DNA from: Arctopsyche grandis
Taxonomy: Eukaryota; Arthropoda; Insecta; Trichoptera; Hydropsychidae
Length of the DNA: 64,000 bases
Assembly: GCF_051622035.1 (NCBI RefSeq)
Contig: NC_135356.1
Location: 372,001 to 436,000, forward strand
Direction of reading: 5' to 3'
The position numbers and the translations under genes are program-made. Of this stretch, positions 1 through 64,000 are shown piece by piece. Position 1 is the stretch's first letter; each line of letters begins with the position of its first letter. A model generated the notes under the pieces. The model made no database searches, was not told the origin of the DNA, and saw only the letters and a list, made by a program, of their open reading frames with translations.

Positions 1-374
1 ATGCAATAGTTTCTTAGACGAAAAAAAATTTATATATAATTATATTTTCGAAATATGTAATCAAAAAAAAAAAAAATTGGAAACCCGTTGTAAAATTGGG
101 GTTAAACCACTGCTTATAGGAATATTCGAGTTCAGCGAGTTAAACACTAAGGCTTAGTGACTAAGCCATCGTCATTTTTTCAACTGGCCTTCTTTTTTTT
201 TTTAACATTAATTGAAATTGTTTACTTCCCGCCATATAAATATTACGTAATAATAACTTTATTTACCGAAGTTTTGAACTATTTCTTTTGTTTTCATATT
301 AAACATTTAATATATATTTTTTAATTAAAATTGATTATATTTTAACGATATTTGAAAAATAAAATGAAATCGAG
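1..374. other. AT-rich non-coding stretch
   Basis: Homopolymer A and T runs with no open frame or repeat recognised. Confidence 0.5.
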
Positions 375-520
375 ATCGCGGAAACGAACCCACCCCCGCA
401 CGACTCCCAGGTTCGGCAGTCGCATTGTACTGTACGCAGACCAATAGACTATACTTCAGAGCATCGTAACGTGAGTGACGCGGCAGTTTCGGTGCCGCGA
501 GCATCACTTCGTTCTATAGC
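375..520 (-). repeat. tRNA-derived SINE head (candidate)
   Basis: On the minus strand an A-box-like TAGTCTATTGG (about 441-451) is followed about 60 bases on by a B-box-like GGTTCGTTTCC (about 380-390), with an anticodon-arm-like inverted repeat between them. This is the layout of a tRNA-derived Pol III promoter. The acceptor stem is not closed, so a SINE head is more likely than a tRNA gene. The tail past the B box runs into AT-rich DNA. No second copy was found in the window. Confidence 0.45.
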
Positions 521-722
521 GTGTGAGGAAAAAAACCAATGTTAACGTTTTGTCACCTATGTATGTATGTATGTACTAGCTAACGACTGCCGATGAAGTA
601 CGTACATATGTATGTATGTAAGTAGCTGACAAACTCTACGAGTCGTAAACAATGTGTGCCGCAAATATCAAGAGGTTGCGTGGCTCTGGGCTATGGTCTC
701 GATAAAGAAAGCGCTCTAAATC

Positions 723-1740
723 AGTGCTACTCAAACTTTTTCAGCTAGCGGACCAGTATATATTTTTCAGTAATTCCCACGGACCAGCATCATATTTTAA
801 AATAAAAAGGTTAGATATGTATGCGGTTGAAAACTTGTAAACAAATAAAAATAAAATAAAATCTTAATAGTAAAATGTATTTTATTGAATTCAAAGAAGT
901 ACAATATGTATATACTTAGACAAAGATAAAAAATTAAAATAAAAAAAAAACTAATGAGACATACAAATGAGTTTGTTTGTTATTTATTAACTTATCCAGT
1001 CGGGGTTTAATCGAAGACAATGCCACACGCAATGGATCATAAATAGTCACCGGAGCCTGAGGGGGCCGTGTATTGTTCAAAGGTTGTAAATGCATTGTTA
1101 AAGGTTTGCCGAACAATGGATAGCACTGTGACTATCCTACCTCTAATCATAAATATCCAGAGTGCTTGAGAAACCAGTCTCGCAAAGGTAAGTTGATGCA
1201 AATGGTAAAAGAATTTTCACTGCAAGTTCATATTTATTGATAAAATAAAAAGCCTGCAAGTGAATTTGTGGTTTCAAAACATTTTTTTTAATTCTTGATT
1301 TGCAGTCAGATCAATTAGTTTATCTTCCAAATTACGTGATATATCATTATTCCATGACAAAAATGGATTTCGTGTCCATCCTTTTCCCTTTCGTGGATCG
1401 TCGCCTGGTGGAAAATAGAAATCGAATCGCTCTGATAAATTTGTCAAATGACAACTGATTATATCGCGCAAAGACGTCTTATTAAGCTCCTCTCCTCCTT
1501 TGTAAATAATATCAGCCGAACTGTGAAACATGTCATAGCAATCTTTTGAAACACGAATCTTCCATGTTTTTAGTTTTCGTTTCAACCCATCTGTATTGTC
1601 TACCATTGTGAAACAAGATGATATTCTTCCTTGTATGGATAAGTTAAGGTCATTCAAAATGCAAAAAATATCTGTCAAATAAGCTAGCTTGGCTATCCAG
1701 TCTATATTTTGAAATGGTTCTGATATAAGCTATTGTTTTA
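723..1740 (-). mobile_element. hAT transposon remnant, C-terminal transposase part
   Basis: The minus-strand frame 1678-1274 (134 residues) resembles the C-terminal half of hAT transposases of the ZBED5/SCAND3-like group: an ADIFC-type LNDLNLSIQG block, then WTRNPF and DKLIDLTANQELKKMF, which match the WIRNPF and EELI.L..D..L...F motifs of that family. The left end at 723 begins CAGTGCTACTCAAAC, a typical hAT terminus. A repeat also found at 33.2 and 58.2 kb lies inside at 1050-1140. The N-terminal half (zinc finger, first catalytic residues) is missing, so the element is dead. Confidence 0.6.
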
Positions 1741-2444
1741 TTTTTTTAATACAACAAACAAAACAGTCCGTATAAATTAAGTTAATTGATAGTTTTTAGT
1801 GACACAGTTTGATGGTCGATTTTTGTTGACCATGTGAAGATTTTCGGAAAAAAATTTTCACTTGCGGCGCTTTTTTGGATTTTTACATAATATTTTTTTA
1901 TAATTAGTTTTTCAAAAATAAGCTGATTTTTTTCATATTTTATAACTCAATAAGGTGTATGCAAAAAGTATTTTCCATTTTTATTCCGATATAAAAATTC
2001 ATTTTGACCGATCTTTGCCCCCCCCCCCCCCCAAAAAAGCTGAAATGACGTCCCTGATTTATTTCTACCGAAAGTAAAAGCTGCTTTTATGCCGCATTCT
2101 ATTTACCTAGGACAAGGGTTAAAACGAAATATACAAAGAATTTATGGATCTATTTTGCTTTTGCCATTTTTCTTGTACCTAAATTTGTTTATTCCCATTT
2201 TTGAAAAAAAAAATTTTTTCCTTGATTTTTAGCGTGATGGAAAGAAGAAAATTTTGTTATATGGGAGGGGGGGGAACAAATTTTTTTAACCCTGGGTGGG
2301 CCCCCTTTGACTCCTGGCATGCACTGATTTCAGTCCTAGTCCGCCACTGTACATATGTATACTATGAGTTTTAAATGCAATGAATAACATACCATTTTCA
2401 ATGTGCATATCATAAATCAAGTTCAGCTCTAAAAATTTCATTAT
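1741..2444. other. Unassigned AT-rich stretch with poly-C run
   Basis: No gene seen. Contains a pure C run at about 2018-2032 and a G-rich run near 2265-2275. Confidence 0.4.
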
Positions 2445-2725
2445 TTTTTTGATGCACTAATCCAATTGGTGACTGGAAAAATGCACTCGATATAGTTGCA
2501 CTCTCGAAATTTTCAAAGATGCTCAAGGAGAACTAACGCAATATAATTCCACAAAAAATTGTCAAGGGGTATTTGTATGTTAGCCGAGGGTGCAAGCCTT
2601 TTTTTGTGGAATTCTATTGCGTAAGTTCTTTTTGAGCGCCTTTGAAAATTAGGACTTCTCGAAACTGCGCTACTAATCAGTGCAATTTAGTGCATATTTC
2701 CGGGAGCCAATCTAGTCTGGAATAT
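2445..2725. mobile_element. Foldback MITE
   Basis: Two arms of about 100-130 bases pair with mismatches across a loop of about 35 bases centred near 2585. Matching blocks include ACGCAATATAATTCCAC on the left against the complement of GTGGAATTCTATTGCGT on the right, and ATGCAC.. near both outer ends. No coding capacity. The superfamily is unknown because the target-site duplication could not be fixed. Confidence 0.6.
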
Positions 2726-3039
2726 GTCATGGTGAGTCCATATAAAATTAGATTTTAAAATTGTACAGTCAAAGTTTTTTCTGGGACGTTACGAATACAA
2801 TACTTAATATGTATATAACAAGCTAAAATAAGAAAAATACTTACATAATCCGAATAAAAGGACTTTATGTATGAATGTAACGAACTAGTTTTGGATTAAA
2901 CGACGCCAGGTCTATCTGGCCAAATTGTAAACAACTATATTTAGCCTAATGTTGAATAAAAATATCGCCACAATTATTTTTATGCCGAAATTTTCTCTAC
3001 CCTAACGACACTTTATGTATGTAGGTTTTCAAATATGTA

Positions 3040-3109
3040 CTAGTGTTGTACCCGTTGATTTCAACGGGTGGTTTCGGAAAGGAATTGATACACGAATTAA
3101 AATAAAGTT

Positions 3110-3115
<6 letters not shown>
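3040..3115 (-). mobile_element. Helitron-like 3' end, minus strand
   Basis: Read on the minus strand, a perfect hairpin CCCGTTGAAATCAACGGG is followed by a short spacer and then CTAG before a T. This is the hairpin-plus-CTRR 3' terminus of Helitrons. The same sequence ends two plus-strand copies at 4343 and 4431. Confidence 0.6.
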
Positions 3116-3838
<723 letters not shown>

Positions 3839-4170
3839 GAGCCTCCGGGGTGCCGAAGGCATCGGGGCCGCTGGGAGCGCCGGAGGCGTCTGCGGCACTG
3901 GGGGCGCCGAAGGCGTCGGCGGCGCTGGGGGCGAAGGCCCCGGGGCGTTGGAGGCGTGGGGGGGCAAAGGCCCCGGGGTGCCGAAGGCATCGGGGACGCT
4001 GGGGGCGCTGGGGGCGCTGGGGGCGCTGGGGGCGCTGGGGGCGCTGGGGGCGCTGGGGGCGCTGGGGGCGCTGGGGGCGCCGGAGGTGTCGGTGGCGCTG
4101 GGGGCGAAGGCCCCGGTGTGCCGGAGGCATCGGGGGCGCTGGGGGCAAAGGCGTCGGGGCGTCGGCGATG
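3839..4170. repeat. GC-rich minisatellite, 9-base unit GGGGGCGCT
   Basis: A pure core at about 3995-4078 repeats GGGGGCGCT about nine times; degenerate units extend on both sides. A unit length divisible by three without stop codons keeps all six frames open, which explains the cluster of overlapping low-complexity frames here. The GC content contrasts sharply with the AT-rich surroundings. Confidence 0.9.
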
Positions 4171-4249
4171 CACAAAACGTAATTCGTAATTCGTAATCAC
4201 TTCGTAATTTGTCATTCGTAATTTCTAATTCGTGCATCAATTTCTTTCC

Positions 4250-4431
4250 GAAACCAGTCGATTCAATATCTTTAACTTTATTTTTATTCGAGTTTCAATT
4301 CCTTTTCGAAACCACCCGTTGAAATCAACGGGCCCAGCACTAGTATTTATATATAACATATAACTTTATTTTAATTCGTGTATCAATTCCTTTCCGAAAA
4401 CACCCGTTGAAATCAACGGGCATAACACTAG
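4250..4431 (+). mobile_element. Two tandem Helitron-like 3' ends
   Basis: Two copies of the subterminal sequence (AATTCCTTT.CGAAA then hairpin CCCGTTGAAATCAACGGG) end with CTAG before T, at 4343 and at 4431. The second end follows the first by 88 bases. They face away from the minus-strand copy at 3040, so 3040-4431 could be one compound element with a satellite core. Confidence 0.6.
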
Positions 4432-4969
4432 TTATAATTTATATACCAAGGCTAGACAAAATTTACGGCATTACGATTTAAGCCGTCCAATTAAGGACAA
4501 CGACTATCGAACCTCGAATGGTGGGTTTTAAAATATTAAACGTATATATGTACATAGTTTAGAGTTCGCTGTCTGTATATATGTAAATTATAAACGACTT
4601 TAAGTAATTATGGAGAAGTGTTTCAGCACGTGAGATCGAAAATACATTTCCCGTTTATTTTTTTAATTATAACCATGGCCCTGGAATTGTATTTTGTATT
4701 TGAACTCTCAACCGTGAGAGCATATTGTACGAGTAAACAACATACATATGTATAATATGTGAATACATATGTGTTTCACGAATGAATCAATACTTCATAA
4801 CACAAATCCCGGGATTCTAAAATTAGACTGTTCGTTGCAGTGGCTGTTGAAATTGAGTTTGCAAGGTACATACATATACATATATTGCGCATACATATGT
4901 ATGAATATACATATACATACACCGATGTAAATATGTTATTTCATAAAGGGGTATTTTATATCGGGTCTA
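4432..4969. other. No gene seen
   Basis: AT-rich with several CATACATATGTATG tracts; no frame or duplicated unit recognised. Confidence 0.4.
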
Positions 4970-5238
4970 CGTGACAAGACCGGAATGTTAAATTACCGAA
5001 AACGCAAATATCGGAAGGCAAAGATCGAAAATCGAAAGATCTTAAGTCGAAAGATCAAAAAAAAGGGTGCATGGTAAACGGTACATACTCACTTAATTTG
5101 CGCGAGCAGGATACAACAGGAACAAGAGGAACAGGCTTTTCCGCTCGTATTTTACGCGTGCACTAATATTAATACAGGAGGAAAAGCCTGTTCCTCTTGT
5201 TCCTGTTGTATCCTGCTCGCGCAAATTAAGTGAGTATG
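4970..5238. repeat. Near-perfect 60-base palindrome in a dispersed repeat
   Basis: Arms at about 5087-5147 and 5177-5238 are almost exact reverse complements (core GCAGGATACAACAGGAACAA) with a loop of about 30 bases. The left part, 4970-5150, recurs inverted at 11090-11245. Single arms occur at about 36960 and 55090 in the large palindrome. Confidence 0.85.
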
Positions 5239-6330
5239 TACTGGTCTCCCTTTTGGCGCATGCACACTTTCTCTCAGTAGGTTGTTACCTTCTAAGTAGG
5301 AAAGGTCGATTGCGGAGATCTTGTCGTCACTAACTGAGGGGTGCGGGGGGTTTAACAAGTGGGGAAGTGAAAAAAACGCCGACCACTGCGTCGTAGGGAA
5401 AAAAATCTTTTTTTTCCCAACTTCCCCGCTAGTTAAACCCCCCGCACGTTTATAAAAGCGGTTTATATTATAAATACCGAGCGAAGCCGGGTAAAACAAC
5501 TAGGATAGTATATTGTTTAGCGGTCAAGACCGATCATCAAATTTAAGCATATTAACAATATAATATGAATTAGTGAATAAAATAAATTTTGATAACACCA
5601 AAACACGAAAAATTCGATTTTAGATTTATTTACTGTAGTTTAGTTATGTTAATGAGCTAATAATTAATGGATTCAGAGTTAGAAAACTAAATTGAAAAGA
5701 ATCGAGACAAACTTGGTGAAACAAGTGAACTTGGTCAAAAAACGTCGAGCATTTCAATTTTAGAACAAAAATGTGTGTTGAACAGTGTCCCAGTCTATAG
5801 AAACTCATTTGTGTTTTGCATATTACTTATAAATAATGAAATAATACTTGTCGAATTAATAAAATTGACATACGATGTAAACATTATAGAAAGTAATATT
5901 CGCACTGGCAGGAAATCAAAATGCCAGCTATTGATCCGATGTCTGGTAATTTCAATACTATATATGGGCATATAGAATGTGTCCCATAAATAGAAATGTC
6001 TCGGGTTATCGCCCTTAGCCATCGTTCGTTTCCCAGCCAATGCCAATATTGATTTTGTTGTTTATTTATAATCTTTTACTTATACTGTAAAACGTGACCA
6101 TTTGTAACATATGTTTAAAATATTAACCAATGTCTGAAATTTCTAAATCATCTTTGTCATGATCAATTATAAATCGTGATTTATTTCAACGCAGTAAGGT
6201 TTCGAAACATATTGAAGCTGTCACAAGCATACTTATGTCTGTAAATAATCATAGTGGGTACTATAACTTTGCATCACAATGAAACATTTCGTTATGATAA
6301 CATTGATTTCTGTTTAAATATGGCGATTCG
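5239..6330 (+). repeat. Copy of a 1.1-kb dispersed repeat (also at 37.0-38.1 and 54.0-55.1 kb)
   Basis: Nearly colinear with 37000-38085 and, inverted, with 53980-55060; a partial copy lies at 45020-45260 on the minus strand. It contains an internal foldback (GCGGGGGGTTTAAC near 5343 against GTTAAACCCCCCGC near 5432) and, at 5478-5503, GAGCGAAGCCGGG then CTAG, resembling another Helitron 3' end. A 66-residue frame at 5775-5975 is conserved between copies but looks like no known protein; it is probably carried along by the repeat. The 5' edge and family are unknown. Confidence 0.6.
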
Positions 6331-6524
6331 GTGATTACATCACATATTCCCATAAGTGATACGAGAATCGCCACTCATATACACCTCTCACTCGTGCTCA
6401 TAGTGAGAGTGAGATGCGCTATATGCGCTTCTGCTTTTCACCAACAGGCGTTCTAGTGGCGCGCTGTCGGTCATTTGACGCATATCTAAGGCGTATATCC
6501 GTAACCTCCACGGAATTGTCATGC

Positions 6525-6620
6525 TACTACTCGCCACCGGTGTCGCGTCGATAGCTCACTCACACACACACACACACACTAACAGACATTTGTTTACGTT
6601 TTTACATTTGACATTTGACG
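6525..6620 (+). repeat. Inverted-repeat partner of 10965-11045, with (CA)n
   Basis: The block CGATAGCTCACTCACACACA...ACATTTGTTTACG matches 10965-11045 in reverse complement, including the CACCGGTG centre. Confidence 0.7.
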
Positions 6621-6748
6621 TGTGTGCATTCATACCTACCGCGACATATATAATCCATTCATGACTCACTTTTCAGTCAGTCAGTCACTTTTCTTCGAAG
6701 CCGCTGATATAGCTGAACGCATATCTAACATCTACTGCCCCTCCTCTA

Positions 6749-6995
6749 TCATGTCCAACTTTTATAAAGAATACAAACATAACCCCCCGTGGGTTCCACA
6801 TCACATAAGCCGTCAGGCTTATCCATAAAGCATTTTGCCGGGATGGATTTCATTGTATGCTGGTCTAACAAATTCAACGTGGATCGTTTCCAAGTCGATA
6901 AACATTCCCGTGATTGAGTTCCACTGATTTCAATGCTATTTTCATAGTATAGTGGATGTGGTAGAGGCAGTTCAACAGCATGCTGCATTTTTATA
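6749..6995 (-). pseudogene. Exon-like fragment, possibly galectin-related, copy 1
   Basis: The minus-strand frame 6988-6749 starts MQHAVELPLPHPLYYENSIE, then ISGT. The LPLP..Y.ENSI.ISG pattern resembles the start of a galectin carbohydrate-recognition domain, but only about 30 residues support it. A diverged plus-strand copy at 19122-19190 reads MQHALDCLYPFYDENSIEI. The flanking 400 bases are also shared (7000-7330 against 18575-19120, inverted), so this is a duplicated fragment. No complete gene was found. Confidence 0.3.
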
Positions 6996-6999
6996 TGAA

Positions 7000-7360
7000 A
7001 GAGGTGGAAAAATGACTAGTATGATCAAGGTAATGAATATTACGACAATGAACATTTTATAAAGTTACATATGTACATAATAAATTTAAAATTCTTTTCT
7101 TACAGAAAATATACATTCAATGTATAGGGAGAATAGGAGGCGCCAAAATTAAATTTATAGAAAATCCCTTTACTGTAATAATCACAACTCCGCTAATGAA
7201 GAGAGACCAAACCATAATAACATTATATTTATTGACTCAACGTCATCCTGTGATTTGCAACAACACACTATAACTTTTGTTCTGACAGAAAGTATAGCCA
7301 GCGCTGTTCCATTAGCAGTTATCACTACTAAAGTCTAACAACTTTTGAGAATTTTTCAGC
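7000..7360 (-). repeat. Duplicate of 18.42-19.12 kb, inverted
   Basis: Reverse complement similarity covers the GGCGCCAAAATTAAATTTAT block and the CACTATAACTTTTGTTC arm. Here only one arm of the 18.4-kb hairpin is present. Confidence 0.65.
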
Positions 7361-8652
7361 ATTTGCTCTTTTGAAAGATTTCTGGGGAACATAAATCCAA
7401 AATATATAGTGACTGCCGATTCTCATGCCGAACGCTTAGCTCTCACTAATGTTGTTAAGGATTTGGAGATGGATCTATGATTGGAGTTTAAATAGTGGAT
7501 AGACAGATATTATATAGATTATTTAAAAATATAATTATTTCCAACTCATCCCATCTCATGAAGCTGAAATAAACTTTATTATATTTAATAGTTCAGAGGT
7601 ATGCAGAAAATACTTAGACTGGTTTAAACTTTTGTTTTCCATAAAAATATTGTTTATTTATAGTTCCAAACTGACCAAAATATCACGATTAGATTATAAC
7701 CTTGTTTTCACATTGTTCTACCAGAACTTAAAATTGATACATAATTTTTTTTGTATATATGTATGTATCTTCATATTTTTTAAATTATGTATATATGTTT
7801 TTACCTTTTCTAAATAATTAATGTTTTACATATATTGTTTGTTTATAATGTTTTACCTTTATTACTTATTTATATTGTTAAAAGCAATTTTTCTTAAGAT
7901 GTGTAATTCTCTGTTATTCTCATAATTACATATATGACTTAAATATTAATCAGCTAATCACTCACCATATAAAGTTTATCTCTTTTAATTCAAATAACTT
8001 AATAGTTCTAATCATTGTCTTTTACCTATTCTCTTGCGAAAAGTCCATTATCGATATTGTGTCTTAAAACTCATGAAAAGAATTCACCGAAGAACGGAGA
8101 CATCTGATTTTTTTTTATTTGGTGATTCTTCAATGATTCAATGTTGAAATCACTTATTTCATGTGTCTTTTTTGTGTTTTACATTAATGAATATATATTT
8201 TTTGTTACGATTGTTTTAAATGTTATCAAAATTATATTTTAATGCTTTTATATGAATAAATGCTATTCTGTTGCTTGAGTGGCCCGTATTTAAACCCAAT
8301 TACCTGACTCTTATTTCAATTTAAAACCGAAAAATCAAGGTGGACGAGAAATGGTCAAGCATCAAAAAAAAAAAAAAAAGCCAATGTTTGGGAATTCCGA
8401 GTCATATTATATTTACACGATCAATCATAAATTGGGATTTATTTCAGTGAATTAAGATTTCGAAACATACTTAAGTAATTATAACTCTATAAAATTGCAT
8501 TATGATACAGTTATTTTCTTTCTTAAATATAACATGTATAAATATAGAATATAAATAGTAGATTGTAAGCAGAATATACTACGATGACAATTCATATGTG
8601 TGTAGCGGCTGGCGAGCTTTTCTGAAATAAAATTATTTTGTGGAGCGAATAG
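7361..8652. other. No gene seen
   Basis: Very AT-rich; short frames only, with no recognisable domain. Confidence 0.4.
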
Positions 8653-8900
8653 CTTGTTACAGGGACGAGGAAGAGATGATAAAAATTATAACCATTATTC
8701 TCAAATGCTTAGATTATATTTTCCAAATAGAAGTTTTGTGTAAACAAGATTTAGGTAGACAAGTTTTGAAATTTTGAAAGGAGTATCTATACAATCAGAA
8801 TGATATTTGAAAGTTTAGATTTGAATAGGATGTGTGATTGTAGAGTGTTGAAAAAATAAAGGTTTTATTTGTTTATTTAAGATATAGCCAAGCTTAATAA
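8653..8900 (-). mobile_element. LTR-like fragment, related to the LTRs of the palindrome arms
   Basis: Starts TGTTACAGGGACGAGGAAGA, clearly related to the TGTTACGGGGACGAGTAGGA terminus of the LTRs at 28.76 and 49.83 kb. A fossil fragment; no internal region follows. Confidence 0.45.
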
Positions 8901-9028
8901 CTAATTATATTCAATCACACAAATAATAATGTATTAATATATACACATACATTCACATATGTACATAGATACATACACACTGTTTGAGGTGTTACCTTAC
9001 AGCTACCATAAGTTTATCAATATTACAA

Positions 9029-10412
<1,384 letters not shown>

Positions 10413-10429
10413 ATATTTGTAATTTCATC

Positions 10430-10960
10430 TGGCAGGTTATTATAAGTAACAACACTTCCATACATACACGTTTTTCCTACTCTTATTTAATTTTAAATTC
10501 TGTGATTTATTGCTACCTCTAATGCTATATTTATGTAAATGTAACCGTCTGTGGTGACCGCCGGGGTTCTGGCAGTACCAATGCGATGCACGGTCAGTCA
10601 TCGTTTTGCGGGAAGCATTCTCTTCGTCAGAATAAACAACACCGTCACTGTTGCACTCGCCTTCCCCCATACCTCTAATAAAATATCTATCGTAATACCT
10701 AGGTAACATTTTCTTATCTAACTTATAAATAAAAACCGACATATATATTTTCAGAGTATCATCAAATTTATAAAATACTTTAACACGGATCTTATACTAA
10801 TATACCTATTTATGTGCATCTAAGATACTCTTCGTGGCTCTATTCTGTAATGTTTGTAGCCTATCTTAGCCTAGCCTAGAGAAAAGATCCACAACACATA
10901 AAATGTGGTCGGACAATTGCATTATATATGATAACTGCCTCCACCACATCCGAAATTTTC
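10430..10960 (-). mobile_element. LINE remnant, RT C-terminus, interrupted
   Basis: Minus-strand frames read LQTLQNRATKSIL (about 10860-10820) and, nearer the 3' side, NLKLNKSR then TYNNLP (10500-10430). Both are typical of the C-terminus of Jockey-type LINEs. About 100 unrelated bases (10555-10650) split them. Frames are broken. Confidence 0.6.
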
Positions 10961-11260
10961 ACATTTCAGAAATGTGAAAACGTAAACAAATGTCTGTTAG
11001 TGTGTGTGTGTGAGCTATCGACGCGTCACCGGTGGCGAGTACTAGTAATTACGTAAATTCGGATGGGAAACATAGATATGCATACGGGAGGAAAAGCCTG
11101 TTCCTCTTGTTCCTGTTGTATCCTGCTCGGGCAAATTAAGTGAGTGTGTACCGTTTACCATGCACCCTTTTTTTATCTTTCAATTATCGATCTTTGCGTT
11201 TTCGGGCGTTTCACATTCGGGCCCGTGAGGTAGACCCGTTTACGATATACGTAAAAACGA
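10961..11260. repeat. Inverted copies of 6.5-kb and 5.0-kb repeats
   Basis: 10965-11045 is the reverse complement of 6525-6615, and 11090-11245 the reverse complement of 4970-5150, including the GCAGGATACAACAGG arm. Confidence 0.7.
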
Positions 11261-11279
11261 AGTGTCGAAAAAAATGAAT

Positions 11280-11400
11280 TAAAATTACATTGTTCAATTA
11301 TATCGGGTATAACAGATAACTTTATTTTAATTTGTGTATCAATTCCTTTCCTAAGTCACCCGTTGAAATCAATGAGTACAATGCGGCCAGCCGACAAATT
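11280..11400 (+). mobile_element. Decayed Helitron-like 3' end
   Basis: TTTGTGTATCAATTCCTTTC then CACCCGTTGAAATCAATGAG: the same subterminal region as at 4431, but the hairpin is degraded and the CTAG is lost. An inverted copy with a better hairpin is at 44661-44790. The adjoining ATGCGGCCAGCCGACAAAT also recurs near 44550. Confidence 0.5.
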
Positions 11401-11721
11401 AAATTATACAAAGTTTAGAATTTTTATCGATTTATTACGTTTGTAGACATTCAATTTTATATATAATATATAGATTAAAATAAAAAGAAAATAAATCTAA
11501 TATAAAATAAAAAAAATGAAACATAATTGTATCATCGACCAGAAACGATTGACGAAAACGTAATACAAAAATATATCAGCGGACTGAAGCAGTTCGCGCA
11601 GTCGTGAAGCATATATGCATCAGCGGCCACCATTGTGTTAATATAAAGTTTAAAGCATTTGGATATATGTACTTTAAACAAAGCTCTTAGTCTTTTAAAT
11701 TCAATATATAAGTGTGTAGAG
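11401..11721. other. No gene seen
   Basis: AT-rich; no recognisable domain. Confidence 0.35.
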
Positions 11722-12770
11722 TTATAAATTTTGAATAATTTGTGCACACTTTTTTTTATGTATTAGGTTTTTCAATTCAGGACTAAACCATTTTGGAAAA
11801 AAATGCAACTTATTTTTATATTGAGGAACATGGTTGTATATACAAGAAATTAATAAATCATTCAACATAATGATTTTTGATTCAAGGTTAATATTATCGT
11901 TTAAGAACGACCAATTAGTGACATTTAATTGATTCATGATTTCGTTATACTCAGCTCTGTGAAAATCAAAAATATTTTGTTGTATTAAAGGTAGATTAGT
12001 ATATTTATTTACAGTAATATTAATATCTAGGGGTGGATGATGGCCATCTACTGAAGAATTGAATTTTGAATATTTTTTAAGAATTGAATTTTGAATATTA
12101 TGCTTCTGACATTTTGGTAGTAGATTATTAGTTTTTTTGTACTGTTTTTTTTTTATTATTTTAGGCACACCAATTAAATATTTATGATAAGGTCACTTTC
12201 ACCATTTCACATTTTCTAGTATTCATTTCACTCCACAGATTGTTGATGTATAGTCTTTGCACACAAGTTAGGTCGTTTTTTATTTTTATTCCAAGTTTGG
12301 GTCCTTTTCGGAGTAATTTTGTTGCCGTTTGCTGTTCATTCAGTTTTACTTTTAAAGGTCTTGGCTTCGTTCCTTTTTTTTGCCCAATTCTACATATAAG
12401 CGGTGAATTTATGGTCGGATAGCTCGGCTTTTGACAGTAAATTAGCGATTTCTTTATTGTCGTCTTTATTGTTACCTGTATCATTTATGTCAAATAAAAT
12501 AACATTGCTTTGTCTATGTTTTCTTTCATACAATTCGCTAACAAGTGTCTCCTTAGACATATACTTTTTAGTCGCTGACAGCTCACCTTCAACATTGCAA
12601 TATTGGAGAACATTTCACCTACTGTATGCAAGAGATCAGAGGTGAAAGGCATCAATTTGGCCATTTGGTCCTTGTTGAATATATTGGTAGGGTCCATGAG
12701 GATTTGGACCATACTCTCTAAAATTTTAGAGACGCTTTGAACGTATTGGCCATTTTATAATAATAACAAT
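11722..12770 (-). mobile_element. LINE remnant with ORF1-like and ORF2 pieces
   Basis: On the minus strand, 12712-12182 gives two adjoining frames whose second part (KPRPLKVKLNEQQTATKLLR, then ..VQRLYINNLWSE) resembles the RNA-binding ORF1 of insect LINEs. 12168-11722 (148 residues) contains DGHHPPLDI and PKWFSPELKNLIHKKK, the segment between endonuclease and reverse transcriptase in ORF2. The endonuclease that should lie between the two is missing, so the element carries an internal deletion. Confidence 0.6.
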
Positions 12771-12959
12771 GAAGGAGTAGCAAAAACACACTTTGGCGAC
12801 ACGACTGAACGCGACGACGATAGCAATAATAATATTATCTATAAATAAGAAGTTTGAATTCACAGTAACGAGTATGATACATATATAATACATAGTATAT
12901 AACAAAACGTATATAAGCGTAAATATGTTTAATAAAAATAAACATTGTATCAAAGGTAC

Positions 12960-14057
12960 ATAAATTGCAGTCTTACTCTCTACAGACTAATTTTGTATGT
13001 AGCATATTAAACAATACTTGAGATTTTTGTATCATTTTGTACATGTAATTTAATTACCATGTACATTCAATCTAATATTTTGTACTTTTATATAACATAT
13101 TTTAAAAGCATATAAACTAAGCAACTACCCTCTTAAATCACAGCCATATATTTAATTTGATTTATTTTAATATTATATTATGTAGAATGTTAGCCCTCAT
13201 TCGATCAGTTCACAAAAACAAAAAAAATGGCAATCACATAAACAAACTGACCATGTTAATTATCACATTTATCACTATCTAGTAGTAGTAGTAACTATCT
13301 CTATCAGTCTTAATTTAATACAAAAATATCTATTCTGTATAGAATATTAACATATGTATGTACATAATAAGAAGTGTTTTTAAATGCAGCGTGTCAATAG
13401 TCATATGGTCAGCCGGTATGGTGAATTTTCAACTTGTCTGCCTGGTGTTTTAAGGTCTACATACATTGATCGTTGTTGCCTCTCCCCGTTCAATATCCGA
13501 TATTCTCGAATCGATTATCTGTAATGATTAGTCAAGCTCAAAATTCAAATAAAAAAATCTAGAGACGTTTTAAAGTAAGCATAAATATTATATCAACTGA
13601 CATGATTCCAGTCCACTTTCGTTTGGGCAGGATATTTCTTAAACACGTTAACTAGCATTAAGCATGCTGAGCATATATCAGGCTTAGGTTCGTAGAAAAG
13701 ACGATAAAAGAGCCTCACATCGTCATCAAATATTGTCATTATTATTATAGAATAGTGGTGGGCATTCTCGAATTTGCTACTGTAAGTAAAAATTCTTTAA
13801 TAATAATTCAGAAGATTTCCGAGAACGCGGTTTTTATTATTTTTGTATATTTCAACCACGTTCTGGGGGTCTACTGTACGTGTACACACATATATGTACA
13901 TACAGTGCTGTAACTATTATTTAATTAAATAATTATATAACAACAAAATAAGCAAAAGATTTTGTACATATATATATACAATGGTGCTATTTTGTGTGTA
14001 CATGCAATGTGTATGTATATAAAATGAAAATATGAATTATAAAGCAATATATATATA
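12960..14057. other. Non-coding part of segment A
   Basis: AT-rich duplicated DNA; no gene recognised. Confidence 0.4.
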
Positions 14058-15642
14058 CAGTCACGAAAATGGAAAGTGGAACAAGGAGATTATGCGTAAA
14101 ATTTCAGCTTTAAATGTTTAAAACCAACACACAAAGTCGTTAAAATAGTAGATGATATCGTAGTGCACTATTTAAAGAAGAGAAATGTTAAAATTATATA
14201 ACAGAAAGGGGGCGAGACAAGTTTTATGGCTGATTGGCTTTAACGACGGTGTGTCGATGTCGCGCAAGAATGATATTTGGGATTAAAATAACAGTTTACA
14301 TGTACATTTTTCATTTTATTTCGATCATATAAACTATTTACAAATTAATAAAAAAGTAATTAATATTTGGCTGTGGCTCCTTTTGCTTTTATCACAGCTT
14401 TTATTCTATTAGGCATGGAATCTATCAAAACTCTCAATTTCATCGTTTATCTTTACAGCAGCGATTTAAAACTGCTGTAGAGATAAGAAGAGACCTTTCC
14501 AGTGAATTTTCGATCAAAATATGTGCCCAAATTATAAAAAATCGACTTCGAGAAGCAGGACTTTACGCTCGGAGACCTGCGAAAAAACCACTTTTAACGA
14601 TAAAAATGATGCTGACTCGATTAGAATGGGCAAAAAGGCATGAAAATTGGATGTCATCGGATTGGTGACGAGTCATGTTTTCGGATGAATCCAAATTTAA
14701 CCTGTTCAGCTCTGATGGATATCAATATGTTCGACGCAAAGTTGGACGAAGATACAAACAAAATTGCACCCAGAAAATAGTGAAGCATCCTCCAAGTCAA
14801 ATGGTCTGGGGATGCTTTTCTTATTCTGGAATTGGTCGCATGAAGTTTGTCCAAGGATTTGTCAACGGAATAATGTATAAAAAAATTTTGGAAGAAAGTT
14901 TCATTCCATCGATGGAAAACCACCTTTCACATTTTGATGATGTTATTTTTCAAGATGACTCCGCGCTTTGTCATAGAGCTAAAACGGTAATTATCATTAT
15001 TTTTTAATGCTGTTGAATGTCATTAATAAGATTTCGAGCAAAAAACTGAAGTATTTTCATGAATTTTCTGCAGGTACGGGATTATTTGCAGAAATTGGGA
15101 GTTTCCACACTAACATGGTCAGGAAATAGTCCCGATTTGAACCCGATAGAAAGCCTCTGGATGGCCATTCAGTGCCGAATTAATAAATATAACATCACGT
15201 CTGTACACTCATTAAAGGAAATAATAGAAAAAGTGTGGTACGATGAATTCTCGATTGAAATTCTGAGAGTTTTGATAGATTCCATGCCTAGTAGAATAAA
15301 AGCTGTGATAAAAGCAAAAGGAGCCGCAACCAAATATTAATTTCTTTTTTATTAATTTGTTAATAGTTTATATGATCGAAATAAAATGAAAAATGTACAT
15401 GTAAACTGTTATTTTAATCCCAAATATCATTCTTGCGCGACATCGACACACCGTCGTTAAAGCCAATCAGCCATAAAACTTTTCTCGCCCCCTTTCTGCA
15501 ATATATTTTTAACACTTCTCTTTTTTGAATAGTGCACTATGATATTATCTACTATTTTAATGACTTTGTGTGTTGGTTTTAAACATTTAAAGCTGAAATT
15601 TTACGCATAATCTCCTTGTTCCACTTTCCATTTTCGTGACTG
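14058..15642 (+). mobile_element. Tc1-family transposon with about 380-base inverted ends
   Basis: Ends are CAGTCACGAAAATGG and its complement, flanked by TA on both sides (14056-57, 15643-44). The paralogous empty site near 43137 confirms the insertion. The inverted repeats run about 14058-14440 and 15262-15642. The left one includes an inverted copy of the last 30 or so transposase codons, so it arose by copying the right end over the left. The element is probably non-autonomous now. Confidence 0.9.
14447..15340 (+). pseudogene. Tc1 transposase (DD34E) with an intron; 5' end missing
   Basis: Cut-and-paste transposase. Visible parts: the end of the DNA-binding region (NRLREAGLYARRPAKKPLL, 14540-14600), first catalytic Asp in MFSDESKFNLF (14675 on), VWGCFSYSGIG, second Asp in VIFQDDSALCH (14940-14973), Glu in SPDLNPIESLW (from 15130) and a typical C-terminus. 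A GT-AG intron of 87 bases (14987-15073, TTTTCTGCAG acceptor) lies between Asp and Glu; removing it joins AKT to VRDYLQ in frame and leaves exactly 34 residues between Asp and Glu. A stop, TGA at 14666-14668, precedes MFSDES, and the N-terminal helix-turn-helix is lost at the left junction (about 14440). TTTATCTTTACAG at 14447 looks like another acceptor. Confidence 0.85.
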
Positions 15643-16440
15643 TATATACATATCCATATAGCATAGGTGTACATAATAGATTACATACATATAATGTTAT
15701 TACAATCAATGTTGTCGAGTCGAGGCTTGAAAAATCTCACTCTGAATGTTAAACGTCGTAATATTAAGAATCATCCAACAATGAATTGTAATCGAAATGA
15801 AATACGGAAACGTTTCGTTCGACTTCACAACATTGATAATAATAATATTATAGTTAAAAATACATAAAAAACAAGCATTCCATGTGTAGACGTTTCGTCA
15901 ATATGCGTGTTGTACAATTTCAAGTCAGTGAGAAGTCTGTCGGAACAAATGAATGAATGAATTCAGGACTCCTTGAAATTGTATGTTGCACGTGAACCCG
16001 TCCATTGGCTACGTCCACACTACCGATATCTACGCCCAATATTTGCGAATTTTTCCATAACCAGTTCCTAAATAGCTACCACAGATTATGAAGAATTATC
16101 AGAAAGCATATGCAAAATACAAAATTTATATATATATACCTAAGATGCCATGGAAACCTCACGGAACAACACAAGTAATTATTATACGATCATTTCGACT
16201 GTACATATAATTACTTGTGATTTCTCGATTGTATAAACACAACAAAGTATTTTATACAATCAATCATATTTGAAGTTCATGTCGATATCTTGAATAAAAG
16301 AAAGTCAAATTTTGAAAAATTTTATATAATATTAAAAATATTTTCGAAAAAGGCGTAGCTCTGTGGAGGCTGCTAGTATTAAAAATTGATATAGTCTGAA
16401 AAGTCATTCTGCAGCTCCGAGAGTACAATATAATAATTCA
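15643..16440. other. Non-coding part of segment A
   Basis: Matches 42300-43137 inverted. Short frames only. Confidence 0.4.
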
Positions 16441-16738
16441 TAGATTGGTAAAAGACGGAACCTCTAGGCTTGGAAGCGAGGCTCGGCCGACCCGCTTCTT
16501 CCTGTGATTGGCTACTCTTTGCGATGCCAAAAGTATTGCCGTGCCCTGAATTAATTCGACTTTTACCTGATGAAATAATCCAACATATACGTCCGAAATT
16601 ATATGCGAACCAGGCACTATATGTAAGAGTATTTCATCAGGTAAAAGTCGAGTTGATTCCGGGCATGGCAATACTTATGTACTGGCAAAAAGCAACCAAT
16701 GACAGGAAGGAGTGGGTCGAGAATTCCGAATTTTACCC
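16441..16738. mobile_element. Foldback MITE inserted in segment A
   Basis: Long arms with GGTAAAA...CGGAA ends and shared inner blocks (CGACTTTTACCTGATGAAAT on one side, its complement on the other). The uninterrupted site ATTCATACATTAG is present in the 42.24-kb copy. The target duplication is probably TA. Confidence 0.75.
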
Positions 16739-17125
16739 ATACATTAGACTTGATGAGATGAAACACGTTTCAAACATATTCACACATTTGAAGATGATTA
16801 TAGCACATTTGTAAAATAATATTAAATACCATATATGTATGTATGTATACCTGCTCACTGTTCGTCTACAAACGACACAACCGTCTAAAGATGTGTCAAT
16901 AAAGTTTTGATTAAACATGTTGCGGTCATCATCGCTTGTCATCTCGTGTTCTGTCGGCATTTCGAAATCTGAGGTCCCACTTTCTGAAACCCTTTCGACA
17001 TCCGTCGAAGATTCATCATCGTCAGTTGACATTTCGTATTCCGTTGGCCTTTCGGAATCCGTGGTCCCTCTTTCCGGAGTCATTTCGATATCCGATGAAG
17101 GTTCGGAGTAGTAATGACTAGACAT
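16733..17125 (-). CDS. Hypothetical acidic repeat ORF
   Basis: A 130-codon frame from an ATG at 17125. Its first 75 residues are rich in Ser, Asp, Glu and Thr and contain two copies of a roughly 28-residue unit (PTEYEMSTDDD.. and PTEHEMTSDDD..). The DNA repeat at 16917-17110 is clear. The last third runs into low-complexity and MITE sequence, so the true end may be different. No family recognised. The unit is absent from the corresponding part of the 42-kb copy. Could be a first exon or chance coding of a tandem repeat. Confidence 0.3.
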   Translation of the reverse strand: MSSHYYSEPSSDIEMTPERGTTDSERPTEYEMSTDDDESSTDVERVSESGTSDFEMPTEHEMTSDDDRNMFNQNFIDTSLDGCVVCRRTVSRYTYIHIWYLILFYKCAIIIFKCVNMFETCFISSSLMYG

Positions 17126-18420
17126 GATACGAAATACGATGTAACGAAATCTGAAAAAAAAGTAACAACTGTGGTGACTTTACTTGTAAATCAGAAAAGA
17201 CATAGGTATATTAAATCACGAGGGAAATTTACGTAAAAATCGTTTGGATATGAATGCATGTGATATGCCATACATTGATATATATATGTAATGCTGTCAG
17301 TTAATTCCGAGCATTCCTGTACGCATGTAGATTTTCAATCCCACCAAATGATTGACTCGAAGAAAACCTCGCTGAATTTCCCATCGCATTTTCTTTGACG
17401 CAATCGGCGACAAAAATGACTTAAATTTGAGAAAGAGATGCTAAGCTTGCACAAAAATTGTCGAAATGAACAATCGATTCGATTCTAATTTAAAAATGAC
17501 CACCGATGACGTACCGATAGCGAGTGAAGCTCAAGTCAATTGAATTTTTAATCGGTACACACAACTAGACTGCCCTTCGTTACTGTCACAAGAATACCTC
17601 TCTCGGAAGTATGATCGAGGGTAGAAGGCGCAGGAGTAAGTGAAGTTTAGATTGCACATAATACACCATTACTCTAACCGAGACGTCAACCTCATAGCCT
17701 CAATGTGATGAAATTTTGAGATTGAAAGATGCTAAAGCGATCGAAAGGAATTATGTGCGAATAACAGGATTCATTCGGAAGTATACGAATACGGGTACGT
17801 AGACAGTCTTTCCATCTCGCGTGCCTGGAGAAAAAGTCAAAGATCAACTGTGACGTGCTCTCCAAACGAATGGATCCGAATGCTGACTGAATCTGACAGC
17901 AGGAACTGCAAAGCCGTATGATGTTTTCCTCGTTTGATAGCGGAAGGCCGAGACCGAACCGCAACAGAAGGCCTGGAGCTCGAGCTTCTGCGTGAAGTAC
18001 AACTAGAAACATGCAACGGAATGCGGCACAACGAGAAACGTCAAAGTGCCAATCGATTGCACATGCCATTGAAATACGTGAAAAGATTGGTCGCAGCGCA
18101 AATTACGTATGCATTGGGGTTTAAAATGTATTTCAATTTAAGATTACTCGATATTGTAGTGAAGATGCGGCGAGAAGAGCAGCACACGCACCGGCTGTCG
18201 GAGAGCAACTGTCAAAACACTTGTTTCGGTGTTGCCAGCACTAAATAGCCGACCGATCAAGCTAGCTAGTGCTGCCAGGACACTTCTCGATAGGGTAATT
18301 GGATTATTAGTCACATTGCGGTGGTAACAAAGCCAATTTTTGCCATTAAATCGTCAGTCATTATATATTTTAGATTTATGTTCCCCAAAAATATTTCAAA
18401 AGAGTGAATGCTGAACTGAA
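17126..18420. other. Non-coding, partly segment A
   Basis: 17690-18060 matches 41505-41720 and, more weakly, 41940-42160 (inverted), which are a diverged tandem pair. Frames here are not conserved between copies. Confidence 0.4.
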
Positions 18421-18575
18421 CACACTATAACTTTTGTTCCGACAAAAAGTGTAGCCGGCGCTGATCCATTAGCAGTTATCATTACTAAAGCTCAAACAAC
18501 TTTTGAGAATTTATGATAACTGCTAATGGATCAGCGCCGGCTACACTTTTTGTCGGAACAAAAGTTATAGTGGGT
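18421..18575. repeat. Near-perfect hairpin, 60-base arms
   Basis: CACTATAACTTTTGTTCCGA...GCAGTTATCAT at 18421-18483 is followed, after a loop of about 28 bases, by its complement at 18512-18575. A single-armed relative lies at 7265-7325. Confidence 0.9.
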
Positions 18576-18823
18576 TGTTGGAAATCACAGGATGACGTTG
18601 AGTCACTAAATATAATGTCATTTGCTGCTTTTATTGTTTAGGTTCTTTTCATTAGCGAAGTCATGATTATAACAAAGGTATTTTTTATAAATTAAATTTT
18701 GCCGCCCCCTATTTACCCTATACATTGAGTAGTCTTATACGTTTTCTGTAAGGAAAGAGTTTTAAATTTATTATGTACCCAGCTTTATAAAATGTTAATT
18801 GTCATAAATAATATTCATTACCT

Positions 18824-18986
18824 TATGGGGGATGAACGAATGAGATGACTGGCATGTTGAATGCACGTGTTTTATTTATGACAGCTGAAGGCAGAGTGAG
18901 TAGCGGCTCTCCGAACATGGCTGAGTTGGTACCCACTCGCAGGAAGGCAACCAAACTCGACCATGTCGTATAGCGAGCCGCCACAA
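18824..18986 (-). mobile_element. Truncated copy of TTGTGGCGGC MITE
   Basis: Right end reads GTATAGCGAGCCGCCACAA, and the body (CATTCAACATGCCAG..., AATAAAACAC on the other strand) matches the full-length 213-base element at 31686-31898. The other inverted end is missing. Confidence 0.75.
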
Positions 18987-19121
18987 CCTTGATCATATTA
19001 GAGCCAGTTGCATCACCCAAATTTGTTTGCATTCACAATGAATACCAATAGCTCACCGTGAATATTTTTGGATTGTGGATCCCATTTTCCATATGCTTTA
19101 CACCTCGCCGAATTCTTCATT

Positions 19122-19300
19122 TAAAAATGCAGCATGCTCTCGACTGTCTCTACCCATTTTACGATGAAAATAGCATTGAAATCTATCGAATTTGGTGAAA
19201 GATGGAGTAAGATTCATGCGATAAGATTCATGGGAACGCTGCAGGTGAATGGTTATTACGACGGGAAGATTTTTGAGTTCAGAATTGTGAACAGAAAATA
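19122..19300 (+). pseudogene. Exon-like fragment, possibly galectin-related, copy 2
   Basis: Reads MQHALDCLYPFYDENSIEI in one frame; RWSKIHAIRFMGTLQVNGYY in another recalls the IxAIxI.GD.QV strand of galectins. The change of frame and lack of other exons suggest a decayed copy. Family call is weak. Confidence 0.3.
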
Positions 19301-19329
19301 TACTAGGAAGAATTGTGGTACACGGATTT

Positions 19330-19520
19330 CAGCCGTCTACCACATTTTTTTCCTGATTCCTATTTCAATTTCGATTCTCGGTTCCGATGTCAGTTCCGAT
19401 TTCCAATTCTGATTTCAGCTCCGATTCCCAATTCCGATTTCAGTTCTTATCCCCGGTTCCGATTCTCAGTTCCATTTTTAGTTTCGATTCCCGATTCTAA
19501 TTTCAGTTCCGATTCTCGAA
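19330..19520. repeat. Degenerate minisatellite, TTCCGATTYCAG unit
   Basis: Units of about 12-14 bases around ATTTCAGTTCCGATT repeat roughly a dozen times with substitutions. Confidence 0.75.
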
Positions 19521-20427
19521 TGTCTAGTATTTATTTTTTTTAAAACCTTTTGGGCCCTTAAATATAAAAGGCCCGCATGCACGCATGCCCGTGCGGCATA
19601 TTAGCAACGTGCCTATATTTACATATGCATGCTATTTTTGTCAACGAGCTACTACAGAACCCCCGTATGAATTCTCACGAGGTGCCACTGAATGTAACCC
19701 GTTTACGTAGCCAGACAATGGTTTAAAATGCACAAGATTTTTTCGAATTACAATTAATGTTCGTGATAAATTAATGTAACCATTTTTTTCAAATTCAAAA
19801 CCAGGACATTTTCTCCAAAAAAATATTTCTAAACACTTCGATTATTAAAAACAAACTTCATATTCTTGAATGCTCTTATGGACTTTTGCACAAGACTAGA
19901 TAAAATTTTACTAAGGGTAAAATGTAAGCATTTTATTCAACATTCAATTACGGCAATGGTCGCGTTACGCGCGCTGTTTAGTTTTTACGCGCACTGCTCG
20001 AAGCGAAAGCCGAGGACCTCAACCTTTCAGATAAATCGCTCGTCAAATCTGCACGTGTTGACAGAATCTGTCACAACAAGTGTCTTCCGATCTATGCGCA
20101 CTTTTCGACAGTAAACCTATTGCTTCATTCGAAATTCTTTTGTCCAATGCACTTTTGGTATTATATCGCGATTGGCGATTTTGTTCTTGTAGAATACGTT
20201 TGTTTTGATTTTCTAACCTTATGTCCCATACATTGTTCTAACCTATACAATTTACTACTGATCAATCTGCACTCTCATTATATGTACTCACATTTTCATT
20301 CTTTTGATCGTTGACTGACATATTGCACATTTCTCTTAACAAGTGTGTTATTAGTTATTCTGTCATAGAATCCACTAGTTAGTTTGTTAGTAATGTAACG
20401 GAATATTATTTATGACATGCAGGTTTT
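19521..20427. other. No gene seen
   Basis: Short frames only; no duplicate recognised in the window. Confidence 0.4.
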
Positions 20428-20649
20428 TCAAGTTCGTAATATGGCTGTGTTATAAATTATTTTCAGGGATTTATTTTGTATTATTTGGAGCTTGGAAAGG
20501 TTAGTATTCGAGGCGTTATTCCAATAAGTTAATATGAGCGCGCGATATATTTTTATTTTATTTTGAGTTGATAAACAACTATGGCGATTATACATATATT
20601 GGGTATATTGAGAATATACCCCGCATCGCCTTGCGTTTCGCTGCCTCAA
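20428..20649 (-). mobile_element. LINE fragment, RT C-terminus
   Basis: LSTQNKIKIYRALILTYWNN.. then LSKLQIIQNKSLKIIYN is the thumb/connection region of Jockey-type LINEs. Only about 70 codons remain. Confidence 0.6.
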
Positions 20650-21198
20650 TGTGAGGTGGCCCTCTCATTCTTTTGTCAAATGTTACTCCTACATATTTTA
20701 TTACTCATAAAAATTATATAGTATATCCCAATTACATGTATTATAAATATTTTGCTGCGATACACCGATGCGGCGATGATCCAAAATACATATAAAAATA
20801 AATGATTGTCATTTTTGTATATTGAAACATTTCTTTTCTCTAGCTTTGGTCTCTGGAGTCGTGAGTTGGTGAGAGTTTCTGGTTGCCGCTCAAACTGATA
20901 CATATTAAGCACATTATAATGAAAACCAAATTCTAATGTTCGCACTGTCTATCTGCACATTGTTTTTATGTTGAACAAGTTTTCAAATATTCTAATATTT
21001 TCCCTTTGGAAAAGTCAAAAATGACCACACGATTTTTCCCACACCGCTAACCCTATCAAGCTGAAAATATATATTTGTATTCATATTTATGTACGAACTT
21101 AGAATTGATTAAGGTTTCGGTTAGAATTCGTAAACCCGAAGTAGTAATTTTTTTAAAACAATATTTCAGAATATATTCATACGTCATTCTAAACAAAA
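20650..21198. other. Upstream region of the Kelch gene
   Basis: No gene. The promoter could not be placed. Confidence 0.35.
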
Positions 21199-24100
21199 AT
21201 GTCAAAATCGTATGGAGATTTTACCGAAAAACGTGCAAAAACAATTTTAAGGCGAATGTTTGACATTTACGAACAAAATTTGCTGTGTAATGTAGATTTG
21301 ATAGTCGGGAATAACAGGTTGGTGCTTTTCGTTGGTATTTGGTATTTGCCTATAAAGTTATGCTTATTTATATCAAACGACTTGCATTTTCCAGATTTCC
21401 GGTGTCCAAGTTGATCCTTGTTACGAATAGCGATTTCTTCAAAACTATAATAAACAATGCAACCAATGAAATCGTTTTGGAAGACAGTGACGAGATACTC
21501 GCGGAGTCTGTCAAGAAGACGATTAAGTTCTTGTACCTCGGTGAAATTGGTAAGAACACCGGTGAATGGAAACCGTGTGTTTTTAAAACATTTATTAACA
21601 TATCCATGTCCAAATTTTCATTTCAGACTTGCAGCCACATCAAGCTGAGAACATTATCAAATTTTCTAAAATGATTCAGGTGCGCGAACTCGAAGAATAC
21701 TGTTTATTGTATCTCGAAAAAATAACAGACAGTAAAAATTACACGTTCATCGAAGATTTTGCCGAACATCATGGATATTTGCAATTACTTGAGCAAACAA
21801 AAGCTTATATTGCGAAGAATTATTTAGAGGTACGCCTTTATGTTATTGCTTTATATCTCTATGTTATATATTTAGCATGTTGTATTTTGTATCGTGGATT
21901 TTAATATACATATGTAACTACAAAACCATTTTCGACTATAATAATGCGACCCGAACAAGTCCCAATTTCACCCATTTTCTAATTTGAATACATTTTTACC
22001 CCTCTTGTTAGGTATCTATTTTTTTTCCCCTCACAAAACACGCAATTTAGCTCGACAAAAAAAAAACAAATTTACAATTTTTTTTTCAAAACAAATTTAC
22101 ATAATAAATAAATCCCATTGGTATGCAGATAATCCAGGAAAATGAATTCCTGAATATGAGTTGTGAACGACTGGGTGAACTTTTACAGTCGGATGATTTA
22201 AATGTAGAAAGAGAAGAGCAAGCGTTTCAAGGATTGAAGATTTGGCTGCAAAAGAACTACGAGTCTCGGAAAAAGCATGTAGACACCCTGTTGAAATATA
22301 TCAGATTACCTTTGTTGCCTGTCAAGGTATTTCCTGCTCCGTGACAAATTTCATATCATATTATATATTCATTATAATTATTCCAATGTTAGTTTCTAAA
22401 CTTTCAGTTTATATTAGACGAAGTGAGACCACTCTGTTCAAATTCATTCACTTGCTGTGATATGTTTTTGAACACTTTCGATTATCATCATAATCTTGAA
22501 AAAAGACCTCGATTTCTGTCCTTAAATTGTAAACCTCGAAAGTGCAGCAAACAAACTATATTAATTGTTGGAGGACAAAATGATGCAGTATTTGTCATAT
22601 TTATGTTAATTTCTTACAATCACTAGTATATGTAAGTTTCATTAATAACGTCCGTTTTGAATTTAAGATTGCAGGTAAAATTGAAGTTTACGATGTTGAC
22701 AATGATAAATGGTCAAATTATTATAATTTGTACAATGAAACTGCTCATTTTGGGGCTGTGGTCTTGAATAACAAACTGATTACTATGGGTGGTGTTGTTG
22801 ACGAAAAAATCACGAATAAGGTACCATTATTTCCATTAATAGATTTTGATTATCATTATTCCCGCTTCCCATAAATAGGTTGTAGAAAACGGAAGTAAAA
22901 CAATAATGGCTTGTTTTGAAAAACTGTGGTACTCTTCTGACAAGCTCACCCAGACACCATTTAAAGGCTGATATTTGTATTTTTGTTTCAAATCTATAAT
23001 TTTGTTATAAATCAGTCACTAATTAAATCAATCAGATTTTGGTTAGCTGTCTGTTTAGCCTACTGTTTTAGCTGTCACGAAAAATGGATTCCGAACCCAG
23101 GAGTCGTGCTTACTAGTTTTCGGAAAATATCGCAAGAGTTGTTTTCAACTTATATACATACATGTGGGTGGAATTCCTGAATAGATGACGCTATTCAGGA
23201 CCACGATGGGATGTGGCGGTGGAATTGAAGATCAAACACGTGCGTTTTCAGTCATGTTGTTTATTAAAACGACACCACGCGGTGGTTTAACGACCAACCG
23301 CCCCCAGTGGAAGGTTAACTTCTACTCCCTGTAAAATAGCGGTCCTTTCGCGCCCTATGCCACTTTTTCATCCCCCCTCTACGATCGGTCGTAACATACC
23401 CTTTCACAGCCATAGCCCATACATCAGCCTTTCGTTCAATCCCAACACTACATACATATGTATGTAGGTTTTCTAAATATATATATTTTTTTTTGATTTT
23501 TAAATGCTTTTATGTAGGTGTTCTAAATATACATAGTTTGGAAAGTTCTTCGTCTACTTTAAAATTTAATTCTTTCAAACATTCATATAAGGCAGGAAAA
23601 GTATCAAAATTATTAGATTCAACTAGATGAAATCCAAAATTGTATTTTGCTATCGAAAGATGCAATTTTATCTCGCGTATTAAAAATTGTAATACTTTTT
23701 CCTTGTAATGATAAATTAACTTCGTTGCGCTCGGTAAAAAAATCTGCCAAAAATGCAAGTTTAATCAACCATGAAGGATTTGTTAAACTTCAACAAAAAT
23801 TTGTCCTGAATTATTTTGTTTTGTTGAATTATTCAATATGAAGTAGAAGATCTTTAAATGTGTTGCTGTGTACAAAACCTTTCCAAATTGTCGCGGAACA
23901 CCTATTCAGGTTCAGCTGAACACTGGTGTTCCACGGAACATAGTTTGGGAAACCCTGTGCTATATCAATAAGACTTCCCGATCAAATTCGAAAGTCGATG
24001 ATTGCAAAATAATCTAGACATTCGTGATATCCGAATAGGATTTCATACAATTGACGGCTTCCGTCAATTGTCCAGATCCAATAAAATATTATTTTTACTT

Positions 24101-24374
24101 TTTGCTAATTTCACAGGTGTCTTGCTTTGATTTCGTCACAAAGGAAACAACAGAATTGCAAGCGATGCAAACAGGAAGGTCTTCATTTTCAGCCACCGTC
24201 ATCGATGACCAAATATTCGTCATCGGAGGACGGTGTGATACGGGAGTTCTAAATTCCGTGGAAAGGTTATTTAATATTAATTTTTCTTTCCTTCAGTATT
24301 TAACGAGATAATTTTTCATTTTTTCATTTTTTTATCGTTTTAATTTTCTAACGGAAAATTAATAATTATAATTT

Positions 24375-24471
<97 letters not shown>

Positions 24472-25510
24472 CTAATTTATCAACGTGATTTTCGTGACCT
24501 CATCTCATCTTACAACCCATTTAAGATTTATTTTAATGTCTTAAAATTTATTTGAAATTCAATTCGTCATCTTCAAAAACATCTTAAATTCAAATGAGAA
24601 AATCACGTGAAAATTCTAATTTTATCACTAACTGATGATATACTATACATTTGCATAAATATAATATATTTAATGAGAATATAAATAAGTAATAAAATTA
24701 AAATGAATACTATGTACATAAATATTAATTTTACAGCATTTGTTTCACATAATATGCAAATAATGATACAGTCATTTCATTTCAGGTATGATTTAGTTAC
24801 GAATACGTGGACTAAAGTGGCTGATATGTTGACAACACGTTATGAATTCGCAATAGCAGCTTTAGGAAAAAACATTTATGTCATTGGAGGTGTGAACAAT
24901 ATTAAATGTAGAATTAAAACCATGGAAATTTACGATACGCAAAATAATAATTGGACAACAGCACCACCAATGAAAGAAAAAATACATAATTTTTCAGTAG
25001 GAATTCATTGTTATATTCACAAAGGCCACAACTGATCGATTTATATTAATCAGCTTTAAAGACAAACACATTACAAAAAAGTTGTCTTCGCTGAATACCA
25101 TTTGTTGCAACTTTCAGGCTGTCGCAATGGGGGACTACATTTATGCTATTGGAGGAACATCGATGGAGCGATTTGACATCAAGTCTCAAACATGGACATC
25201 GGTGGCCAGTCTTCCTCGAGCAAAGATAATGCACAATGCGATTGCTTTCAACGAGAAAATCATTTGCGTCGGTGAGTTTAAATCCAGTGCAAATTTATCT
25301 TCTCTACTGGATGTTGTGTGATCGGTTGCTACTTTAATTTAAACATTAATCAATGTGTGTTATATGATAATTATAGGAGGTTTTTTTTCAAAATCGACGG
25401 TGGAGTACGATCCAGGTAGAGACAAATGGACAGATCGTGGATCGATTACAGAAGCGCGCTGCCATTTTAATATATTAGCACTACCTATACCCATAATGAA
25501 GAATGAATAA
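21199..25510 (+). CDS. BTB-BACK-Kelch protein (Kelch-like, KLHL family)
   Basis: Ten exons: 21199-21317, 21395-21549, 21627-21829, 22129-22326, 22408-22587, 22668-22820, 24117-24265, 24786-24996, 25118-25271, 25377-25510, all with GT-AG introns and consistent phases, giving 551 residues, the usual KLHL size. Residues about 18-110 are a BTB domain ([16 protein letters not shown]), 120-225 BACK ([20 protein letters not shown]), 265-545 six Kelch blades with GG doublets ([36 protein letters not shown]). Proteins of this type are substrate adaptors of Cul3 ubiquitin ligases; the substrate is unknown. The fifth blade lacks about eight residues that the 48.3-kb pseudogene copy still has (GGNAGSSALKSVERF there, GGTSMERF here). 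AATAAA at 25506 overlaps the stop. Intron 6 (1.3 kb) holds an hAT fragment and intron 7 a (TA)n tract. Confidence 0.85.
23510..23770 (-). mobile_element. hAT transposase fragment in Kelch intron 6
   Basis: The minus strand reads [20 protein letters not shown], then [20 protein letters not shown] in another frame: the ZBED5/SCAND3-like hAT region also found at 1.3-1.7 kb. Antisense to the host gene and broken by frameshift. Confidence 0.65.
24391..24464. repeat. (TA)n microsatellite in Kelch intron 7
   Basis: About 75 bases of TA after a poly-A run. Confidence 0.95.
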
Positions 25511-26540
25511 ATTTTGAAGTGAATATTCGAAAATTACGTATTTTATTTAAATTCTACACAATTTCAGACATCTACATATATGAGCACTCGACAATGTGCT
25601 TACTTACCATGTATGATACATAAGTTGTTACTACATATTTTCATCGATGGATGTAGTGGTAAACTTTCGTCGTGTTCCCAACCTTAAATGTTAAAAATCT
25701 TTGAAACAGTCTGCTGTGCTTCCAACCAATCGATTTATCTCAACAAAAGTTTTTCATATATCTCGTTTTTGGGAATAGTTTGGATTTCAATTTTAAGTAT
25801 TATTAAATTAAACAAACTCTCAATATTTATTTATGACAGTTTAATTGGGTCTATTATGATAGATTTTGACTGATTAGTGACAATTCAAAGTCACCATTTC
25901 GCTCGAATTTCCCCATATATAACGCGCCGCGTTTTTTGTAAGTTAAATGTCATATCTAGAAGTTTAAGCTTAATACCAAGTTATGTATTAAATTTGGTAA
26001 GCATCCGTCAACCGGAAGTGGCAGTTTACTCTTGTTCGATTTTTCTTCCACTACTTTTTTCCACCCCTTAAACATGTGTGATCTTCACGAAAATATCCAA
26101 GTGCAATCCTTGTATCAATGTGAAGAAAATCAAAAAAAAATCATTTAATTTCATAAACCGGAAGTGGGATTTTTTCCACTTAGAAAAGTTAAAAATGTTG
26201 TCCTTGCACACCCCTGAACGTATCAAGCCGAAAATTTGTATTCTTTGTGTAATAACTTAGAGCTGATAAGGTTTTGGATAAAATTCGTAAACCAGAAGTA
26301 TTATTATTTTTTTAAACAATATTCCATTATTTTATTGACCTTTTAAATTATTTTTATTTTCTTGATATTTAATGTGTATAATGATTATAGTGCTTTTAAG
26401 TAATTCGAACAAAATCCGACAACCGGAACTAGAACTTTTATCTTGTGTAAATTTCCCTATATTTGCGCTCAATTTGTATCGAAAATGCTCTCATAACCGG
26501 TATGTGTGTTTAATTATCCAATTTTGTTTTCTGACCTTAT
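25511..26540. other. 3' flank of the Kelch gene (segment K)
   Basis: Two related blocks (25990-26090 and 26130-26330, with AACCGGAAGTG) suggest a diverged tandem repeat. No gene. Confidence 0.4.
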
Positions 26541-26544
26541 ATAC

Positions 26545-26950
26545 ATAAGCCAGCAGTTTGGCTTAATGGTAGCGTACATAGAGTTTGCCAATTTTATCTG
26601 ATCGTTGTTGAAACGGTTCCTGAAAATTGGCCATAGATCATTTCCGGTTGTCACAAAAATCTGGGTGTATAATTTGTAGAAATTATGCACAGAAATCTGA
26701 AATCTATAGATGTCTCTATAATTTCGTGTTTATTATGTGTATAAAAATTGTGCACAAAATCTAAAAATAATCCATAGATGTCTCTATGATTATTATATCT
26801 GTACTTGATTAATTATTGTATTCTATGTTTATTGAACGTACTGTGAACGTTGTCTGACCGTTCTCGTACACTCGTCGCATTGGAGCGATCTGTAATGACG
26901 AGTGTACATTGATTGTAATAAAAAAATATATTCCTCAAATACATAGATAA
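26545..26950 (+). repeat. SINE-like insertion (candidate)
   Basis: Starts with an A-box-like TGGCTTAATGGTAGC at about 26559; the body ends in A-rich DNA near 26930. It is missing from the paralogous 47-kb segment. Only a weak B-box candidate (GGTTCC) was seen, so the Pol III origin is doubtful. Confidence 0.3.
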
Positions 26951-27559
26951 AATCATGGGATAGTTTATGTATGATGTTTTAATGTGTGAAGTATCAGAAG
27001 ACTTATGTACACCATTATAATCTTCATCTCGATGTTGGAAGTTCTACATACATATGTAGCTCGAAAACTGTGGCAAGGTCCTTTTGAGTTTAACTTTTAA
27101 TTTGCTACATTGCTTTTTGCATGGTTTATTTAGTTGATCATAAAAACTGAACTGTACTTCCAAAACGTCACTGATTCACTTCAAAAGCAAGTAAAACTAT
27201 AAGTAATAATAGCAATTTATGAATTAAGTCAAATTAAAATAGTGCTTTTGCAACTGAAAATTGACCTTCGCCACTTTTTTTCATTTATAATAAAACTTAA
27301 AACAACAGAAGTGTAGTTTTATAATGTACATGAATATCAATTAAACGTAAAACATATACATAAATAAACTTTTTTTAAGATTATAAAAAAGATTAATACT
27401 TCTAAAGGCCGTAGTATAATACATTTAGTCAAGAGGGTGCAAAAAAACAAGGTTTGGAGATTTTGTGTGTTTATTATTGTGCAAAATATGATAAATACAT
27501 ACATATACATATTATATCAATCAATTTTAAAATGAATTTATATTCAATATGGAATTACA

Positions 27560-27668
27560 CACTGAATTATTTCTTCAATTCGTCCATCTTCGCCATCATA
27601 TTAGTGCAACAAATTGACATTGCGGCCATTTGATTCGACAGTTGATAAACAGTATTGGTGAGATCTGC
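27560..27668 (-). mobile_element. Ty3-like gag fossil fragment
   Basis: Matches the 3' end of the gag-like fossil at 46010-46560, inverted. Cut by the LINE that follows. Confidence 0.5.
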
Positions 27669-27670
27669 TA

Positions 27671-28760
27671 AAAGCTATTTATTTATTTATTTTTATTTTA
27701 TTTATAGAAAAATCAACAGACAACGGGATTTACATAGATATGTATAAAAAAACAAATAGTAAATATAGTATAATATATATGTAAAATCCGAGTCAAATTA
27801 CAGATTTTTACAAAAAATATAAAAAAAAAATGAAAAAGATAAATATAAGGAAATCAAATTAAAAAGTAAAGAATAAAGGCATGACAAAATATGTAGAACA
27901 TTGCATAATTAAACTATAGTATTAAAATATTGGGAAAAGGTTATAAAATAGAATATAAGAAGAAATTGAAATTTACAAATATAAAACAAATGAAAAAGGT
28001 AAATACAAAATAAACAAATGAAAAGGAAAATAATGAAAGCTATAATATGATTAAATAGCACATTACATAACTAAACTAAAGTATAAAAATATTGGAAATA
28101 TTGGAAAAATAGAATAGGAGAGGATATGAATCAATCGGTCAAGATTCTCTTGATGTTAGACCTGAATTGATGTAGGGAAATACCAAATAGATCAATCTCA
28201 TTCAGCTCTCCGTTAAACATACGATAAACGCGCTGCAGATAAGAATATTTTTGGGAATTATTATTGAAAGGATCAAGTGAAAAGAGTGCAACGCGTCTAG
28301 AGTACCGTACTGGGATTCTGAAATTAACCTTATTCAGTAAATCAGAACAATCAAGGAAACCATTTGAGCTTAAAGAAGAATATAGCATCAGTATGTCGTC
28401 GCCTGACAGAAAGATTGTTAAAAGAAAGGATTTTTAAAATGTCGGAAACAGTAGAATGGGTATAGGTAGGAAAAAGGTAGCGTAAGGATTTAATAAATTT
28501 AAGTTGAACTTTCTCAATACAATTAATATGGGATAAATAAAAAGGTAATTGAGGCAAATTCAAGGTGAGACCTTACAAAGGAAAAATAAAGTAATTTAAG
28601 TACATACATACATGCTTTGTTGGTAATAAAAGAAATATGTTCAGAGAAATCTAGTTTATTATTGAGTATTACACCAAGATCCTTAATAGAAGATGACGTG
28701 TTAAGGATTGAATGATTTACATAATTGATAGTGATTGTTTTCACACTCATTTGCATCAGA
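27671..28760 (-). mobile_element. LINE, 5'-truncated, left-arm copy
   Basis: Minus-strand frames contain SIKDLGVILNNKLDFSEHI and LNCIEKVQLKFIKSLRYLF, the C-terminal RT/thumb part of a CR1/Jockey-type LINE; the 3' tail is the TTTATTTATTTATTT tract at 27671-27715. Compared with the right-arm copy (62722-63760) it lacks about 45 bases near 28605 and has further small indels that break its frame. The tail is the outer edge of the large palindrome. Confidence 0.8.
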
Positions 28761-28761
28761 T

Positions 28762-29480
28762 TGTTACGGGGACGAGTAGGAGATGGTATAGAATAGTCAC
28801 AGATTTCATAAAATGATTATATTCTTTAAATAGCAGTAAATATAAACGAGATTAATTTTCCAATTTGTATTACAAGTTACTAGTCTCGAAGTGCTACCAC
28901 AAGTTACTAGTTAGAAAGTTTTATCGCAAGTGAGGTTCAATAGATCTAACATGAGTATTTATACAAAAAATAATGATAAGTTTTAACCAATGACATCATT
29001 TTGGTAAATAACAAAGTGATTAAGATACAGAGCAACATCCGTGTGTAAGACAGTTTTAGTATTTGATTTATGTATTATCGAGACATTATTGAGTAGATAC
29101 ACAAATAATCATAAAGATAAATAGTGATAATAATATTTGAGGGTTTACACGTGTCGTGAGACAAAATGCAGCTATAGCAATAAAGATTATTTAAAGTAAT
29201 ACTTTGGATTTCAACAGGTCATTGACTGTGTCGTCTAATATAACAATCGTGTTAGAAACTCGTATAAATTATAATAGATAAGAGTTAAGTAGATAGGATT
29301 GAACAGAATATGTAACTGTAGAGTCCGGGAGCAACAAAGATATTGAAAGTCTCATAAATAATGAGAGATAACTTTAAGAGAAAACATCATAAGTAGTTAA
29401 AAATTAAACGGATGTTCAAACTTAAGGTTAAAGAGTATTATACATAAGTATATACAAAGGCTGTAAGATCATACCACATA
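28762..29480 (-). mobile_element. Solo LTR-like fossil, left arm
   Basis: Ends TGTTACGGGGACGAGTAGGA on the left (its 3' end on the minus strand). About 700 bases by comparison with the inner LTR at 41 kb; the far edge is uncertain. No internal region. Mirror at 62000-62719. Confidence 0.5.
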
Positions 29481-29599
29481 ACAAGATATACTTGATGCAT
29501 TTTTATCAAACATACACACGCATGTTGAAAACTTGTTGGATAATTGAGCGTCGCATTCGAAAAGTTAGTGGTAAGTTGCGGTTCACTTGAGGAATGCGT

Positions 29600-30065
29600 A
29601 TCTTTGAGGAGACGAAAGACACAGTCGTCATTGATTAATTGAACCAACCGTTTAATTGTGTAATTGCGAGATAAATGCCGTATTGATATATCGAAACGTC
29701 ATCTAATGAAATGTTAGTGTAAATGCTCGAGCAGCCGCTTAGGGGCGCCACTAGTGAAGCAAGCCGATCAGAGCGACAGCGTGATTGTAGGCCAGTCCTC
29801 ACACGCACGCTCATTAATGCTTGCGCAGATACCGCAAAATTGGGTCCCACTGGCCTCCATGATTTTAAACAAATGTCACATTTGTGTGGTTTAATCCCAG
29901 AATGTAATTTTTTATGTGTCTTGAGGGTAGATTTTTGAGTAAATGATTTTAAACAAATTTCACACTTGTATGACTTTTCCGCCGTGTGAGATCTCAAATG
30001 TCTGACAAGTGTATATTTATGAATAAATGATTAAAAACAAATATTACATTAGAACAGCTTCTCTC
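29600..30065 (-). pseudogene. C2H2 zinc-finger part of ZAD gene A, left outer copy (decayed)
   Basis: Minus strand from 30065: HTGEKLF then a stop where the inner copy has Lys, and a frameshift before the next finger; then HTAEKSYKCEICLKSF and IKPHKCDICLKS, after which the reading leaves the zinc-finger pattern (WRPVGPNFAV from about 29875). So two fingers plus a partial remain. The break is shared with the mirror copy at 61416-61846, so it predates the large palindrome. Confidence 0.75.
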
Positions 30066-30087
30066 CAGTGTGTGATCTTTTGTGTAA

Positions 30088-30668
30088 TGGTGCTTACGGA
30101 CTAAACCAACGACGATTTTGGGCCAACTTTTTTAATCAGCAGGATAAAACCAGTAGCGTACAAAATATTGAAATAAAAATTAAATTAAAAAATTGAAATT
30201 AAATATCAAAATTAAGCTAAAGAGCGAGATTGAGCTAAAATTAGATCATCGTTGATGTTTTGAATTACGACGATACGCATTTAAAACCAGAGAAATATTA
30301 TAATTTCTCTGATAACGAGCGAAAAAAAATCTTGATATAATTTTTTAAAGTCGTCACGATATGTTACTGTATTTCGACGTCGATGATCGATAAAAAAAAT
30401 AATTCATAAAAAAACGCGGTGTCGGTTGTCGGTGATTTGTCAAAGGGTTTTTTTTTCTTTCGTCGAAATAAAATTAATAATCACACATTATCCAATAAAT
30501 TTTACCTCTGAAATTATTTAATTACTTGATTTATTACGACGAGAGAAACAATTGAATTTTGATATTTAATTTCAATTTTTAAATTTAATTTTTATTTCGA
30601 TATTTTGTACGCTACTGGTTTTAAAAGTTGGCCTGTGGGCCGTTCGTTGGCTTGGTGCGTACGCACCA
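30088..30668 (-). mobile_element. Harbinger-like MITE between ZAD and finger exons, left
   Basis: 581 bases with ends TGGTGCGTACGCACCAAG and TGGTGCTTACGGACTAAA (inverted), flanked by TTA/TAA, the target duplication of PIF/Harbinger. The inner gene A copies at 39.70 and 52.35 kb show the empty site GTGTTACAC. No transposase. Relatives, truncated: 32138-32350 and 38520-38700. Confidence 0.85.
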
Positions 30669-30747
30669 TAACACGAGTTCGGATTTATTGGGAAATGGTT
30701 TTAAACTAATTTCAGTATTTTTTCGGTGAATTGTTGGTAGTGAAGGC

Positions 30748-31148
30748 TCATCGTTCCAACAAAAATTCTTCAGTCTTGATCTTCAAGCCATCGTCTAGCT
30801 TCAGTTGAGACGTTTCGTGGCTTCGAAGACAAGCTTTTCGAAAGGCGATCAACGATTCCAGATCGGTTTTACACGGCAGACACACCGCGTCTGGCAACCC
30901 ATCGCCTCTTCTAACCTGCAAGATGAAATGAAAAAAAAGTAGGATTGAGCGGTGAGAAGAGTTTGGTCCACAATAGTTGTAACCTGTAACCTGTAACCAG
31001 CACCGACCTGAATTTGACAGTAGGTCCGAATGTTTTGCTCCAGACGCTCTGGATGAAGATCGCTCTGGAAGATGGAAACGGCAGACTCGGCCGGAGCTGG
31101 TCCAAGACAAAGCCTGCACTCCATCGTCCCTGCACTCACCGTCTCCAT
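30748..31148 (-). CDS. ZAD-domain protein, gene A, left outer copy
   Basis: Two exons, 31148-31008 and 30915-30748, with a 92-base GT-AG intron; 102 residues. Start METVSAGTMECRLCL; a second in-frame ATG is eight codons on. The CRLC pair in exon 1 and CLPC pair in exon 2 are the four zinc ligands of the ZAD fold, an insect dimerisation domain found at the N-terminus of C2H2 regulators. The frame ends at TGA just after EEFLLER, one base out of phase with the downstream fingers, so only the ZAD can be made. Here the fingers are also cut off by a MITE. Identical in translation to the other three copies. Could be a pseudogene or a ZAD-only protein. Confidence 0.6.
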
Positions 31149-31282
31149 CGTGACAGCAACCAGACGACTCGACTTCGCCTCGCTATTTTTTTTTGGTCTA
31201 AATTTGGCACTAGTTATACCAGGGAAATATTAGGCAACAAATTATTTGGTTGCTTTATAATTCCAAAAGTGGTCTGTAAAAC

Positions 31283-31500
31283 GGTTCGGTGATTACTAGT
31301 CAAATGTGAACCAGTCACAGGACAACCGGTCACACTAAAACTGGTCACGATAAAACTGGTCACACCCTAAAATCGTGTTTACGTGTGACCAGTTTTCTCG
31401 TGACCAGTTTTAGTGTGACGGGTGATCACGTGTGACCGATCTAGAGCGACCGGTTGTCCTGTGACTGGTTCACATATGACTAGTAGTCCGTTTACCCTGT
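31283..31500. mobile_element. Foldback element with CTGGTCAC motif array, left outer
   Basis: Ends share ACTAGTCA.ATGTGAACCAG and its complement. Between them GTCAC or its complement occurs nine times, often as ACTGGTCAC, spaced about 15 bases and inverted about the centre. It starts about 135 bases upstream of the ZAD start codon at 31148. Confidence 0.8.
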
Positions 31501-31685
31501 AAAACAATGAAAAATTTATCAGTTATTAATTATAAACTTGATCAGTAACTTATTCTAAATAATCAGTAGAATATAATAAACGATCAGTAATGTATTCATT
31601 TTTGTTCAGTAAATAATTATTTAATAATAAAATATCAAGTATCAAGTATACATATTTACATATATACTCGATACTTTATAATATA

Positions 31686-31898
31686 TTGTGGCGGCTCGCT
31701 ATACGACATGGTCGAGTTTGGTCACCTTCGTGCGAGTGGGGACCAACTCGATTATGTTCGGAGCTAGCCACCTCACTCTGCCTTCAGCTGTCATAAATAA
31801 AACACATTTGCATTCAACATGCCAGTCGTCTCATTCGTTCATCCCCCATAACTGGAAGGTGACCAAACTCGACCATGTCGTATAGCGCGCCGCCACAA
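31686..31898. mobile_element. TTGTGGCGGC MITE, full length, left
   Basis: 213 bases; inverted ends of about 45 bases (TTGTGGCGGCTCGCTATACG, complement at the right), flanked by TATA on both sides. Family unknown. Absent from the inner gene A flank at 38.7 kb. Confidence 0.8.
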
Positions 31899-32137
31899 TA
31901 TACGTGATAATTGCAATATATACTTGATACTTTATATTGTAATATTTATATAGAAAAGAAATAAAATAAAAACACAAGCTAATAGCTTTTTCATTTCTTT
32001 ATTGAAATAATGCAGTAAAACAAACAAAAAAACAATTTCGTTATTGCAATTAAATATTTACACAATAAAACATAAGCGAAGCGAATTTGAAAGTCGAGTT
32101 AAATTGCCGAGCACATAGCGAGTGACGTGCGCGTCCT

Positions 32138-32620
32138 GGTGCGTACGCACCGAGCCAACGAACGGCCCACAGGCCAACTTTTAAAACCAGTAGCGTACAA
32201 AATATTGAAATAAAAATTAAATTAAATATCAAAATTAAGCTAAAGAGCGAGATTGAGCTGAAACGAGATCATCGTTGATGTGTTGAATTACGACAATACG
32301 CATTTACAACTAGAGAAATATTATAATTTCTCTGCTTACGAGCGAAAAAAAATCTTGTTATTGTTTCTTAAAAGGGATCCCAATCATCAATTTCTTCCAG
32401 TATCTCTGCAGTAGTAAAATTGTATAATATGAATAAGAGAAATTGCGTTTACATATATCATATTCCAGGGAAAAAAAATCAAAGTCGACGGAGTCGTATA
32501 TGACCCTTTGGGATAATGACACATATTTTTTTCCAGAGAATGCAAATAAGCAATAAGTCCTACTGTATTAGAAACAAAGATAAATAAAAAACTTACGTAT
32601 GTTTTCTATTCGACATATCT
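32138..32620 (-). repeat. Harbinger-like end plus exon-like block, inverted partner of 38225-38700
   Basis: Begins TGGTGCGTACGCACCGAG like the MITE at 30.1 kb and runs into a block shared with 38225-38520 that, on the minus strand, reads MSNRKHT, a GTAAGT donor, and later TTGCAG/CTGCAG then EILEEIDDWDPF and a stop. This may be the first exons of an unknown gene or transposase. One fold of the nested inverted pair inside the left arm. Confidence 0.5.
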
Positions 32621-33214
32621 GCACCTAGTAAAGCGTTCGATGTTGTTCCGTCAAAACTCCAAAAGGAACTGATTTAATTTCGTGTGACTTTCTTAAAATT
32701 CATCACCAACATCTAACCAAGCGTAACGAAAGATTTTACGACCGGCCTGAGTGATCCCTTTATTTTAAAACGCAAAAGTGTAAAATGCCGTGAACGACCG
32801 CTTTGGCATACATCGTGTAAGTTCGGTTCGGTGATTACTAGTCAAATGTAAACCTGAAATGTGAAAAAACTGGTCACGAGAAAACTTGTCACACCCAAAA
32901 ATTTAAAATTGGTCACACAAACAAAAATATTCTCAAATACTTTTTATTTACGAAATTTTTATTATTATCGACTAGACATATGTTCGAGCCAAAGCCCCTC
33001 GTGGCCGTGGCCGTTGTTTGTGGTCTTCGCCAAGAGTTCGCGGGCATTTTGGCAATCGCTTTTGCGTTTTGACAATCACTTTGACAAATCACAAATCTTA
33101 ATTCACCTATAAATGTAAATGTACAGCGGGGAGGTCTATGAAAACACTGATTGTGTACTTACACTAAGAGGATCCTTTATTTATGTTCACTTGTAACAAT
33201 AGTAATTATTAGAG
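32620..33214. other. Non-coding, with partial CTGGTCAC foldback
   Basis: 32830-32920 carries GGTTCGGTGATTACTAGTCA and two GGTCAC/TGTCAC units, one end of the foldback family. No gene. Confidence 0.45.
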
Positions 33215-33310
33215 GTAGGATAGTCACAGTGCTATCCATTGTTCGGCATACCTTTAACAATGCATTTACAACCTTTGAACAATACACGGCCCCCTCAGGC
33301 TCCGGTGACT
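33215..33310 (-). repeat. Short dispersed repeat (also 1050-1140, 58170-58280)
   Basis: GCACTGTGACTATCCTACCT and GGAGCCTGAGGGGGCCGTGT blocks are shared with 1050-1140, inverted. Confidence 0.7.
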
Positions 33311-33600
33311 AGTAATTATATGTAAAAAAGAAGGTCGTTTTCGTTTCTCAGCTTCGGACGTTGCCATATTATAATATATATATATTCAATTGTAAATAGG
33401 TTTTTGAGCTCTTTTTCCTATTAGGCTGTGCATTAAAATTAGAATAATATAATACTATGATTACTAACCAAATAAAATAAAACAAAATTGTAAAATAGAA
33501 AATGATCAGTAGATCAGTAGCTATTAAAATAGATATAATATGTATTGTGAACATAATTTCGTAATAATAAAAAGTATTTCAAGCAATCAAACCAAATAAT

Positions 33601-34276
33601 ATATATTCAAGAATATGTTTATGTATAATGTGTTGAAAACATAATAAATCTTTACTTATTTATTACTGTGCATAAAAGGTTTTTTTTTAATTTTGTCCCT
33701 GTAATTTAGATTTAGGTACATATATATTTTAGAATTTTTATGTTATGCATTTGAAAGCAGCAAAATCGTAAACTTTGTGTTTGTTTTTAACAATACGGAT
33801 AATCGTGGTTCTATTGTACATACATATTACTTACTTATCAATACATTGGTAATTAAATCGGTGATAGTCAGCAACTCGAAACAATATCACTTGTACTATT
33901 CCATATTTTTCACTTCTCATATTCAACAATTACTCAATTTACTCATATTCAACAATTAGCAATGTTTTATATATGTATGTACGAAACATGAAAATATAGG
34001 TCTGGTGCATGGATCTTATCTCAAAGCTACGAACTCAATTGCTCCCGATGAAATATAAGCGATCAGGCTCGATGGCTGCAGTTTTTGACGGATTAGTGTA
34101 TGTATGTATGTGGGGGCACCGAGGAGTATCCCAATGATTCACTGAATGTTGTTGAACGCCAATTTTTTTTTATATTACATATATTCAAGAATATGTTTAT
34201 GTATAATGTGTTGAAAACATAATAAATCTTTACTTATTTATTACTGTGCATAAAAGGTTTTTTTTTTAATTTTGTC
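33601..34276 (+). repeat. 579-base left-arm-only segment between 97-base direct repeats
   Basis: Copies at 33601-33697 and 34179-34276 (ATATTCAAGAATATGTTTAT...) flank unique DNA. The right arm has a single copy (57784-57880) and lacks the middle, as expected for a deletion by recombination between the repeats. Confidence 0.85.
33995..34165 (+). pseudogene. Single Kelch-repeat exon relic
   Basis: Reads LLPMKYKRSGSMAAVFDGLV, then in another frame NDSLNVVERQF: the turn and SVERY-like strand of one Kelch blade. Frame is broken between the two. It does not match any exon of the 21-kb gene closely by eye. Present only in the left arm. Confidence 0.6.
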
Positions 34277-34340
34277 TATATGTTGTTATATGTTTCGTTC
34301 ACATTTTTTTTTACAGATTACACGTTGCAGTTCTTTATAC

Positions 34341-34640
34341 CAGTGCTTCCCAAATTGGGGGTCACGACCCCCTGGGGAGCCGTATGATTTCTCGTGGAGA
34401 AAATGTATATATATATTTAAGGAAATATTTCCCAAACTTGAATGAGGATGAAAGGAGCATTTGGATAAGAACACCATTTGCCAAGTCCTTAAAATATGAT
34501 CATATTACATGGACAGCCCAAGAAGAGTTGATCGATATCAGATCAGATAATTTGCTTGAAGTGGAATTTAATGTATTGTAAGTATTTCAGAAAGGAAGTA
34601 AATTTAATGGAAAGTGTTTAACTTTTGAACAAATCATTTA
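34341..34640 (+). mobile_element. hAT remnant, left arm
   Basis: Terminus CAGTGCTTCCCAAATTGGGG with GGTCACGACCCCC hairpin, then a frame with YFPNLNEDERSIWIRTPF and QEELIDIRSDNLLEVEFNVL, the hAT C-terminal motifs. Internally deleted. Mirror at 57421-57720. Confidence 0.7.
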
Positions 34641-35002
34641 ATGGCATTTCTTAATTACTAGCTCTGAAATCTGATACACAAACGTGTGAATTAAATTAAG
34701 AAAGTGTGAGACATCAACATATTTCCATTGACGAAGACATTATGAAGAAGCTGGTCGCAGCTATCGCATACATAAGCTTAATGATAAAATCGGTTAAATA
34801 TTAAAGATAATCTTCGTGGTACATACATATAATTACAACTATGTATATTTTAAAATTAAAAGATTCATGTACATATATTTATCTGATATATAAATTTTCT
34901 TCTAATTAACTAATGTACATATAATGTTCTTAAAAACCCACATTTCCACCGAAATCATTTTCGGTGCCAACTTTCACTTTGACGTATGGATTTCATATGC
35001 CA
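34641..35002. other. No gene seen; downstream of gene B
   Basis: AT-rich non-coding DNA. Confidence 0.4.
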
Positions 35003-35908
35003 TCACTGAGTGTGCCGTTTATAAATTGCCGTTGTGGATTTTGGCGTCTTCGAGTTTGTGTCACCGAGTTTACGCCTGCCCGGTTTTTCCCCAGTATGCG
35101 TTCTTTGGTGTTTCTTGAGGGTGAATTTGAGAGCAAATGATTTTAAACAAATATCACAATTATATGGTTTTTCCCCAGTATGAGTTCTTGTGTGTGTCGT
35201 GAGCCTCTTTTTTTGAGGAAATGATTTTAAGCAAATGTCACATTTATATGGATTTATCCCGGTATGAGTTTTAATGTGTTCAGGGAGATACTTTTTTTGA
35301 GAGTATGATTTCAAACAAATGTCACATTTATATGGTTTTTCCTCAGTATGAGTTTTTTTATGTGACGTAAGGTAGGCATTTTGAGCAAACGATTTTGAAC
35401 AAATGTTACATTTGTATGGTTTTTCCGCAGTATGAATTATTTTATGTCTCGTAAGGCAGGCTATGTGAGAAAACAATTTTGAACAAATGTCACATTTGTA
35501 TGGTTTTATTGCATTATGAGTTGCTATGTGCATTCCAAGGGAATATTTTCTAAAGAATGATTTTGAACAATAGTCACAAGCGTATTGTTTTTCCACAGCA
35601 TGAGTTTTTTTATGTTTTATAAGGCTGGCTTTATTAGTACACGATTCTAAACAAATTTCACATTTATTTGATTCTACTCCCATGTGAATTAGTTTGTGTT
35701 TTACACATCTACATTTTCGAGTGAATGATTTTAAACAAATGTCACATTGGTATGGTTTTTCCCCATGAGTTTTTTTGTGTATCGTCAGTTGTGATTTGTA
35801 AGTAAACGATTCTGAACAAATATCACATTTATATAAATTGTCCTTCATCTGATCATTGACATGGGTGTTGTTAACGTTTGGTGGCGAATTAACTAACATC
35901 AGACTCAT
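35003..35908 (-). CDS. Nine-finger C2H2 protein ORF, gene B, left arm
   Basis: 301 codons from ATG 35908 with nine consecutive C2H2 fingers (YKCDICSESF... to YNCDICLKSF...), each with Cys2 and His2 ligands, mostly joined by TGEKP-like linkers, then a basic tail (GRRKLGDTNSKTPKS). Such arrays bind DNA in the nucleus. All fingers are intact and the sequence is identical in the other arm. It overlaps the end of the ZAD exon upstream in a +1 frame, so it starts at its own ATG or is the finger part of a frame-broken ZAD gene. Confidence 0.75.
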   Translation of the reverse strand: MSLMLVNSPPNVNNTHVNDQMKDNLYKCDICSESFTYKSQLTIHKKTHGEKPYQCDICLKSFTRKCRCVKHKLIHMGVESNKCEICLESCTNKASLIKHKKTHAVEKQYACDYCSKSFFRKYSLGMHIATHNAIKPYKCDICSKLFSHIACLTRHKIIHTAEKPYKCNICSKSFAQNAYLTSHKKTHTEEKPYKCDICLKSYSQKKYLPEHIKTHTGINPYKCDICLKSFPQKKRLTTHTRTHTGEKPYNCDICLKSFALKFTLKKHQRTHTGEKPGRRKLGDTNSKTPKSTTAIYKRHTQ

Positions 35909-36765
35909 TTTCCAATATTAAATCTTCTTCTGTCTTGATATTTAGATGCCTGTTTAGCTTCAGTTTCGAAATTTCATCATTTCGAAGACAAACTTTTCGA
36001 AAACTAATGAGCAATTCCAGATTGTTGTTACAAGGACGACATATCGTATCTGGCAACTTTTCGTCTTTCTTGACCTGCAAATACGAAAGGTTTATATTAA
36101 AATTAATTCAGATGGCAAACCGGGTAATTTAACCTAACTGTTCAAATAAACCGAAAAATCCTGGTTAAAATAAGGACTGAAGCCACAATTAAAACTTTTC
36201 TAGAAACACTAATATTAAATATAAATATAATCCACAACGAAATATGTACAGTAAATTATTCCATTGCAAACTGCTTTAAAAATTTATTTCACTTCAGTAT
36301 GTAAACGTAATCGGAAATAAGTAAACTCGGAAACAAGAGTGCTAAGCGATCTTTCGTCAATATTTAAATCTCGAGATTGTGTAATTGATTGTGATTGAGT
36401 TAGACTTATTATACCTACGCTTATTAAACCAGCTGTTTATTAAACGGAATTAAAAAGTGATTACAAATTTCAACAATTTATCGATTTAATACATACATAT
36501 ATTCAATTTGGATTCTTTTCGAATATTATGGATTCCGTTTATTGTGAAATTCACGAGATCGTTAACATACATTTGTTTGGCTGGCTTTATCTTTAACATA
36601 TTGATCAGATTCACGAGGTAAATGTGAGGGTAAACGACCTGCAGCTGACAGCAGGACCAGCAAATGTGACCGAGGATTTCCATGGATGGAGACGAAAGCC
36701 TCGGCTGGACCAGAAGACAAGCAGAGTCTGCACTGCATTGGGAATTGACGCTCGATACAATTCAT
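35889..36765 (-). pseudogene. ZAD part of gene B, left arm (frame-broken)
   Basis: Exon 1 36765-36639 (MQCRLCLSSGPAEAFVSIHG, then in the next frame ICWSCCQLQ), intron of 564 bases, exon 2 36074-35889 (VKKDEKLPDTICRPCNNNLE..). The zinc-ligand pairs CRLC and CRPC are present. Exon 1 leaves phase 1 while exon 2 needs phase 0, so a small indel lies between SIHG and WSCC. Exon 2 ends ENESDVS and a stop, in a different frame from the fingers. Same state in the right arm. Confidence 0.7.
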
Positions 36766-36835
36766 CCTCTAGTGAAATTTGGTCTAAAGAACACAGCTCA
36801 AGTCGTCATGGTTCGGTGATTATTCCGCACACTTC

Positions 36836-36915
36836 ACTAAAATCCCGATCACGGAATATCTGGCACCCATACGAAATATCATACTAACGAGAGTTCGAGT
36901 GCCAGATATACAATA
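36836..36915. repeat. Short inverted repeat upstream of gene B
   Basis: ATATCTGGCAC at about 36857 pairs with GTGCCAGATAT at about 36899. It is joined to GGTTCGGTGATTA, the same end sequence that borders the foldbacks at gene A. Confidence 0.6.
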
Positions 36916-36955
36916 TCCGCGATTTTCGTGGAAAAGTAGGAAATTTCAACTTTTT

Positions 36956-38085
36956 TTTAGGCTTTTCCTCTTGTTCCTGTTGTATCCTGCTCGTGCAAAT
37001 TAAGTGAGTATGTACTGGTCTCCCTTTTGGCGCATGCAAAATACATGGCGCATGCACACTTTCTCTCAGTAGGTTGTTACCTTCTAAGTACGAAAGGTCG
37101 ATTGCGGAGATCTTGTCGTCACTAATTGAGGGGTGCGGGGGGCTTAACTAGCGGGGAATTGAAAAAAACGCCGACCGCTGCATCGTAGGGAAAAAAACCT
37201 TTTTTTTCCCAACTTCCCGCTAGTTAAACCCCCCCCCCCCCCCCCACACGTTTAGAAAAGCGGTTTATATTATAAATACCGATCATCAAATTTAAGCATA
37301 TTAACAATATAATATGAATTAGTGAATAAAATAAATTTTGATAACACCAAAACACGAAAAATTCGATTTTAGATTTATTAACTGTAGTTTAGTTTATGTT
37401 AATGAGCTAATAATTAATGGATTTAGAGTTAGAAAACTAAATTGAAAAGAATCATCGAGACAAACTTGGTGAAACAAGTGAACTTGGTCAAAAAACGTCG
37501 AGCATTTCAATTTTAGAACAAAAATGTGTGTTGACCAGTGTCCCAGTCTATAGAAACTCATTTGTGTTTTGCATATTACTTATAAATAATGAAATAATAC
37601 TTGTCGAATTAATAAAATTGACATACGATGTAAACATTATAGAAAGTAATATTCGCACTGGCAGGAAATCAAAATGCCAGCTATTGATCCGATGTCTGGT
37701 AATTTCAATACTATATATAGAATATATAGAATGTGTCCCATAAATAGAAATGTCTCGGGTTGATTTTGATCTGATTGATTGATTGAATGATCTGATTTTG
37801 TTGTTTATTTATAATCTTTTACTTATACTGTAAAACATGAACTTTTGTAAGATATGTTTAAAATATTAACCAATGCCTGAAATTTCTAAATCATCAATCA
37901 AATTATAAATCGTGATTTATTTCAACGCAGTAAGGTTTCGAAACATATTGAAGCTGTCACAAGCATACTTATGTCTGTAAATAATCATAGTAGGTACTAT
38001 AACTTTGCATCACAATAAAACATTTCGTTATGATAACATTGTTTTCTGTTTAAATATGGCGATTCGGTGATTACATCCCAAATGT
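36956..38085 (+). repeat. 1.1-kb dispersed repeat, left-arm copy
   Basis: Colinear with 5175-6330 apart from a 52-base gap near 37280 and small changes. Contains a poly-C run (37220-37237). No recognised coding region. Confidence 0.75.
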
Positions 38086-38700
38086 GAATCGCTACCAGCC
38101 TAACCGTCGCTACAAAAATCGCTCGCGCGGTGTCCTGTCACACGAAAATTCGTCACAAAGGAAAATTGCCCAAATATTGCTCAAAACTGCCCAAATCTCG
38201 TAAAAAATGGCATTTGCTAATTAATATTAAGTTGCAGATATGTCGAATAGAAAACATACGTAAGTTTTTTATTTTTACATATTTTTTATTTATCTTTATG
38301 TTTCTAATACAGTAGGACTTATTGCTTATTTGCATTCTCTGGAAAAAAATATGTGTCACTAGCCCAAAGGGTCATATACGACTCCGTCGACTTTGATTTT
38401 TTTTCCCTGGAATATGAGATATGTAAACGCAATTTCTCTTATTCATATTATACAATTTTACTACTGCAGAGATACTGGAAGAAATTGATGATTGGGATCC
38501 ATTTTAAGAAACAATAACAAGATTTTTCTTCGCTCGTAAGCAGAAAAATTATAATATTTCTCTAGTTGTAAATGCGTATCGTCGTAATTCAACACATCAA
38601 CGATGATCTCATTTCAGCTCAATCTCGCTCTTTAGCTTAATTTTGATATTTAATTTAATTTTTATTTCGATATTTTGTACGCTACTGGTTTTAAAAGTTG
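38086..38700 (+). repeat. Inverted partner of 32138-32620; exon-like block
   Basis: Plus strand: MSNRKHT at about 38239 with GTAAGT donor, and EILEEIDDWDPF with stop at 38469-38507 after CTACTGCAG. The 38520-38700 part is a Harbinger-MITE fragment. Exon-like but unproven. Confidence 0.45.
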
Positions 38701-38873
38701 GTAATATGTATACTTGATACTTGATATTTTATTATTAAATTTTACTGAACAACAGTTATTTACTGAACAAAAATGAATACATTACTGATCGTTTATTATA
38801 TTCTACTGATTATTTAGAATAAGTTACTGATCAAGTTTATAATTAATTACTGATAAATTTTTCATTGTTTTAC

Positions 38874-39103
38874 AGGGTAAACGGACTACTAGTCATATGT
38901 GAACCAGTCACAGGACAACCGGTCGCTCTAGATCGGTCACACGTGATCACCCGTCACACTAAAACTGGTCACACTAAAACTGGTCACGAGAAAACTGGTC
39001 ACACGTAAACTGGTAAACGATTTTAGGGTGTGACCAGTTTTTTCGTGACCGGTTGTCCTGTGACTGGTTCACATATGACTAGCAATCACCGAACCGTTTT
39101 ACA
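38874..39103. mobile_element. Foldback element with CTGGTCAC array, left inner
   Basis: As at 31.3 kb but with one more ACTAAAACTGGTCAC unit on its left side. Ends 127 bases before the gene A start at 39230. Confidence 0.8.
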
Positions 39104-39229
39104 GACCACTTTTGGAATTATAAAACAACCAAATAATTTGTGGCCTAATATTTCTCTGGTATAACTAGTGCCAAATTTAGACCAAAAAAAAATAGCGAGG
39201 CGAAGTCGAGTCGTCTGATTGCTGTCACG

Positions 39230-39630
39230 ATGGAGACGGTGAGTGCAGGGACGATGGAGTGCAGGCTTTGTCTTGGACCAGCTCCGGCCGAGTCTGCCGT
39301 TTCCATCTTCCAGAGCGATCTTCATCCAGAGCGTCTGGAGCAAAACATTCGGACCTACTGTCAAATTCAGGTCGGTGCTGGTTACAGGTTACAGGTTACA
39401 ACTATTGTGGACCAAACTCTTCTCACCGCTCAATCCTACTTTTTTTTCATTTCATCTTGCAGGTTAGAAGAGGCGATGGGTTGCCAGACGCGGTGTGTCT
39501 GCCGTGTAAAACCGATCTGGAATCGTTGATCGCCTTTCGAAAAGCTTGTCTTCGAAGCCACGAAACGTCTCAACTGAAGCTAGACGATGGCTTGAAGATC
39601 AAGACTGAAGAATTTTTGTTGGAACGATGA
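39230..39630 (+). CDS. ZAD-domain protein, gene A, left inner copy
   Basis: Exons 39230-39370 and 39463-39630, 102 residues, same protein as the outer copy. No MITE follows here. At 39625 an extra C, compared with gene B's aligned GGAAAATGAG, shifts the frame so that TGA at 39628 ends the ZAD and the +1 frame runs on into fingers. Confidence 0.6.
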
Positions 39631-40140
39631 GCCTTCACTACCAACAATTCACCGAAAAAATACTGAAATTAGTTTAAAGCCATTTCCCAATAAATCCGAA
39701 CTCGTGTTACACAAAAGATCACACACTGGAGAGAAGCTGTTCAAATGTAATATTTGTTTTAAATCATTTATTCATAAATATACACTTGTCAGATATTTGA
39801 GATCTCACACGGCGGAAAAGCCATACAAGTGTGAAATTTGTTTAAAATCATTTACTCAAAAATCTACCCTCAAGACACATAAAAAATTACATGTTTAAAA
39901 TCAGTTTCTAAAAAATCTCACCTCGAGGAACATAGAAAAATGTGACATTTGTTTAAAATCATTTATTCACAGAAGTACATTTTTGTCACATTTGAGATGT
40001 CACACGGGGGAAAAGCCATACAAGTGGGAAATTTGTCTAAAATCATTTACTCAAAAATCTAACCTCGAGAAACATAAAAAAATTGCATACTGGAATAAAT
40101 ATAAAAAAAATTGTTATATAAATACTGTTAAAATTTTTAC
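39626..40140 (+). pseudogene. Finger part of gene A, left inner copy
   Basis: The +1 frame after the ZAD reads DEPSLPTIHRKN.. then HTGEKLFKCNICFKSF, HTAEKPYKCEICLKSF and stops at 39898 after KKLHV. Further finger pieces follow in other frames (KCDICLKSF near 39940; HTGEKPYKWEICLKSF near 40005, with the second Cys of the usual pair replaced by Trp at KWEIC). The right inner copy has a different finger order, so repeats have recombined. Confidence 0.7.
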
Positions 40141-40598
40141 ATTGTGGCTGCATGCATGCATTTCTCATGACATTTCTTCTCATTGCAGTTTATTTAAATA
40201 ATTTTGAGAGTAAAGGTAATTGAAAATTAAATACACAAATCTATTGTTTGGCTTGCGTTATATTTATTGGATGAAATTTTGCTACGTCTATTAACTGAAC
40301 TTTGCCCGCGTCACCAAATTTAGCGAACATGCCCTGTACGCGGTTGCTTTTTTGCGGATTTTGCTATCGCGTTTTCGACTATAAATATAAGTTGTAATAT
40401 TTTATAAATTATTTTAGCCTATATTGAATTTTTTTGACTGCTGCCATCTATTGAATTTGGTAAAGTATACATTTAGTAATATTTTCAACCAAGTTATAAA
40501 ATTTTAACACAATAGACGGCTCTTATACAGGTTGGAACTTCCAAGACATCTATGCGTGTCTCAAAATCAATGGTCATATGTAAAGAAAAGACGGATCC

Positions 40599-41139
40599 AT
40601 TGTCAACTTAATTGATAATTGTCAACCCCACAAAGGTCTTTATTGCCAACGTATGTTTCGTTCCAGATTTTAAGTTATTATTGTCTTAGCCCCACGCACA
40701 TTATTAAACTATTAGATATTGTTTTAACTCCACTTTTAACGTTTGCCATGGTCTTACGACTACAATTTATTGACTTCTCCCCTAGCATACTTATTACTTA
40801 ACCCTTGTAATTCACACATATGTTTATTACTATTAAGTTTTATTACTTCTTCCCCCAGATTGTTATTAAAATACTTTGTTTCAAAATTAAACTCTAGTTA
40901 TTTTCAGATTTAGACATATGTATCCATGCTCTGTGATTGGTTAAATTGAATATGTATCCCGCAAATTGAATAAATACCTCTGTCGACCCTTCATTTAACC
41001 ACTTGTGGTGGCACTTCGAGACTAGTAACTTGTACATTAATGTCGTTTATACTTACTGCTTTTTAAAAGAATAAAATCATTTGACAAAATCTGTGACTAT
41101 AATATTCTTATATACCATCTCCTACTCGTCCCCGTAACA
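40599..41139 (+). mobile_element. LTR fossil, left arm
   Basis: 3' end CTACTCGTCCCCGTAACA at 41139, directly followed by a primer-binding-site-like TTGGTGGCAGCGGTGCGG. The 5' edge near 40599 is an estimate. Confidence 0.55.
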
Positions 41140-41504
41140 TAAAATTGGTGGCAGCGGTGCGGATAAAGCTGAATAACTGGACATCACTACTAAACGAAGG
41201 AACAACCGTTAGATTGATGGTGGATTTTCATCCTTCAAACCCAGCAAAAAATCCAACTACCAGAATCTCTAAGCGGAGACTTCAAACTTGCTACGGAACG
41301 AGACTCATCAATAGCAGAGCCTGAGGATACATCACAAGTCCGTGTCGCAGAGCCAACACGTACAAACACTACTTCATCTTGGATCCGAGCAAAATCCAGC
41401 AGCAAGCAGTACACAAAGAGAAAACGAAGATTTTTCACAAAGCCAAATGAAGAAATTATTACTTAAGTAAGCCATTGAAATCTATTGCCCAAACTTTTCC
41501 CCTG
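41140..41504 (+). mobile_element. LTR-retroelement 5' internal fragment, cut at the arm edge
   Basis: Continues from the LTR and primer site, then stops abruptly at 41504 where the arm meets segment A'. The right arm continues further into the same element (49467 down to about 48800). A broken fossil. Confidence 0.55.
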
Positions 41505-44290
41505 ATTGGCACTTTGACGTTTCTCGTTGTGCCGCATTCCGTTGCATGTTTCTAGTTGTACTTCACGCAGAAGCTTGAGCTCCAGGCCTTCTTTTGCGGT
41601 TCGGTCTCGGCCTTCCGCTATCAAACGAGGGAAAACATCATACGGCTTTGAAGTTCCTGCTGTCAGATTTAGTCAGTATTCGGATCCATTCATTTGGAGA
41701 GCATGTCACAGTTGATCTTCGACTTTTTCTCCAAGCACGCGAGATGGAAATATAAAATTCGTATACTTCCGAATGTCACAATGTGCAATGCTGTTATTCG
41801 CTCATAATTCCTTTCGATCCCATTAGCATCTTTTGACAGTTGCTTTCTGAAAGCCGGTGCGTGTGCTGGTCTCCTCGTCGTATCTTCACTTCAAGTATGT
41901 ACTCTTTAATTGAAATGGATTTTTAAACGATAATACATTGCGTATTTCAATTTCATGTGCGTCTGACATTTTGGCGTTTCCCGTTGCGTCCCTTTCCGTT
42001 TCAGGTTGTACTTCAAGTAGTACTTACATAGGTCGTAAATCAAGTCGAAGCTCGAGATCAAGGCTTTCCGCTGTCATTCAGTCTTATTTTCTTCGGTATT
42101 CCGTTATCATACGAGGGAAAGCGAATCCGGATCCATTAATTTGGATTGCATGTCACAGTTGATCACAGGTATATATACTATTTAATATTCTTCAAATGTG
42201 TGAATGTGTTTGAAACGTGTTTCATCTCATCATGTCTAATGTATGAATTATTATATTGTACTCTTGGAGCTGGAGAATGACTTTTCAGACTGTATCAATT
42301 TTTAATACTAGCACCCTCCACAGAGCTACGCTTTTTTTATATTTTTCGAAAATATTTTTAATACTATATAAAATTTTTCAAAATTTGACTTTCTTTTATT
42401 CAAGATATCGACATGAACTTCAAATATGATTGATTGTATAAAATACTTTGTTGTGTTTATACAATCGAGAAATCACAAATAATTATATGTGCAGTCGAAA
42501 TGATCGTATAATAATTACTTGTGTTGTTCCGTGAGGCTTCCATGGCATCTTAGGTATATATATATAAATTTTGTATTTTGCACATGCTTTCTGAAAATTC
42601 TTCATGGTTTACATGCACCTAAGTACATATATGTTTAGAAAAAGCTTTTGCGGACTTGCTTGTGCGACTTCAGATGATCGTGTTAACTGCTAATTGCTTT
42701 TCTAACAAATAACTTGTATACTCTTGACGTTGATTATTTATTATTTTGTGCTTACATCAAGCGACGTGTTGACGTCCAACATATACTTTCAAGGAATACT
42801 GAATCCATTGATTTCATTCATTCATTCATTTGTTCCGACAGACTTCTCACTGACTTGAAATTGAACAACACGCATATTGACGAAACGTCTACACATGGAA
42901 TGCTTGCTTTTTATGTATTTTAACTATAATATTATTATAATCAATGTTGTGAAGTGGAAAGAAACGTTTCCGTATTTCATTTCGATTACAATTCATTGTT
43001 GGATGATTCTTCATATTACGACGTTTAACATTCAGAGTGAGATTTTTCACGACTCAACTTGACAACATTGATTGTAATAACATTATATGTATGTAATCTA
43101 TTATATTATATAATGCTTCTATGTATACCTATGCTATATATATATATTGCTTTATAATTCATATTTTCATTTTATATACACATTGCATGTACACACAAAA
43201 TAGCACAATTTTGTTGTTTTATAACTATTTAATTAAATAATAGCTACAGCACTGTATGTACATATATGTGTGTACACGTACAGTAGACCCCCCATAACGT
43301 GGTTAAAATATACAAAAATAATAAAAACCGCGTTCTCGGAAGTCTTCTGAATTATTATTAAAGAATTTTTACTTACAGTAGCAAATTCGAGAATGCCCAC
43401 CACTATTCTATAATAATAATGACAACTTTAATCGTCTTGTCTACGAACCTAAGCCTGATAACGTGTTTAAGAAATATCCTGCCCGAACGAAAGTGGACTG
43501 GAATCATGTCAGTTGATATAATATTTATGTTTACTTTAAAATGTCTCTAGATTTTTTTATTTGAATTTTGAGCTTGACTAATCATTACAGATAATCGACT
43601 CGAGAATATCCGATATTGAACGGGGAGAGGCAACAACGATCAATGTATGTAGACCTTAAGACACCAGGCAGACAAGTTGAAAATTCACCATACCGGCTGA
43701 CCATATGACTATTGACACGCTGCATTTAAAAACACTTCTTATTATGTACATACATATGTTAATATTCTATACAGAATAGATATTTTTGTACTCAAAACAA
43801 TTAAGACTGATAGGAATAATTATGTATATACTAGATAGTAATATTTAAAATGTGATAATTAACATGATCAGTTTGTATATGTGATTGCCAATTTTTTGTT
43901 TTTGTGAACTGATCGAATGAGGGCTAACATGCTCGTACATATAATGTTAAAATAAATCAAATCAAATATATGGCTGTGATTTAAGAGGGTCGTTGCTTAG
44001 TTTATAGGCTTGAAATATATATTACATATATAAAAGTACAAAATATTAGATTGTATGTACATGGTAATTAAATTACATGTACAAAATGATAAAAAAAATC
44101 TCAAATATTGTTTAATATGCTACATACAAAATTAGTCTGTAGAGAGTAAGACTGCAATTTATGTACCTTTGATACAATTTTTTTTGTTTATGTTTATTAT
44201 TAAATATATTTATGTTCATATACTATGTATTATATAGTTTATATATGTATCATACTCGTTACTGTGAATTCAAACTTCTTATTTATAGAT
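41505..44290 (-). repeat. Segment A': inverted copy of 12.83-18.06 kb
   Basis: Follows segment A in reverse order without the Tc1 and foldback insertions. Contains a diverged tandem pair, 41515-41720 and 41940-42160 (CGTTTCTCGTTG../CGTTTCCCGTTG..). No gene. Confidence 0.75.
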
Positions 44291-44939
44291 AATATATTTA
44301 TCAGAAGAGAGCATATGTAGATGTTTATTTATTTATCATGTTAATTCATTCTTAAAACATACGTTATGTTTTAAAAAATGAATAAAAAGTTCTATACGAA
44401 AAAGTCTTTTATTTTTAGAAATTGGTTGTTAGGATGTTTGAAAGACAAAATTTATTAGAAATGTACAAATATATACAAATTTTAGTGGATAACTCGTTGA
44501 ACTCGGATGTACCTATAAGAGGATACCTTGGGTGAGCACAGGTTCGAAATGCGGCCAGCCGACAAATGAAATTATACAATGTTTAGACTTTTTATCGATT
44601 TATTACGTTTGTCGGGCGTTATCCGCATACACACACACAGAATAGCTTATTTATATATATCTAGTTTTGTACTCATCGATTTCAACGGGTGACTTCGGAA
44701 AGGAATTGATACACAAATTAAAATAAAGTTATCTGCTATACCCGATATAATTGAACAATAAAATTTGAATTCATTATTTCGACACTATTCGTTATACGAA
44801 AATCGTAAATGAATGAAAAAAATTGTGACCCAAATATAATTTGAATCCTACCTCCCGTGCTGTTATAGTACGGCGAGTGTTATATTCATAATTTAATGTT
44901 TACGAAGCTTTATAAGAATTTTATATTATTGGATGATAT
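44291..44939. other. Junction DNA with Helitron-like end
   Basis: 44661-44790 is a minus-strand Helitron-like 3' end (CTAG, then ATTTCAACGGGTG..). The rest is AT-rich with no gene. Confidence 0.45.
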
Positions 44940-45260
44940 TACTTAGCAAATGCCATTTTTTATGAGATTTGGGCAGTTTGGAGCAATATTTGGGCAATTT
45001 TCGTGTGACAGGAGAGCCGCGCGAGCGATTTTTGTAGCGGCGGTTATGCCGGTAGCGATTCACATTTGGGATGTAATCACCGAACTGCCATATTTAAACG
45101 GAAAACAACTTTATCATAACGCAATTTTTTATTGTGATGTAAAGTTATAGTACCTACTATGATTATTTACAGACATGCTTGTGACAGCTTCAATATGTTT
45201 CGAAACCTTACTGCGCTGAAATAAATCCCGATTTATAATTGAACATGATTAGAGGCCCGT
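44940..45260 (-). repeat. Partial copy of the 38.0-38.2 kb repeat
   Basis: GATTTTTGTAGCGGCGGTTA and CATATTTAAACGGAAAACAA match 53940-54140 with substitutions. Confidence 0.65.
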
Positions 45261-45495
45261 ATTTTGGGCATCTATTTTTGTCAATTTTAGCATTTTAGCG
45301 TTTTAGGGCATTGAAAATGTTCAATTTTGGCATCTATTTTTATGAAGAGTTGAATCTTAAATAATAAAACATTTCGATGAATTTAATAAAATTTATATAT
45401 GTACATACAGACCCACGACAGGATGTTCTTACCACTAGCGTAATTTGCGATACTTGTGACAAATTTGACAAACATGTGGGAAACACGTATTTATT

Positions 45496-45985
45496 TTAAC
45501 ACTGGTAGATAGTGAGTTTTTTGATGCCAGATATCAGGTGTTTCGACGTGACAGAGATTATTCTCTTCATAACCAAATATTTGGTGGTGGTGTAATCATA
45601 GCTGTGAAAAATAATCTACCCTCTGTCATTCAAAATAATTGGTTAACTTCCACAGAAGACCTTTGGATTACTATTACCACTAAATTTTTTAAACTAAATA
45701 TCTGTACTGTTTATATTCCTCCTGGTAATTCTCACCAAACTCTATTAGTTACCCATTTAAATAAAGTATCTGATCTAATAACCAATTATCCAGAGGATTG
45801 ATTTATTTTGCTCGGTGATTACAATCTTCCCACTATTGATTGGACAAAATACGACTCAAATTTGCATCTATTTCCTTCCAATTGTATTAATTTTTCTTCC
45901 CTTTCCTTTACTCAATTCTTATCTTATAATAAACTTTATCAATACAATTATTTATCAAATACTAATAATCGTATTCTTGAAGTCA
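45496..45985 (+). mobile_element. LINE fragment, endonuclease domain
   Basis: GGGVIIAVKNNLPSV, EDLWITIT, VYIPPGNS and LLGDYNLPTIDWTKY are motifs of the APE-type endonuclease of CR1/Jockey LINEs. One in-frame TGA (about 45799) sits where Trp would be expected before FILLGDYN. The reverse transcriptase is missing. Confidence 0.75.
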
Positions 45986-46009
45986 ACAACGGAAGTCAAC
46001 AACGATTTA

Positions 46010-46560
46010 CACCGTTCTGGACTGAGTATCCCGATGAATGGTGTGTTCGAATATGTTTAGAATTCCAAAGAGAAAAAATTCTATGGCCAAAGCGCTACAA
46101 CGCTGCTATGCTGTGTATGGGCCCGGAAGACATTTCCGAATACAGCTCCGTCGTTAGTCATATTGGTGACTTTGTATCGATGACGCAAGGTGTGAAAACT
46201 GTTGCAAATAAAAGGCGCAAAATGGAAAGAGCAGCAATCTCTTTGCTCATGATAAAATGAATAAAAATCAGAAACCATCTGAATTCCTGGAATATTTAAG
46301 AAGCAAAATGAAACCAAAGCATCTACCATTTCTCAAGAAAATTTGGCAAAACAGAATCCCGCTGAAAGTTAGAAATAAACTGGCGATATTGAACGAGACG
46401 AATTTGAAAGAGTTAGCCGTATTAGCCGACCAAATATACGAGGAGAATGACAATAGCTTAACAGATCTCACAAATACTGTTTATCAACTGTCGAATCAAA
46501 TGGCCGCAATGTCAATTTGTTGCACTAATATGATGGCGAAGATGAGAGTATTGAAGAAAT
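46010..46560 (+). mobile_element. Ty3-like gag fossil
   Basis: PFWTEYPDEW and, later, LKELAVLADQIYEEND resemble gag of Ty3-type insect retroelements. A broken fragment with no LTRs beside it. Part of it recurs at 27560-27668. Confidence 0.5.
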
Positions 46561-47927
46561 AATTCAGTGTGTAATAACATATTGAATATAAATTCATTTT
46601 AAAATTGATTGATATAATATGTATATGTATTTATCATATTTTGCACAATAATAAACACACAAAATCTCCAAACCTTGTTTTTTGCACTGTTTTGACTAAA
46701 TGTATTAAACTACGGCCTTTAGAAGTATTAATCTTAGTATAATCTTAAAAAAAGTTTATTTATGTAGATGTTTTACTTTTAATTGATATTCATGTACATT
46801 ATAAAACTACACTCATGTTGTTTGATGTTTTTGTAAGTTTCATTATAAATGAGAAAGTGGCGAAGGTCAATTTTCAATTGCAAAAGCACTATTTTAATTT
46901 GACTTAATTCATAAATTGTTATTATTACTTATAGTTTTAATTGCTTTTGAAGTGAATCAGTGACGTTTTAACCATACAAAAAACAATGTAGCAAATTAAA
47001 AGTTAAACTCAAAAGGGGTGGAAAAAATTAGTGGAAGAAAAATCGAACAAGAGTATTGACGGATGCTAACCAAATTTAATACATAACTTGGTATTAAGCT
47101 TAAACTTCTAGATATGACATTTGACATACAAAAAACGCGACGCGTTATATATGGCAACATTCGAGCGAAACGGTAACTTTGAATTCTCACTAATCAGTCA
47201 AAATCCATCATAAGCGACCCAATTAAACTGTCATAGATGAATATTGAGAGTTTGTTTAGTTAAATAATACTTTAAATTGAAGTCGAAACTATTCCCAAAA
47301 ACGAGATATATCTAAAAAAAAACATTATTCGAAAATTTGTTGAGATAAATCGATTGGTTGGAGGCACGGCAGACTGTTTCAAAGATTTTTAAAATTTAAG
47401 GTTCCCTTGACACGACGAAAGTTTACCACTACTTCCATGGGCGCCCGCAGGGGGGGGGGGGCTCTTGCCCCCCCCCTGGATTGATTGAAAATAGTCAAAT
47501 AATGTTATTTTTATTTTAAATCACTTCGTGTTGCATAAAGAAAGTCAGGAAGACATATCAGGAAGTGGAAAACGTTGTTTCAGGGAATCTTGGCTAACCC
47601 AGTATACTCCATGGTTATCATATTCACCTAGGGTAAAAGGTGCTTTTTGCATTTTCTGTGTTTTATTTCATTTCATTACTGCTCCTTGTACAAAGTACAA
47701 AGATATTAATGAATGTGCCGTGTGTGAAAAATATTTTGCCCCCCCTTAGAAAATTTTCTGCGGGCGCCCATGACTACATCCATCGATGTAAATAATAACA
47801 ACTTACATATGTAGCATACATGGTAAGTATGTAAGCACATTGTCGAGTGCTCATATACATATGTAGATGTCTGAAATTGTGTAGAATTGAAATAAAATAC
47901 GCAATTTTCGAATATTCATTTCACAAT
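46561..47927 (-). repeat. Segment K': inverted copy of the Kelch 3' flank
   Basis: Matches 25511-27560 in reverse, without the SINE-like block and with the hAT MITE. Confidence 0.75.
47436..47772 (+). mobile_element. hAT MITE with partial TTF-type zinc-finger transposase
   Basis: 337 bases; inverted ends CATGGGCGCCCGCAG, flanked by ACTACTTC and ACTACATC (8-base target duplication, one mismatch). Inside, a 73-codon frame reads FRESWLTQYTPWLSYS and GAFCIFCVLF, the start of a TTF-type/ZMYM1-like hAT transposase. Empty site at about 25645. Rich in G and C runs near the ends. Confidence 0.85.
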
Positions 47928-48637
47928 TTAATCATTATTCATTATGGGTATAGGTAGTACTAATATATTAAAATGGAAGCGCGCTTCTGTAATCGATCCA
48001 CGATTTGTTCATTGGTCTCTACCTGGATCGTACTCCACCGTCGATTTTGAAAAAAAAACCTCCTATAATTATAACACACGTTGATTAATATTTACATTAA
48101 AGTAGCAAACGATCACACAACATCCAGTAAAGAAGATACATTTTTACTGGATTTAAGCTCACCGACGCAAATGATTTTCTCGTCGAAAGCAATCGCATTG
48201 TGCATCATCTTTGCTACAGGAAGATTGGCCACCGATGTCCATGTTTGAGACTTGATGTCAAACCGCTCCACCGATTTAAGAGCCGATGATCCGGCATTTC
48301 CTCCAATAGCGTAAATGTAGTCCCCCATTGCGACAGCCTGAAAGTTGCAACAAATGGTATTCAGCGAAGACAACTTTATTGTGATGTGTTTGTCTTTAAA
48401 TCTGAATAAAATGTAAATCGATCAGTTGTAGGCTTTGTGAATATAACAATGAATTCCTACTGAAAAACTATGTCTTTTTTTGCGTATCATAAATCTCCAT
48501 GGTTTTAATTTTATCATCAATATTGTTCACACCTCCAATGACATAAATGTTTTTTCCTAAATCTGTTATTGCGGATTCAAAACGTGTTGTCAACTTATCA
48601 GCCACATTAGTCCACGTATTCGTAACTAAATCATACC
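47928..48637 (-). pseudogene. Kelch gene 3' pseudogene (exons 8-10)
   Basis: Exon 8' 48637-about 48468 ([20 protein letters not shown]..) lacks its last 40 or so bases; exon 9' 48337-48163 is complete and keeps the full blade GGNAGSSALKSVERF; exon 10' 48062-47928 has nine T against eight in the gene's T run, shifting the frame. Exons 1-7 are absent. Splice sites are retained. Moved with segment K. Confidence 0.85.
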
Positions 48638-48799
48638 TGAAATGAAATGACTGTATCATTATTTGCATATTATGTGAAACAAATGTTGTAAAATTAATAT
48701 TTGTGTAGTATTCATTTTAATTTTATTACTTATTTATATCCTCATTAAATATACATATTATGTATATTTATGCAAATGTTTTGTATATATAGGGAAATT

Positions 48800-49831
48800 A
48801 TTGTTACTATTCTTTCGAAAAGAATTATTATGCCGAGAAGTGGAATTATTACTGGAAGAAGAAGTTCAAAATTTTTCTGATTGTTCGTATTTTAGCGATT
48901 TTTCTTCTTCTAACGCGATTTCGGATGCCTCCTCATACGTTTTAGGACAACGGACTTTCAAAAGTAATCTATATTGGGGTATTTATTACTCCTGACATAA
49001 ATGCTTGTAAAGATAATTCTTTTATCATAGCGATTTTACCAGGAAGTTCGGCTTCAATTACCGCCTCTTCTCTACATGAACGTAGAGGATTAGAATCGTG
49101 TTCTTCGATACGTTGAGTAAATGTCATAATTGATTCATTTGGCTTTTGATTGCATAATTGTAGTTCAGTTAATAGTTTTAGTTTCAGTGAAATTTTCTTT
49201 AATAAAAACTTTATAAGTAGGCCAATCGTTGAGTAAGCGCCTACTAGTGATCAAGTCAGCTTTGCCTGTTACTTTTGATTTTATATATCCGAATATAATA
49301 GGTTTTTGAGTTTTATTTGCAAGGTTGTACGCGTAATCGCAATTTCTAATAAATGAGCTAAGTTCATTTTAATTTCTGTCAAAAGATGTTACAAATTTGA
49401 ATAATAACGAAAATAAAATGTACAAAAATACAAAAAGAAAAGAAAATTAAAATTGAATGAATAAGACAGGGGAAAAGTTTGGGCAATAGATTTCAATGGC
49501 TTACTTAAGTAATAATTTCTTCATTTGGCTTTGTGAAAAATCTTCGTTTTCTCTTTGTGTACTGCTTGCTGCTGGATTTTGCTCGGATCCAAGATGAAGT
49601 AGTGTTTGTACGTGTTGGCTCTGCGACACGGACTTGTGATGTATCCTCAGGCTCTGCTATTGATGAGTCTCGTTCCGTAGCAAGTTTGAAGTCTCCGCTT
49701 AGAGATTCTGGTAGTTGGATTTTTTGCTGGGTTTGAAGGATGAAAATCCACCATCAATCTAACGGTTGTTCCTTCGTTTAGTAGTGATGTCCAGTTATTC
49801 AGCTTTATCCGCACTGCTGCCACCAATTTTA
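48800..49831 (-). mobile_element. LTR-retroelement 5' internal region with gag-like piece
   Basis: Runs on the minus strand from the LTR at 49832. A gag-like stretch includes SKVTGKADLITSRRLL and ESIMTFTQRIEEHDSN. Broken in several places; ends against segment K'. The arm edge at 49468 lies inside it. Confidence 0.5.
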
Positions 49832-51460
49832 TGTTACGGGGACGAGTAGGAGATGGTATATAAGAATATTATAGTCACAGATTTTGTCAAATGATTTTAT
49901 TCTTTTAAATAGCAGTAAGTATAAACGACATTAATGTACAAGTTACTAGTCTCGAAGTGCCACCACAAGTGGTTAAATGAAGGGTCGACAGAGGTATTTA
50001 TTCAATTTGCGGGATACATATTCAATTTAACGAATCACAGAGCATGGATACATATGTCTAAATCTGAAAATGACTAGAGTTTAATTTTGAAACAAAGTAT
50101 TTTAATAACAATCTGGGGGAAGAAGTAATAAAACTTAATAGTAATAAACGTATGTGTGAATTACAGGGGTTAAGTAATAAGTATGCTAGGGGAGAAGTCG
50201 AAGCAAACGTTAAAAGTGGAGTTAAAACAATATCAAATAATTTTAGATCTGAAAAGAAACATACGTTTGCAATAAACACTCCATTTGTTTGTTAACTATT
50301 TCCCAGGCCAAACTTGGGAAATAGTTAACAAACTTGCAAATGAATATATTTTGATAATAACCTACTCACACTTAATGCAAAAAAAACAACATATATATTA
50401 TTCTCATTACAAAAAATACTAATAGAAAAAGTTAATATTATAATCCATGATGAAAAATGTGACTATGTAAACTGTAAACTACATGATCCTGTTTGTACTG
50501 TAATCAACTCTTCTTCTGAAATTAAATATCTCGGTGTTAACATTGATCAAAACATGAAATGGACAAGCCATATTACAGAGCTAGTAAAGAGAATAAGGAA
50601 ATGTATATATATATTTGTTAGGTTAAGAAATACTTTAAATGTGAAAATAATAAAAAATGTGTATTATGCCCTTGTCCACTCTCTGCTTATCTATGGAATT
50701 AGAGGTTGGGGAGGATCCTATAAAAGCAATCTAAATTCAGTAAAAGTTTCGCAAAAAATTATTATAGAAGTAATACTTAAAAAAAACTCTACTTTCTCGA
50801 CAAAATCGCTTTTTAAACTATTTCCAGTACCAAATATCGATGACATATTTAAGCAAGCTTCCATTATAAAAATGTGTAAAGAAAAAAATAACAAAGAATA
50901 TCAAGAATTTTATAAACTAATGAGAAATGGAAACCAATTTATCACACCAAATTTTAAAACAACACAAATGCAAAACCATTATATTTTCCAAGCCATAAAT
51001 AACTATAATAATCCCCCTTCTGAATTGCGCTGTATTGTTAACCAAACAGAACAAGTAAAAAAAATTAAACACTTTTTCAAAAAAAACTTACACTGAAAAA
51101 TTTTAATGTAATTATTATATAAAAAATATTATAATAGATTTTAAGAATTTATAATAGAATCGTAGCTCCCTTATCAGGCACAAGAGCTACTCTTATCTAA
51201 TAAGGAATACATGTCCAACTTTGAAATAAACATTATATCCTGTAAATATATGTATATGAATAAAAATAAAAAATAAAGAACGATGTGAGGTTGACAATTA
51301 TCACTACTTTAAGATATAGAAAACCATTGAGAATTGTAAAGACGTGTGTTTCAAATAGACACATTGTTGCAATAATTTGCGTGGGGTTAAGACAATAATA
51401 ACTTGAAATCTGGATAGAAACATACGTTGGCAATAAAGACCTTTGTGGGGTTGACAATTA
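49832..51460 (-). mobile_element. LTR fossil, right arm, split by a LINE
   Basis: Starts TGTTACGGGGACGAGTAGGA at 49832 (3' end on minus strand); the far part resumes near 51350 after the inserted LINE. A broken fossil. Confidence 0.5.
50313..51290 (+). mobile_element. 5'-truncated LINE present only in the right arm
   Basis: A frame of about 240 codons (50344-51096) reads LLTLNAKKTTY, IKYLGVNIDQNMKWTSHI and YYALVHSLLIYGIRGWG, the C-terminal RT/thumb region of a Jockey-type LINE. The 3' UTR ends in ATAAAAATAAAAAATAAAG. At the 5' edge GTTTGTTAACTATTTCCCA (about 50289-50307) is an inverted copy of 50319-50337, as in twin-primed insertions. AAACATACGTT occurs on both sides (about 50256 and 51419). 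Confidence 0.8.
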
Positions 51461-51981
51461 TCAATTAAGTTGACAATGGATCCGTCTTTTCTTTACATAT
51501 GACCATTGATTTTGAGACACGCATAGATGTCTTGGAAGTTCCAACCTGTATAAGAGCCGTCTATTGTGTTAAAATTTTATAACTTGGTTGAAAATATTAC
51601 TAAATGTATACTTTACCAAATTCAATAGATGGCAGCAGTCAAAAAAATTCAATATAGGCTAAAATAATTTATAAAATATTACAACTTATATTTATAGTCG
51701 AAAACGCGATAGCAAAATCCGCAAAAAAGCAACCGCGTACAGGGCATGTTCGCTAAATTTGGTGACGCGGGCAAAGTTCAGTTAATAGACGTAGCAAAAT
51801 TTCATCCAATAAATATAACGCAAGCCAAACAATAGATTTGTGTATTTAATTTTTTACCAATTACCTTTACTCTCAAAATTATTTAAATAAACTGCAATGA
51901 GAAGAAATGTCATGAGAAATGCACGCATGCAGCCACAATGTAAAAATTTTAACAGTATTTATATAACAATTTTTTATATAT

Positions 51982-52434
51982 TTATTCCAGTATGCAATTT
52001 TTTTTATGTTTCTCGAGGTTAGATTTTTGAATAAATGATTTTAGACAAATTTCCCACTTGTATGGCTTTTCCCATACAAGTGGGAAATGTGACAAATGTG
52101 ACACAAATGTACTTCTGTGAATAAATGATTTTAAACAAATGTCACATTTGTGTGGTTTTATCCCAGAATGCATTTTTCTATGTTCCTCGAGGTGAGATTT
52201 TTTGGAAAATGATTTTAAACAAATTTCACACTTGTATGGCTTTTCCGCCGTGTGAGATCTCAAATATCTGACAAGTGTATATTTATGAATAAATGATTTA
52301 AAACAAATATTACATTTGAACAGCTTCTCTCCAGTGTGTGATCTTTTGTGTAACACGAGTTCGGATTTATTGGGAAATGGCTTTAAACTAATTTCAGTAT
52401 TTTTTCGGTGAATTGTTGGTAGTGAAGGCTCATC
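51982..52434 (-). pseudogene. Finger part of gene A, right inner copy
   Basis: Minus strand from about 52434: HTGEKLFKCNICFKSF, HTAEKPYKCEICLKSF, SGIKPHKCDICLKSF, EKPYKWEICLKSF, ending at 51982 (NCILE). One finger more in frame than the left inner copy; SKKSHLEEHRKMH replaces TQKSTLKTHKKLH. As on the left, it is +1 to the ZAD frame. Confidence 0.7.
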
Positions 52435-52830
52435 GTTCCAACAAAAATTCTTCAGTCTTGATCTTCAAGCCATCGTCTAGCTTCAGTTGAGACGTTTCGT
52501 GGCTTCGAAGACAAGCTTTTCGAAAGGCGATCAACGATTCCAGATCGGTTTTACACGGCAGACACACCGCGTCTGGCAACCCATCGCCTCTTCTAACCTG
52601 CAAGATGAAATGAAAAAAAAGTAGGATTGAGCGGTGAGAAGAGTTTGGTCCACAATAGTTGTAACCTGTAACCTGTAACCAGCACCGACCTGAATTTGAC
52701 AGTAGGTCCGAATGTTTTGCTCCAGACGCTCTGGATGAAGATCGCTCTGGAAGATGGAAACGGCAGACTCGGCCGGAGCTGGTCCAAGACAAAGCCTGCA
52801 CTCCATCGTCCCTGCACTCACCGTCTCCAT
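52430..52830 (-). CDS. ZAD-domain protein, gene A, right inner copy
   Basis: Exons 52830-52690 and 52597-52430; the same 102 residues and TGA ending as the other copies. Foldback lies 127 bases upstream. Confidence 0.6.
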
Positions 52831-52956
52831 CGTGACAGCAATCAGACGACTCGACTTCGCCTCGCTATTTTTTTTTGGTCTAAATTTGGCACTAGTTATA
52901 CCAGAGAAATATTAGGCCACAAATTATTTGGTTGTTTTATAATTCCAAAAGTGGTC

Positions 52957-53186
52957 TGTAAAACGGTTCGGTGATTGCTAGTCATATGTGAACCAGTCAC
53001 AGGACAACCGGTCACGAAAAAACTGGTCACACCCTAAAATCGTTTACCAGTTTACGTGTGACCAGTTTTCTCGTGACCAGTTTTAGTGTGACCAGTTTTA
53101 GTGTGACGGGTGATCACGTGTGACCGATCTAGAGCGACCGGTTGTCCTGTGACTGGTTCACATATGACTAGTAGTCCGTTTACCCT
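52957..53186. mobile_element. Foldback element with CTGGTCAC array, right inner
   Basis: Mirror of 38874-39103. Confidence 0.8.
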
Positions 53187-53359
53187 GTAAAACAATGAAA
53201 AATTTATCAGTAATTAATTATAAACTTGATCAGTAACTTATTCTAAATAATCAGTAGAATATAATAAACGATCAGTAATGTATTCATTTTTGTTCAGTAA
53301 ATAACTGTTGTTCAGTAAAATTTAATAATAAAATATCAAGTATCAAGTATACATATTAC

Positions 53360-53974
53360 CAACTTTTAAAACCAGTAGCGTACAAAATATCGAAATAAAA
53401 ATTAAATTAAATATCAAAATTAAGCTAAAGAGCGAGATTGAGCTGAAATGAGATCATCGTTGATGTGTTGAATTACGACGATACGCATTTACAACTAGAG
53501 AAATATTATAATTTTTCTGCTTACGAGCGAAGAAAAATCTTGTTATTGTTTCTTAAAATGGATCCCAATCATCAATTTCTTCCAGTATCTCTGCAGTAGT
53601 AAAATTGTATAATATGAATAAGAGAAATTGCGTTTACATATCTCATATTCCAGGGAAAAAAAATCAAAGTCGACGGAGTCGTATATGACCCTTTGGGCTA
53701 GTGACACATATTTTTTTCCAGAGAATGCAAATAAGCAATAAGTCCTACTGTATTAGAAACATAAAGATAAATAAAAAATATGTAAAAATAAAAAACTTAC
53801 GTATGTTTTCTATTCGACATATCTGCAACTTAATATTAATTAGCAAATGCCATTTTTTACGAGATTTGGGCAGTTTTGAGCAATATTTGGGCAATTTTCC
53901 TTTGTGACGAATTTTCGTGTGACAGGACACCGCGCGAGCGATTTTTGTAGCGACGGTTAGGCTGGTAGCGATTC
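53360..53974 (-). repeat. Mirror of 38086-38700
   Basis: Harbinger-MITE fragment and exon-like MSNRKHT block, inverted. Confidence 0.6.
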
Positions 53975-55105
53975 ACATTTGGGATGTAATCACCGAATCG
54001 CCATATTTAAACAGAAAACAATGTTATCATAACGAAATGTTTTATTGTGATGCAAAGTTATAGTACCTACTATGATTATTTACAGACATAAGTATGCTTG
54101 TGACAGCTTCAATATGTTTCGAAACCTTACTGCGTTGAAATAAATCACGATTTATAATTTGATTGATGATTTAGAAATTTCAGGCATTGGTTAATATTTT
54201 AAACATATCTTACAAAAGTTCATGTTTTACAGTATAAGTAAAAGATTATAAATAAACAACAAAATCAGATCATTCAATCAATCAATCAGATCAAAATCAA
54301 CCCGAGACATTTCTATTTATGGGACACATTCTATATATTCTATATATAGTATTGAAATTACCAGACATCGGATCAATAGCTGGCATTTTGATTTCCTGCC
54401 AGTGCGAATATTACTTTCTATAATGTTTACATCGTATGTCAATTTTATTAATTCGACAAGTATTATTTCATTATTTATAAGTAATATGCAAAACACAAAT
54501 GAGTTTCTATAGACTGGGACACTGGTCAACACACATTTTTGTTCTAAAATTGAAATGCTCGACGTTTTTTGACCAAGTTCACTTGTTTCACCAAGTTTGT
54601 CTCGATGATTCTTTTCAATTTAGTTTTCTAACTCTAAATCCATTAATTATTAGCTCATTAACATAAACTAAACTACAGTTAATAAATCTAAAATCGAATT
54701 TTTCGTGTTTTGGTGTTATCAAAATTTATTTTATTCACTAATTCATATTATATTGTTAATATGCTTAAATTTGATGATCGGTATTTATAATATAAACCGC
54801 TTTTCTAAACGTGTGGGGGGGGGGGGGGGGGGTTTAACTAGCGGGAAGTTGGGAAAAAAAAGGTTTTTTTCCCTACGATGCAGCGGTCGGCGTTTTTTTC
54901 AATTCCCCGCTAGTTAAGCCCCCCGCACCCCTCAATTAGTGACGACAAGATCTCCGCAATCGACCTTTCGTACTTAGAAGGTAACAACCTACTGAGAGAA
55001 AGTGTGCATGCGCCATGTATTTTGCATGCGCCAAAAGGGAGACCAGTACATACTCACTTAATTTGCACGAGCAGGATACAACAGGAACAAGAGGAAAAGC
55101 CTAAA
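53975..55105 (-). repeat. 1.1-kb dispersed repeat, right-arm copy
   Basis: Mirror of 36956-38085, with a G run at 54815-54832. Confidence 0.75.
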
Positions 55106-55295
55106 AAAAAGTTGAAATTTCCTACTTTTCCACGAAAATCGCGGATATTGTATATCTGGCACTCGAACTCTCGTTAGTATGATATTTCGTATGGGTGCCA
55201 GATATTCCGTGATCGGGATTTTAGTGAAGTGTGCGGAATAATCACCGAACCATGACGACTTGAGCTGTGTTCTTTAGACCAAATTTCACTAGAGG

Positions 55296-56172
55296 ATGAA
55301 TTGTATCGAGCGTCAATTCCCAATGCAGTGCAGACTCTGCTTGTCTTCTGGTCCAGCCGAGGCTTTCGTCTCCATCCATGGAAATCCTCGGTCACATTTG
55401 CTGGTCCTGCTGTCAGCTGCAGGTCGTTTACCCTCACATTTACCTCGTGAATCTGATCAATATGTTAAAGATAAAGCCAGCCAAACAAATGTATGTTAAC
55501 GATCTCGTGAATTTCACAATAAACGGAATCCATAATATTCGAAAAGAATCCAAATTGAATATATGTATGTATTAAATCGATAAATTGTTGAAATTTGTAA
55601 TCACTTTTTAATTCCGTTTAATAAACAGCTGGTTTAATAAGCGTAGGTATAATAAGTCTAACTCAATCACAATCAATTACACAATCTCGAGATTTAAATA
55701 TTGACGAAAGATCGCTTAGCACTCTTGTTTCCGAGTTTACTTATTTCCGATTACGTTTACATACTGAAGTGAAATAAATTTTTAAAGCAGTTTGCAATGG
55801 AATAATTTACTGTACATATTTCGTTGTGGATTATATTTATATTTAATATTAGTGTTTCTAGAAAAGTTTTAATTGTGGCTTCAGTCCTTATTTTAACCAG
55901 GATTTTTCGGTTTATTTGAACAGTTAGGTTAAATTACCCGGTTTGCCATCTGAATTAATTTTAATATAAACCTTTCGTATTTGCAGGTCAAGAAAGACGA
56001 AAAGTTGCCAGATACGATATGTCGTCCTTGTAACAACAATCTGGAATTGCTCATTAGTTTTCGAAAAGTTTGTCTTCGAAATGATGAAATTTCGAAACTG
56101 AAGCTAAACAGGCATCTAAATATCAAGACAGAAGAAGATTTAATATTGGAAAATGAGTCTGATGTTAGTTAA
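55296..56172 (+). pseudogene. ZAD part of gene B, right arm (frame-broken)
   Basis: Exon 1 55296-55422, intron 55423-55986, exon 2 55987-56172. Same exon-1 phase mismatch as the left arm. Confidence 0.7.
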
Positions 56173-57058
56173 TTCGCCACCAAACGTTAACAACACCCAT
56201 GTCAATGATCAGATGAAGGACAATTTATATAAATGTGATATTTGTTCAGAATCGTTTACTTACAAATCACAACTGACGATACACAAAAAAACTCATGGGG
56301 AAAAACCATACCAATGTGACATTTGTTTAAAATCATTCACTCGAAAATGTAGATGTGTAAAACACAAACTAATTCACATGGGAGTAGAATCAAATAAATG
56401 TGAAATTTGTTTAGAATCGTGTACTAATAAAGCCAGCCTTATAAAACATAAAAAAACTCATGCTGTGGAAAAACAATACGCTTGTGACTATTGTTCAAAA
56501 TCATTCTTTAGAAAATATTCCCTTGGAATGCACATAGCAACTCATAATGCAATAAAACCATACAAATGTGACATTTGTTCAAAATTGTTTTCTCACATAG
56601 CCTGCCTTACGAGACATAAAATAATTCATACTGCGGAAAAACCATACAAATGTAACATTTGTTCAAAATCGTTTGCTCAAAATGCCTACCTTACGTCACA
56701 TAAAAAAACTCATACTGAGGAAAAACCATATAAATGTGACATTTGTTTGAAATCATACTCTCAAAAAAAGTATCTCCCTGAACACATTAAAACTCATACC
56801 GGGATAAATCCATATAAATGTGACATTTGCTTAAAATCATTTCCTCAAAAAAAGAGGCTCACGACACACACAAGAACTCATACTGGGGAAAAACCATATA
56901 ATTGTGATATTTGTTTAAAATCATTTGCTCTCAAATTCACCCTCAAGAAACACCAAAGAACGCATACTGGGGAAAAACCGGGCAGGCGTAAACTCGGTGA
57001 CACAAACTCGAAGACGCCAAAATCCACAACGGCAATTTATAAACGGCACACTCAGTGA
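56153..57058 (+). CDS. Nine-finger C2H2 protein ORF, gene B, right arm
   Basis: Identical in translation to 35908-35003 (301 residues, nine fingers, basic tail). The ATG lies 20 bases inside the end of the ZAD frame. Confidence 0.75.
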   Translation: MSLMLVNSPPNVNNTHVNDQMKDNLYKCDICSESFTYKSQLTIHKKTHGEKPYQCDICLKSFTRKCRCVKHKLIHMGVESNKCEICLESCTNKASLIKHKKTHAVEKQYACDYCSKSFFRKYSLGMHIATHNAIKPYKCDICSKLFSHIACLTRHKIIHTAEKPYKCNICSKSFAQNAYLTSHKKTHTEEKPYKCDICLKSYSQKKYLPEHIKTHTGINPYKCDICLKSFPQKKRLTTHTRTHTGEKPYNCDICLKSFALKFTLKKHQRTHTGEKPGRRKLGDTNSKTPKSTTAIYKRHTQ

Positions 57059-57420
57059 TGGCATATGAAATCCATACGTCAAAGTGAAAGTTGGCACCGA
57101 AAATGATTTCGGTGGAAATGTGGGTTTTTAAGAACATTATATGTACATTAGTTAATTAGAAGAAAATTTATATATCAGATAAATATATGTACATGAATCT
57201 TTTAATTTTAAAATATACATAGTTGTAATTATATGTACCACGAAGATTATCTTTAATATTTAACCGATTTTATCATTAAGCTTATGTATGCGATAGCTGC
57301 GACCAGCTTCTTCATAATGTCTTCGTCAATGGAAATATGTTGATGTCTCACACTTTCTTAATTTAATTCACACGTTTGTGTATCAGATTTCAGAGCTAGT
57401 AATTAAGAAATGCCATTAAA
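57059..57420. other. No gene seen
   Basis: Mirror of the AT-rich DNA at 34641-35002. Confidence 0.4.
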
Positions 57421-57720
57421 TGATTTGTTCAAAAGTTAAACACTTTCCATTAAATTTACTTCCTTTCTGAAATACTTACAATACATTAAATTCCACTTCA
57501 AGCAAATTATCTGATCTGATATCGATCAACTCTTCTTGGGCTGTCCATGTAATATGATCATATTTTAAGGACTTGGCAAATGGTGTTCTTATCCAAATGT
57601 TCCTTTCATCCTCATTCAAGTTTGGGAAATATTTCCTTAAATATATATATATACATTTTCTCCACGAGAAATCATACGGCTCCCCAGGGGGTCGTGACCC
57701 CCAATTTGGGAAGCACTGGT
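57421..57720 (-). mobile_element. hAT remnant, right arm
   Basis: Mirror of 34341-34640 with one or two substitutions (ERNIWIRTPF here, ERSIWIRTPF there). Confidence 0.7.
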
Positions 57721-58865
57721 ATAAAGAACTGCAACGTGTAATCTGTAAAAAAAAATGTGAACGAAACATATAACAACATATAGACAAAATTAAAAAAAAA
57801 ACCTTTTATGCACAGTAATAAATAAGTAAAGATTTATTATGTTTTCAACACATTATACATAAACATATTCTTGAATATATATTATTTGGTTTGATTGCTT
57901 GAAATGCTTTTTATTATTACGAAATTATGTTCACAATACATATTATATCTATTTTAATAGCTACTGATCTACTGATCATTTTCTATTTTACAATTTTGTT
58001 TTATTTTATTTGGTTAGTAATCATAGTATTATATTATTCTAATTTTAATGCACAGCCTAATAGGAAAAAGAGCTCAAAAACCTATTTACAATTGAATATA
58101 TATATATTATAATATGGCAACGTCCGAAGCTGAGAAACGAAAACGACCTTCTTTTTTACATATAATTACTAGTCACCGGAGCCTGAGGGGGCCGTGTATT
58201 GTTCAAAGGTTGTAAATGCATTGTTAAGGGTATGCCGAACAATGGATAGCACTGTGACTATCCTACCTCTAATAATTACTATTGTTACAAGTGAACATAA
58301 ATAAAGGATCCTCTTAGTGTAAGTACACAATCAGTGTTTTCATAGACCTCCCCGCTGTACATTTACATTTATAGGTGAATTAAGATTTGTGATTTGTCAA
58401 AGTGATTGTCAAAACGCAAAAGCGATTGCCAAAATGCCCGCGAACTCTTGGCGAAGACCACAAACAACGGCCACGGCCACGAGGGGCTTTGGCTCGAACA
58501 TATGTCTAGTCGATAATAATAAAAATTTCGTAAATAAAAAGTATTTGAGAATATTTTTGTTTGTGTGACCAATTTTAAATTTTTGGGTGTGACAAGTTTT
58601 CTCGTGACCAGTTTTTTCACATTTCAGGTTTACATTTGACTAGTAATCACCGAACCGAACTTACACGATGTATGCCAAAGCGGTCGTTCACGGCATTTTA
58701 CACTTTTGCGTTTTAAAATAAAGGGATCACTCAGGCCGGTCGTAAAATCTTTCGTTACGCTTGGTTAGATGTTGGTGATGAATTTTAAGAAAGTCACACG
58801 AAATTAAATCAGTTCCTTTTGGAGTTTTGACGGAACAACATCGAACGCTTTACTAGGTGCAGATA
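57721..58865. other. Right-arm mirror of 32.6-34.3 kb
   Basis: Single copy of the 97-base repeat at 57784-57880; the 33.2-kb dispersed repeat at 58170-58280; partial foldback end at 58560-58650. No gene. Confidence 0.5.
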
Positions 58866-59343
58866 TGTCGAATAGAAAACATACGTAAGTTTTTTATTTA
58901 TCTTTGTTTCTAATACAGTAGGACTTATTGCTTATTTGCATTCTCTGGAAAAAAATATGTGTCATTATCCCAAAGGGTCATATACGACTCCGTCGACTTT
59001 GATTTTTTTTCCCTGGAATATGATATATGTAAACGCAATTTCTCTTATTCATATTATACAATTTTACTACTGCAGAGATACTGGAAGAAATTGATGATTG
59101 GGATCCCTTTTAAGAAACAATAACAAGATTTTTTTTCGCTCGTAAGCAGAGAAATTATAATATTTCTCTAGTTGTAAATGCGTATCGTCGTAATTCAACA
59201 CATCAACGATGATCTCGTTTCAGCTCAATCTCGCTCTTTAGCTTAATTTTGATATTTAATTTAATTTTTATTTCAATATTTTGTACGCTACTGGTTTTAA
59301 AAGTTGGCCTGTGGGCCGTTCGTTGGCTCGGTGCGTACGCACC
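58866..59343 (+). repeat. Mirror of 32138-32620
   Basis: MSNRKHT exon-like block and Harbinger-like end TGCGTACGCACCA. Confidence 0.55.
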
Positions 59344-59582
59344 AGGACGCGCACGTCACTCGCTATGTGCTCGGCAATTTAACTCGACTTTCAAATTCGC
59401 TTCGCTTATGTTTTATTGTGTAAATATTTAATTGCAATAACGAAATTGTTTTTTTGTTTGTTTTACTGCATTATTTCAATAAAGAAATGAAAAAGCTATT
59501 AGCTTGTGTTTTTATTTTATTTCTTTTCTATATAAATATTACAATATAAAGTATCAAGTATATATTGCAATTATCACGTATA

Positions 59583-59795
59583 TTGTGGCGGCGCGCTATA
59601 CGACATGGTCGAGTTTGGTCACCTTCCAGTTATGGGGGATGAACGAATGAGACGACTGGCATGTTGAATGCAAATGTGTTTTATTTATGACAGCTGAAGG
59701 CAGAGTGAGGTGGCTAGCTCCGAACATAATCGAGTTGGTCCCCACTCGCACGAAGGTGACCAAACTCGACCATGTCGTATAGCGAGCCGCCACAA
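59583..59795. mobile_element. TTGTGGCGGC MITE, full length, right
   Basis: Mirror of 31686-31898, with TATA at both edges. Confidence 0.8.
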
Positions 59796-59980
59796 TATAT
59801 TATAAAGTATCGAGTATATATGTAAATATGTATACTTGATACTTGATATTTTATTATTAAATAATTATTTACTGAACAAAAATGAATACATTACTGATCG
59901 TTTATTATATTCTACTGATTATTTAGAATAAGTTACTGATCAAGTTTATAATTAATAACTGATAAATTTTTCATTGTTTT

Positions 59981-60198
59981 ACAGGGTAAACGGACTACTA
60001 GTCATATGTGAACCAGTCACAGGACAACCGGTCGCTCTAGATCGGTCACACGTGATCACCCGTCACACTAAAACTGGTCACGAGAAAACTGGTCACACGT
60101 AAACACGATTTTAGGGTGTGACCAGTTTTATCGTGACCAGTTTTAGTGTGACCGGTTGTCCTGTGACTGGTTCACATTTGACTAGTAATCACCGAACC
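59981..60198. mobile_element. Foldback element with CTGGTCAC array, right outer
   Basis: Mirror of 31283-31500; ends 135 bases before the gene A start at 60333. Confidence 0.8.
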
Positions 60199-60332
60199 GT
60201 TTTACAGACCACTTTTGGAATTATAAAGCAACCAAATAATTTGTTGCCTAATATTTCCCTGGTATAACTAGTGCCAAATTTAGACCAAAAAAAAATAGCG
60301 AGGCGAAGTCGAGTCGTCTGGTTGCTGTCACG

Positions 60333-60733
60333 ATGGAGACGGTGAGTGCAGGGACGATGGAGTGCAGGCTTTGTCTTGGACCAGCTCCGGCCGAGTCTGC
60401 CGTTTCCATCTTCCAGAGCGATCTTCATCCAGAGCGTCTGGAGCAAAACATTCGGACCTACTGTCAAATTCAGGTCGGTGCTGGTTACAGGTTACAGGTT
60501 ACAACTATTGTGGACCAAACTCTTCTCACCGCTCAATCCTACTTTTTTTTCATTTCATCTTGCAGGTTAGAAGAGGCGATGGGTTGCCAGACGCGGTGTG
60601 TCTGCCGTGTAAAACCGATCTGGAATCGTTGATCGCCTTTCGAAAAGCTTGTCTTCGAAGCCACGAAACGTCTCAACTGAAGCTAGACGATGGCTTGAAG
60701 ATCAAGACTGAAGAATTTTTGTTGGAACGATGA
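60333..60733 (+). CDS. ZAD-domain protein, gene A, right outer copy
   Basis: Exons 60333-60473 and 60566-60733; the same 102 residues as the other copies, ending at the same TGA. Confidence 0.6.
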
Positions 60734-60812
60734 GCCTTCACTACCAACAATTCACCGAAAAAATACTGAAATTAGTTTAAAACCATTTCCCAATAAATCC
60801 GAACTCGTGTTA

Positions 60813-61393
60813 TGGTGCGTACGCACCAAGCCAACGAACGGCCCACAGGCCAACTTTTAAAACCAGTAGCGTACAAAATATCGAAATAAAAATTAAATTT
60901 AAAAATTGAAATTAAATATCAAAATTCAATTGTTTCTCTCGTCGTAATAAATCAAGTAATTAAATAATTTCAGAGGTAAAATTTATTGGATAATGTGTGA
61001 TTATTAATTTTATTTCGACGAAAGAAAAAAAAACCCTTTGACAAATCACCGACAACCGACACCGCGTTTTTTTATGAATTATTTTTTTTATCGATCATCG
61101 ACGTCGAAATACAGTAACATATCGTGACGACTTTAAAAAATTATATCAAGATTTTTTTTCGCTCGTTATCAGAGAAATTATAATATTTCTCTGGTTTTAA
61201 ATGCGTATCGTCGTAATTCAAAACATCAACGATGATCTAATTTTAGCTCAATCTCGCTCTTTAGCTTAATTTTGATATTTAATTTCAATTTTTTAATTTA
61301 ATTTTTATTTCAATATTTTGTACGCTACTGGTTTTATCCTGCTGATTAAAAAAGTTGGCCCAAAATCGTCGTTGGTTTAGTCCGTAAGCACCA
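60813..61393 (+). mobile_element. Harbinger-like MITE between ZAD and finger exons, right
   Basis: 581 bases, TTA at both edges (60810-60812, 61394-61396). Mirror of 30088-30668. Confidence 0.85.
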
Positions 61394-61415
61394 TTACACA
61401 AAAGATCACACACTG

Positions 61416-61846
61416 GAGAGAAGCTGTTCTAATGTAATATTTGTTTTTAATCATTTATTCATAAATATACACTTGTCAGACATTTGAGATCTCACACGGC
61501 GGAAAAGTCATACAAGTGTGAAATTTGTTTAAAATCATTTACTCAAAAATCTACCCTCAAGACACATAAAAAATTACATTCTGGGATTAAACCACACAAA
61601 TGTGACATTTGTTTAAAATCATGGAGGCCAGTGGGACCCAATTTTGCGGTATCTGCGCAAGCATTAATGAGCGTGCGTGTGAGGACTGGCCTACAATCAC
61701 GCTGTCGCTCTGATCGGCTTGCTTCACTAGTGGCGCCCCTAAGCGGCTGCTCGAGCATTTACACTAACATTTCATTAGATGACGTTTCGATATATCAATA
61801 CGGCATTTATCTCGCAATTACACAATTAAACGGTTGGTTCAATTAA
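61416..61846 (+). pseudogene. Finger part of gene A, right outer copy (decayed)
   Basis: Mirror of 29635-30065 with the same stop after GEKLF and the same exit from the finger pattern after KCDICLKSW. Confidence 0.75.
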
Positions 61847-61999
61847 TCAATGACGACTGTGTCTTTCGTCTCCTCAAAGATACGCATTCCTCAAGTGAAC
61901 CGCAACTTACCACTAACTTTTCGAATGCGACGCTCAATTATCCAACAAGTTTTCAACATGCGTGTGTATGTTTGATAAAAATGCATCAAGTATATCTTG

Positions 62000-62719
62000 T
62001 TATGTGGTATGATCTTACAGCCTTTGTATATACTTATGTATAATACTCTTTAACCTTAAGTTTGAACATCCGTTTAATTTTTAACTACTTATGATGTTTT
62101 CTCTTAAAGTTATCTCTCATTATTTATGAGACTTTCAATATCTTTGTTGCTCCCGGACTCTACAGTTACATATTCTGTTCAATCCTATCTACTTAACTCT
62201 TATCTATTATAATTTATACGAGTTTCTAACACGATTGTTATATTAGACGACACAGTCAATGACCTGTTGAAATCCAAAGTATTACTTTAAATAATCTTTA
62301 TTGCTATAGCTGCATTTTGTCTCACGACACGTGTAAACCCTCAAATATTATTATCACTATTTATCTTTATGATTATTTGTGTATCTACTCAATAATGTCT
62401 CGATAATACATAAATCAAATACTAAAACTGTCTTACACACGGATGTTGCTCTGTATCTTAATCACTTTGTTATTTACCAAAATGATGTCATTGGTTAAAA
62501 CTTATCATTATTTTTTGTATAAATACTCATGTTAGATCTATTGAACCTCACTTGCGATAAAACTTTCTAACTAGTAACTTGTGGTAGCACTTCGAGACTA
62601 GTAACTTGTAATACAAATTGGAAAATTAATCTCGTTTATATTTACTGCTATTTAAAGAATATAATCATTTTATGAAATCTGTGACTATTCTATACCATCT
62701 CCTACTCGTCCCCGTAACA
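62000..62719 (+). mobile_element. Solo LTR-like fossil, right arm
   Basis: 3' end CTACTCGTCCCCGTAACA at 62719; 5' edge estimated. Mirror of 28762-29480. Confidence 0.5.
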
Positions 62720-62721
62720 AT

Positions 62722-63760
62722 CTGATGCAAATGAGTGTGAAAACAATCACTATCAATTATGTAAATCATTCAATCCTTAACACGTCATCTTCTATTAAGG
62801 ATCTTGGTGTAATACTCAATAATAAACTAGATTTCTCTGAACATATTTCTTTTATTACCAACAAAGCATTTAAATCTCTTGGATTCCTACTCGGCTCAAC
62901 AAAACCCTTTAATGATCCTTATGTACTAAAATTACTTTATTTTTCCTTTTTAAGGTCTCACCTTGAATTTGCCTCAATTACCTTTTTATTTATCCCATAT
63001 TAATTGTATTGAGAAAGTTCAACTTAAATTTATTAAATCCTTACGCTACCTTTTTCCTACCTATACCCATTCTACTGTTTCCGACATTTTAAAAATCCTT
63101 TCTTTTAACAATCTTTCTGTCAGGCGACGACATACTGATGCTATATTCTTCTTTAAGCTCATAAATGGTTTCCTTGATTGTTCTGATTTACTGAATAAGG
63201 TTAATTTCAGAATCCCAGTTCGGTACTCTAGACGCGTTGCACTATTTTCACTTGATCCTTTCAATACTAATTCCCAAAAATATTCTTATCTGCAGCGCGT
63301 TTATCGTACGTTTAACGGAGAGCTGAATGAGATTGATTCATTTCTTCTCCTATTCTATTTTTCCAATATTTTTATACTTTAGTTTAGTTAAGTAATGTGC
63401 TATTTAATCATATTATAGCTTTCATTCTTTTCCTTTTCATTTGTTTATTTTGTTTTTACCTTTTTCATTTGTTTTATATTTGTAAATTTCAATTTCTTCT
63501 TATATTCTATTTTATAATCTTTTCCCAATATTTTAATACTATAGTTTAATTATGCAATGTTCTACATATTTTGTCATGCCTTTATTCTTTACTTTTTGAT
63601 TTGATTTCCTTATATTTATCTTTTTCATTTTTGTAAAAATCTGTTATTTGACTCGGATGTTACATATATTATTTATTTTCTATTTGTTTTTTTATACATA
63701 TCTATGTACATCCTGTCTGTTGATTTTTCAATAAATAAAATAAAATAAATAAATAATAAA
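62722..63760 (+). mobile_element. LINE, 5'-truncated, right-arm copy
   Basis: Frames 62725-63003 and 62963-63382 give the RT C-terminal region (DLGVILNNKLDFSEHISFIT, FKSLGFLLGSTKPF, FIKSLRYLFPTYTHS). One frameshift near 63000 separates them. Tail AAATAAAATAAATAAATAA at about 63735-63755. More complete than the left copy. Confidence 0.8.
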
Positions 63761-64000
63761 AAACAACTCCAATCGTTAACACAGTAAATACAATTTAAAG
63801 TGAGAAAGAGATTATAAACACGAAACTGTACATTGAGACATGCGATATGCATGTTATTACACCAACTTTAATAGTAAAAAATATATAACAGTATTCCTTT
63901 AAATTATGTATAATTGAAGACTTTAAATTAAATTATAATTAAAGGTCATGGAAAGTCTGAGAAGGATGTTGTGTACCACATTGTGTAGCAAAAATATTGA
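63761..64000. other. Unique DNA beyond the palindrome
   Basis: Not matched to the left flank at 27.6 kb; no gene seen. Confidence 0.4.

Follow-up and report, generated by a model that had tools for sequence, protein, structure and literature searches.

The question raised by this locus is whether two long, nearly identical inverted arms on contig C2 are genuine parts of the genome and, if so, how they came to be so alike. Arms of this kind can readily pass for sex-chromosome palindromes or for errors of assembly. The window, meaning the whole stretch of 64,000 nucleotides that was analysed (C2:372001-436000 in an assembly of 475.7 Mb), had been described in an earlier note as holding a large palindrome with arms at 27678-41504 and 49468-63755. 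This description is borne out by alignment, wherein window positions 27679-41504 and 49467-63756 are reverse complements, and the length and identity of the arms are far beyond chance. There are three full copies and one partial copy of the arm in the same contig, and therefore the competing readings can be weighed from sequence alone. A literature search returned no paper that we recognised as describing this C2 locus, which is not proof that none exists.

The identity of the arms is uneven. By left-arm segment, the match is 99.92% over 28612-33697, 99.70% over 34179-39887 and 99.18% over 40772-41504, and it is lower over 28191-28606 (98.1%), 39938-40705 (96.9%) and 27679-28136 (90.4%), with stepwise drops at 28611/28612 and 39853/39854. 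The indels that had been put at 45, about 579 and about 1100 bases measure 45, 578 and 1127 bases, and further gaps span 61, 27, 22, 14 and fewer bases. The 578-bp stretch has direct repeats of about 98 bp at its ends, which suggests a deletion in the right arm.

The extent originally given for the arms holds as an inverted alignment, but the outermost 0.93 kb on each side (27679-28611 and 62870-63756) are separate insertions of one retroposon family. Insertion no. 2, at the end of the left arm, differs from insertion no. 1, which ends the right arm. Its empty, uninterrupted target is found at C2:418452 and C2:489619, and a filled junction identical to its own lies near C2:466550. The arm proper that is common to both sides is 28612-41504 against 49467-62869. 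The labels 'gag-like', 'retroposon' and 'Tc1-like' come from reading by eye and from tail sequence, with the empty target sites as further support in the case of insertion no. 2. Of 10 frames submitted to Pfam, 4 had no family assigned, namely the first ZAD exon of gene 2 and three frames that look transposon-derived.

This inverted repeat is one part of a block of segmental duplications of about 131 kb at C2:383-515 kb, and the repeat runs on beyond the window within that block. The arm copies in the block are the left arm (L, forward), the right arm (R, reverse), a third full copy (R2, reverse) and a partial copy (P). In a BLAST chain, the outer flank of L pairs with the outer flank of R2 and not with that of R. 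C2:432925-439095, which includes the flank of R, is 98.2% identical to R2 in direct order. At the inner arm ends, one continuation is common to R, P and R2 and another is found in L alone. The large inverted pairing stops at about C2:383.1 and 514.6 kb, and beyond these ends a comparison of 372-383 with 515-546 kb on one strand gave matches of at most 204 bases. The 274 kb of C2 surveyed around the window are free of N bases, and C2 begins with a telomere-like TAACC repeat of 3.66 kb; this telomere word and the ZAD family point to an insect. Two probes had full-length matches in L, R and R2 only, and neither had one on another contig among the candidates scored (40 of 892 and 40 of 3073), so that the statement that there is no other copy applies to close full-length copies. 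The second probe opens with a 225-base repeat that matches many places on other chromosomes at 93-95%. A tRNA search found none.

Table 1. Features of the locus, in window positions unless marked C2
Feature	Position	Strand	Description
Left flank	11082..27671	+	Inverted pairing with C2:514610-489619 (outer flank of R2); BLAST chain pieces 96.4-99.5%
Segment A	about 12828-18054		In left flank
BTB/BACK gene pieces	BTB 21315-21671, BACK 22108-22341		Between A and B; Pfam
Segment B	about 24638-27671		In left flank
Retroposon insertion no. 2, 3' end	27679..28611	-	In gag-like sequence at end of segment B
Core left end	28606..28612	.	45-bp gap and short filler in L; absent from R, R2
Core, left copy (L)	28612..39853	+	Differs from R at 4 of 10,412 sites of the three-way alignment
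Gene 3, left	29638..31229	-	Inverted copy of gene 2 within same arm; stops in fingers; coordinates projected from right arm
578-bp stretch	33601..34178	+	In L and R2, absent from R
Gene 1, left	35003..36768	-	ZAD exon 1 (11-bp deletion), ZAD exon 2, then 301-aa C2H2 ORF in other frame; ZAD exon coordinates projected from right arm
Gene 2, left	39149..40198	+	ZAD-C2H2 copy; ZAD and fingers out of frame, second break in rearranged finger
Core right end, rearranged zinc finger	39854..40007	+	L only; absent from R, P, R2
Inner left arm	40008..41504	+	Divergence from R, P and R2 roughly 1-3%
Left arm inner junction to segment A'	41504..41505	.	Single occurrence in 274 kb
Spacer	41505..49466	.	Inverted A copy 41505-44298, gag-like stretch, inverted B copy 46452-48788, second gag-like stretch
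Kelch motif	48116-48421		In inverted B copy of spacer; Pfam
Inner right arm	49467..52206	-	Includes 1127 bp (about 50241-51370), retroposon-like frame, not in L or R2
Gene 2, right	51985..52911	-	ZAD-C2H2 copy; ZAD and fingers out of frame
Core, right copy (R)	52207..62869	-	Without the 578 bp of left 33601-34178
Gene 1, right	55293..57058	+	Same make-up as left gene 1; zf-AD 55954-56169, C2H2 56144-57055 (Pfam)
Gene 3, right	60252..61843	+	Counterpart of left gene 3
Retroposon insertion no. 1, 3' end	62870..63756	+	Common to R2 at C2:481890-482706

R2 serves as a third sequence beside L and R. Of the 10,412 sites compared in the 11.2-kb core, only 4 separate L from R, while L-R2 and R-R2 each show 230 differences, a distance of 2.2%. 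The divergence between L and R is 0.04% in the core and 1.2-2.9% outside it. Among two-state sites, 241 of 319 unite L and R against R2, and the longest run of such sites is 175, compared with a maximum of 44 in shuffles that treat sites as independent (0 of 10,000 reach 175). When the rearranged finger is removed together with the stretch of highest divergence, 89 of 134 sites still unite L and R, with a longest run of 47 against a shuffle maximum of 27 (0 of 10,000), and the differences in the 8,987 core sites that are left number 4 for L-R and 78 each for L-R2 and R-R2. Compared with the core, L and R differ far more on its left (24/816 sites, p 5e-24) and on its right (41/1558, p 3e-32; 18/1472 and p 2e-13 without the rearranged finger). 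A tract that is alike in two paralogues lies between more diverged flanks, and the third copy shows that it is more than just young sequence. These observations support the earlier suggestion that gene conversion has kept the arms alike. A different relationship is seen in the gene 1 block (C2:405100-409500), where L and R2 differ at 3 of 3817 sites versus 54 of 4417 on one side (p 7e-12). In addition, there are 19 columns that differ between R and R2 in C2:411300-411856, and then none until 412104.

Both ends of the core coincide with structural changes that are specific to L. At the left end, insertion no. 2 meets sequence of insertion no. 1, and at the right end the rearranged finger begins with a gene-3-type piece and continues with a P-type finger, with the frame broken. 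These L-only rearrangements may be either older barriers to exchange or scars of it. We favour an account in which ectopic gene conversion between L and R, the closest inverted copies, would recently have overwritten some 11.2 kb of one copy and stopped at the structural differences of L, namely the retroposon junction and the rearranged finger. A further exchange may account for the likeness of L, R and R2 over about 4.4 kb around gene 1. The direction from L to R is slightly favoured; the L-only changes at both ends could mean that error-prone repair laid the core into L, which would reverse the direction.

The genes in the arms had been assigned to ZAD and C2H2 types, and these domains are indeed present, but all three gene models examined carry frameshifts or stops, and zf-AD and C2H2 are not joined in frame. 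A 301-residue ORF reported to be the same in both arms has an identical translation in L and R, and L, R and R2 have 295 of its codons in common. This identity does not extend to every frame, since the zinc-finger exon of gene 2 differs between the arms at 39854-40007. The ORF, which belongs to gene 1, is open, but the ZAD of this gene is frameshifted in L, R and R2, and its zf-AD half (31.6 bits, cut-off 28) lies in a different frame from the fingers. The nearest relatives of gene 1 are found chiefly in one cluster on C13. Among the six C13 loci read, the second ZAD half is in frame with the fingers in five (L035-L039) and the first ZAD exon is open in four (L034, L035, L036, L039), with L034 itself broken after the ZAD. 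The dN/dS of gene 1 is 0.87-1.04 against three nearer C13 relatives and 0.45-0.65 among those three; against the more distant L038 and L039 it is 0.74 and 0.39, which is lower than against the nearer three. These two values count against the account favoured here, and the open 301-aa frame would be weak evidence that gene 1 is still in use. As read from their frames, the arm genes examined are degenerate, and exchange need not maintain any gene function. ORF identity between palindrome arms should not be taken to imply preserved genes.

One alternative, also raised in the earlier note, is an assembly error, a head-to-head join of two haplotypes or of a haplotype with a paralogue, which would make L and R alleles. 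Alleles would fit the 99.96% identity of the core, and the 578- and 1127-bp indels could then be polymorphic insertions or deletions. However, this reading is poorly supported and misassembly seems unlikely, given the lack of N bases and the telomere-like start of the contig, the third copy 2.2% away, the two probes without a full-length match on other contigs among the candidates scored, and the small matches on the one strand compared beyond the ends of the inverted pairing. Moreover, the neighbours of L and R differ at both ends, and the outer neighbour of L matches that of R2 and not that of R. The divergence also steps from 0.04% to 1.2-2.9% at the L-only changes, and such a mosaic of core and flank, with the flank of L paired to R2, is given by ectopic conversion but not by a head-to-head join. 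A single recent inverted duplication, with edge differences as later mutations, would likewise explain the high identity of the core. Nevertheless, it is very unlikely, because the outermost 0.93 kb come from separate insertions, L and R are 1.2-2.6% apart over the inner 1.5 kb, and L, R, P and R2 share one block in which the flank of L matches R2, a mosaic that contradicts this simple history if the assembly is right. It is harder still to credit an ampliconic palindrome of a sex chromosome, in which conversion keeps genes intact. The high arm identity and the genes in the arms resemble that class anatomically, but the three gene models are broken, and the dN/dS of gene 1 is high beside that of its nearer C13 relatives.

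Perhaps a variant of the conversion account applies, in which the core of L was newly written during break repair, with R as the source and with switching between templates, and the changes at its ends are scars of one event. This is possible but doubtful, and its probability overlaps with that of the favoured account. The gap with filler at one end and the shuffled finger at the other are both L-only, and identity starts exactly there; however, the likeness of R to R2 shifts at the same place (C2:411300-411856 and 412104), which is unexplained if R was only a donor. In our judgement, the locus is probably a genuine patchwork of segmental duplications, wherein several rounds of copying multiplied a ZAD-C2H2/Kelch segment in both orientations and conversion between paralogous copies explains the near-identity of the core. 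The case is evenly balanced for a more specific proposal, that a single exchange of about 11 kb replaced both genes and transposon pieces and had its ends fixed by structural differences between the copies, in which case insertions and finger rearrangements would border the concerted evolution of a decaying zinc-finger family. On the favoured account the locus is a clear case of known processes, and it offers an exchange tract of measured length whose two borders can both be seen, which makes an ordinary process unusually clear.

Among known systems, mammalian sex-chromosome palindromes such as human P6 have conversion tracts with a mean of 2068 bp and a maximum of >9 kb (PMC3723533). The C2 locus shares with them large inverted repeats, arm identity >99.9% and kilobase conversion tracts, but its block also has direct copies, its near-identity is confined to the core and the genes examined are degenerate. 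Gene-bearing long inverted repeats in C. elegans are more alike than expected, which was read as active maintenance (PMC1803023). The C2 arms are similarly inverted, gene-bearing and unexpectedly alike, whereas that study compared species and the present one concerns a single genome with degenerate genes. Drosophila duplicates provide a precedent for non-allelic conversion in an insect (PMC3924832), although the C2 tract is about 11 kb long, spans genes and transposon pieces and ends on structural differences. Finally, as in the ZAD-ZNF clusters of Drosophila (PMC7655104), ZAD-C2H2 genes have been multiplied here by segmental duplication; unlike in those clusters, those examined in the C2 arms are broken copies within nested inverted repeats, and the nearest relatives of gene 1 are chiefly in the C13 cluster.

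The inverted repeat described in an earlier note, with a left arm (L) and a right arm (R), is present in the window by sequence alignment, and the three indels said to separate the arms measure 45, 578 and 1127 bases. Within an 11.2-kb core, two-way alignment of the arms reveals 4 substitutions and 4 indels (578, 4, 2 and 1 bases), and similarity falls stepwise both outward and inward of this tract. The outer arm ends are both 3' ends of one retroposon family. A single shared insertion at both places was rejected because the two ends lie in unlike contexts. The left end splits a gag-like sequence, unbroken versions of which occur at C2:418452 and C2:489619 (C2 is contig NC_135356.1), and its filled junction recurs near C2:466550. 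The right end has a different context, which is common to a third full arm copy (R2). At its inner end, L abuts an inverted copy of segment A, a segment of its own left flank, and the arm sequence of R, R2 and a partial copy (P) continues past this point into one common sequence (three places versus one in 274 kb). From these insertion contexts and continuations, both edges of L look like derived junctions.

The assembly comprises 475,669,232 bases in 189 contigs. C2 accounts for 39,475,857 bases, of which the first 3,660 are TAACC repeat, which we take to be a TTAGG-type telomere; there are no N bases in C2:272001-546000. The window corresponds to C2:372001-436000 on the forward strand, and adding 372000 converts window coordinates to C2 coordinates. 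Self-comparison of 264-274 kb charted a larger duplicated block (see table), including a stretch that is kept in R2 and is missing from the outer edge of L. Among the matches listed, probes for gene 1 (1801 bases) and for non-coding arm DNA (991 bases, the first 225 being a widespread repeat) have full-length matches only at L, R and R2.

Several other elements are found in and around this block. Within each arm, genes 3 and 2 are themselves an inverted pair of smaller size, and thus inverted repeats are nested in inverted repeats. An LTR-type insertion on the R2 side has two identical 1036-bp ends and AAAC at both edges, and its counterpart site near C2:391721 on the L side is empty. An element whose inverted ends are ~400 bp long lies in segment A; its frames resemble those of a transposase (Tc1-like on visual inspection), and it is absent from the copy of this segment in the spacer. 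Relatives of segment A in opposite orientation, ~39 kb apart, may represent a second inverted pair on the C2 chromosome.

Coordinates of features in the window, on C2 and on contig C13
Feature	Window	Contig	Partner or remark
Left retroposon end	27679-28611
Core (in L)	28612-39853
Inner end of L	41504
Right retroposon end	62870-63756
Gene 3/gene 2 pair	29638-32591 vs 38282-39887		~95-97%
Element in segment A	14047-15653
L + left flank		C2:383082-413504	inverted, C2:514610-467871; main pieces 93.7-99.5%
R + right flank		C2:421421-440264	direct, C2:467825-489172; main pieces 95.6-98.2%
P		C2:440793-446470	direct, C2:419820-426782 and 467825-471939
Stretch kept in R2		C2:481839-489619	~7.8 kb
LTR-type insertion (L025-L026)		C2:500785-507307
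C2H2 finger repeat arrays (L020-L022)		C2:452959-459419, 465900-466403	between R and R2
zf-AD match		C2:454398-454529	559-aa open frame
Segment-A relatives		C2:3580381 (+), 3619164 (-)	L003, L006
Gene 1 relatives		C13:3610000-3830000	dense, mostly same orientation

When L, R and R2 are aligned together, 12,830 sites are gap-free, and the 319 two-state sites among them join L with R at 241, L with R2 at 20 and R with R2 at 58. Across 10,412 core sites, L and R differ at 4, and each differs from R2 at 230. L-R differences number 24 of 816 to the left of the core and 41 of 1558 to the right (18 of 1472 without a rearranged zinc finger). L=R sites follow one another in a run of up to 175, compared with a maximum of 44 in 10,000 shuffles, which assume independent sites. 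Many L=R sites are clustered at C2 409.8-410.8 kb, where R2 and P have strongly diverged. When 409501-411100 and the rearranged finger are removed, L and R are still joined at 89 of 134 sites, the longest run is 47 versus 27 in 10,000 shuffles, and core differences are 4 (L-R), 78 (L-R2) and 78 (R-R2) per 8,987 sites. The surroundings of gene 1 (C2:405100-409500) are alike in all three copies, with 3, 3 and 4 of 3,817 sites differing, and L-R2 divergence beside them is 1.2% on one side (p 7e-12) and 7.9% on the other. At least two gene conversion exchanges between copies are therefore likely.

The left core border is a 45-bp gap with short filler that is present in L and not in R or R2, and the right border is the rearranged finger, composed of gene-3-like and P-like pieces, which is present in L and not in R, P or R2. 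These changes may have preceded the exchange in L and halted it or, alternatively, may be scars of copying into L. At the right border, R versus R2 has 19 differing columns in 411300-411856 and then none until 412104, and the likeness of L shifts similarly toward P. From these shifts, L as the donor of the core fits slightly better. At 2.9e-9 substitutions per site per generation, the four core differences give an exchange age of roughly 66,000 generations (18,000-170,000), which is a crude estimate.

Gene 1 contains zinc fingers and a zf-AD half that scores 31.6 bits against a cut-off of 28. Its first ZAD exon carries an 11-bp deletion in L, R and R2 that shifts the frame relative to C13 relatives, and a 2-bp insertion, read in R as representative, puts the second ZAD half and the fingers in different frames. 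The finger ORF, common to L and R2, is open, and its 295 compared codons are identical in all three copies. Its dN/dS values against the C13 relatives L035, L036 and L037 are 1.04, 0.88 and 0.87, compared with 0.45-0.65 within that trio, and are 0.74 and 0.39 against L038 and L039, which are more distant. Constraint on gene 1 looks relaxed rather than demonstrably absent. In R, the ZAD and fingers of gene 2 are out of frame; in L there is a further break in the rearranged finger. In all three full copies, stops interrupt the fingers of gene 3. Given these broken genes, the identical 301-aa ORF is best explained by copying rather than selection.

The next gene 1 relatives (<=83%) are chiefly clustered at C13:3.61-3.83 Mb, from which the C2 copies may derive. 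Of six loci read on C13, L034 is also broken, and therefore decay extends beyond C2. The genome holds at least 150 zf-AD matches above the cut-off (of 989 candidates, 150 were scored, and each passes). Only one of these 150 lies in the block, and there may be an intact ZAD gene there, between R and R2.

An assembly error might also produce such an inverted repeat. However, the sequence is gap-free on a contig with a telomere-like end, L and R have unlike contexts, a third full copy exists, and identity forms a mosaic, and so we consider this explanation improbable. Published reports describe conversion between arms of human palindrome P6 with tracts up to >9 kb (PMC3723533), maintained inverted repeats in C. 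elegans (PMC1803023), and ectopic conversion of duplicates (PMC3924832) and ZAD-ZNF duplication in clusters (PMC7655104) in Drosophila. The same processes are encountered at this locus, where the borders are well marked, and it is a new case of known processes rather than a new kind.
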